Source of the DNA: Chamaelirium japonicum
Lineage: Eukaryota > Streptophyta > Magnoliopsida > Liliales > Melanthiaceae
Reading direction: 5' to 3'
Length of the DNA: 64,000 nt
Assembly (NCBI GenBank): GCA_947650365.1
Contig: CANTAL010000147.1
Coordinates: forward strand, 725,867 to 789,866
A program made the position numbers and the translations under genes. Of this stretch, positions 1 to 64,000 are shown piece by piece. Positions within the stretch are counted from its first letter, which is position 1. Each line of letters opens with the position of its first letter. The notes under the pieces were generated by a model. That model did no database searches. It saw nothing but the letters and a program-made list of their open reading frames with translations, and had not been told where the DNA came from.

Positions 1-2949
1 GTGTGAAAGAATTAGAATGGATCGTACGAATGATTAGAATGGATCGTGCGAATGAATTAAAATGGATCGTATGAATGAATTAGAATGGATACATTTGTGC
101 GAATGAATTAGAATGGATCATACGAATGAATTAGAATGGATCGTATGAATGAATTAGAATGGATCGTATGAATGAATTAGAATGGATCGTGCGAATGAAT
201 TAGAATGGATCGTACGAATGAATTAGAATGGATCGTACGAATGAACTAGAATGGATACATTCGTGCGAATGAATTACAATGGATCGTACGAATGAATTAG
301 AATGGATCTTACGAATGAATTAGAATGGATCGTACGAATGAATTAGAATGGATCGTACGAATGAATTAGAATGGATACATTCTTGCGAATGAATTAGAAT
401 GGATCGGACGAATGAATTAGAATGGATCGTATGCTCGAATGTATCCATTCTAATCCATTCGTACGACCCATTCTAATTCAGTCGCATGAATGTAACCAGT
501 CTAATTCATTCATTTGATCCATTCTAATTCATTCGTACGATCCATTCTAATTCATTCATACGATCCATTCTAATTCATTCGTACGATCCATTCTAATTCA
601 TTCGCATGAATGTAACCGTTCTAATTCATTCATTTGATCCTTCGTACGATCCATTCTAATTCATTCGTACGCTCCATTCTAATTCATTCGAACAAATGTA
701 TCCATTCTAATTCAATCATACGATCCATTCTAATTCATTCGTAAGATCCATTCTAATTCATTCGTACGATCCATTCTAATTCATTCGCACGATCCATTCT
801 AATTCATTCGCACGATCCATTCTAATTCATTTGCACGAATATATCCATTCTAATTCATTCGTACGATCTATTCTAGTTTCTTCGTACGATCCATTCTAAT
901 TCATTCGTACGATCTATTCTAATTCATTCGTACGATCCATTCTAATTCATTCGCACGATCCATTCTAATTCATTCATAGGATCCATTCTATTTCATTCAT
1001 ACGATCTATTCTAATTCTTTCGCACGAATGTATCCATTCTAATTCATTCGCACGAATGTATCCATTCTAATTCATTCGTATGAATCCATTCTAATTCATT
1101 CGTACAATCTATTCTATTTCATTCGTATGATCCATTCTAGTTCATTCGTACGATCCATTCTAATTCATTCGTATGTATTTCATTCGTAAGATCCATTCTT
1201 ACTCATTCGTATGATCCATTATGGATACATTCGTGCGAATGAATTAGAATGGATCATACGAATGAGTAAGAATGGATCATACGAATGAAATAGAATGGAT
1301 TGTGCGAATAAATTAGAATGGATCGTAGAATGGATCAGAATAGATCATGTGAAAGGATTAGAATAGATTGTATGAATGAATTAGAATGAATTCGTACGAT
1401 CCATTCGAATTCATTCGCACGATCCATTCTAATTCATTCATGCGATCCATTCTAATTCTTTCACACAATCTATTCTATCTATTCTACGATCCATTCTAAT
1501 TCATTCGCACAATCCATTCTATTTCATTCGTACGATCCATTCTTACTTATTCGTATGATCCATTCTAATTAATTCGCACGAATGTATCCATAATAGATCA
1601 TACGAATGAGTAAGAATGGATCGTACGAATGAAATAGAATGGATTGTACGAATGAATTTGAATGGATCGTGCGAATGACTTAGAATGGATCCTACGAATG
1701 AATTAGAATGGATCGTACGAATGAACTAGAATGGATACATTCGTGCGAATGAATTAGAATGGATCGTACGAATGAATTAGAATGGATCGTACGAATGAAT
1801 TAGAATGGATCTTACGAATGAAATATAATGGATTGTACGAATGAATTAGAATGGTTCGTACGAATGAAATATAATAGATTGTACGAATGAATTAGAATGG
1901 ATCGTACGAATGAATTAGAATGTGTACGAATGAATTAGAATGGATCCTACGAATGAATTAGAATAGTTCGTGTGAAAGAATTAGAATGGATTATATGAAT
2001 GAATTAGAATGAATTCGTACGATCCATTTGAATTTATTCGCACGATCCATTCTAATTCATTCATACGATCAATTCTAATTCATTCATACAATCCATTCTA
2101 ATTCTTTCACACGATCCATTCTAATTCATTCGTAGGATCCATTCTAATTCATTCGTACAATCTATTCTATTTCATTCGTACGATCCATTCTAATTCATTC
2201 GTACAATCCATTCTATTTCATTCGTAAGATCCATTCTAATTCATTCGTACGATCCATTCTAATTCATTCGTACGGTCCATTCTAATTCATTCGCACGAAT
2301 GTATCCATTCTAGTTCATTCGTACGATCCATTCTAATTCATTCGTACGATCCATTCTAAGTCATTCGCACGATCCATTCAAATTCATTCATACGATCAAT
2401 TCTAATTCATTCATACAATCCATTCTAATTCTTTCACACGATCCATTCTAATTCATTCATATGATCCATTCTAATTCATTCGGACGAATGTATCCATTCT
2501 AATTTATTCGTACGATCCATTCTAATTCATTCGTACGATCCATTCTAATTCATTCGTACTATCCATTCTAATTCATTCGTCCGATCCATTCTAATTTATT
2601 CGCACGAATGTATCCATTCTAATTCATTCATACGATCCATTCTAATTCATTCGTACGATCCATTCTATTCTAGTTCATTCGTACGATCCATTATAATTCA
2701 TTCGCACGATCCATTCTAATTCATTCGTACGATCAATTCTAATTCATTCGCACGAATGTATCCATTCTAATTCATTCGCACGATCCATTCTAATTCATTC
2801 GTACGATCCATTCTAATTCATTCATACAATCCATTCTAATTCTTTCACACGATCTATTCTAATTCATTCGTAGGATCCATTCTAATTCATTCGTACACAT
2901 TCTAATTCATTCGTACGATCCATTCTAATTCATTCGTATCATCCATTCT

Positions 2950-3160
2950 AATTCATTCGTACGATCCATTCTAATTCATTCGCACAATCCATTCTATTTC
3001 ATTCGTACGATCCATTCTTACTCATTCGTATGATCCATTCTAATTCATTCGCACGAATGTATCCATAATGGATCATACGAATGAGTAAGAATGGATCGTA
3101 CGAATGAAATTGAATGGATTGTGCGAATGAATTAGAATGGACCGTACGAATGAATTAGAC
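2950..3160. repeat. long inverted repeat, arms about 90 bp, at a CCATAATGG switch
   Basis: The left arm (about 2950-3039) and right arm (about 3066-3160) are reverse complements with only a couple of mismatches, separated by about 27 bases ending in CCATA. Both arms carry the same rare monomer series, including the TTACTC/GAGTAAG and CTATTTC/GAAATAG variants, so this is more than background satellite complementarity. The same hairpin recurs at about 46565-46775. Confidence 0.8.
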
Positions 3161-3429
3161 GTATGAATGAATTAGAATGGATACATTCGTGCGAATAAAT
3201 TAGAATGGATCATACGAATGAGTGATCCATTCTAATTCATTCGTATGATCCATTCTAATTCATTCGTACGATCCATTCCAATTCATTCGTAAGATCCATT
3301 CTAATTCATTCGCACAAATGTATCCATTCTAATTCATTCGTACGATCCATTCTAATTCATTCGTAAGATCCATTCTAATTCATTCGTACGATACATTCTA
3401 ATTCATTCGTACGATCCATTCTAATCATT

Positions 3430-6400
3430 CGCGAATGTATCCATTCTAATTCATTCGTACGATCCATTCAAATTCATTCGTACGATCCATTCTAATTCCT
3501 TCGTACGACCCATTCTAATTCATTCGTACGATCTATTCTAATTCATTCGTACGATCCATTCTAATTCATTCGTACGATCCATTCTAATTCCTTCGTACGA
3601 TCCATTCTAATTCATTTGTACGATCTATTCTAATTCATTCGTATGATCCATTCAATATAATTCGTATGATCCATTCTATTTAATTCGTACGATCCATTCT
3701 AATTCATTCGTATGAATTAGAATGGATCATACGAAAGAATTAGAATAGATCGTACGAATGAATTAGAATGGATCGTACGAAGGAATTAGAATGGATCGTA
3801 CGAATGAATTAGAATGGATCGTACGAATGAATTAGAATAGATCGTACGAATGAATTAGAATGGATCGTACAAAGGAATTAGAATGGATCGTATGAATGAA
3901 TTAGAATGGATCGTACGAATGAACTAGAATGGATACATTCGTGCGAATGAATTAGAATGGATCGTACGAATGAATTAGAATGGATCGTACGAATGAATTA
4001 GAATGGATACATTCGCGAATGAATTAGAATGGATCGTACGAATGAATTAGAATGGATCGTACGAATGAATTAGAATGGATCTTACGAATGAATTAGAATG
4101 GATCGTACGAATGAATTAGAATGGATCGTACGAATGAATTAGAATGGATACATTTGTGCGAATGAATTAGATTGGATCGCACGAATGAATTAGAATGGAT
4201 CGTACGAATGAATTAGAATGGATCGTACGAATGAATTAGAATGGATCATACGAATGAATTAGAATGGATCATACGAATGAGTAAGAATGGATCATACGAA
4301 TGAATTAGAATGGATCATGTGAAAGAATTAGAATGGATCGTACGAATGAATTAGAATGGATCGTGTGAATGAATTAGAATGGATCGAACGAATGAATTAG
4401 AATGGATATGTTTGTGCGAATGAATTAGAATGGATCGTACGAATGAATTAGAATAGATCGTGTGAAAGAATTAGAATGGATTGTACGAATGAATTAGAAA
4501 GGATCCGATGAATGAATTTGAATGGATCGTGCGAATGAATTAGAATGGATCGTATGAATGAATTAGAATGGATCAAATGAATGAATTCGAATGTACGAAT
4601 GGATTAGAATGGATCGTACGAATGGATTAGATTGGATACATTCGTCCGAATGAATTAGAATGGATTGTATTAATGAATTAGAATGGATCGTACGATCCAT
4701 TCGAATTCATTCGCACGATCCATTCTAATTCATTCGTATGATCCATTCTAATTCATTCATACGATCCATTCTAATTCATTCGTACGATCCATTCTAATTC
4801 ATTCGTATATTCCATTCTAAGATCCTACGAATAAATTAGAATGGATCGTACGAATGAATTAGAATGGATCGTACGAATGAATTAGAATGGATCGTGCGAA
4901 TGAATTAGAATGGATACATTCGTGCGAATGAATTAGAATGGATCGGACGAATGAATTAGAATGGATCGTACGAAAGAATTAGAATGGGTCAAATGAATGA
5001 ATTCGAATGGTTACATTCATGCGAATGAATTAGAATGGATCGTACGAATGGATTAGAATGGATCGTACGAATGAACTAGAATGGATACATTCGTGCGAAT
5101 GAATTAGAATGGATCATACGAATGAATTAGAATGGATCTTACGAATGAATTAGAATGGATCGTACGAATGAATTAGAATGGATCGTACGAATGAATTAGA
5201 ATGGATACATTCGTGCGAATGAATTAGAATGGATCGGACGAATGAATTAGAATGGATCGTACGAATGAATTAGAATGGATCAAATGAATGAATTAGAATG
5301 GTTACATTCATGCGAATGAATTAGAATGGTTTGTACGAATGGATTAGAATGGATCGTACGAATGGATTAGAATGGATACATTCGAGCGAATGAATTAGAA
5401 TGGATCGTACGAATGAATTAGAATAGATCGTACGAATGGATTAGAATGGATCCTACGAATGGATTAGAATGGATACCTTTGTGCAGAATGGATTGTACGA
5501 ATGAATTAGAATGGATACATTCGTGTACGATCCATTCTAATTCATTCGCACGAATGTATCCATTCTAATTCATTCGTACGATCCATTCTAATTAATTAAT
5601 ATGATCTATTCTAATTCATTCGTACGATCCATTCTAATTCATTCGTATGATCCATTCTAATTCATTCGGACGAATGTATCCATTCTAATTTATTCGTACG
5701 ATCCATTCTAATTCATTCGTACAATCCATTCTAATTCATTCGTACGATCCATTCTAATTCATTCGTCCGATCCATTCTAATTCATTCGCACGAATGTATC
5801 CATTCTAATTCATTCGTACGATCCATTCTAATTCATTCGTACGATCCATTCTAATTCATTCGTAAGATCCATTCTAGTTCATTCGTACGATCCAGTCTAA
5901 TTCATTCGTACGATCCATTCTAATTCATTCGCACGAATGTATCCATTCTAGTTCATTCGTACGATCCATTCTATTTCATTCGTACGATCCATTCTTACTC
6001 ATTCGTATGATCCATTCTAATTCATTCGGATGAATGTATCCATTCTAATTTATTCGTACGATCCATTCTAATTCATTCGTACGATCCATTCTAATTCATT
6101 CGTACGATCCATTCTAATTCATTCGTCCGATCCATTCTAATTCATTCGCACGAATGTATCTATTCTAATTCATTCGTACGATCCATTCTAATTCATTCGT
6201 CAGATCCATTCTAATTCATTCATACGATCCATTCTAATTCATTTATACGATCCATTCTAATTCATTCGCACGAATGTATCCATTCTAGTTAATTCGTACG
6301 ATCCATTCTAATTCATTCGTACGATCCATTCTAATTCATTCGCATGATCCATTCTAATTCATTCGTACGATCAATTCTAATTCATTCGCACGAATGTATC

Positions 6401-6626
6401 CATTCTAATTCATTCGTACGATCCATTCTAATTCATTTGTAGGATCCATTCTAATTCATTCGTACAATCCATTCTAATTCTTTCACACGATCCATTCTAA
6501 TTCATTCGTACGATCCATTTTAATTCATTCGCACAAACGTATCCATTCTAATTCATTCGTACGATCCATTCTAATTCATTCGTACGATCCATTCTAATTC
6601 ATTTGTACGATCCATTCTAATTCATT
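3430..6626. repeat. 3.2-kb higher-order satellite block, copy 1
   Basis: This stretch is repeated directly by the next 3 kb. It contains the same series of polarity blocks (R, F, short R, F, R) and the same private variants. Anchors: the R-to-F switch near 3715 matches 6914; the F-to-R palindromic switch at 4685 matches 7861; a GTGCAG junction at 5481 matches 8588; a TAGTTAATTC variant near 6288 matches 9418. Offsets change from 3199 to 3176 to 3107 to 3130, always by 23 or 69 bases, so copies differ by whole monomers. Confidence 0.85.
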
Positions 6627-9620
6627 CGCACAAATGTATCCATTCCAATTCCTTCGTACGATCCATTCAAATTCATTCGTACGATCCATTCTAATTCCTT
6701 CGTACGATCCATTCTAATTCATTCGTACGATCTATTCTAATTCATTCGTACGATCCATTCTAATTCATTCGTACGATCCATTCTAATTCCTTCGTACGAT
6801 CCATTCTAATTCATTCGTACGATCCATTCTAATTCATTCGTATGATCCATTCAAATTAATTCGTATGATCCATTCTAATTAATTCGTACGATCCATTCTA
6901 ATTCATTCGTATGAATTAGAATGGATCATACGAAGGAATTAGAATAGATCGTACGAATGAATTAGAATGGATCGTACGAAGGAATTAGAATGGATCGTAC
7001 GAATGAATTAGAATGGATCGTACGAATGAATTAGAATAGATCGTACGAATGAATTAGAATGGATCGTACGAAGGAATTAGAATGGATCATACGAATGAAT
7101 TAGAATGGATCGTACGAATGAACTAGAATGGATACATTCGTGCGAATGAATTAGAATGGATCGTACGAATGAATTAGAATGGATTGTACGAATGAATTAG
7201 AATGGATACATTCGCGAATGAATTAGAATGGATCGTATGAATGAATTAGAATGGATCGTACGAATGAATTAGAATGGATCTTACAAATGAATTAGAATGG
7301 ATTGTACGAATGAATTAGAATGGATCGTACGAATGAATTAGAATGGATACATTTGTGCGAATGAATTAGAATGGATCGTACGAATGAATTAGAATGGATC
7401 GTACGAATGAATTAGAATGGATCGTACGAATGAATTAGAATGGATCATACGAATGAGTAAGAATGGATCATACGAATGAATTAGAATGGATCATGTGAAA
7501 GAATTAGAATGGATCGTACGAATGAATTAGAATGGATCGTGCGAATGAATTAGAATGGATCGTACGAATGAATTAGAATGGATACGTTTGTGCGAATGAA
7601 TTAGAATGGATCGTACGAATGAATTAGAATGGATCGTGTGAAAGAATTAGAATGGATTGTACAAATGAATTAGAATGGATCCGATGAATGAATTAGAATG
7701 GATCGAGCGAATGAATTAGAATGGATCGTACGAATGAATTAGAATGGATCAAATGAATGAATTCGAATGTACGAATGGATTAGAATGGATCGTACGAATG
7801 GATTAGAATGGATACATTCGTCCGAATGAATTAGAATGGATTGTATGAATGAATTAGAATGGATCGTACGATCCATTCGAATTCATTCGCACGATCCATT
7901 CTAATTCATTCGTATGATCCATTCTAATTCATTCATATGATCCATTCTAATTCATTCGTACGATCCATTCTAATTCATTCGTATATTCCATTCTAAGTTC
8001 CTACGAATGAATTAGAATGGATCGTACGAATGAATTAGAATGGATCGTACGAATGAATTAGAATGGATCGTGCGAATGAATTAGAATGGATACATTCGTG
8101 CGAATGAATTAGAATGGATCGGACGAATGAATTAGAATGGATCGTACGAATGAATTAGAATTGATCAAATGAATGAATTAGAATGGTTACATTCATGCGA
8201 ATGAATTAGAATGGATCGTACGAATGGATTAGAATGGATCGTACGAATGAACTAGAATGGATACATTCGTGCGAATGAATTAGAATGGATCGTACGAATG
8301 AATTAGAATGGATACATTCGTGCGAATGAATTAGAATGGATCGGACGATTGAATTAGAATGGATCGTACGAATGAATTAGAATAGATCAAATGAATGAAT
8401 TAGAATGGTTACATTCATGCGAATGAATTAGAATGGTTTGTACGAATGGAATAGAATGGATCGTACGAATGGATTAGAATCGATACATTCGAGCGAATGA
8501 ATTAGAATGGATCGTATGAATAAATTAGAATGGATCATACGAATGGATTAGAATGGGTCCTACGAATGGATTAGAATGGATACCTTTGTGCAGAATGGAT
8601 TGTACGAATGAATTAGAATGGATACATTCGTGCACGATCCATTCTAATTCATTCGCACGAATATATCCATTCTAATTCATTCGTACGATCCATTCTAATT
8701 CATTAATATGATCCATTCTAATTTATTCGTACGATCCATTCTAATTCATTCGTATGATCCGTTCTAATTCATTCGGACGAATGTATCCATTCTAATTTAT
8801 TCGTACGATCCATTCTAATTCATTCGTACAATCCATTCTAATTCATTCGTACGATCCATTCTAATTCATTCGTCCGATCCATTCTAATTCATTCGTACGA
8901 ATGTATCCATTCTAATTCATTCGTACGATCCATTCTAATTCATTCGTACGATCCATTCTAATTCATTCGTAAGATCCATTCTAGTTCATTCGTACGATCC
9001 ATTCTAATTCATTCGTACGATCCATTCTAATTCATTCGCACGAATGTATCTATTCTAGTTCATTCGTACGATCCATTCTATTTCATTCGTACGATCCATT
9101 CTTACTCATTCGTATGATCCATTCTAATTCATTCGGACGAATGTATCCATTCTAATTTATTCGTACGATCTATTCTAATTCATTCGTACGATCCATTCTA
9201 ATTCATTCGTACGATCCATTCTAATTCATTCGTCCGATCCATTCTAATTTATTCGCATGAATGTATCCATTCTAATTCATTCGTACGATCCATTCTAATT
9301 CATTCGTACGATCCATTCTAATTCATTCGTCAGATCCATTCTAATTCATTCGTACGATCCATTCTAATTCATTCATACGATCCATTCTAATTCATTCGCA
9401 CGAATGTATCCATTCTAGTTAATTCGTACGATCCATTCTAATTCATTCGTACGATCCATTCTAATTCATTCGGACGATCCATTCTAATTCATTCGTACGA
9501 TCAATTCTAATTCATTCGCACGAATGTATCCATTCTAATTCATTCGTACGATCCATTCTAATTCATTTGTACGATCCATTCTAATTCATTCATACAATCC
9601 ATTCTAATTCTTTCACACGA
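6627..9620. repeat. 3.2-kb higher-order satellite block, copy 2
   Basis: Direct tandem copy of 3430-6626, with scattered substitutions and net loss of whole 23-bp monomers. Similarity fades after about 9620, where copy 2 continues into the 166-bp module while copy 1 (after about 6490) does not. Because copies keep identical internal inversions, the inversions predate the duplication. Confidence 0.85.
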
Positions 9621-11353
9621 TCCATTCTAATTCATTCGTAGGATTCATTCTAATTCATTCGTACAATCTATTCTATTTCATTCATACGATCCATTCTTAC
9701 TCATTCGTATGATCCATTCTAATTCATTCGCACGAATGTATCCATTCTAATTCCTTCGTACGAATCTATTCTAATTCATTCGTACAATCTATTCTATTTC
9801 ATTCGTACGATCCATTCTTACTCATTCGTACGATCCATTCTAATTCATTCATAAGATCCATTCTAATTCATTCGTACGATCCATTCTAATTCATTCGCAC
9901 GAATGTATCTATTCTAGTTCATTCGTACGATCCATTCTAATTCATTCGTACGATCCATTGTAATTCATTCGCACGATCCATTCTAATTCATTCGTACGAT
10001 CAATTCTAATTCATTCGCACGAATGTATCCATTCTAATTCATTCATACGATCCTTTCTAATTCATTCGTACGATCCATTCTAATTCACTCATACGATCCA
10101 TTCTAATTCCTTCGTACGTTCCATTCTAATTCATTCGTCCGATCTATTCTAATTCATTCGTACGATCCATTCTAATTCATTCGTACGATCCATTCTAATT
10201 CGTTCATACGATCCATTCTAATTCATTCGTACGATCCATTCTAATTCATTCGTACAATCTATTCTAATTCATTCGTACGAATGGATACATTCGTGTGAAT
10301 GAATTAGAATGGATCGTACGAATGAGTAAGAATGGATCATACGAATGAAATAGAATGGATTGCACGAATGAATTAGAATGGATCGTACGAATGAATTAGA
10401 ATGGATCGTGTGAAAGAATTAGAAAGGATTGTATGAATGAATAAGAATGGATCGTACGAATGAATTAGAATGGATCGTACGAATGAATTAGATTGGATCG
10501 TACGAATGAATTAGAATAGATCGTAATAATGAATTAGAATGGATCGTACGAAGGAATTAGAATGGATCGTACGAATGAATTAGAATGGATATATTCGTGC
10601 AAATGAATTAGAATGGATCGTATGAATGTATTAGAATGGATCGTATGAGTGAATTAGAATGGATCGTACGAATGAATTAGAATGGATCGTATGAATGAAT
10701 TAGAATGGATACATTCGTGTGAATGAATTAGAATGGATCGTATGAATGAATTAGAATAGATTTTGTTAATGAATTAGAACTGATCGTACGAATGAATTAG
10801 AATGGATACATTCGTGCGAATGAATTAGAATGGATTGTATGACTGAATTAGAATGGATCGTACGAATGAATTAGAATGGATCATATGAGTGAATTAGAAT
10901 GGATACGAAGGAATTAGAATGGATCGTACGAATGAATTAGAATGGATCATACGAAGCAATTAGAATGGATCGTATGAATAAATTAGAATGGATCGTACGA
11001 ATGAATTAGAATAGATCGTACGAATGAATTAGAATGGATCGTACGAAGGAATTATAATGGATCGTACGAATGAATTAGAATGGATCGTACGAATGAACTA
11101 GAATGGATACATTCATGCGAATGAATTAGAATGGATCGTACAAATGAATTAGAATGGATCGTACGAATGAATTAGAATGGATCTTACGAATGAATTAGAA
11201 TGGATCGTACGAATGAATTAGAATGGATCGTACGAATGAATTAGAATGGATACATTCGTGCGAATGAATTTGAATGGATAGGATGAATGAATTAGAATGG
11301 ATCGTACGAATGAATTAGAATGGATCGTACGAATGAATTAGAATGGATCGTAC

Positions 11354-11519
11354 GAATAAATTATAATGGATACATTCGTCCGAATGAATTAGAATGGATC
11401 ATACGAATGAGTAAGAATGGATCGTACGAATGTATTAGAATAGATTGTACGAATGAATTAGAATGGATTAGACGAATGAATTAGAATGGATCGTGTGAAA
11501 GAATTAGAATGGATTGTAT
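11354..11519 (+). repeat. 166-bp higher-order module, F copy
   Basis: Seven monomers in fixed order: a 28-mer ending CATTCGTCC, then 23-mers marked by ATCATAC, GAGTAAG, a GAAATAG-like/ATTGTAC unit (here GTATTAG), a CpG-variant unit, ATCGTGT, and GAAAGAATTAG/ATTGTAT. Total 28 + 6 x 23 = 166. Here the fifth unit ends ATTAGAC. Other F copies are listed separately. Confidence 0.85.
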
Positions 11520-11608
11520 GAATGAATTAGAATGGATCGTATGAATGAATTAGAATGGATCGTACGAATGAATTCGAATGGATCGTACGAATTCATTCTA
11601 ATTCATTC

Positions 11609-11774
11609 ATACAATCCAAACTAATTCTTTCACACAATCTATTCTAATTCATTCGTAGGATCCATTCTAATTCATTCGTACAATCTATTCTATTTCATTC
11701 GTACGATCCATTCATACTCATTCGTATGATCCATTCTAATTCATTCGGACGAATGTATCCATTCTAATTTATTC
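11609..11774 (-). repeat. 166-bp higher-order module, R copy
   Basis: Exact 166-base reverse-orientation copy of the seven-monomer module. It lies only 89 bases after the F copy at 11354-11519, so the two form a large inverted pair around the switch near 11595. Confidence 0.85.
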
Positions 11775-12582
11775 GTACGATCCATTCTAATTCCTTCGTA
11801 CGATCCATTCTAATTCATTCGTACGATCCATTCAAATTCACTCATACGTTCCATTCTAATTCATTCGTACGATCCATTCTAATTCATTCGCACAAATGTA
11901 TCCATTCTAATTCATTCGTACGAAGGATTTAGAATGGATCGTACGAATGAATTAGAATGGATCGTACAAATGAATTAGAATGGATCGTACGAATGAATTA
12001 GAATGGATCGTATGAATGAATTAGAATGGATATATTCATGCAAATGAATTAGAATGGATCGTACGAATGAATTAGAATGGATCGTACGAATAAATTAGAA
12101 TGGATCGTGGGAATGAATTAGAATGGATCGTACGAATGAATTAGAATTGATCCACCGAATGAGTTAGAATGGATCATATGAATGATCCATTCTAATTCAT
12201 TCATACGATCCATTCTAATTCATTTGCACGAATATTTCCATTCTAATTCATTCGTACGATCCATTCTAATTCCTTCGTACAATCCATTCTAATTCCTTCG
12301 TAAGATCCATTCTATTTCATTCGTATGAGCCATTCTAATTCCTTCGTACGATCCATTCTAATTCCTTCGTATCCATTCTAATTCACTCATACGATCCATT
12401 CTAATTCATTCATACGATCTATTCTAATACATTCATACAATCCATTCTAATTCTTTCACACGATCCATTCTAATTCATTCATATGATCCATTCTAATTCA
12501 TTCGCACAATCCATTCTATTTCATTCATACGATCCATTCTTACTCATTGGCACGATCCATTCTAATTCATTCGCACGAATGT

Positions 12583-12622
12583 ATCCATTCTAATTCATTC
12601 GTACGAATGAATTAGAATGGAT
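12583..12622. repeat. 40-bp perfect palindrome at an R-to-F switch
   Basis: Twenty bases on each side of the centre (between 12602 and 12603, inside CGTACG) are exact reverse complements, with no spacer. The left half is an R monomer and the right half an F monomer meeting at the shared CGTACG hexamer. This is the cleanest of the polarity switches. Confidence 0.92.
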
Positions 12623-13234
12623 CATGCGAATGAATTAGAATGGATCGTGCGAATGAATTAGAATGGATCGTACGAATGAATTAGAATGGATCGTACGAAT
12701 GAACTAAATAGATACATTCGTGCGAATGAATTAGAATGGATCGTACGAATGAATTAGAATGGATCGTACTAATGAATTAGAATGGATCGTGTGAAAGAAT
12801 TAGAATGGATCGTACGAATGAATTAGAATGGATCGTGCGAATGAATTAGAATAGATTGCACGAATGAATTAGAATGGATCGTGCGAATGAATTAGAATGG
12901 ATCGTACGAATGAATTAGAATGGATCGTACGAATGAATTAGGATAGATTGCGCGAATGAATTAGAATGGATCGTACGTATGAATTAGAATGGATCGTACG
13001 AAGGAATTATAATGGATCGTACGAATGAATTAGAATGGATCGTACGAATGAATTAGAATGGATCGTACGAAGGAATTAGAATGGATCGTACGAATGAATT
13101 AGAATAGATCGCACGAATGAATTAGAATGGATCTTACGAATGAATTAGAATGGATCGTACGAATGAATTAGAATGGATCGTACGAATGAATTAGAATGGA
13201 TACATTCGTGCGAATGAATTAGAATAGATCGGAC

Positions 13235-13400
13235 GAATGAATTAGAATGGATACATTTGTCCGAATGAATTAGAATGGATCATACGAATGAGTAAGAATG
13301 GATCGTACGAATGAAATAGAATGGATTGTGCGAATGAATTAGAATGGATCGTACGAATGAATTAGAATGGATCGTGTGAAAGAATTAGAATGGATTGTAT
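13235..13400 (+). repeat. 166-bp higher-order module, F copy
   Basis: Complete seven-monomer order (28-mer CATTTGTCC, ATCATAC, GAGTAAG, GAAATAG/ATTGTGC, ATCGTAC, ATCGTGT, GAAAG/ATTGTAT), total 166 bases. Confidence 0.85.
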
Positions 13401-13844
13401 GAATGAATTAGAATAGATCGTATGAATGAATTAGAATGGATCGTACGAATGAATTAGAATGGATCGTACGAATGAATTAGAATGGATACATTCGTGCGAA
13501 TGAATTAAAATGGATACATTCGTGCGAAAGAATTAGAATAGATCGTATGAATGAATTAGAATGGATCCTATGAATGAATTAGAATGGATCGTGCGAATGA
13601 ATTAGAATGGATCGTACGAATGAATTAGAATGGATCGTGCTAATGAATTAGAATTGATCGAACGAATGAATTAGCATGGATCGTGGTAATGAATTAGAAT
13701 GGAACGTATGAATGAATTAGAATGGATCGTGTGAAAGAATTAGAATGGATTGTATGAATGAATTAGAATGAATTCGTACGATCCATTCGAATTCGTTCGC
13801 ACGATCCATTCTAATTCATTCATACGATACATTCTAATTCATTC

Positions 13845-14010
13845 ATACAATCCATTCTAATTCTTTCACACGATCCATTCTAATTCATTCATAGGATCCA
13901 TTCTAATTCATTCGTACAATCTATTCTATTTCATTCGTACGATCCATTCTTACTCATTCGTATGATCCATTCTAATTCATTCGGACGAATGTATCCATAC
14001 TAATTTATTC
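13845..14010 (-). repeat. 166-bp higher-order module, R copy
   Basis: Complete reverse-orientation copy, starting at the complement of the ATTGTAT unit and ending with the 28-mer complement (GGACGAATGTATCC onward). Length is exactly 166. Confidence 0.85.
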
Positions 14011-16363
14011 GTACGATCCATTCTAATTCATTCGTACGATCCATTCTAATTCATTCGTACGATCCATTCTAATTCATTCATCCGATCCATTCTAATTCAT
14101 TCGCACAAATGTATCCATTCTAATTCATTCGTACGATCCATTCTAATTCATTCGTACGATCCATTCTAATTCATTCGTAAGATCCATTCTAATTCATTTG
14201 TACGATCCATTCTAATTCATTCGTACGATCCATTCTAATTCATTCGCATGAATGTATCCATTCTAGTTCATTCGTACGATCCATTCTAATTAATTCGTAC
14301 GATTCATTCTAATTCATTCGTACAATCCATTCTATTTCATTTGTACGATCCATTCTTACTCATTCGTATGATCCATTATGGATACATTCGTGCGAATGAA
14401 TAAGAATGGATAATACCAATGAGTAAGAATGGATCGTACGAATGAAATAGAATGGCTTGTGCGAATGAATTAGAATGGATCGTAGAATGGATCAAACGAT
14501 CTATTCTGATCCATTCTAAGATCCATTCTAATTCATTCGCACAATCCATTCTATTTCATTCGTACGATCCATTCTTACTCATTCGTATGATCCATTCTAA
14601 TTCATTCGCATGAATGTATCCATAATGGATCATACGAATGAGTAAGAATAGATCGTACGAATGAAATACGTACGAATAAATTAGAATGGATCGTACGAAT
14701 GAACTAGAATGGATCGTACGAATGAAATAGAATAGATTGTACGAATGAATTAGAATGGATTCGTACGAATGAATTAGAATGGATACATTCGTACGAATGA
14801 ATTAGAATGGATACATTCGTGCGAAAGAATTAGAATAGATCGTATGAATGAATTAGAATGGATCCTATGAATGAATTAGAATGGATCGTGCGAATGAATT
14901 AGAATGGATCGTACGAATGAATCAGAGTAGATCGTACGAATGAATTAGAATGGATCGTATGAAGGAATTAGAATGGATCGTACGAATGAATTAGAATGGA
15001 TATATTCGTGCAAATGAATTAGAATGGATCGTGCGAATGAATTAGAATGGATCGTACGAATGAATTCGAATGGATCGTACGAATGAATTAGAATGGATCT
15101 TACGAATGAATTAGAATGGATCGTACGAATGAATTAGAATGGATCGTACGAATGAATTAGAATGGATACATTTGTGCGAATGAATTAGAATGGATCAGAC
15201 GAATGAATTAGAATGGATCGTACGAATGAATTAGAATGGATCGTACGAATGAATTAGAATGGATCAAATGAATGAATTAGAATGGTTACATTCATGCGAA
15301 TTAATTAGAATGGATCGTACGAATGGATTAGAATGGATACATTCGAGCGAATGAATTAGAATGGATCGTACGAATGAATTAGAATGGATCGTACGAATGG
15401 ATTAGAATGGATCCTACGAATGGATTAGAATGGATACCTTTATGCATATGAATTAGAATGGATCGTACGAATGAATTAGAATGGATCATATTAATGAATT
15501 AGAATGGATACATTCGTGTGAATGAATTAGAATGGATCGTACGAATGAATTAGAATGGATCGTACGAATGAATTAGAATGGATCTTACGAATGAATTAGA
15601 ATGGATCGTACGAATGAATTAGAATAGCTCATACGAATGAATTAGAATGAATCGTATGAATGAATTAGAATAGTTACATTCGTGCGAATGAATTAGAATA
15701 GATCGTACGAATGAATTAGAATGGATCGTACGAATAAATTAGAATGGATCGTGGGAATGAATGAGAATGGATCGTACGAATGAATTAGAATGGATCCACC
15801 GAATGAGTTAGAATGGATCATACGAATGAATTAGAATGGATTGTACAAATGAATTAGAATGGATTGTGCGAATGAATTAGAATGGACCGTATGAATGAAT
15901 AAGAATGGATGAAATAGAATGGATCGTATGAATGAATTAGAATGGATACATTCGTGTGAATGAATTAGAATGGATCGTATGAATGAATTAGAATAGATTT
16001 TGTGAATGAATTAGAATGGATCGTACGAATGAATTAGAATGGATACATTCGTGCGAATGAATTAGAATGGATTGTATGAATGAATTAGAATGGATCGTAC
16101 GAATGAACTAGAATGGATACATTCGTGCGAATGAATTAGAATGGATCGTACGATTGAATTAGAATGGATCGTACGAATGAATTAGAATAGATCTTACGAA
16201 TGAATTAGAATGGATCATACGAATGAATTAGAATGGATCGTACGAATGAATTAGAATGGATACATTCGTGCGAATGAATTAGAATGGATCGGACGAATGA
16301 ATTAGAATGGATCGTATGAATGAATTAGAATGGATCGTATGAATTAATTAGAATGGATCGTAT

Positions 16364-16529
16364 GAATAAATTAGAATGGATACATTCGTCCGAATGAATT
16401 TGAATGGATCATACGAATGAGTAAGAATGGATCGTACGAATGAAATAGAATAGATTGTGCGAATGAATTAGAATGGATCCTACGAATGAATTAGAATGGA
16501 TTGTTTGAAAGAATTAGAATGGATTGTAT
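16364..16529 (+). repeat. 166-bp higher-order module, F copy
   Basis: Complete seven-monomer order. Differences from the other copies are single bases, for example TTTGAAAG for GTGTGAAAG at the sixth/seventh unit boundary. Confidence 0.85.
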
Positions 16530-17083
16530 GAATAAATTAGAATTGATCGTATGAATGAATTAGAATGGATCGGGCGAATGAATTCGAATGGATCGTACGA
16601 ATTCATTCTAATTCATTCATACAATCCATTCTAATTCTTTCACACGATCTATTCTAATTCATTCGTAGGATCCATTCTAATTCATTCGTACAATCCATTC
16701 TAATTCATGCGAATAAATTAGAATGGATACATTCGTCCGAATGAATTAGAATGGATCATACGAATGAGTAAGAATGGATCGTACGAATGACATAGAATAG
16801 ATTGTACGAATGAATTAGAATGGATCCTACGAAATAATTAGAATGGATCGTGTGAAAGAATTAGAATGGATCGTACGAAGGAATTAGAATGGATCGTACG
16901 AATGAATTAGAATGGATCGTATGAGTGAATTAGAATGGATAGTGCGAATGAATTAGAATGGATCGTATGAATGAATTAGAATGGATCATGCGAATGAATT
17001 CGAATGGATCGAACGAATGAGTAAGAATGGATCGTACGAATGAAATAGAATGGATCGTACGAATGAATTAGAATGGATCGTAC

Positions 17084-17249
17084 GAATAAATTAGAATGGA
17101 TACATTCGTCCGAATGAATTAGAATGGATCATACGAATGAGTAAGAATGGATCGTACGAATGAAATAGAATAGATTGTACGAATGAATTAGAATGGATCC
17201 TACGAATGAATTAGAATGGATCGTGTGAAAGAATTAGAATGGATTGTAT
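17084..17249 (+). repeat. 166-bp higher-order module, F copy (reference)
   Basis: Best reference copy: 28-mer starting GAATAAATTAG and ending CATTCGTCC, then units ending ATCATAC, GAGTAAG/ATCGTAC, GAAATAG/ATTGTAC, ATCCTAC, ATCGTGT and GAAAG/ATTGTAT. A diverged, shortened copy precedes it near 16717-16870. Confidence 0.88.
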
Positions 17250-17568
17250 GAATGAATTAGAATGGATTGTATGAATGAATTAGAATGGATCCTATGAATG
17301 AATTAGAATGGATCGTGCGAATGAATTAGAATGGATCGTACGAATGAATTAGAATGGATCGTGCTAATGAATTAGAATTGATCGAACGAATGAATTAGCA
17401 TGGATCGTGCTAATGAATTAGAATGGAACGTACGAATGAATTAGAATGGATCGTGTGAAAGAATTAAAATAGATTATATGAATGAATTAGAATGAATTCG
17501 TACGATCCATTCAAATTCATTCGCACGATCCATTCTAATTCATTCATACGATCCATTCTAATTCATTC

Positions 17569-17734
17569 ATACAATCCATTCTAATTCTTTCACACGATCC
17601 ATTCTAATTCATTCGTAAAATCCATTCTAATTCATTCGTACAATCTATTCTATTTCATTCGTATGATCCATTCTTACTCATTCGTATGATCCATTCTAAT
17701 TAATTAGGATGAATGTATCCATTCTAATTTATTC
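17569..17734 (-). repeat. 166-bp higher-order module, R copy
   Basis: Complete reverse-orientation copy, exactly 166 bases, 319 bases after the F reference copy. Confidence 0.85.
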
Positions 17735-19722
17735 GTACGATCCATTCTAATTCATTCGTATGATCCATTCTAATTCATTCGTACGATCCATTCTAATTCA
17801 TTCGTCCGATCCATTCTAATTCATTCGCACGAATGTATCCACTCTAATTCATTTGTACGATCCATTCTAATTCATTCGTACGATCCATTCAAATTCATTC
17901 GTAAGATCCATTCTAATTCATTTGTACGATCCATTCTAATTCATTCGTACGATCCATTCTAATTCATTCGCACGAATGTATCCATTCTAGTTCATTCGTA
18001 CGATCTATTCTAATTCATTCATACAATCCATTCTAATTCATTAGAATGGATCGTGCGAATGAATTAGAATGGATCGTACGAATGAATTCATATATTGTAT
18101 GAATGAATTAGAATAGATCGTACGAATGAATTAGAATTGATCGTACGAATGAAATAGAATGGATTGTACGAATGATTTAGAATGGATCGTACGAATGAAT
18201 TAGAATGGATCGTACGAATGATTTAGAATGGATACATTCGTGCGAATGAATTACAATGGATCATACGAATGAGTAAGAATGGATCGTACGAATAAAATAG
18301 AATGGATTGTACGAATGAATTAGAATGGATTCGTTCGAATGAATTAGAATGGATACATTCGTGCGAATGAATTAGAATGGATCGTATCAATGCGTAAGAA
18401 TGGATCGTACGAATGAAATAGAATGGATTGTGCGAATGAATTAGAATGGATCGTACGAATGAAATAGAATGGATCGTGTAAAAGAATTAGAATGGATTGT
18501 ATGAAAGAATTAGAATAGATCGTATGAATGAATTAGAATGGATCGTACGAATGAATTAGAATGGATCGTACGAATGAATTAGAATGGATCGTACGAATGA
18601 ATTAGAATGGATACATTCGTGCGAATAAATTAGAATGGATACATTCGTGCGAAAGAATTAAAATAGATCGTATGAATGAATTAGATTGGATCCTATGAAT
18701 GAATTAGAATGGATCGTGCGAATGAATTAGAATGGATCGTACGAATGAATTAGAATGGATCGTGCTAATGAATTAGAATTGATCGAACGAATGAATTAGC
18801 ATGGATCGTGCTAATTAATTAGAATGGAACGTATGAATGAATTAGAATGGATCGTGTGAAAGAATTAGAATGGATTGTATGAATGAATTAGAATGAATTC
18901 GTACGATCCATTCGAATTCATTCGCACGATCCATTCTAATTCATTCATACGATCCATTCTAATTCATTCATACAATCCATTCTAATTCTTTCACACGATC
19001 CATTCTAATTCATTCGTAGGATCCATTCTAATTCATTCGTACAATCTATTCTATTTCATTCGTACGATCCATTCTTACTCATTGGTACGATCCATTCTAA
19101 TTCATTCCATTCTAATTCATTCACTCGAATGTATCCATTCTAATCCATTCGTACGATCCATTATAATCCATTCGTATGATCCATTCTAATTCATTCACAT
19201 GAATGTAACCATTCTAATTCATTCATACAATCCATTCTAATTCATTTGTACGATCCATTCTAATTCATTCGTACGATCCATTCTAATTCATTCGTACGAT
19301 CCATTCTAATTCATTCGCACGAATGTATCCATTCTAATTCATTCATATGATCCATTCTAATTCATTCATTCAATCCATTCTAATTCTTTCACACGATCCA
19401 TTCTAATTCATTCGTACGATCCATTCTAATTCATTCGTACAATCCATTCTAATTCATTTGCACGAATGTATCTACTCTAATTCATTTTTACGATCCATTC
19501 TAATTCATTCGTACGATCCATTCTAATTCCTTCGTACGATCCATTCTAATTTATTCGTACGATCTATTCTAATTCATTCGTACGATCCATTCTAATTCAT
19601 TCGTAAGATCCATTCTAATTCATTCGTACGATCCATTCTAATTCATTCGCACGAATGTATCCATTCTAGTTCATTCGTACGATCCATTCTAATTCATTCG
19701 TACGATCCATTCTAATCCATTC

Positions 19723-19888
19723 GTACAATCCATTCAAATTCTTTCACACGATCCATTCTAATTCATTCGTAGGATCCATTCTAATTCATTCGTACAATCT
19801 ACTCTATTTCATTCGTACGATCCATTCTTACTCATTCGTATGATCCATTCTAATTCATTCGGACGAATGTATCCATTCTAATTTATTC
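19723..19888 (-). repeat. 166-bp higher-order module, R copy
   Basis: Complete reverse-orientation copy of exactly 166 bases. A partial R copy (five of the seven monomers) precedes it at about 18970-19084. Confidence 0.85.
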
Positions 19889-22800
19889 GTACGATCCATT
19901 CTAATTCATTCGTACGATCCATTCTAATTCATTCGTACGATCCATTCTTACTCATTCGTATGATCCATTCTAATTCATTCGTACGATCCATTCTAATTCA
20001 TTCGTACGATCAATTCTAATTCATTCGCACTATCCATTCTAATTCATTCGTACGATCCATTCTAATTCATTCATATGATCCATTCTAATTTATTCGTTCA
20101 AATATATCCATTCTAATTCATTCAGTACGATCCATTCTAATTCATTCGTACGATCCATTCTAATTCATTCGTACGAATGTATCCATTCTAATTCATTCGT
20201 ACGATCCATTCTAATTCATTCGTACGATCCATTCTAATTCATTCGTACGATCCATTCTAATTCATTCGGACGAATGTATCCATTCTAATTTATTCGTACG
20301 ATCCATTCTAATTCATTCATTTGATCCATTCTAATTCATTCGTACGATCCATTCTAATTCATTCGTCTGATCCATTCTAATTCATTCGCACTAATGTATC
20401 CATTCTAATTCATTCGTACGATCCATTCTAATTCATTCGTACGATCCATTCTAATTCATTCGTAAGATCCATTCTAATTCATTCGTACGATCCATTCTAA
20501 TTCATTCGTACGATCCATTCTAATTCATTCGCACGAATGTATCCATTCTAGTTCATTCGTACGATCCATTCTAATTCATTCGTACGATCCATTCTAATTC
20601 ATTCACACGATCCATTCTAATTCATTCGTACGATCCATTCTAATTCATTCACACGATCCATTCTAATTCATTCGCACAAATGTATCCATTCTAATTCATT
20701 CATACGATCCATTCTACTTCATTCATACTATCCGTTCTAATTCACTCATACGATCCATTCTAATTCATTCATACGATCCATTCTAATTCATTTGCACGAA
20801 TATATCCATTCTAATTCATTCGTACGATCCATTCTAATTCCTTCGTACGATCCATTCTAATTCCTTCGTACGATCCATTCTATTTCATTCGTATGATCCA
20901 TTCTAATTAATTCGTACGATCCATTCTAATTCATTCGTATGATCCATTCTAATTCATTCGTACGATCCATTCTTACACATTCGTACGATCCATTCTAATT
21001 CATTCATACAATCCATTCTAATTCATTCCGTACGATCCATTCTAATTCATTCATACGATCTATTCTTTCATACAATCCATTCTAATTCTTTCGTGCGAAT
21101 GAATTAGAATGGATACCTTTGTGCATATGAATTAGAATGGATCGTACGAATGAATTAGAATGGGTATATTCGTGTGAATGAATTAGAATGGATCGTACGA
21201 ATGAATTAGAATGGATACATTCGTGCGAATGAATTAGAATGGATCGTGCGAATCAATTAGACTGGATCATGCGAATGAATAAGAATAGATCATACGAGTG
21301 AATTAGAATGGATCGTACGAATGAATTAGAATGGATACATTTGTGCGAATGAATTAGAATGGATCGTACGAATGAATTAGAATGGATCGTATGAATGAAT
21401 TAGAATGGATCGTACGAATGAATTAGAATAGATCGTGCGAATGAATTAGAATGGATCGTACGAATGAATTAGAATGGATCGTGTGAAAGAATTAGAATAG
21501 ATCGTACGAATTAATTAGAATGGATCGTGCGAATGAATTAGAATGGATCGTACGAATGAATTAGAATGGATACATTTGTGCGAATGAATTAGAATGGATC
21601 GTACGAATGAATTAGAATGGATCGTATGAATAAATTAGAATGGATCGTACGAATGAATTAGAATGGATCGTGCGAATGAATTAGAATGGATCGTACGAAT
21701 GAATTAGAATGGATCGTACGAATGAACTAGAATGGATACATTCGTGCAAATGAATTAGAATGGATCGTATGAATGAATTAGAATGGATCGTACGAATGAA
21801 TTAGAATGGATCGTACGAATGGATTAGAATGGATCATACGAATGAATTAGAATGGATCGTGCGAATGAATTAGAATGGATCGAACGAATAAATTAGAATG
21901 GATATATTCGAGCGAATGAATTAGAATAGATCGTAGGAATGAATTAGAATGGATCATATAAATGAATTACAATGGATCGTACGAATGAATTAGAATGGAT
22001 CGTACGAATGAATTAGAATGGATCGTGTGAATGTATTAGAATGGATACATTCATGCGAATGAACTAGAATGGATCGTACGAATGGATTAGAATGGATCGT
22101 ACGAATGAATTAGAATGGATACATTTGTATGAATGGATTAGAATGGATCGTACGAATAAATTAGAATGGATCGTATGAATGAATTAGAATGGATACATTC
22201 GTGCAAATGAATTAGAATGGATCGGACGAATGAATTAGAATGGATCGTATGAATGAATTAGAATGGATCAAATGAATGAATTAGAAAGGTTACATTCATG
22301 CGAATGAATTAGAATGGATCGTACGAATGGATTAGAATGGATCGTACGAATGGATTAGAATGGATACATTCGAGCGAATGAATTAGAATGGATCGTACGA
22401 ATGAATTACAATGGATCGTACGAATGGATTAGAATGGATCCTACGAATGGATTAGAATGGATACCTTTGTGCATATGAATTAGAATGGATCGTACGAATG
22501 AATTAGAATGGATCGTACGAAGGAATGAGAATGGATCGTACGAATGAATTAGAATGGATCGTACGAATGAATTAGAATGGATCGTACGAAGGAATTAGAA
22601 TGGATATATTCGTGCAAATGAATTAGAATGGATCGTATGAATGAATTAGAATGCATTGTATGAATGAATTAGAATGGATCGTATGAATGAATTAGAATGG
22701 ATCGTGCGAATGAATTCAAATGGATCGCATGATCTATTCAAATAGAATGGATCGTATGAATGAATTAGAATGGATCGGGCGAATGAATTAGAATGGGTTG

Positions 22801-25800
22801 TAGGAATGAATTAGAATGGATCGTATGAATGAATTAGCATGGATCGTATGAATGAATTAGAATGGATCATGCGAATGAATTAGAATGGATCGTACGAATG
22901 AATTAGAATGGATCGTACGAATGAATTAGAATGGATCATACGAATGAATTAGAATAGATCGTACGAATGAATTAGAATGGATCGTACGAAGGAATTAGAA
23001 TGGATCGTACAAATGAATTAGAATGGATCGGACGAATGAATTAGAATGGATCGTACGAATGAATTAGAATGGATCAAATGAATGAATTAGAATGGTTACA
23101 TTCATGCGAATGAATTAGAATGGATCGTAGGATCGTATGAATGAATTAGAATGGATCGTACGAATGAATTAGAATGGATCGTACGAATGAATTAGAATAG
23201 ATCGTACGAATGAATTAGAATGGATCGTACGAATGGATTAGAATAGATCGTACAAATGAATTAGAATGGATCGTACGAAGGAATTAGAATGGATCGTACG
23301 AATGAATTAGAATGGATATATTCGTGCAAATGAATTAGAATGGATCGTATGAATGTATTAGAATGGATCGTACGAATGAATTAGAATGGATTCGTACGAA
23401 TGAATTAGAATGGATACATTCGTGCGAATGAATTAGAATGGATCGTACCAATGAGTAAGAATGGATCGTACGAATGAAATAGAATGGATCGTGTGAAAGA
23501 ATTAGAATGGATTGTATGAATGAATTAGAATGAATTCGTTCGATCAATTCTAATTCATTAGCACGATCCATTCTAATTCATTCGTATGATCCATTCAAAT
23601 TCCTTCGTACAATCCATTCTAATTCCTTCGTATCTATTCTAATTCACTCATACGATCCATTCTAATTCATTCAAACGATCTATTCTAATTCATTCATACA
23701 ATCCATCCTAATTCTTTCACACGATCCATTCTAATTCATTCGTACGATCCATTCTAATTCATTCGCACAATCCATTCTATTTCATTCGTACGATCAATTC
23801 TAATTCATTAGAATGGATCGTACGAATGAATTAGAATGGATCATATTAATTTATTAGAATGGATCGTACGAATGAATTAGAATGGATCGTACGAATGAAT
23901 TAGAATGGATCTTACAAATGAATTAGAATAGATCGTACGAATGAATTAGAATGGATCATACGAATTAATTAGAATGGATCATACGAATGAATTAGAATGA
24001 ATTAGAATGGATCATACGAATGAAATAGAATGGATCGTACGAATGAATTAGAATGGATCGTACGAATGAAATAGAATGGATCGTGTGAAAGAATTAGAAT
24101 GGATTCTATGAATGAATTAGAATGGATCGTATGAATGGATCGTACGAATGGAATGGATACATTCGTGCGAATGAATTAGAATGGATCGTACGAATGAATT
24201 AGAATGGATCATACGAATGAGTAAGAATGGATCGTACGAATGAATTAGAATGGATCGTACGAATGAATTAGAATGGATCGTACGAATAAATTAGAATGGA
24301 TACATTCATCCGAATGAATTAGAATGGATCATACGAATGCATTCTAATTCCTTCGTACGATCCATTCTAATTCCTTCGTACGATCCATTCTATTTCATTC
24401 GTATGATCCAATCTAATTCCTTCGTACGATCCATTCTAATTCCTTCGTATCCATTCTAATTCACTCATACGATCCATTCTAATCCATTCGTACGATCCAT
24501 TTAAATTCATTCGCATGAATGTAACCATTCTAATTCATTCATTTGATCCATTCTAATTAATTCGTACGATCCATTCTAATTCATTCGTACGATCCATTGT
24601 AATTCATTCATACAATCCATTTAGATTCATTCGCACAAATCTATCCATTCAAATTCATTCGTACGATCCAGTCTAATTCATTCGTACGATCCATTCTAAT
24701 TCATTCGCACGAATATATCCATTCTAATTCTTTCGTACGATGCATTCTAATTCATTCGTACGATCCATTCTAATTCATTCGTACGATCCATTCTAATTCA
24801 TTCGTACGATCCATTCTAATTCATTTGCACGAATGTATCCATTCTAACTCATTCGTACAATCCATTCTATTTCATTCGTACGATCCATTCTTACTCATTC
24901 GTATGATCCATTCTATTTCATTCGTATGATCCATTCTAATTCATTCGTACGATCCATTCTAATTCATTCGTGCGATCCATTCTAATTCATTCGCATGATC
25001 CATTCTAATTCATTCATACGATCCATTCTAATTCATTCATACGATCCATTCTAATTCATTCCTACAATCCATTCTAATTCATTCGCTCGATCCATTCTAA
25101 TTCATTCATACGATCCATTCTATTCGAATGGATCATGTGATCCATTCGAATTCATTCGCACGATCCATTTTAATTCATTCATACGATCCATTCTAATTCA
25201 TTCATACAATGCATTCTAATTCTCTCACACGATCCATTCTAATTCATTCGTACGATCCATTCTAATTCATTAATATGATCGTACGAATGAATTAGAATGG
25301 ATCATACGAATGAATTAGAATGGATACATTTGTGCGAATGAATTAGAATGGATCGTATGAATGAATTAGAATGGATCGTACGAATGAATTAGAATGGATC
25401 GTACGAATGAATTAGAATGGATCGTGCGAGTGAATTAGAATGGATCGTACGAATGAATTAGAATGGATCATATTAATGAATTAGAATGGATCGTACGAAT
25501 GAATTAGAATGGATCGTACGAATAAATTAGAATGGATACATTCGTCCGAATGAATTAGAATGGATCATACGAATGAGTAAGAATGGATCGTACGAATGAA
25601 ATAGAATAGATTGTACGAATGAATTAGAATGGATCCTACGAATGAATTAGAATAGATCGTGTGAAAGAATGTATCGTACGAATGAATTAGAATGGATCAT
25701 ACGAATGAGTAAGAATGGATCGTACGAATGAATTAGAATGGAATAGAATAGATTGTACGAATGAATTAGAATGGATCGTACGAATTAATTAGAATGGATC

Positions 25801-26058
25801 ATACGAATGAATTAGAATGGATCGTACGAATGAATTAGAATGGATCGTACGAATGAATTTGAATGGATCGAACGAATGAATTAGAATGGATCGTACGAAT
25901 GGATTAGAATGGATCGTACGAATGGATTAGAATGGATACATTCGTGCGAATAAATTAGAATGGATTGTATGAATGAATTAGAATGGATCGTACGATCCAT
26001 TCGAATTCATTCGCACGATCCATTCTAATTCATTCATACGATCCATTCTAATTTCTTC

Positions 26059-26224
26059 ATACAATCCATTCTAATTCTTTCACACGATCCATTCTAATTC
26101 ATTCGTAGGATCCATTCTAATTCATTCGTACAATCTATTCTATTTCATTCGTACGATCCATTCTTACTCATTCGTATGATCCATTCTAATTCATTCGGAC
26201 GAATGTATCCATTCTAATTTATTC
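26059..26224 (-). repeat. 166-bp higher-order module, R copy
   Basis: Complete reverse-orientation copy of exactly 166 bases. An F copy whose last monomer is truncated lies at about 25520-25671, upstream of the switch near 25990. Confidence 0.85.
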
Positions 26225-26800
26225 GTACGATCCATTCTAATTCATTCGTACGATCCATTCTAATTCATTCGTACGATCTATTCTTACTCATTCGTATGAT
26301 CCATTCTAATTCATTCGTACGATGCATTCTAATTCATTCGTACGATCCATTCTAATTCATTCGCACAATCTATTCTAATTCATTCGTACGATCCATTCTA
26401 ATTCATTCGTACGATCGTACGAATGAATTAGAATGGATCGTACGGAATGAATTAGAATGGATTGTATGAATAAATTAGAATGGATACATTCGTGCGAATG
26501 AATTAGAATGGATCATACGAATGAGTAAGAATGGATCGTACGAATGAAATAGAATGGATTGTACGAATGAATTAGAATGGATCGTACAAATGAATTAGAA
26601 TGGATCGTACGAATGAATTAGAATGGATCATACGAATGAGTAAGAATGGATCGTACAAATGAAATAGAATGGATTGTACGAATGAATTAGAATGAATCGT
26701 ACGAATGAATTAGAATGGATCGTGTGAAAGAATTAGAATGCATTATATGAATGAATTAGAATGGATCGTATGAATGAATTAGAATGGATCGTGCGAATGA

Positions 26801-26830
26801 ATTCGAATGGATCGCATGATCCATTCGAAT
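26801..26830. repeat. 30-bp hairpin (13-bp arms, GCAT loop)
   Basis: Arms ATTCGAATGGATC and GATCCATTCGAAT are perfect complements around GCAT. The same hairpin occurs at 25132-25161, 60163-60192 and 62666-62695, and degraded near 22724. It is a locally inverted half-monomer that has been copied with its surroundings. Confidence 0.85.
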
Positions 26831-27565
26831 AGAATGGATCGTATGAATGAATTAGAATGGATCGGGCGAATGAATTAGAATGGATCGGGCGAATGAATTA
26901 GAATGGATTGTAGGAATGAATTAGAATGGATCGTATGAATGAATTAGAATGGATCGTATGAATGAATTAGAATGGATCGTGCGAATGAATTAGAATGGAT
27001 CGTACGAATGAATTAGAATGGATCATACGAATGAATTAGAATGGATCATACGAATGAAATAGAATGGATTGTTCGAATGAATTAGAATGGATACATTCAT
27101 GCGAACGAATTAGAATGGATCGGACTATTGAATTAGAATAGATCGTACGATTCATTCTAATTCATTCGTACGATCCATTCTAATACATTCGTACGATTCA
27201 TGCTAATTCATTCGCACGATCCATTCTAATTCATTCGTACGATCCATTCTTATTCATTCATACGATCCATTCTAATTCATTCGCACAATCCATTCTAATT
27301 CATTCGTACAATCCATTCTAATTTATTCGTATGATCCATTCTAACTCATTCGGTGGATCCATTCTAATTCATTCGTACGATCCATTCTAATTCATTCCCA
27401 CGATCCATTCTAATTTATTCATACGATCCATTCTAATTCATTCATACAATCCATTTAGATTCATTCGCACAAATGTATCCATTCAAATTCATTCGTACGA
27501 TCAAGTCTAATTCATTCGTACGATCCATTCTAATTCCTTCGTATCCATTCTTATTCATTCGTACG

Positions 27566-27570
27566 ATCTA
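27566..27570. repeat. target-site duplication ATCTA (left)
   Basis: The five bases immediately before the copia element match the five immediately after it (37570-37574). They come from a GATCTATTC variant of the satellite in R polarity. Confidence 0.93.
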
Positions 27571-29933
27571 TGTTGGAATGATATCGGAGGCGCAGCGGAA
27601 GGTGGAGTTGATCCCGAGGATCATTTCGGTGTGCGGTACATTTTAAAATTTTCATTCATAATAATCATATACGTAAATGATAAAACAAATACGAATCGAA
27701 CCCCTATAGTCATCTATCGAAATGATTGACATATCTCATATGTATGCATTATGATAGATCTAGGGGTTAGTAGGTTATACCTTCGTGCGGGATTTAACAC
27801 CGCGAAGAATTGCTTCAATATTGATGAAGACAAATTCGGATCTGTACGAACACCTTTCAGTGCAAAGGCCGTAACTTTCTATCCCAACATCGGAATGGAG
27901 CGAAACTTGATTTGACGAAAAGAAGACTTCAACGCCAAGAGTTTGCAACCGGTTTGAAGTCATTTGGACTTCTATAGCTCCTGCAGTGATCAAAACAGTG
28001 CAGATCTACCCGTAAAATCTGGGCAGCAATCTCGAGCCGGATCCTCATGCAAGAGAGAAATGAATCTCTTCGGAATCACCCGATCTCACATATCATCCCT
28101 GATCCTTGCACTCTAATCTCTTAGTGCCTCAGAGTGCAAACAATCTCCATCAATCTCACACACACATTTGGGGAAGAAGATGAGGGAGAGAGAAGAGATG
28201 AACCCGAGAGAGAGAGATTACAAATATCCGAACCATATGCGAAGGGGCTTTGGTTCTTCATCGGAAATATGAGAAGGATGCACCATTTCAGATCTGAAAT
28301 TCGTGCCCCTCACTCTCTCTTGTCATTTGAAACCGTTCCTCTCTCTCTCCCTCATTACTCTCAAATTCAATACCCCTTTTTATTACTAGTTGCCATATTA
28401 GAATTGTTGCAATTAAGGAGATGATTCAAAATCATTCAAATCTGAATTAATCCCTTAATTATAAGTTTGATGGCCATGCATACTAGCCCTAGTGAGGATG
28501 GAGGCCACTAGGGCATGCGGGACATTTTGAAATTACCAAAATGCCCCCATGCATCTAGTGGTCGTTCACCTCATGCGGGACAATGTATGGCCCATCTACG
28601 TGCACGATAATGCACCCTAACACTTAGGGCACCTCATCGGCATCAGCAACAAGTCAATACACCATGGGATGATGAATAGTATTTTTACTATTTACTAGGG
28701 TGCCCTTAGTAAAAGGTGGGGTGCCCCATAGTAAAAATTACTAAACTCGCATTCTGCGTTCTAGTGCAACACGCACACACGGAATGGACTCCTCATGGTA
28801 TAATGGCAACATCGTATGTCTCTACACTACTCTGGGGTTGCCCCCTAGTGAACACACTTAGTCCTGTGCTACCACCATGCTCCAATGCGATGCACTCACG
28901 GAACACAGGACGATTAGGCATTATTTCTTCAACTCATAATATGCTGTGAGACAAGGAAAAAGTATTGATCCGTAATGATCGTGGATAGGGTGGAACCTTC
29001 AGGGACTAGGATTCATGGCTTTCAACCGAACCCGATCGACACACTACCCGAGTGTCCCTGTCAATCCTTTGGGTCTCGGTTAACCTGCGTGGCCACCCAG
29101 AGTGCGACGCAGGCTGTACTCCAATTCTCCTAGACTTATTAAGCTCTCTCGCATACCCCTGTTCTCCGCTTAGTATTGGTAATACAATGTCCCTCCACTT
29201 GGTGCCATGAGTCAACTCGAGCGGTGGAGAGCACCGTCAGACTCGAGTGACCATATGACTAGGTTCCTTCCAGGTTGACTATCACATTGCACCTCCGATC
29301 ACTTTCGCCAAGCAACCGGATCCGGTCAACAGCTCAACTGCTGACCACCAGGCCTGGGTTTAGTGCGGTGTATGTCATACCAAGGAACGCACCTACCGAT
29401 AAGGATGTGGATGGCCTGCAAGAGTGGCGTGCCGATGCAACATCAGCCCGGTAACCCAGTGCACCGTTGTATTGGGTCGTGGTTAGATCCCTCACACGTT
29501 GGTGAACCAAAGTTACACGCAACTGGTTAGTCCACCGGTCACGGTTCCTCAGGGTTTAGGACCGATTACCCTAAGCAGAAACACGGCTATGTGCATCGGT
29601 GTCTGCTCACCGATCTGTGTACCGTGTTGGTTCTGTTCGGCCACAGACACTGTGCCTGGTAATGACCATTATGGAGATTCTCATGCTCTATCATTCCAAC
29701 AGCTTATCCTGATAGGGCGACCAACCCAAATCAGAGCTGTGAACGATTTAGGCTCATAGGACCGATCCACTGAGTCTCCCACTCAGATGGACTACTATAT
29801 AGCCATGGCTCTTTAAGTTCTTTAAATAGAACACGTATAATAATACGTACCTTTATACAATCCTAAATAAACTATCAACCATATATAGCCAAACCTAGGA
29901 TTTTATGAGCTGTAGACCACATCAAACCTAACA
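27571..29933 (-). repeat. 3' LTR of the copia element
   Basis: Begins TGTTGGAATG and ends CCTAACA on the plus strand, so on the coding (minus) strand it starts TGTTAGG and ends CCAACA, with canonical TG...CA termini. Its partner is 35207-37569, of identical length. It contains a purine microsatellite near 28187-28220 and pyrimidine runs near 28337-28352. A CTATATAG on the minus strand near 29792-29799 is a possible TATA box. Open frames inside it (27775-27993, 28134-28424, 28716-28949, 29006-29215, 29334-29522, 29499-29759) resemble no family I know, and most recur in the other LTR simply because the LTRs match. Confidence 0.95.
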
Positions 29934-29945
29934 ATCTCCCACTTG
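29934..29945 (-). other. polypurine tract of the copia element
   Basis: On the minus strand this reads AAGTGGGAGAT directly before the TGTTAGG start of the 3' LTR. It is the usual plus-strand primer site for plant copia elements. Confidence 0.85.
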
Positions 29946-29954
29946 GTCTAGCGA

Positions 29955-30500
29955 GAAAAAACGGTCATGAGCTCTATAGCTTCTACATGCTGCCCAAAAG
30001 CCTTTGCAGAAATTCCCTAAAGGAATCAGCAACATTATCTGTAGATGCTAACTCGATTGCCGCCACCTGCCTTTCCTCCTAAAACTACCAGATCAAGTAG
30101 AATTTGTATTTGATATGTTTCCCCTTTATGGTGGTGCCTAGGCTCTTGCTACCGCTCTTTTGTTATTACAACAAAAAACTGAGCCTCTGGTATGCTTTCC
30201 AAGTTTACTATAAACTTACCGAGCCATACCACCTATTTTCCTGTCACGCACGCTACAATGTGCTTAGGCTTCTGTAATAGAGCCCGTGATGCATTATAGC
30301 TTCACACTCTGCTAACTAACCGCTTCTCATCCCAAGGTGAAAACTATACCTGAAGTCGATTCTCTAGATTACACATCTGATGCTAAATCAGATCTTGTGC
30401 ATCCAATCGGCGTCAAGTCTTGTGAAGTGTAAACTAACTCGTAGTCCTTGTTTGACGAGGATATCGAGTATACTCTTCACATCAGTCCAGCTAACTGGAC
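29955..30500 (-). pseudogene. copia RNase H remnant
   Basis: Minus-strand fragments match the end of copia polyproteins but are broken by stops and frameshifts. The clearest landmark is the DADW motif (complement of 30403-30414), where copia RNase H usually has a GY-DADW type sequence with a catalytic aspartate. Further on, complement of about 30011-30050 encodes STDNVADSF, matching the conserved C-terminal N(V/L)AD segment before the stop. Between them a frameshifted stretch around 30090-30180 resembles the KHI-EYKFH region. No enzyme could be made from it. Confidence 0.7.
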
Positions 30501-30599
30501 CCGGATTCGACTAAAACCGACCCTCTATTCCTGCTGCGCAACAGATAACTAGCATCTTATACATTCATGGCATACGACTACCCTTTGCATAAGCATAGC

Positions 30600-31050
30600 G
30601 CACCTTCTGTATTTCTGCCATCTCCTTAGGTGTCAAATGATTTATATCATTCGACAGTTTTAAGCTTTAGCAAGAAACCCCTTTTGGAGTCTTGTATATT
30701 GATTCTGGCTAGAACCATATCTCTATGCATAGCCTGTGATAGCGTGAGAATCTTGTTCTGATGATCTCGAGTTACCATGATCTCCAGAACATAACTCGCC
30801 TCACGAAGGTCTTTCAGTCGAATTAAGATAATAAACAGACATTTAATTTAGGCAACGTTCCTACTTCATTTTCAATCAGTAGAACATCGTCTATGTAAAG
30901 TACTAGGTACACCCCTATAGTTCCATCACTCCTCTTGTACACACTTGGCTTATTTTGATCAAATCTGTATGAATAGATCATACTTGATCAAGATAGATAT
31001 TGTTTCTCCTGGATACTTGCTTTAGTCCATAAATGAACCTTTTGCAATTC
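30600..31050 (-). pseudogene. copia reverse transcriptase remnant with YIDD
   Basis: Reading the minus strand downward: IYGLKQ (complement of 31017-31034), the conserved copia RT motif; then LVLYIDDVLLIEN, whose YIDD (complement of 30886-30897) is the catalytic YxDD box; then LKDLREASYVLEI and LSQAMHRDMV (about 30835-30700), matching the region after the active site; then LTPKEMAEIQKVRYAYA (about 30640-30570), matching the segment leading into RNase H. The pieces lie in changing frames with internal stops. The catalytic motif survives as sequence but no continuous frame exists. Confidence 0.85.
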
Positions 31051-31149
31051 TGTAAGCCAGGTATTCCTGACCTGCTAACTCCTAAGCCTGGAAACTGCTT
31101 CATATATCCTCTCTTCTGCCAACTTCTACCCAATGGGCTAAGTTGCTAG

Positions 31150-31283
31150 GTGCGCAAGCCTTAGATTCAGTATACGCCCACTCGAGGGAGGGTGCGCACA
31201 GTGATCCGCTTACACGGGTCTTTAACTTTGACCCAATCCAAATATGCTTTAATAAAGCTTTGATGAACCCTGGTACAAAAGAG
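31150..31283 (-). repeat. diverged second copy of the element's leader inside the pol region
   Basis: This stretch aligns with the 5' leader at about 33599-33727, in the same orientation. Shared blocks include GACCCAATCCAAAT, the following TGC, and a TGATG-ACC-TGGTAC series with similar spacing. It lies where the N-terminal third of reverse transcriptase should be, between the integrase-RT linker and IYGLKQ. Substitutions and small indels show it is old. Confidence 0.65.
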
Positions 31284-31401
31284 TATCACTAAACACTGAT
31301 GCAAGATTTGTCTCCATGACTTTCTGTTAGACAGTTCTGTCAAAAAATTTCACTACTTCGTCGTAGCTCAAGGGGCCATCCTCTTGAATTTATGGACTAA
31401 T

Positions 31402-31653
31402 TCACAAAGTTTGTCCACAAAATCTTTCAAGAGCTCTAATGGTGCTCACACTGCGACAAGATGGTTGTGGTACAAAGCAAATTATTTCTACAGTTTCTGG
31501 TATACTAGTGTCTGCATTATCTATTACCACTACGTTTCCGATCATGCGCTCTCCACTAGTATCCAGTAATTCACCCAGAACTACCTTACTAGTGAACATA
31601 TGGTCTATAATAGAATCCCGCTCTAGGTAAATGGCATTCGTAGAAACGATCAC
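31402..31653 (-). pseudogene. copia pol fragment, integrase C-terminal region to RT linker
   Basis: An 83-codon open stretch, the longest recognisable piece of pol. It begins VSTNAIYLERDSI, which matches the conserved V-NA-FLE-D block of copia polyproteins just after the integrase, followed by the variable linker (SKVVLGELLDTSGER). The apparent ATG is internal to the ancestral polyprotein and is not a genuine start. It is one frame away from the upstream fragment at 31686-31835, showing a frameshift between them. Confidence 0.75.
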
Positions 31654-31685
31654 CTTCTATTCCTCAGGATCATGGATAGTCCACC

Positions 31686-31835
31686 TTATATTTTTCTAGG
31701 ATAACCTATAAACAAATACACCTTGAACTTAGTCTCCATCTTATCCCTCTTGTCCTTCTGCACATATGCAGGACATCCCCATATACTAAAATGCCATAGT
31801 ATAGGCTTTCGCTCAGACCACAGCTTTTCAGGGGT
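31686..31835 (-). pseudogene. copia integrase C-terminal fragment (TPEKLW...GCPAYV)
   Basis: Fifty codons ending in a stop. Landmarks are TPEKLWSERKP, FSIWGCPAYV, and KVYLFIGYP, which match the highly conserved P-E-W-G-KP, FGC-AYV and LFVGY blocks of copia integrase. The frame then runs into a stop, and the homology resumes in another frame in 31402-31653. Confidence 0.85.
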
Positions 31836-31909
31836 ATGAGGCATTGATTAGATGAGATATTATTCAAGATATACTCTACTGTGTCTCAAGGTGTAACCCA
31901 TAGAAGGTG

Positions 31910-32185
31910 GGTAGTAAACTTGGCAAAACTCATCATTCTTTAGACCATGTCCAACAGGGTCTGATTCCTTCTCTTGGATATTCCATTCTGGCATGGTGTC
32001 CCTGGAGCAATTAACTAGGATATCATCCCATGCCCCATCAGGTACCTATGGAATTCATCCAATGGATATCATCCATCTGGATGCTCTTGGAACCACATAC
32101 GTCAGAATGGGCAAAATCCAATACCTTAGTGGCCCTTTTTAGTTATTTTGCCTTCCAAACAAGACTCGCAGGTCGGAAGGGTCTC
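31910..32185 (-). pseudogene. copia integrase core remnant with internal deletion
   Basis: Minus-strand landmarks in order: LPTCESCLEGK (about 32180-32147), the second half of the HHCC zinc finger; HSDVCG (about 32112-32092), containing the first catalytic aspartate; and GTPCQNGISKRRNQTLLDMV (from 32002), normally containing the catalytic glutamate region and RNRTL block. HSD and the GTP block lie only about 30 codons apart, against roughly 85 in intact copia integrases, so the part with the second aspartate is gone. A stop follows LLDMV. Not functional. Confidence 0.85.
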
Positions 32186-32867
32186 CAAGGGGTCTGTATC
32201 TAGAAACTCAGCCTTCACTAACCTTTAAATTATGTCTGAGACAATATATCTAAGTCATAGGAGCCACAATTGGATTACGTTATCCCAAGGAATAAGATGA
32301 ATATGAATTAGATACTACAGCTATCATGTAATCTATTTTCGAACTAGATTTTAATACAAAGAGATTATTATGAACTATTCCTTTAGCAATGAAGATACCT
32401 ATTCAGTTTAAGAGATGCACTAAAGCCATCGATTAGAACTGAAAACCTTTATTTAGCTTGGAGGAAACATAACTAAATCTCTAAGGATCAAAATCCTTCT
32501 ATCGAAAAATCTAAGATAACATATTAATAGCTTCTGCAGTTGTTATGGTATCAGTATCTATGTTAGGACCACCTTACCAATAAGTAGCCTTCTACTTTTC
32601 TTGAATCTCTATAGACACGAAGTCCATATTTCAAGAAGCAGAAGCACTGCTACTAGATGGCAATTCGACTCTACCAAGAGTTGATGTTTACTTGTCCTAC
32701 ACCCTGAGACCATATGTTCAATCTTCCAATGCCCCTTATATTGCCATATCGGAAGCACTTTCGCACTAGGCTTCACCAGACTTAAGAGTCCGCTCCTGAT
32801 TCTATACAGTCATTGTTTTCAGTTTCTGATCAGTTCTTACTTTTAGGCACTTCATAGAAAGCCTAAG
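32186..32867 (-). pseudogene. degraded gag end / protease interval
   Basis: Position between gag and integrase implies nucleocapsid and aspartic protease. At about 32765-32720 the minus strand reads KCFRYGN followed, after a one-base shift, by HWK, which fits a CCHC zinc knuckle with the second cysteine changed to tyrosine. KAEFLDTDPLETLPT precedes the integrase zinc finger. I could not find a DTG/DSG protease motif. Otherwise no readable frame. Confidence 0.5.
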
Positions 32868-33375
32868 TTACGCACTAAAGGAATTACCTTTAATCTTGAT
32901 CCCATCCTTAGTGACCTGGATAGCTCCCAGAAGTTCCGCATTTGTCATCTCCAGCTTGTAAAGGCTGAAGTCTCTAACAAAGCCTTCAAAGGTTCCATAT
33001 AAGGATGCAAGACAGATGTTCTCTATCACCTCGACATCTAGCACTATTTCAAAGAAAACCAGTTTGCTCTGGAACCCAAGAATGTGTTTCCAAACCAGTA
33101 TTCCATCAAACATCTTAGTGCTGACGAGTTTCTTGATGGTGAGATAGCGAGTCATTTGACTGTGCCCCTCAGACATCTGATCCTGTAACAGAACATTACA
33201 TCAGAGGACCCGACATATGTCTGACTTACTTCTGAAGAGTTGTCTGCAAGTATGCTATGACATAGCTCTTGCACATCTCTACAGACTCTCGTTAGTCGTT
33301 ATATGCCCTATCCTGTACCACAGTGGCATCTAGACCCGATAGGTCTGGTTTAGGGACATTAAGATTTATAGCCAT
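32868..33375 (-). pseudogene. copia gag remnant (UBN2-type)
   Basis: The start codon is probably the complement of 33373-33375, giving MAINLNVPKPDLSGLDATVV, and a stop follows within 30 codons. Farther on, 33176-32868 is open for 102 codons and contains the order expected of the plant copia UBN2 gag domain: a short MSEGHSQMTRYL segment, a central FFEIVLDV where intact proteins have a leucine-rich VD-IL-SLP stretch, then FVRDFSLYKLEMTNAELLG, which corresponds to the conserved F-MN-L--S--EL block. Stops and frame changes separate these pieces. Confidence 0.7.
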
Positions 33376-35190
33376 TATAGTTTACTAACCCTAAATATAA
33401 GATCATGATGGCATTACCGGTCTACGAAGTCGGTACCCGTTATCTAGTTCTCTAATGGGATAGCGGACAGGGAATCTATGGTTGAATATAGATTGTATTA
33501 AAACTTATTTTAAGGATATTATTAAAACAAGCTAATTACATCCATATGCCAACGCTACCCTCAAAGCGAAGACATTTCCATAGAGTAATTTACCATGTAT
33601 GCGAGATCTAGGATTCGGATACACCCGCCCGAGGGGGCAGTGTGTATCGTCCTCCGCTCACATCGGATCTTTCCGACCCAATCCAAATCTGCCACAAACG
33701 GACTATGATGGACCATGGTACCTTTTGGCCAGCCCCCCGTGATCTCCATGCGACTTAACGGGTAGCCTCACGGGTGCTTCGGATGCTTACCCACCAGCCT
33801 AGGCAATCACGACACGGGAGTTCATGCGGCCCCCGCGAGGGCGAGAAAAGCCCTTCTCTCCTGGCATCGTGACCACCATATCCCGAAGGAGACTGCTAAG
33901 CCTCCGGCATGACAGAACATAACTCTCACCCGAGGGGGATGTTGAATCATACCCTATCACCCAGAAATTCAGCAATTGGCCGTGGAGGCCAGGGGCACTC
34001 ACACTGAGTCCTCTTACACATCCCTTAATTATGGTGAGGGTTATTTTAATGCAAGTATTTTAGTTCCTAGGTTGCGACAACCTAAACCTAGACCCTGGTC
34101 ATACCGTGCTCTCACTAGAGTTGAGACCTCTTATAAAGTATAGATAGACTTGGAAAGGACCATAGTCCCTATCCCGTGGATACTCAGTTGTCACCTTTCT
34201 CCCGAGAATCACATTACGTACTCTCCAAGCATTCGATACTAAATAAAATGATCATTACCCTTTGTGCTCTAGAGCCTAGCCTATGGTCTAGACATACAAG
34301 GAAAGGTCTCCCATTAGTATGACTCCTCATATATAACTTGATGTCTGATGTCGTAGATGATCACCACATCACTATTGGTTTCGATGTCAAACCAATTAGG
34401 GACATCCGACAACCTCCGTCGGACCTCTACCTAACGGTGGCATAACCGAGTGTTATGGGATCCAACTACCATCAAACACCAATTAGACTATGGGTGTCAA
34501 TAAATGGAGATCTAACCTAATGGTCGCATGGACCAAGTGGGGAAAAAGCATCCCACGAATAGTGGGGAAAGGGCATCCCACAATCTAACACATACTGCAT
34601 CAGATTATATTCTTTCACCGGGGTTTAAAGAAATATCCAACCAAAGAAAAAAAACCAAACATCCATTGATATCAAGTTCAGGGTCCGACCCCTGAACCTG
34701 ACTAGCAATGCTCTGACATTTCTTCAATGGCATCTTCCAGATATTCCTTACTTTGGGCCACCGCGCTCGGTCCTCCAGTGATGAATCTCTGATCTATCCT
34801 TGTCCTCCAAGACTTCAACCTGTAACTGAAAATACTAGTACGCTCCGAGCAATTGCTCGTTCGTACACATTTTCCTAGGTAGAAGAATAAAGACAAGAAT
34901 AGAAATAAGGGCCGGGAAAAACCAAGCCGTGGTCAACCTCCACGCGCTTGTCCCATTAGGCATTACATTCATCTATCACAAAAACAATCGAAATACCATG
35001 CAATTATATTTCAGGGTCCGACACCCGAAAGCAAACAATCACACTATAGCGGTGCCCTGCAAAACACACTATGCATAACATGCGACATATATGAATATAT
35101 GATCTACGCAAACCCCGGTGACGCATTCGTTAATCAAATGCACATACGATTCGTTCCATGAAAAATTTTCTCCTGAATCGCACACCAAAA
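33376..35190 (-). other. long 5' leader of the copia element
   Basis: About 1.8 kb between PBS and gag without recognisable coding. Short open frames occur at 33561-33749, 33799-34002, 34702-34896 and 35069-35260 (partly in the LTR), but none resembles a family I know. The 33599-33727 part has a diverged second copy in the pol region (31150-31283). It probably holds dimerisation and packaging signals, but none can be located by eye. Confidence 0.6.
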
Positions 35191-35204
35191 TGGCTCTGAT
35201 ACCA
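35191..35204 (-). other. primer binding site, initiator tRNA-Met
   Basis: The minus strand reads TGGTATCAGAGCCA two bases after the 5' LTR. This complements the 3' end of plant initiator tRNA-Met, the commonest copia primer, and fixes the element's orientation as minus. Confidence 0.92.
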
Positions 35205-35206
35205 TT

Positions 35207-37569
35207 TATTGGAATGATATCGGAGGCGCAGCGGAAGGTGGAGTTGATCCCGATGATCATTTCGGTGTGCGGTACATTTTAAAATTTTCATTCATATTAA
35301 TCATATGCGTAAATGATAAAACAAATACGAATCGAACCCCTATAGTCATCTATCGAAATGATTGACATATCTCATATGTATGCATTATGATAGATCTAGG
35401 GGTTAGTAGGTTACACCTTTGTGCGGGATTTAACACCGCGACGAATTGCTTCAATATTGATGAAGACAAATTCGGATCTGCACGAACACCTTTCAGTGCA
35501 AAGGCCGTAACTTTCTATCCCGACATCGGAATAGAGCGAAACTTGATTTTCCGGAAAGAAGACTTCAACGCCAAGAGTTTGCAACCGGTTTGAAGTCATT
35601 TGGACTTCTATAGCTCCTGCAGTGATCAAAACAGTGCAGATCTGCCCGTAAAATCTGGGCAGCAATCTCGAGCCGGATCCTCATGCAAGAGAGAAATGAA
35701 TCTCTTCGGATTCACCCGATCTCACATATCATCCCGGATCCTTGCACTCTAATCTCTGAGTGCCTCAGAGTGCAAGCGATCTCCATCAATATCACACACA
35801 CACTTGGAGAAGAAGATGAGGGAGAGAGAAGAGATGAACCCGAGAGAGAGAGATTACAAATATCCGAACCATAAGCGAAGGGGCTTTGGTTCTTCATCGG
35901 AAATATGAGAAGGATGCACCATTTCAGATCTGAAATTCGTGCCCCTCACTCTCTCTTGTCATATGAAACCGTTCCTCTCTCTCTCCCGCATTACTCTCAA
36001 ATTCAATGCCCCATTTTATTACTAGTTGCCATATTAGAATTGTTGCAATTAAGGAGATGATTCAAAATCATTCAAATCTGAATTAATCCCTTAATTATAA
36101 GTTTGATGGCCATGCATGCTAGCCCTAGTGACGATGGCGGCCACTAGGGCATGCGGGACATTTTGAAATTACCAAAATGCCCCCATGCATCTAGTGGTCG
36201 TTCACCTCATGCGGGACAATGTATGGCCCATCTACGTGCACGATAATGCACCCTAACACTTAGGGCACCTCATCGGCATCAGCAACAAGTCAATACACCA
36301 TGGGATGATGAATAGTATTTTTACTATTTACTAGGGTGCCCTTAGTAAAAGGTGGGGTGCCCCATAGTAAAAATTACTAAACTCGCATTCTGCATTCTAG
36401 TGCAACACGCACACACGGAATGGACTCCTCATGGTATAATGGCAACATCGTATGTCTCTACACTACTCTGGGGTTGCCCCCTAGTGAACACACTTACTCC
36501 TGTGCTACCACCATGCTCCAGTGCGATGCACTCACAGAACACAGGACGATTAGGTATTATTTCTTCAAATCATAATATGCTGTGAGACAAGGAAAAAGTA
36601 TTGATCCGTAATGATCGTGGATAGGGTGGAACCTTCAGGGACTAGGATTCATGGCTTCCAATCGAACCCGATCGACACACTACCCGAGTGTCCCTGTCAA
36701 TCCTCTGGGTCCCGATTAACCTGCGTGGCCACCCAGAGTGTGACGCAGGCTGTACTCCAATTCTCTCAGACTTATTAAGCTCTCTCGCATACCCCTGTTC
36801 TCCGCTTAGTATTGGTAATACAATGTCCCTCCACTTGGTGCCATGAGTCAACTCGAGCGGTGGAGAGCACCGTCAGACTCGAGTGACCATATGACTAGGT
36901 TCCTTCCAGGTTGACTATTACATCGCACCTCCGATCGCTTTGGCCAAGCAACCGGATCTGGTCAACAGCTCAACTGCTGACCACCAGGCCTGGGTTTAGT
37001 GCGGGGTATGTCATACCAAGGAACGCACCTACCGATAAGGATATGGATGGCCTGCAAGAGTGGCGTGCCGATGCAACGTCAGCCCGGTAACCCAGCGCAC
37101 TGTGGTATTGGGTCGTGGTTAGATCCCTCACACGTTGGTGAACCAAAGTTACACGCAACTGGTTAGTCCACCGGTCACGGTTCCTCAGGGTTTAGGACCG
37201 ATTACCCTAAGCAGAAACACGACTATGTGCACCGATGTCTGCTCACCGATCTGTGTACCGTGTTGGTTCTGTTCGGCCACAGACACTGTGCCTGGTAATG
37301 ACCATTATGGAGATTCTCATGCTCTGTCATTCCAACAGCTTATCCTGATAGGGCGACCAACCCAAATCAGAGCTGTGAACGATTTAGGCTCATAGGACCG
37401 ATCCACTGAGTCTCCCACTCAGATGGACTACTATATAGCCATGGCTCCTTAAGTTCTTTAAATAGAACACGTATAATAATATGTACCTTTATGCAATCCT
37501 AAATAAACTATCAACCATATACAGCCAAACCTAGGGTTTTACGAGCTGTAGACCACATCAAACCTAACA
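35207..37569 (-). repeat. 5' LTR of the copia element
   Basis: 2,363 bp, collinear with 27571-29933. Its inner end has TATTGG where the partner has TGTTGG, so the terminal CA on the coding strand has become TA, a single mutation. Differences are densest in the first 600 bases (about 20 substitutions by eye, including a cluster at the TTTGACGA/TTTTCCGG position) and sparser afterwards. Confidence 0.95.
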
Positions 37570-37574
37570 ATCTA
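37570..37574. repeat. target-site duplication ATCTA (right)
   Basis: Matches 27566-27570. Satellite resumes in the same R polarity and the same monomer phase, so the insertion caused no other rearrangement. Confidence 0.93.
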
Positions 37575-40500
37575 TTCTAATTCATTCGTACGATCCATTC
37601 TAATTCATTCGTACGATCCATTCTAATTCCTTCGTACGATCCATTCTAATTCATTCGTACAATCCATTCTAATTCATTCGTACAATCTATTCTAATTCAT
37701 TCGTACGAATGGATACATTCGTGTGAATGAATTAGAATGGATCGTACGAATGAGTAAGAATGGATCGTACGAATGAAATAGAATGGATTGCACGAATGAA
37801 TTAGAATGGATCGTACGAATGAATAAGAATGGATCGTGTGAAAGAATTAGAATGGATTGTATGAATGAATTAGAATGGATCGTACGAATGAATTAGAATG
37901 GATCGTACGAAGGAATTAGAATGGATCGTACTAATGAATTAGAATGGATCGTACTAATGAATTAGAATAGATCGTACGAATGAAATTAGAATGGATCGTA
38001 CGAATGAATTAGAATAGATCGTACGAATGAATTAGAATGGATCATATGAAGGAATTAGAATGGATCGTATGAATGAATTAGACTGGATCGTACGAATGAA
38101 TTTGAATGGATTCATTTGTGCAAATGAATCTAAATGGATTGTATGAATGAATTACAATGGATCGTACGAATGAATTAGAATGGATCTTACGAATGAATTA
38201 GAATAGCTCATATGAATGAATTAGAATGAATCGTATGAATGAATTAGAATGGTTACATTCGTGCGAATGAATTAGAATAGATCGTACGAATGAATTAGAA
38301 TGGATCGTACGAATAAATAAGAATGGATCATGGGAATGAATTAGAATGGATCGTACGAATGAATTAGAATGGATCGTGTGAAAGAATTAGAATGGATTGT
38401 ATGAATGAATTAGAATGGATCGTACGAATGAATTAGAATGGATCGTATGAATGAATTAGAATGGATCGTACGAATGAATTAGAATTGATCGTGCGAATGA
38501 ATTAGAATGGATCGTACGAATGAATAAGAATGGATCGTGTGAAAGAATTAGAATGGATTATATGAATGAATTAGAATGGATCGTACGAATGAATTAGAAT
38601 GGATCGTACGAATGAATTAGAATGGATCGTGCGAATGAAATAGAATGGATCGTACGAATGAAATAGAATGGATCGTGTGAAAGAATTTGAATGGATCGTA
38701 CGAATGAATTAGAATGGATCGTGCGAATGAATTAGAATGGATCGTATGAATGAATTATAATAGATTTTGTGAATGAATTAGAACTGATCGTACGAATGAA
38801 TTAGAATGGATCGTACGAATGAATTAGAATGGATACATTTGTGCGAATGAATTAGAATGGATCGTACGAATGAATTAGAATGGATCGTATGAATGAATTA
38901 GAATGGATACATTCGTGCGAATGAATTAGAATGGATCGTGTGAATCCATTAGACTGGATCGTGCGAATGAATAAGAATGGATCATACGAATGAATTAGAA
39001 TGGATCGTACGAATTAATTAGAGTGGATACATTCGTGCGAATGAATTAGAATGGATTGTATGAATGAATTAGAATGGACCGTACGAATGAATTAGAATGG
39101 ATCATACGAATTAATTAGAATGGATTATACGAATGAATTAGAATGGATCGTACGAATGAATTACAATGGATCGTACGAATGAACTAGAATGGATCGTACG
39201 AATGAAATAGAATAGATTATACGAATGAATTAGAATGGATTCGTACGAATGAATTAGAATGGATACATTCGTGCGAATGAATTAGAATGGATACATTCGT
39301 GCGAAAGAATTAGAATAGATCGTATGAATGAATTAGAATGGATCCTATGAATGAATTAGAATGGATCGTGCGAATGAATTAGAATGGATCGTACGAATGA
39401 ATTAGAATGGATAGTGGTAATGAATTAGAATTGATCGAACGAATGAATTAGGATGGATCGTGCTAATGAATTAGAATGGATCGTACGAATGAATTAGAAT
39501 GGATCAAATGAATGAATTAGAATGGTTACATTCATGCGAATGAATTAGAATGGATCGTACGAATGGATTAGAATGGATCGTACGAATGGATTAGAATGGA
39601 TACATTCGAGCGAATGAATTAGAATGGATCATACAGAATGAATTAGAATGGATTGTATGAATGAATTAGAATGGATCGTGCGAATGAATTAGAATGGATG
39701 GTACGAATGAATTAGAATGGATCTTACGAATGAATTAGAATGGATCGTACGAATGAGTAAGAATGGATCGTACGAATGAAATAGAATGGATTGTACGAAT
39801 GAATTAGAATGGATTCATACGAATGAATTAGATTGGATACATTCGTGCGAATGAATTAGAATGGATCATACGAATGAGTAAGAATGGATTGTACGAATAA
39901 AATAGAATAGATTGTACGAATGAATTAGAATGGATCCTACGAATGAATTAGAATGGATCGTGTGAAAAAATTAGAATGGATTGTATGAATGAATTAGAAT
40001 GGATCATATGAATGAATTAGAATGGATCGTACGAATGAATTAGAATGGATACATTCGTGCGAATGAATTAGAATTGATCGTACAAATGAATTAGAATGGA
40101 TCGTGCGAATGAATTAGAATGGATCGTACGAATGAATTAGAATGGATCGTACGAATGAACTAGAATGGATACATTCGTGCGAATGAATTAGAATGGATCG
40201 TACGAATGAATTAGAATAGATCGTACGAATGAATTAGAATGGATCTTACGAATGAATTAGAATGGATCGGACGAATGAATTAGAATGGATACATTCATGC
40301 GAATGAATTAGAATGGATCGGACGAATGAATTAGAATGGATCGTACGAATGAATTAGAATAGATCGTACGAATGAATTAGAATGGATTGTACGAATAAAT
40401 TAGAATGGATACATTCGTCCGAATAAATTTGAATGGATCATACGAATGAGTAAGAATGGATCGTACGAATGAAATAGAATGGATCGTACGAATGAACTAG

Positions 40501-43500
40501 AATGGATACATTCGTGCGAATGAATTAGAATGGATTGGACGAATGAATTAGAATGGATCGTACGAATGAATTAGAATGGATCGTACGAATGAATTAGAAT
40601 GGATCGTATGAATGAATTAGAATGGATACATTCGTGCGAATGAATTAGAATTGATCGTACGAACGAATTAGAATGGATCGTGCGAATGAATTAGAATGGA
40701 TCGTACGAATGAATTAGAATGGATCGTACGAATGAACTAGAATGGATACATTCGTGCGAATGAATTAGAATGGATCGTACGAATGAATTAGAATGGATCG
40801 TACGAATGAATTAGAATGGATCTTACGACTGAATTAGAATGGATCGTACGAATGAATTAGAATGGATCGTACGAATGAATTAGAATTGATACATTCGTGC
40901 GAATGAATTAGAATGGATCGGACGAATGAATTAGAATATATCGTACGAATGAATTAGAATGGATCAAATGAATGAATTAGAATGGTTACATTCATGCGAA
41001 TGAATTAGAATGGATCGTACGAATGGATTAGAATGGATCGTACGAATGGATTAGAATGGATACATTCGAGCGAATGAATTAGAATGGATCATACGAATGA
41101 ATTAGAATGGATCGTGCACGAATGTATCCATTCTAAATTCTAATTAGAATGGATCGTGCGAATGAATTAGAATGGATCGTGCACGAATGTATACATTCTA
41201 ATTCATTCGCACGATCATTCTAATTCATTTGTATAATCTATTCTAATTCATTCACACGATCCATTCTAATTCATTCGTACGATCCATTCTAATTCATTCG
41301 TACGATCCATTCTAATTCATTCGTATGATCCATTCTAATTAATTCGTATGATCCATTCTAATTCATTCGTATGATCCATTCTAATTCATTTGCACGAATA
41401 TATCCATTCTAATTCTAATTCATTAGCACGATCTATTCTAATTCATTCATATGATCCATTCTAATTCATTCGCACAAATGTATCCATTCTAATTCATTCA
41501 TACGATCCATTCTAATTCATTCGCACGATCCATTCTAATTCATTAGCACGAATATATCCATTCTAATTCATTCGCACGATCCATTCTAATTCATTCGTAC
41601 GATCCATTCTAATTCATTCATACGATCCATTCTAATTCAATCGCACGAATGTATCCATTCTAATTCATTAGCACGATCCATTCTAATTCATTCGTATGAT
41701 CCATTCTAATTCCTTCGTACGATCCATTCAAATTCCTTCGTATCCATTCTAATTCACTCATATGATCCATTCTAATTCATTCGTACGATCCATTCTAATT
41801 CATTCGCACAATCCATTCTAATTCATTCGCACGAATGTATCCATTCTAATTCATTCGTACGATCCATTCTAATTCATTCGTACGATCCATTCTAATTCAT
41901 TCGTATGATCCATTCTAATTAATTCTTATGATCCATTCTAATTCATTCGTACGATCCATTCAAATTCATTCATACAATCTATTCTAATTCATTCGTACGA
42001 TCCATTCTAATTCATTCGTACGCACGAATGTATCCATTCTAATTCATTCGTACGAATCCATTCTAATTCATTCGTACGATCCATTCTAATTCATTCGAAT
42101 GATCCATTCTAATTCATTCGCATGAATGTATCCATTCTAATTCATTCGTACGATCCATTCTAATTCATTCGTACGATCCATTCTAATTCATTCGCACGAA
42201 TGTATCCATTCTAGTTCATTCGTACGATCAATTCTAATTCATCTGTACGATCCATTCTAATTCATTCGCACGATCCATTCTAATTCATTAGCACGATCCA
42301 TGCTAATTCATTCGTTCGATCAATTCTAATTCATTAGCACGATCCATTCTAATTCATTCGTACGATCCATTCTAATTCATTCATAGGATCCATTCTAATA
42401 CATTCGTACGATCCATTCTAATTCCTTCGTACGATCCATTCTAATTCATTCGTACGATCCATTCTAATTCATTCATACAATCCATTCTAATTCTTTCACA
42501 CGATCCAGTCTAATTCATTTGTACGATCCATTCTAAATCATTCGTGCAAACCATTCTATTTCATTCGTACGATCAATTCTAATTCATTCATAGGATCCAA
42601 TCTAATTCATTCATACGATCTATTCTAATTCTTTCGCACGAATGTATCCATTCTAATTCATTCGCACGAATGTATCCATTCTAATTCATTTGTACGATCC
42701 ATTCTAATTCTTTCACACGATCCATTGTAATTCATTCGTAGGATCCATTCTAATTCATTCGTACAATAAGTAAGAATGGATCGTACGAATGAAATAGAAT
42801 GGATTGTACGAATGATTTAGAATGGATACATTCGTGCGAATGAATTAGAATGGATTGTGCGAATGAATTAGAATGGATCGTACGAATGAATTAGAATGGA
42901 TCGTGTGAAAGAATTAGAATGGATTGTATGAATGAATTAGAATAGATAGTATGAATCAATTAGAATGGATCGTATGAGTGAATTAGAATGGATACGAAGG
43001 AATTTGAATGGATCGTACGAAGGAATTAGAATGGATCATACGAATGAATTAGAATGGATCGTGCTAATGAATTAGAATGGATACATTCGTGCGATTGAAT
43101 TAGAATGGATCGTATGAATGAATTAGAATGGATCGTACGAATGAATTAGAATGGATCGTGCGAATGAATTAGAAAGGATATATTCGTGCTAATGAATTAG
43201 AATGGATCGTGCGAATGAATTAGAATGGATCGTATGAATGAATTAGAATGGATACATTCGTGCGAATGAATTAGAATGGATCATATGAATGAATTAGAAT
43301 AGATCGTGCTAATGAATTAGAATTAGAATGGATATATTCGTGCAAATGAATTAGAATGGATCGTACGAATGAATTAGAATGGATCATACGAATTAATTAG
43401 AATGGATCATACGAATGAATTAGAATGGATCGTACGAATGAATTAGAATGGATCGTACGAATGAATTAGAATGGATCGTGTGAATGAATTAGAATAGATT

Positions 43501-44887
43501 ATACAAATGAATTAGAATGGATACATTCGTACGAATGAATTAGAATGGATCGTACGAATGAATTAGAATGGATCGTACGAATGAATTAGAATGGATACAT
43601 TTGTGCGAATGAATTAGAATGGATCGTACGAATGAATTAGAATGGATCGTACGAATGAATTAGAATAGATCTTACGAATGCATTAGAATGGATCATACGA
43701 ATGAGTAAGAATGGATCGTACGAATGAAATAGAATGGATTGTACGAATGAATTAGAATGGATTCGTACGAATGAATTAGAATGGATACATTCGTGCGAAT
43801 GAATTAGAATGGATCATACGAATGAGTAAGAATGGACCGTACGAATGAAATAGAATAAATTGTACGAATGAATTAGAATGGATCCTACGAATGAATTAGA
43901 ATGGATCATGTGAAAGAACTAGAATGGATTGTATGAATGAATTAGAATGGATCGTACGAATGAATTAGAATGGATCGTACGAATGAATTAGAATGGATCG
44001 TACGAATGAATTAGAATGGATACATTCGTGCGAATGAATTAGAATTGATCGTACGAATGAATTAGAATGGATCGTGCGAATGAATTAGAATGGATCGTAC
44101 GAATGAATTAGAATGGATCGTACGAATGAACTAGAATGGATACATTCGTGCGAATGAATTAGAATGGATCGTACGAATGAATTAGAATGGATCGTACGAA
44201 TGAATTAGAATGGATCTTACGAATGAATTAGAATGGATCGTACGAATGAATTAGAATGGATCGTACGAATGAATTAGAATGGATCTACGAATGAATTAGA
44301 ATGGATCGTACGAATGAATTAGAATCGATCGTACGAATGAATTAGAATCGATACATTCGTGCGAATGAATTAGAATGGATCGGACGAATGAATTAGAATG
44401 GACCGTACGAATGAATTAGAATGGATCATACGAATGAATTAGATTGGATCGTACGAATAAATTAGAATGGATACATTCGTCCGAATGAATTAGAATGGAT
44501 CATACGAATGAGTAAGAATCGATCGTACGAATGAAATAGAATGGATCATACGAATGAACTAGAATGGATACATTCGTGCGAATGAATTAGAATGGATCGT
44601 ACGAATGAATTAGAATGGATCGTACGAAGGAATTAGAATGGATCTTATGAATGAATTAGAATGGATCGTACGAATGAATTAGAATAGATCGTACGAATGA
44701 ATTAGAATGGATACCTTCGTGCGAATGAATTAGAATGGATCGGACGAATGAATTAGAATGGATCGTACGAATGAATTAGAATGGATCGTACGAATAAACT
44801 AGAATGGATACATTCGTCCGAATGAATTAGAATGGATCATACGAATGAATTAGAATGGATCGTACGAATGAATTAGAATGGATCGTA

Positions 44888-44966
44888 CGAATGAATTAGA
44901 ATGGATACATTCGTGCGAATGAATTAGAATGGATCGTGCACGAATGTATCCATTCTAATTCATTCG
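44888..44966. repeat. hairpin with 29-bp arms at a GTGCAC switch
   Basis: Left arm 44888-44916 and right arm 44938-44966 are exact complements around a 21-base spacer. The arms contain the 28-bp monomer variant. The same structure with one mismatch lies at about 54450-54528, and GTGCAC switches also occur near 41113 and 41177. Confidence 0.85.
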
Positions 44967-46564
44967 AACGATCCATTCTGCACAAAGGTAACCATTCTAA
45001 TCCATTCATAGGATCCATTCTAATCCATTCGTACGATCCATTCTAATTCATTCGTACGATCCATTCTAATTCATTCGCTCGAATGTATCTATTCTAATCC
45101 ATTCGTACGATCCATTCTAATCCATTCATACGATCCATTCTAATTCATTCGCATGAATGTAACCATTCTAATTCATTCATTTGATCCATTCTAATTCATT
45201 CGTACGATCCATTCTAATTCATTCATCCGATCCATTCTAATTCATTCGCACGAATGTATCCATTCTAATTCATTCGTACGATCCATTCTAATTCATTCGT
45301 ACGATCCATTCTAATTCATTCGTAAGATCCATTCGAATCATTCGTACGATCCATTCTAATTCATTCGTACGATCCATTCTAATTCATTCGCACGAATGTA
45401 TCCATTCTAGTTCATTCGTATGATCCATTCTAATCCATTTGTACGATCCATTCTAATTCATTCGCATGAATGTAACCATTCTAATTCATTCATTTGGTCC
45501 ATTCTAATTCATTCGTACGATCTATTCTAATTCATTCGTCCAATCCATTCTAATTCATTCGCACGAATGTATCCATTCTAATTCATTCACACGATCCATT
45601 CTAATTCATTCGTACGATCCATTCTAATTCATTTGTACAATCCATTCTAATTCATTCGTAGGATCTTAGAATGGAATATACGAATGAATTAGAATGGATC
45701 GTACGAATGAATTAGAATGGATCATATGAATGAATTAGAATGGATCGTACGAATGAATTAGAATGGATCGTGCGAATGAATTCGAATGGATCGTACGATC
45801 CATTCTAATTCATTCATACAATCCATTCTAATTCATTCGCACGAATGTATCCATTCTAATCCATTCGTACGATCCATTCTAATCCATTCCTACGATCCAT
45901 TATAATTCATTCGCACAAATGTATCCGTGCTAATTCATTCGTACGATCCATTCTAATTCATTCGTAAGATCCATTCTAATTCATTCGTATGATCCATTCT
46001 AATTCATTCGTACGATCCATTTTAATTCATTCGCACGAATGTATCCATTCTAGTTCATTCGTACGATCCATTCTAATTCATTCGTACGATCCATTCTAAT
46101 TCCTTCGTACGATCCATTCAAATTCATTCGTAATTCATTCTAATTCATTCATACAATCCATTCTAATTCTTTCACACGATCCATTCTAATTCATTCGTAC
46201 GTTCCATTCTAATTCATTAGCACGATCCATGCTAATTCATTCGTTCGATCAATTCTAATTCATTAGCACGATCCATTCTAATTCATTCGTACGATCCATT
46301 CTAATTCATTCGCACGATCCATTCTAATTCATTCATAGGATCCATTCTAATTCATTCATACGATCTATTCTAATTCTTTCGCACGAATGTATCCATTCTA
46401 ATTCATTCGCACGAATGTATCTATTCTAATTCATTCGTACGATCCATTCTAATTCATTCGTACGATCCATTCTAATTCATTTGTACGATCCATTCTAATT
46501 CATTCATACGATCTATTCTAATTCATTCATACAATCCATTCTAATTCTTTCACACGATCCATTC

Positions 46565-46780
46565 TAATTCATTCGTACGATCCATTCTAATTCATTCGCA
46601 TAATCCATTCTATTTCATTCGTACGATCCATTCTTACTCATTCGTATGATCCATTCTAATTCATTCGCACGAATGTGTCCATAATGGATCATACGAATGA
46701 GTAAGAATGGATCGTACGAATGAAATAGAATGGATTGTGCGAATGAATTAGAATGGACCATACGAATGAATTAGACGTAC
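46565..46780. repeat. long inverted repeat, second copy of the 2950-3160 hairpin
   Basis: Same left arm, spacer ending CCATA, right arm, and even the same deleted-monomer junction (TTAGACGTA at 3155 and 46771) as the copy 43.6 kb upstream. The hairpin was therefore copied as a unit and not formed twice. Confidence 0.82.
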
Positions 46781-47503
46781 GAATGAATTAGAATGGATAC
46801 ATTCGTGCGAATAAATTAGAATGGATCATACGAATGAGTAAGAATGGATCATCATTCTAATTCATTCGTATGATCCATTCTAATTCATTCTCGCAATCTA
46901 TTCTAATTCATTCGTACGATCCATTCTAATTCATTCGTGCGATCCATTCTAATTCATTCATACAATCCATTCTAATTTATTCGCATGAATGTATCCATTC
47001 TAATTCATTCGTACGATCCATTCTAATTCATTCGCACAATCTATTCTAATTCATTCATACGATCCATTCTAATTCATTCGCACGAATTATTCTAATTCAT
47101 TCGTACGATCCATTCTAATTCATTCGTACGATCCATTCTAATTCATTAATATGATCCATTCTAATTCATTCGTACGATCCATTCTAATGAATTAGAATTG
47201 ATTGTACGAATGAAACAGAATGGATTGCATGAATGATTTAGAATGGATCGTACGAATAAATTAGAATGGATCGTGTGAAAGAATTAGAATGGATTGTATG
47301 AATGAATTAGAATGGATCGTACGAATGAATTAGAATGGATCGTACGAAGGAATTAGAATGGATCGTACGAATGAATTAGAATAGATCGTACGAATGAATT
47401 AGAATGGATCATACGAATGAGTAAAAATGGATCGTACGAATGAAATAGAATGGATTGTACGAATCAATTAGAATGGTTACATTCGTGCGAATGAATTAGA
47501 ATG

Positions 47504-48260
47504 CATCGTACGAAAGAATTAGAATGGATATATTCGTGCGAATGAATTAGAATGGATCGTACGAATGAATTAGACTGGATCGTACGAATGAATTTGAATG
47601 GATACATTTGTGCGAATGAATCTAAATGGATTGTATGAATGAATTACAATGGATCGTACGAATGAATTAGAATGGATCGTACGAATGAATTAGAATGGAT
47701 CAAATGAATGAATTAGAATGGTTACATTCATGCGAATGAATTAGAATGGATCATACGAATGGATTAGAATGGATCGTATGAGTGAATTAGAATGGATACG
47801 AAGGAATTAGATTGGATCGTATGAAGGAATTAGAATGGATCATACGAATGAAATAGAATGGATCGTACGAAGGAATTAGAATGGATCGTACGAAGGAATT
47901 AGGATGCATTCGTATGATCCATTCTAATTCATTCTGACGAATGTATCCATTCTAATTTATTCGTACGATCCATTCTAATTCATTCGTACGATCCATTCTA
48001 ATTCATTCGTACGATCCATTCTTACTCATTTGTATGATCCATTCTAATTCATTCGTACGATCCATTCTAATTCATTCGCACGAATGTATCCATTCCATTC
48101 GTACGATCCATTCATACGATCCATTCTAATTCATTCATACAATCCATTCTAATTCTTTCACACGATCCATTCTATTTCATTCGTACGATCCATTCTAATT
48201 CATTCGTACGATCCATTCTAATTCATTCGTACGATCCATTCTAATTCATTCTAATTCATT
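47504..48260. repeat. satellite block duplicated 15.4 kb downstream (copy 1)
   Basis: Matches about 62930-63720. Shared landmarks include a GGATATATTCG unit (47526 and 62954), GGATACGAAGG (47794 and 63222), the GATGCATTC/AATGCATTC F-to-R switch, and the following R block. Offset is 15,428 at both anchors. Confidence 0.82.
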
Positions 48261-48959
48261 CGTACGATCCATTCTATGATCCATTCTAATTCATTTGTAT
48301 CCATTCTATTTCATTCGCACGATCCATTCTAATTCATTCGCGCAATCTATTCTAATTCATTCGTACGATCCATTCTAATTCATTCGTACGATCCATTCTA
48401 ATTCATTCATACAATCCATTCTAATTTATTCGCACGAATGTATCCATTCTAATTCATTTGCACGATCCATTCTAATTCATTCCTATGATCTATTCTAATT
48501 CATTCGTACGATCCATTCTAATTCATTCTAATTCATTCGTACGATCCATTCTACGATCCATTCTAATTCATTTGTATATTCCATTCTAATTCATTAGCAC
48601 GATCCATGCTAATTAATTAGAATGGATCGTACGATCCAATCTAATTCATTCATACGATCCATTCTTACTCATTCGTATGATCCATTCTAATTCAATCGTA
48701 CGATCCATTCTAATTCATTCGTACGATCCATTCTAATTCCTTCGTACGATCCATTCTAATTCATTCGTACGATCCATTCTAATTCATTCGTATGATCCAT
48801 TCTAATTCCTTCGTACGATCCATTCTAATTCATTCATACGATCCATTCTAATTCATTCTAATTCATTCGCATGATCCATTCTAATTCATTCGTACGATCC
48901 ATTCTAATTCATTCATACGATTCATTCTAATTCATTCGCACGAATGTATCCATTCTAAT

Positions 48960-50110
48960 TCATTCGTACGATCCATTCTAATTCATTCATAGGATCCATT
49001 CTAATTCCTTCGTACAATCCATTCTAATTCCTTCGTATCCATTCTAATTCACTCATACGATCCATTCTAATTCATCCATACGATCTATTCTAATTCATTC
49101 ATACAATCCATTCTAATTCTTTCACCCGATCCATTCTAATTCATTCGTACGATCCATTCTAATTCATTCGCACAATCCATTCTAATTCATTCGCACGAAT
49201 GTATCCATTCTAAATCATTCGTACAATCCATTCTATTTCATTCGTACGATCCATTCTTACTCATTGTACGAATGAATTAGAATGGATCCTACGAATGAAT
49301 TAGAATGGATCGTGTGAAAGAATTAGAATGGATCGTACGAATGAATTAGAATGGATATATTCGTGCGAATGAATTAGAATGGATACATTCGTGCGAAAGA
49401 ATTAGAATAGATCGTATGAATGAATTAGAATGGATCCAATGAATGAACTAGAATTGATCGTACGAATGAAATAGAATGGATTGCACGAATGATTTAGAAT
49501 GGATCGTACGAATGAATTAGAATGGATCGTGTGAAAGAATTAGAATGGATTGTATGAATGAATTAGAATGGATCGTACGAATGAATTAGAATGGATCGTA
49601 CGAAGGAATTAGAATGGATCGTACGAATGTATTATAATGGATCCTATGAATGAATTACAATGGATCGTGCGAATGAATTAGAATGGATCGTACGAAAAAA
49701 TTAGAATGGATCGTGCTAATGAATTAGAATTGATCGAACGAATGAATTAGCATGGATCGTGCTAATGAATTAGAATGGATCATGCGAATGAATTAGAATG
49801 GATCGTACGAATGAATTAGAATGGATCGTACGAATGAACTAGAATGGATACATTCGTGCGAATGAATTAGAATGGATCGTACGAATTAATTAGAATGGAT
49901 CGTACGAATGAATTAGAATGGATCGTACGAATGAATTAGAATGGATACATTCGTGCGAATGAATTAGAATGGATCGTACGAATGAATTAGAATGGATCGT
50001 GCGAATGAATTAGAATGGATCGTACGAATGAATTAGAATGGATTCGTACGAATGAATTAGAATGGATACATTCGTGCGTACGAATGAATTAGAATGGATC
50101 GTACGAATGA
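48960..50110. repeat. satellite block duplicated 4.1 kb downstream (copy 1)
   Basis: Matches about 53100-54190. The R-to-F switch TCATTGTACG (49262 and 53401, offset 4139) and the GTGCGTACG unit (50074 and 54162, offset 4088) are shared. The offset change of 51 equals one 23-mer plus one 28-mer. Confidence 0.82.
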
Positions 50111-53099
50111 ATTATAATAGATTGTATGAATGAATTAGAATGGATCGTACGATCAATTCTAACTCATTCGGACGAAAATATCCATTCTAATTCATTCGTA
50201 CGATCCATTCTAATTCATTTGTACGATCCATTCTAATTCATTCATACAATCCATTCTAATTCTTTCACACGATCCATTCTAATTCATTCGTAGGATCCAT
50301 CCTAATTCATTCGTACAATCTATTCTATTTCATTCGTACGATCCATTCTTACTCATTCATATGATCCATTCTAATTCATTCGCACGAATGTATCCATTCT
50401 AATTCATTCGTACGAATCCATTCTAATTCATTCGTACAATCCATTCTATTTCATTCATACGATCCATTCTTACTCATTCGTACGATCCATTCTAATTCAT
50501 TCGTAATATCATTCTAATTCATTCGTACGATCCATTCTTACTCATTGGTACGATCTATTCTAATTCATTCGCAGGAATGTATCCATTCTAATTCATTCGT
50601 ACGAATCCATTCTAATTCATTCGTACAATCTATTCTATTCCATTCTAATTCATTCGTACGAACCATTCTTACTCATTCGTACGATCCATTCTTATTCATT
50701 CATACGATCCATTCTATTCTAGTTCAATCGTACGATCCATTCTAATTCATTCGTACAATCCATTCTTATCCATTCTTACTCATTCGTATAATCCATTCTA
50801 ATTCATTTGGACGAATGTATCCATTCTAATTGATTCGTACGATCCATTCTAATTCATTCGTACGATCAATTCTAATTCATTCGTAAGATACATTCTAATT
50901 CATTCGTATGATCTATTCTAATTCATTCATACGATCAATTCGAATTCGATCGTACGATCCATTCTAATTCATTCGTACGATCCATTCTTATTCATTCGTA
51001 CGATCCATTCTAATTCACTCATACGATCCATTCAAATATATTCATAGGATCCATTCTAATTCATTTGCACGAATATATCCATTCTAATTCATTCGTACGA
51101 TCCATTCTAATTCATTCGTACGATCCATTCTAATTCATTCGTACGATCCATTCTAATTCATTCGTACGATCCATTTTAATTCCTTCGTACGAATGAATTA
51201 GAATGGATACATTTGTGCGAATGAATTAGAATGGATCGTACGAATGAATTAGAATTGATCGTATGAATTAATTAGAATGGATCGTACAAATGGATTAGAA
51301 TGGATCTTACGAATGAATTAGAATGGATCGTACGAATGAATTAGAATGGATCGTACGAATGAATTAGAATGGATATATTCGTGCATATGAATTAGAATGG
51401 ATCGTATGAATGTATTAAGATGGATCGTATGAATGAATTAGAATAGATCGTACGAATGAATTAGAATGAATCGTACGAAGGAATTAGAATGGATCGTACG
51501 AATGAATTAGAATGGATCGTATGAATTAGAATGGATATATTCGTGCAAATGAATTAGAATGGATCGTATGAATGTATTAGAATGGATCGTATGATTGAAT
51601 TAGAATGGATCGTACGAATGAATTAGAATGGATCGTATGAATGAATTAGAATGGATACATTCGTGCGAATGAATTTGAATTGATCATACGAATGAATTAG
51701 AATGGATCGTGCGAATGAATTAGAATGGATCGTACAAATGAATTAGAATGGATCGTACGAATGAACTAGAATGGATACATTCGTGCGAATGAATTAGAAT
51801 GGATCGTACGAATGAATTAGAATGGATCGTACGAATGAATTCGAATGGATCGTGCTAATGAATTAGAATGGATCGTACGATCTATTCTAATTCTTTCGCA
51901 CGACTGTATCCATTCTAATATATTCGCACGAATGTATCCATTCTAATTCATTCGTACGATCCATTCTAAATCATTCGTACAATCCATTCTATTTCATTCG
52001 TACGATCAATTCTAATTCATTAGCATGATCCATTCTATTTCATTCGTACGATCCATTCTAATTCATTCGTACGATCCATTCTAATTCATTCGGACGAATG
52101 TATCCATTCTAGTTCATTCGTACGATCCATTCTAATTCATTCGTACGATCTATTCTAATTCATTCGCACGATCCATTCTAATTCATTCGTACGATCAATT
52201 CTAATTCATTCGCACGAATGTATCCATTCTAATTCATTCATACGATCCATTCTAATTCATTCGTACGATCCATTCTAATTCACTAATACGATCCATTCTA
52301 ATACATTCATACGATCCATTCTAATTCATTTGCACGAATATATCCCTTCTAATTAATACGATCCATTCTAATTCATTCATACGATCCATTTTAATTCCTT
52401 CGTACGATCTATTCTAATTCATTCGTACGATCTATTCCAATTCATTCGTACGATCCATTCTAATTCATACGTACGATCCATTCTAATTCATTCGTACGAT
52501 CCATTTTAATTCATTCTTAAGATCCATTCTAATTCATTCGTACGATCCATTCGAATTCATTCGTACGATCCATTCTAATTCATTCGCACGAATGTATCCA
52601 TTCTAGTTCATTCGTACGATCCATTCTAATTCATTCGTACAATCCATTCTAATTCATTCGTACGAATATATCCATTCTAATTCATTTGTATAATCCATTC
52701 TAATTCATTCGCACGATCCATTCTAATTCATTAGTACGATCCATTCTAATTCATTCGTATGATCCATTCTAATTAATTCGTATGATCCATTCTAATTCAT
52801 TCGTACGATCCATTCTAATTCATTTGCACGAATATATCCATTCTAATTCTAATTCATTAGCACGATCTATTCTAATTCATTCATACGATCCATTCTAATT
52901 CATTCGCACGAATGTATCCATTCTAATTCATTCATACGATCCATTCTAATTCATTCGCACGATCCATTCTAATTCATTAGCACGAATATATCCATTCTAA
53001 TTCATTCACACGATCCATTCTAATTCATTCGTACGATCCATTCTAATTCATTCATACGATCCATTCTAATTCATTCGCACGAATGTATCCATTCTAATT

Positions 53100-54190
53100 G
53101 ATTAGCACGATCCATTCTAATTCATTCGTATGATCCATTCTAATTCCTTCGTACGATCCATTCTAATTCCTTCGTATCCATTCTAATTCACTCATACGAT
53201 CCATTCTAATTCATTCATACGATCTATTCTAATTCATTCATACAATCCATTCTAATTCTTTCACACGATCCATTCTAATTCATTCGTACGATACATTCTA
53301 ATTCATTCGCACAATCCATTCTAATTCATTCGCACGAATGTATCCATTCTAAATCATTCGTACAATCCATTCTATTTCATTCGTACGATCCATTCTTACT
53401 CATTGTACGAATGAATTAGAATGGATCCTACGAATGAATTAGAATGGATCGTGTGAAAGAATTAGAATGGATCGTACGAATGAATTAGAATGGATACATT
53501 CGTGCGAATGAATTAGAATGGATATATTCGTGCGAAAGAATTAGAATAGAACGTATGAATGAATTAGAATGGATCCTATGAATGAATTAGAATTGATCGT
53601 ACGAATGAAATAGAATGGATTGCACGAATGATTTAGAATGGATCGTACGAATGAATTACAATGGATCGTGAGAAAGAATTAGAATGGATTGTATGAATGA
53701 ATTACAATGGATCGTACGAATGAATTAGAATGGATCGTACGAAGGAATTACAATGGATCGTACAAAAGTATTAGAATGGATCCTATGAATGAATTAGAAT
53801 GGATCGTGCGAATGAATTAGAATGGATCGTACGAATGAATTAGAATGGATCGTGCTAATGAATTAGAATTGATCGAACGAATGAATTAGCATGGATCGTG
53901 CTAATGAATAAGAATAGATCGTGCAAATGAATTAGAATGGATCGTACGAATGAATTAGAATGGATCGTACGAATGAACTAGAAAGGATACATTCGTGCGA
54001 ATGAATTAGAATGGATCGTACGAATGAATTAGAATGGATCGTACGAATGAATTAGAATGGATCGTACGAATGAATTAGAATGGATCGTGCGAATGAATTA
54101 GAATGGATCGTACGAATGAATTAGAATGGATTCGTACGAATGAATTAGAATGGATACATTCGTGCGTACGAATGAATTAGAATGGATCGT
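53100..54190. repeat. satellite block, copy 2 of 48960-50110
   Basis: Direct copy with whole-monomer indels. Just upstream (about 52680-53170) lies a different patch that matches 41230-41740 at an offset of 11,434, so this region is a mosaic of pieces from several places. Confidence 0.8.
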
Positions 54191-57100
54191 ACGAATGAAT
54201 TAGAATAGATTGTATGAATGAATTATAATGGATCGTACGAATGAATTAGAATGGATCATACGAATTAATTAGAATGGATCATACGAATGAATTAGAATGG
54301 ATCGTACGAATGAATTAGAATGGATCGTACGAATGAATTAGAATGGATACATTCGTGCGAATGAATTAGAATGGATTGTGCGAATGAATTAGAATGGATC
54401 GTACGAATGAATTAGAATGGATCATATTAATGAATTAGAATGGATCGTACGATTGAATTAGAATGGATACATTCGTGCGAATGAATTAGAATGGATCGTG
54501 CACGAATGTATCCATTCTAATTCATTCGTACGATCCATTCTAATTCATTAATATGATCCATTCTAATTCATTCGTACGATCCATTCTAATTCATATGCAC
54601 AAAAATATCCATTCTAATCCATTCGTAGGATCCATTCTTATCCATTCGTACGATCCATTCCAATTCATTCGTACGATCCATTCTAATCCATTCGTACGAT
54701 CCATTCTAATCCATTCGTACGATCCATTCTAATCCATTCGTACGATCCATTCTAATTCATTCGCATGAATGTAACCATTCTAATTCATTCATTTGATCCA
54801 TTCTAATTCATTCGTACGATCCATTCTAATTCATTCGTCCGATCCATTCTAATTCATTCGCACGAATGTATCCATTCTAATTCATTCGTACGATCCTTTC
54901 TAATTCATTCATACGATCCATTCTAATTCATTCGTAAGATCCATTCTAATTCATTCGTACGATCCATTCTAATTCATTCGCACGAATGTATCCATTCTAG
55001 TTCATTCGTACGATCCATTCTAATTCATTCGTACGATCCATTCTAATTCATACGCACGATCCATTCTAATTCATTCGTACGATCAATTCTAATTCATTCG
55101 CACGAATGTATCCATTCTAATTCATTCATACGATCCATTCTAATTCATTCGTACGATCCATTCTAATTCATTCGTACGATCCATTCTAATTCATTCGTCC
55201 GATCCATTCTAATTCATTCGCACGAATGTATCCATTCTAGTTCATTCGTACGATTCATTCTATTTCATTCGTACGATCCATTCTTACTCATTCGTATGAT
55301 CCATTCTAATTCATTCGGACGAATGTATCCATTCTAATTTATTCGTACGATACATTCTAATTCATTCGTACGATCCATTCTAATTCATTCGTCCGATCCA
55401 TTCTAATTCATTCGCACGAATGTATCCATTCTAATTCATTCGTACGATCCATTCTAATTCATTCGTCCGATCCATTCTAATTCATTCGCACGAATGTATC
55501 CATTCTAATTCATTCGTACGATCCATTCTAATTCATTCGTACGATCCATTCTAATTCACTCGTAAGATCCATTCTAATTCATTCGTACGATCCATTCTAA
55601 TTCATTCGCACGAATGTATCTATTCTAGTTCATTCGTACGATCCATTCTAATTCATTCGCACGATCCATTCTAATTCATTCGTACGATCAATTCTAATTC
55701 ATTCGCACGAATGTATCCATTCTAATTCATTCGTACGATCCATTCTAATTCATTCGTAGGATCCATTCTAATTCATTCATACAATCCATTCTAATTCTTT
55801 CACACGATCCATTCTAATTCATTCGTAGGATCCATTCTAATTCATTTGTACAATCTATTCTATTTCATTCGTACCTTCCATTCTTACTCATTCGTATGAT
55901 CCATTCTAATTCATTCGCACGAATGTATCCATTCTAATTCATTCGTACGAATCCATTCTAATTCATTCGTACAATCCATTCTATTTCATTCGTACGATCC
56001 ATTCTTACTCATTCGTACGATCCATTCTAATTCATTCGTAAGATCCATTCTAATTCATTCGTACGGTCCATTTTAATTCATTCGCACGATCCATTCTAAT
56101 TCATTCATACAATCCATTTTAATTTATTCCGTATGATCCATTCTAATTCATTCGCTCGAATGTATCCATTCTAATCCATTCGTACGATCCATTCTAATCC
56201 ATTCGTACGATCCATTCTAATTCATTCGCATGAATGTAACCATTCTAATTCATTCATTTGATCCATTCTAATTCATTCGTATGATCCATTCTAATTCATT
56301 AGCACGATCCATGCTAATTCATTCGTTCGATCAATTCTAATTCATTAGCACGATCCATTCTAATTCATTCGTACGATCCATTCTAATTTATTCGCACGAT
56401 CCATTCTAATTCATTCATAGGATCCATTCTAATTCATTCATACGATCTATTCTAATTCTTTCGCACGAATGTATCCATTCTAATTCATTCGCACGAATGT
56501 ATCCATTCTAATTCATTTGTACGAATCCATTCTAATTCATTCGTACAATCTATTCTATTTCATTCGTACGATTCATTCTAGTTCATTCGTACGATCCATT
56601 CTAATTCATTCGTACGATCCATTCTAATTAATTCGTATGATCTATTCTAATTAATTCGTATGATCCATTCTAATGCATTCGTACGATCCATTCTAATTCA
56701 TTCATACAATCCATTCTAATTCATTCGCACGAATGTATTCATTCTAATTAATTCGTACAATCCATTCTAATTCATTCGTATGATCCATTCTTATTCATTC
56801 GCACGATCCAGTCTGATGGATTCAGATGATCCATTCTAATTCATTCGCACGAATAAATCCATTCTAATTCATTCATACGATCCATTCTAGTTCATTCGTA
56901 CGATCCATTCTAATTCATTCGCACAAATGTATCCATTCTAATTCATTCGTACGATCCATTCTAATTCATTCGTACGATCAGTTCTAATTCATTCACAAAA
57001 TCTATTCTAATTCATTCATACGATCCATTCTAATTCATTCGCACGATCCATACTAATTCATTCGTACGATCCATTCTAATTCTTTCACACGATCCATTCT

Positions 57101-58268
57101 AATTCATTCGTACGATCCATTCTAATTCATTCGTACGATCCATTCTAATTCATTCATACGATCCATTCTAATTCATTCGTACGATCCATTCTAATTCATT
57201 CGCACAAATGTATCCAATCTAATTCTTTCATACGATCCATTCTTACTCATTTGTATGATCCATTATATTTCATTCGTACGATCTATTCTAATTCATTCGT
57301 ACGATCCATTCTAATTCATTCGTACGATCCATTCTAATTCATTCGTATGATCCATTCTAATTCATTCATACAATCCATTCTAATTCTTTCACACGATCTA
57401 TTCTAATTCATTCGTATGATCCATTCTAATTCATTCGTGCAATCCATTCTATTTCATTCGTACGATCCATTCTTACTCATTCGTACGATCCATTCTAATT
57501 CATTCACACGAATGTATCCATTCGTACGAATGAATTAGAATAGATTGTACGAATGAATTAGAATGGATCGTACGAGTGAATTAGAATGGATCGTACGAAG
57601 GAATTAGAATGGATCGTACGAATGAATTAGAATGGATTGCACGAATGAATTAGAATAGATCGTACGAATGAATTAGAATGGATCGTACGAAGGAATTAGA
57701 ATGGATCGTACGAATGAATTAGACTGGATCGTACGAATGAATTTGAATGGATACATTTGTGCGAATGAATCTAAATGGATTGTATGAATGAATTACAATG
57801 GATCGTACGAATGAATTAGAATGGATCGTACGAATGAATTAGAATAGCTCATATGAATGAATTAGAATGAATCGTATGAATGAATTAGAATGGTTATATT
57901 CGTGCAAATAAATTAGAATAGATCGTACGAATGAATTAGAATGGATCGTACGAATAAATTAGAATGGATCGTGGGAATGAATTAGAATGGATCGTACGAA
58001 TGAATTAGAATGGATCCACCAAATGAGTTAGAAAGGATCATACGAATGAATTAGAATGGATTGTACGAATGAATTAGAATGGATAAATGAAATAGAATGG
58101 ATTGTACGAATGAATTAGAATGGATCGTGTGAATGAATTAGAATGGATCGTACGAATGAACTAGAATGGATACATTCGTGCGAATGAATTAGAATGGATC
58201 GTAAGAATGAATTAGAATGGATCGTACGAATGAATTAGAATGGATCTTACGAATGAATTAGAATGGAT

Positions 58269-58273
58269 CGTAC
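58269..58273. repeat. target-site duplication CGTAC (left)
   Basis: Same five bases as 59197-59201. They form the end of the satellite monomer. Confidence 0.9.
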
Positions 58274-58729
58274 TGTAACATCCGCCCCAAACACACAAGA
58301 TATTATTCGCTTTGCTCGTGCCCAAACGAGAACTTCCCCGGGGGTCACCCATCCTGGTACTACTCTCGCCCGAGCACGCTTAACTACGGAGTTCTTACGA
58401 AATCCATAGCGGCGCACGGTTTTAAAACGCGTCTTGGCAGGAAAGGTGGTGAGCCCCCAAACACAAGATATTGTCCTCTATTGGTCTATTGGGTATCGAA
58501 CCCTCAACCTCAAGGTTTTGCAGTAGCGTGGTTACCATCGAACCACCTAGAACGCGTCTCTTATGTTTGAGAGAGAAAATTATATAAGTAGCTCAGGATC
58601 TCCTTCTCTCCAGGCGATGTGGGGCTAACTCATGGCCTTGTACACCTCACCTCACCTCATCCATCTTGGCATTCCCGCCTCAGGAGTCTTGGCTCTTGGC
58701 TATTGGCCTATTGGATCTTGGTCGTCACA
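58274..58729 (-). repeat. 3' LTR of the Cassandra-like element, chimeric
   Basis: 456 bp, TGTAACATCC...GTCGTCACA on the plus strand. From about 58406 to 58503 roughly 98 bases replace some 30 bases of the 5S-like region in the other LTR. The replacement includes TTTTAAAACGCGTC and GATATTGTCCTCTATTGG, which resemble another common plant TRIM-like LTR (the one with GAGGACAATATCTGC on its own strand). A minus-strand TATATAAT lies at 58579-58586. Confidence 0.9.
58316..58405 (-). pseudogene. truncated 5S rRNA-like sequence in the 3' LTR
   Basis: The minus strand has AACTCCGTAGTTAAGCGTGC, GGGCGAGAGTAGTACCAGG and ATGGGTGACC, corresponding to the middle and 3' part of plant 5S rRNA, including the A-box, intermediate element and C-box of the internal Pol III promoter. 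The first 40 or so bases are replaced by foreign sequence, except a GGGTTCGATACCC remnant near 58491-58503 that may be the original 5' end. Confidence 0.85.
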
Positions 58730-58746
58730 ATCCACCCCCCTTAGGG
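58730..58746 (-). other. polypurine tract of the Cassandra-like element
   Basis: Minus strand CCCTAAGGGGGGTGGAT directly before the TGTGACGACC start of the 3' LTR. Confidence 0.8.
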
Positions 58747-58792
58747 CTACACGTCCTCGTGTAGGGTTAGACCCCCCATAGCGAGGAGATCC

Positions 58793-58805
58793 GGCTCTGA
58801 TACCA
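58793..58805 (-). other. primer binding site of the Cassandra-like element
   Basis: Minus strand TGGTATCAGAGCC, three bases after the 5' LTR end. It complements initiator tRNA-Met, as in the copia element, and sets the minus orientation. Confidence 0.9.
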
Positions 58806-58808
58806 TTT

Positions 58809-59196
58809 TGTAACATCCGCTCCAAACACACAAGATATTGTCCGCTTTGCTCGTGCTCGCACGAGAACTTCCCAGGGAGGTCACCCATCCTGGTACTACT
58901 CTCGCCCGAGCACGCTTAACTACGGAGTTCTTATGGGATCCGGTGCTTTAGTGCTGGTATGATCGTACCCTCAATCTCAAGGTTTTGCAGTAGCATGGTT
59001 ACCATCGAACCACCTAGAACGCGTCTCTTATGCTTGAGAGGAGAAATTATATAAGTAGCTCAGGATCTCCTTCTCTCCAGGCGATGTGGGGCTAACTCAT
59101 GGCCTTGTACACCTCACCTCACCTCATCCATCTTGGCATTCCCGCCTCAGGAGTCTTGGCTCTTGGCTATTGGCCTATTGGATCTTGGTCGTCACA
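58809..59196 (-). repeat. 5' LTR of the Cassandra-like element
   Basis: 388 bp, TGTAACATCC...GTCGTCACA on the plus strand. It carries a full-length 5S-like sequence (58851-58970). A minus-strand TATATAAT at 59046-59053 lies about 75 bases upstream of the 5S start and may be the Pol II TATA box. The outer part (from about 58971) is nearly identical to that of the other LTR. Confidence 0.92.
58851..58970 (-). ncRNA. 5S rRNA-like sequence within the Cassandra 5' LTR
   Basis: About 120 nt, close to the plant 5S length. The minus strand starts GGGTACGATCATACCAGC, continues CACCGGATCCCATAAGAACT, then AGTTAAGCGTGCTCGGGCGA, GAGTAGTACCAGGATGGGTG and ACCTCCCTGGGAAGTTCTCG. These match plant 5S along nearly the whole length. 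A-box, intermediate element and C-box are all present, so Pol III transcription is plausible. The last ten or so bases differ from genuine 5S (GAGCACGA where 5S ends GCACCCC), which would change the terminal helix. It is thus a retroelement 5S, not a ribosomal 5S gene. No T-run terminator follows directly. Confidence 0.88.
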
Positions 59197-59201
59197 CGTA
59201 C
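59197..59201. repeat. target-site duplication CGTAC (right)
   Basis: Matches 58269-58273, after which F-polarity satellite resumes in phase. Confidence 0.9.
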
Positions 59202-60768
59202 GAATGAATTAGAATGGATCATACGAATAAATTAGAATGGATCGTGGGAATGAATTAGAATGGATCATACGAATGAATTAGAATGGATCCACCGAATGAG
59301 TTAGAATGGATCATACGAATGAATTAGAATGGATCGTACAAATGAATTAGAATAGATCGTATGAATGAATTAGACTGGATCATACGAATGAGTAAGAATG
59401 GATCGTATGAATGAATTAGATTGGATACATTTGTGCGAATGAATTAGAATGGATCGGACGAATGAATTAGAATTAGAATGGATTGTATGAATGAATTAGA
59501 ATGGATCGTACGAATGAATTAGAATGGATCATACGAATTAATTAGAATGGATCATACGAATGAATTAGAATGGATCGTACGAATGAATTAGAATGGATCG
59601 TACGAATGAATTAGAATGGATACATTCGTGCGAATGAATTAGAATGGATTGTGCGAATGAATAAGAACAGATCGTGCGAATGAATTAGAATGGATCCATT
59701 CTAATTCTTTCACACGATCCATTCTAATTCATTCGTACGATCCATTCTAATTCATTCGTACGATCCATTCGAATTCATTCGCACGATCCATTCTAATTCA
59801 TTCATATGATCCATTCTAATTCATTCATACAATCCATTCTAATTCTTTCACACGATCCATTCTAATTCATTCGTACGATCCATTCTAATTCATTCGTACA
59901 ATCCATTCTATTTCATTCGTACGATCCATTCTTACTCATTCGTATGATCCATTCTAACTCATTCGTATGATCCATTCTAATTCATTCGTACGATCCATTC
60001 TAATTCATTCGTACGATCCATTCTAATTCATTCACACGATCCATTCTAATTCATTCATACGATCCATTCTAATTCATTCATACGATCCATTCTAATTCAT
60101 TCCTACAATCCATTCTAATTCATTCGCCCGATCCATTCTAATTCATTCATACGATCCATTCTATTCGAATGGATCATGCGATCCATTCGAATTCATTTGC
60201 ACGATCCATTCTAATTCATTCATACGATCCATTCTAATTCATTCATACAATGCATTCTAATTCTTTCACACGATCCATTCTAATTCATTCGTACGATCCA
60301 TTCTAATTCATTCGTACAATCCATTCTATTTCATTTGTACGATCCATTCTTACTCATTCGTATGATCCATTCTAATTCATTCGTACGATTCATTCTAATT
60401 TATTTGTACGATCCATTCTAATTCATTCATACAATCCATTCTATTTCATTCGTACGATCCATTCTTACTCATTCGTATGATCCATTCTAATTCATTCGCA
60501 CGAATGTATCCATTCTAATTCATTCCTACAATCCATTCTAATTCATTCCGTACGATCCATTCTAATTCATTCGTACGATCGTACAAATGAATTAGAATGG
60601 ATCGTACGAATGAATTAGAATAGATTGTGCAAATGAATTAGAATGGATCGTACGAATGAATTAGAATGGATCGTACGAATAAATTAGAATGGATCATACG
60701 AATGAGTAAGAATGGATCGTACGAATGAATTAGAATGGTTCGTACAAATGAATTAGATTGGATCGTAC

Positions 60769-60934
60769 AAATAAATTAGAATGGATACATTCGTCCGAAT
60801 GAATTAGAATGGATCATACGAATGAGTAAGAATGGATCGTACGAATGAAATAGAATAGATTGTACGAATGAATTAGAATGGATCCTACGAATGAATTAGA
60901 ATGGATCGTGTGAAAGAATTAGAATAGATCGTAC
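60769..60934 (+). repeat. 166-bp higher-order module, F copy
   Basis: Complete seven-monomer order identical to the reference at 17084-17249, 43.7 kb away, with a few substitutions (first base A, last unit AGATCGTAC in place of GGATTGTAT). Confidence 0.83.
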
Positions 60935-62929
60935 GAATGAATTAGAATTGATCGTACGAATGAAATAGAATGGATTGTACGAATGATTTAGAATGGATCG
61001 TACGAATGAATTAGAATGGATCGTACGAATGATTTAGAATGGATACATTCGTGCGAATGAATTAGAATGGATCATACGAATGAGTAAGAATGGATCGTAC
61101 GAATGAAATAGAATGGATCGTACGAATGAATTAGAATGGATCGTGCGAATGAACTAGAATGGATCGTACGAATGAACTAGAATAGATACATTAGAATGGA
61201 TCGTATAAATGTATTAGAATGGATCGTATAAATGAATTAGAATGGATCTTACGAATGAATTAGAATGGATCGTATGAATGAATTAGAATGGATCGTATAA
61301 ATGTATTAGAATGGATCGTATGAGTGAATTAGAATGGATCGTATAAATGTATTAGAATGGATCATATGAGTGAATTAGAATGGATCGTACGAATGAATTA
61401 GAATGGATCGTATGAATTAATTAGAATGGATACATTCGTGCGAATGAATTAGAATTGATCGTACGAATGAATTATAATGGATCGTGCGAATGAATTAGAA
61501 TGGATCGTACGAATGAATTAGAATGGATCGTACGAATGAACTAGAATGGATACATTCGTGCGAATGAATTAGAATGGATCGTACGAATGAATTAGAATGG
61601 ATCGTACGAATGAATTAGAATGGATCGTGCTAATGAATTAGAATTGATCGTACGAATGAAATATAATGGATTGTACGAATGATTTAGAATGGATCGTACG
61701 AATGAATTAGAATGGATACATTCGTGCGAATGAATTAGAATGGATACATTCGTGCGAAAGAATTAGAATAGATCGTATGAATGAATTAGAATGGATCCTA
61801 TGAATGAATTAGAAAGGATCGTGCGAATGAAATAGAATGGATCGTGCTAATGAATTAGAATTGATTGAACGAATGAATTAGCATGGATCGTGCTAATGAA
61901 TTAGAATGGAACGTACGAATGAATTAGAATGGATCGTGTGAAAGAATTAGAATGAATTGTATGAATGAATTAGAATGGATCGTATGAATGTATTCGAATG
62001 GATCGTACGAATTCATTCTAATTCATTCATACAATCCATTCTAATTCTTTCACGCGATCTATTCTGATCCATTCTACGATCCATTCTAATTCATTCGCAC
62101 AATCCATTCTATTTCATTCGTACGATCCATTCTTACTCATTCGTATGATCCATTCTAATCCATTCTAATTCATTCATACAATCCATTCTAATTCTTTCAC
62201 ACGATCCATTCTAATTCATTCGTAGGATCCATTCTAATCCATTCGTACAATCTATTCTATTTCATTCGTACGATCCATTCTTACTCATTGGTACGATCCA
62301 TTCTAATTCATTCCATTCTAATTCATTCGCTCGAATGTATCCATTCTAATCCATTCGTACGATCCATTCTAATTCATTCTAGTTCATTCATACAATCCAT
62401 TCTAATTTATTCGCATGAATGTATCCATTCTAATTCATTTGCACGATCCATTCGAATTCATTCCTATGATCTATTCTAATTCATTCGTAAGATCCATTCT
62501 AATTCATTCTAATTCATTCGTACGATCCATTCTACGATCCATTCTAATTCATTCGTATATTCCATTCTAATTCATTAGCACGATCCATGCTAATGAATTA
62601 GAATGGATCGTGTGAATGAATTAGAATGGATCGTATGAATGAATTAGAATGGATCGTGCGAATGAATTCGAATGGATCACATGATCCATTCGAATAGAAT
62701 GGATCGTATGAATGAATTAGAATTTATCGGGCGAATGAATTAGAATGGATTGTAGGAATGAATTAGAATTGATCGTATGAATGAATTAGAATAGATCGTA
62801 TGAATGAATTAGAATGGATCGTGCGAATGAATTAGAATGGATCGTACGAAAGAACTAGAATGGATCGTACGAATGAAATAGAATGGATCATACGAATGAA
62901 TTAGAATAGTTCGTACGAATGAATTAGAA

Positions 62930-63720
62930 TGCATCGTACGAAAGAATTAGAGTGGATATATTCGTGCGAATTAATTAGAATGGATCGTACGAATGAATTA
63001 GACTGGATCGTACAAATGAATTTGAATGGATACATTTGTGCGAATGAATCTAAATGGATTGTATGAATGAATTACAATGGATCGTACGAATGAATTAGAA
63101 TGGATCGTACGAATGAATTAGAATGGATCAAATGAATGAATTGGAATGGTTACATTCATGCGAATGAATTAGAATGGATCGTACGAATGGATTAGAATGG
63201 ATCGTATGAGTGAATTAGAATGGATACGAAGGAATTAGAATGGATCGTATGAAGGAATTAGAATGGATCATACGAATGAAATAGAACGGATCGTACGAAG
63301 GAATTAGAATGGATCGTACGAAGGAATTAGAATGCATTCGTATGATCCATTCTAATTCATTCGGACGAATGTATCCATTCTAATTTATTCGTACGATCCA
63401 TTCTAATTCATTCGTACGATCCATTCTAATTCATTCGTACGATTCATTCTAATTCATTCGTACGATCCATTCTTACTCATTCGTATGATCCATTCTAATT
63501 CATTCGTACGATCCATTCTAATTCATTCGCACGAATGTATCCATTCCATTCGTACGATCCATTCATACGATCTATTCTAATTCATTCATACAATCCATTC
63601 TAATTCTTTCACACGATCCATTCTATTTCATTCGTACGATCCATTCTAATTCATTCGTACGATCCATTCTAATTCATTCGTACGATCCATTCTAATTCAT
63701 TCTAGTTCATTCGTACGATC
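62930..63720. repeat. satellite block, copy 2 of 47504-48260
   Basis: Direct copy at offset 15,428, including its internal F-to-R switch near 63340 (AATGCATTC). Copy 2 has an extra monomer around 63440-63465 relative to copy 1. Confidence 0.82.
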
Positions 63721-64000
63721 CATTCTACGATCCATTAGACTGGATCGTGCGAATGAATAAGAATGGATCATACGAATGAATTAGAATGGATCGTACGAAT
63801 TAATTAGAATGGATACATTCGTGCGAATGAATTAGAATGGATACATTCGTGCGAATGAATTAGAATGGATTGTATGAATGAATTAGAATGGATCGTACGA
63901 ATGAATTAGAATGGATCATACGAATTAATTAGAATGGATCATACGAATGAATTAGAAGGGATCGTACGAATGAACTAGAATGGATCGTACAAATGAACTA

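What the first reader, a model, noticed from the sequence alone, without database searches (positions are those of the whole stretch)
1..64000. Satellite polarity flips more than 60 times
Minisatellites that grow by slippage or unequal exchange keep one orientation. Here F and R blocks of about 0.1-3 kb alternate throughout, before and after both transposon insertions. This suggests a mechanism that generates inversions, such as fold-back template switching at dyads, rather than simple unequal exchange.
Basis: seen in the sequence. Interest (0 to 1): 0.8.

Follow-up and report, generated by a model that had tools for sequence, protein, structure and literature searches.

The report
Copied polarity flips in plant minisatellite
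A plant DNA array built from a 23-letter repeat really does switch direction about 60 times, but many of those switches are copies of fewer, older ones that were duplicated together with their surroundings, in both directions.

Summary
Outside two retrotransposons the window is one ~53-kb array of a 23-bp unit. Its polarity flips 60-64 times by model decoding (penalties 11-40) and 62 times by exact 11-mers; a uniform-polarity control gives 0-2.

The flips are not all independent: the 64 fall into 34-39 families at strict thresholds (37-42 flips in multi-copy families, random joints 0.5-1.9) and 21 at a loose one (54 flips, random 13). Best matches elsewhere are direct and inverted in equal numbers (535 v 521 of 1056 windows), mostly over 2 kb away; flips ride inside copies.

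Arms across a flip are no more alike than arms of unrelated flips (0.846 v 0.843 over 230 bp), so local fold-back did not make most present blocks, and fold-back reads are an unlikely artefact. Joints do favour short sequence shared by both polarities (8 of 31 classes v 3.6%), so founding flips may still be dyad-driven.

Most likely: rare flips seeded at short dyads, multiplied by homology-directed copying blind to polarity. Comparable satellites are known (Tribolium madens). No reads, and not the source genome, could be examined.

The parts
1..27570 (.). 23-bp minisatellite array, left part, 37 polarity flips
   Evidence: Viterbi decoding; Tandem Repeats Finder period 23 on 1-8000
27571..37569 (-). 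LTR retrotransposon, perhaps copia-type (weak gag match, which also gives the strand), 2363-bp LTRs, TSD ATCTA; LTRs differ at 65 of 2363 sites
   Evidence: Pfam Retrotran_gag_2 E 0.054, below cut-off
37570..58273 (.). 23-bp minisatellite array, middle part, 21 polarity flips
58274..59196 (-). Cassandra-type TRIM, 5S rRNA match in each LTR, TSD CGTAC
   Evidence: Rfam RF00001 at 58315-58432 and 58852-58970, minus strand; ends and LTRs
59197..64000 (.). 23-bp minisatellite array, right part, 6 polarity flips
3224..10017 (+). direct tandem duplication, period ~3.2 kb (3224-5202 / 6443-8383, 97.3%); four flips occur twice (3712/6911, 4696/7872, 4821/7997, 5518/8625)
38254..57516 (.). large imperfect inverted duplication: 38254-41061 / 54699-57516 (96.9%) and 41742-44306 / 51936-54445 (96.6%), the second part with a flip inside
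3755..6627 (+). block with three flips whose inverted copy is 43935-46667 (95.5%)
41216..43519 (.). most similar inverted pair listed: arms 41216-41849 and 42817-43519 (631 of 634 aligned bases identical, 69 gapped columns, ~1 kb loop); left edge 22 bp from flip 41194
41110..41200 (.). compound flip F>R>F>R within ~66 bp with the same joint core twice; resembles a template-switch scar (inference)
   Evidence: called only at lenient switch penalties
1392..1392 (.). type copy of the largest flip family at the 88% core threshold (12: 1392, 2015, 11594, 13774, 16604, 17498, 18899, 23536, 24340, 47907, 62014, 63335), both orientations; the last-joined three (24340, 47907, 63335) match the type at only 86-89%
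4696..4696 (.). type copy of the second flip family, on the palindrome AATGGATCGTACGATCCATT (8: 4696, 7872, 25996, 27153, 45799, 48635, 50153, 51881); four match at 100%, the others at 89-93% and could be recurrent

Best explanation
This is a plant 23-bp minisatellite array of mixed polarity. Flips were seeded rarely by inverted joints, preferably at short palindromes shared by the two strands of the unit (TCGTACGA, AATT). Many were then multiplied as passengers, when kb-scale segments were copied from distant places in the array. Since both polarities are present, a broken F end can pair with an R block on its other strand, so homology-directed copying (SDSA- or BIR-like repair, or exchange plus inversion between inverted monomers) gives direct and inverted copies equally and more often than not rejoins in the same polarity. 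Shown: the flips, their recurring joints, the 1:1 direct and inverted copies, copies that carry flips, and non-mirrored arms. Inferred: the repair pathway and the seeding at dyads.
For: 64 flips form 48, 39 and 31 classes at 97, 95 and 91% over +-60 bp and 34, 23 and 21 families at 95, 90 and 88% over 44-bp cores. The same clustering of 64 random chimeric joints (12 sets) gives on average 64.0, 63.7, 52.0 and 63.0, 59.5, 56.8. Flips in multi-copy families: 37 v 0.5 (+-60 bp, 95%), 42 v 1.9 (core, 95%), 54 v 13.2 (core, 88%). Best matches of 1056 windows of 300 bp: 535 direct, 521 inverted; under 2 kb away in 17 of 535 and 25 of 521. 67 strict pairs, partly overlapping: 29 direct, 38 inverted; 113 of 134 ends have no flip within 20 bp. 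80% of the array lies in a >=500-bp, >=93% pair. Arms across flips equal unrelated arms. Joints share >=4 bp in 8 of 31 classes. The LTR-element insertion site is empty in a direct (~10.1 kb) and an inverted (~57.3 kb) copy that carry the same flip as 37707. In simulation unequal exchange plus de novo inversions gave 0-5% inverted copies; adding exchange between inverted monomers gave 13-34%.
Against: No simulation setting reached the observed ~49% inverted share, so that model is incomplete, and polarity-blind copying itself was not simulated. In the looser set of 259 overlapping pairs, 27.7% of 517 ends lie within 15 bp of a flip against 7.5% by chance, and polarity beyond the end was same 272, opposite 154, mixed 91, so some copying creates or stops at flips. 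The family count depends on the threshold (19 to 48), and at the loose thresholds part of the merging is chance. Families at the perfect dyad could be recurrent rather than copied. A slight excess in 1-kb arm scores remains (median 405 v 364.5).
Confidence: 0.6

Rival explanations
1. Local fold-back (snap-back) template switching at dyads makes each flip by copying the adjacent strand backwards.
For: Joints are enriched for short sequence shared by both polarities (8 of 31 classes with >=4 bp). One very similar inverted pair with a ~1 kb loop abuts a flip. A compound flip lies at 41.1 kb. 1-kb arms have a somewhat higher median local score than the null (405 v 364.5; 90th percentile 568 v 562; 61 own, 140 null).
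Against: Anchored arms: 41 junctions at 230 bp, median 0.846 v null 0.843, 2 of 41 above the null's 95th percentile; 57 at 115 bp, 0.841 v 0.838, 4 above; 59 at 69 bp, 0.833 v 0.836, 1 above. Inverted best matches lie mostly kilobases away (25 of 521 under 2 kb).
Confidence: 0.15
2. Unequal exchange plus reciprocal inversion between inverted monomers, without inverted copying: direct duplications are later turned round by flip-neutral inversions.
For: Such inversions join F to F and keep the flip number (reasoning). Copies and joint families occur in both orientations. In simulation this raises the inverted share from 0-5% to 13-34%.
Against: The observed share of inverted best matches is 521 of 1056. 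Adjacent direct copies, expected from unequal exchange, are scarce (8 of 535 direct best matches under 1 kb; one clear ~3.2-kb tandem duplication).
Confidence: 0.2
3. Assembly artefact or chimeric fold-back reads.
For: Satellites are hard to assemble (general knowledge); no reads could be examined.
Against: Fold-back artefacts would give near-identical mirrored arms; arms are ~84% alike. Many copies of flips differ by a few per cent, and two copies of one flip region lack the retrotransposon. A mosaic misassembly of genuine distant blocks is less well excluded.
Confidence: 0.05

Closest known systems
Tribolium madens TmSat1/TmSat2 macro-dyad satellite arrays (PMC13081366; abstract and passages seen)
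   Same: Satellite arrays that change polarity; the sites of change recur with conserved sequence (2044 INV_1a sequences, 98.9% similar); the authors report seeing them on raw HiFi reads.
   Different: Units derived from ~110 bp, predominantly two subarrays per array with kb-long arms; here a 23-bp unit, plant DNA, 61-65 blocks in 53 kb.
Human satellites 2 and 3 (PMC4022460; passages seen)
   Same: CATTC-based short-unit satellite; [quoted passage not shown]
   Different: No sequence comparison was made here beyond the shared CATTC word; the passages seen do not analyse flips.
Cassandra TRIM retrotransposons (titles and abstract starts in the listing)
   Same: 5S rRNA sequence in each LTR of a short element.
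   Different: It interrupts the array; nothing suggests that it causes the flips.

Membership tests
Minisatellite / short-unit satellite | Head-to-tail tandem unit of about 10-100 bp | tested here: met
   Period 23 on 1-8000; 90.9% of array bases match the decoded unit
Macro-dyad satellite arrays (Tribolium type) | Polarity changes inside arrays | tested here: met
   60-64 flips
Macro-dyad satellite arrays (Tribolium type) | Recurrent, conserved inversion sites | tested here: met
   Multi-copy joint families hold 37, 42 or 54 of 64 flips by threshold, random joints 0.5, 1.9 or 13.2
Macro-dyad satellite arrays (Tribolium type) | Predominantly two long subarrays per array | tested here: not met
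   61 or more blocks, median ~0.72 kb
Macro-dyad satellite arrays (Tribolium type) | (Peri)centromeric, megabase-sized location | not testable with these tools
   The own-genome search did not complete
Cassandra TRIM | 5S rRNA sequence in both LTRs | tested here: met
   Two RF00001 hits above gathering score, one in each LTR (LTR bounds)
Ty1/copia LTR retrotransposon (27571-37569) | copia-type gag/pol | tested here: inconclusive
   Of two ORFs of at least 90 aa listed, the 102-aa one was scanned: Retrotran_gag_2 E 0.054, below cut-off

The most novel reading that the evidence does not exclude
In an array that holds both polarities, recombinational repair copying is blind to polarity: direct and inverted copies arise equally, so flips behave as neutral passengers that multiply and drift like alleles. 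The flip joints would then be countable markers from which the copying history of a satellite array can be read.
Probability: 0.4. Interest if true: 0.6.

Novelty: new variant of a known kind. Interest (0 to 1): 0.42.

Why it matters
Satellite evolution is commonly modelled as unequal exchange in one orientation (general knowledge). An array with ~60 flips, equal numbers of direct and inverted kb-scale copies and traceable flip joints gives evidence on how satellite segments are copied, and the joints allow part of the order of events to be worked out. It also warns that counting flips overstates how often inversions arise: here by a factor of about 1.6 to 3 (64 positions against 39 to 21 families).

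Tried and rejected
Rejected: that every flip is an independent event; local fold-back as the source of most present blocks; flips caused by the retrotransposons (flips lie throughout, and the flip nearest the large element occurs in two copies of the region without it).

Limits of the methods. The first arm test had no minimum overlap, so its high values at 69 bp (1.0 at 3067 and 46683) are not trustworthy; one search replaces it. The first self-BLAST was capped at 20,000 hits and dominated by ~84% background, so it was used only to suggest pairs. In the shared-base test each class was represented by its first member, and observed joints were read on the actual sequence while the null used consensus units. 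Pair lists overlap and are not counts of events. The simulation has arbitrary event sizes and shows plausibility only. The joined array used keeps two element bases in place of two array bases at the first insertion and has one extra element base at the second; the effect is a few bases in 53,069.

Led nowhere: four strings of the unit are in no paper of the held library, and a 29-bp piece is in no prokaryote genome contig, as expected for plant DNA. The species is unknown. The own-genome search did not complete in ten tries, so copy number and location elsewhere are unknown. Other paper searches gave the Tribolium and HSat papers and little else of use; one further paper opened by passages (PMC12058530) had nothing on satellite flips in the passage shown. 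These searches do not show that the pattern is unreported in plants.
Full report
What is there. Apart from two retrotransposons, the window is a continuous ~53-kb array of a 23-bp unit, GAATGAATTAGAATGGATCGTAC; 90.9% of array bases match the decoded unit. The elements are a ~10-kb LTR retrotransposon at 27571-37569 (TSD ATCTA; LTRs 2363 bp, 65 differences) and a Cassandra-type TRIM at 58274-59196 (TSD CGTAC; a 5S rRNA match in each LTR). Cassandra is described from plants (titles and abstract starts in the listing), so this is most likely plant DNA; the species is unknown.

The flips are real as sequence. The exact 11-mer method gives 62 and Viterbi decoding 64. A simplified decoder gives 60-64 for switch penalties from 11 to 40 and 150 at penalty 8; an array forced to one polarity gives 2 (penalty 11) or 0 (penalty 15). 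Block median is ~0.72 kb and the F share 54%.

The flips are not all independent. Clustering of +-60 bp around each of the 64 flips gives 48, 39, 36 and 31 classes at 97, 95, 93 and 91%. Clustering of 44-bp cores gives 34, 23, 21 and 19 families at 95, 90, 88 and 86%. The control is 12 sets of 64 random chimeric joints of the same array, clustered the same way. At 95% over +-60 bp, 37 flips are in multi-copy classes against 0.5 (range 0-4); at 95% over cores, 42 against 1.9 (0-4); at 88% over cores, 54 against 13.2 (8-25). So the sharing of joints is far beyond chance at every threshold, but the lower family counts contain some chance merging. Copies of one joint occur in both orientations: at 95% over +-60 bp, 22 inverted and 17 direct links. 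Example: the flips at 4821 and 7997 are direct copies, and the one at 45666 is their reverse complement. Some families sit on strong palindromes and could include recurrent events.

The array is a patchwork of copies in both directions. For 1056 windows of 300 bp the best match elsewhere is direct in 535 and inverted in 521; at >=95% identity, 279 and 323. Few lie within 2 kb (17 direct, 25 inverted). Refined pairs include a direct tandem duplication at 3.2-10.0 kb, an inverted duplication with arms at 38.3-44.3 and 51.9-57.5 kb (96.9% and 96.6% in two parts), and 3755-6627 against 43935-46667 inverted with three flips inside. 80% of the array is in some >=500-bp, >=93% pair. Pair lists overlap, so these are not counts of events.

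Is it fold-back? If a flip arises by snap-back copying, the sequence after it should mirror the sequence before it. It does not: median identity is 0.833 v 0.836 at 69 bp (59 flips), 0.841 v 0.838 at 115 bp (57) and 0.846 v 0.843 at 230 bp (41), where the null is arms of flips of other classes. One, four and two flips exceed the null's 95th percentile, about what chance gives. On 1-kb arms the median local score is somewhat above the null (405 v 364.5) with similar upper tails (568 v 562). The best single case for fold-back is an inverted pair with 631 of 634 aligned bases identical, 69 gapped columns and a ~1 kb loop beside the flip at 41194. Old fold-back events may have been blurred by later exchange, so the test excludes fold-back for recent, well-preserved blocks rather than for the founders. 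Joints share more bases between the two polarities than random joints do: >=4 bp in 8 of 31 classes (expected 3.6%, binomial p 1e-5) and >=8 bp in 4 of 31 (expected 1.7%, p 0.002). Three of these four (48635, 50153, 51881) are in one core family; counted once, the figures are 6 of 29 and 2 of 29.

Do copies make flips? In the strict set 21 of 134 ends lie within 20 bp of a flip in at least one copy; a single random point has a 5.1% chance, so about 10% is expected. In the looser set 27.7% of 517 ends are within 15 bp against 7.5%, and polarity beyond the end was the same in 272, opposite in 154 and mixed in 91. So more copies end within one polarity than at a change, but a good share end at flips. 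Both are compatible with homology-directed copying that sometimes rejoins non-homologously.

Timing. The insertion site of the large element is empty in a direct copy near 10.1 kb (96.4%) and an inverted copy near 57.3 kb (95.2%), and both copies carry the same flip as 37707. The simplest reading is that the flip and its copying are older than the insertion. With LTR divergence K2P 0.028 that is roughly 1-2 million years at commonly used rates (1.3e-8 and 7e-9, recalled). Gene conversion makes this rough.

Mechanism. Reciprocal inversion between inverted monomers joins F to F, so it cannot raise the flip number (reasoning). Unequal exchange copies flips but hardly inverts copies: in simulation the inverted share was 0-5%, against 13-34% with such inversions added, and ~49% was observed. 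Copying by strand invasion needs no rule about orientation, because an F end pairs with an R block on its other strand; this predicts 1:1 copies, often with same-polarity ends, and flips as passengers. It was not simulated. I hold it as most likely, with inversion between monomers as a close rival or partner.

Known relatives. Tribolium madens satellites show polarity changes at conserved inversion sites, which the authors report on raw HiFi reads (abstract and passages). Reads matching both strands were also noted for human HSat2,3 (passages). The kind is therefore known; the density of flips, the 23-bp unit and the unmirrored arms make this a variant.

Noticed in passing
58274-59196: Cassandra-type TRIM on the minus strand, LTRs 456 and 388 bp (70 gapped columns between them), 5S matches of 51 and 84 bits.
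   Followed up: partly
27571-37569: ~10-kb LTR element with 2363-bp LTRs; longest ORF listed 102 aa, so probably a decayed or non-autonomous element, perhaps copia-type.
   Followed up: partly
41110-41200: Compound flip with four polarity segments in ~66 bp and the same joint core twice; looks like a template-switch scar.
   Followed up: partly
5525-6911 (also 22-431): A 120-bp higher-order period with a variant unit holding ATACATTCGTGCGAATG, itself a near-palindrome.
   Followed up: no
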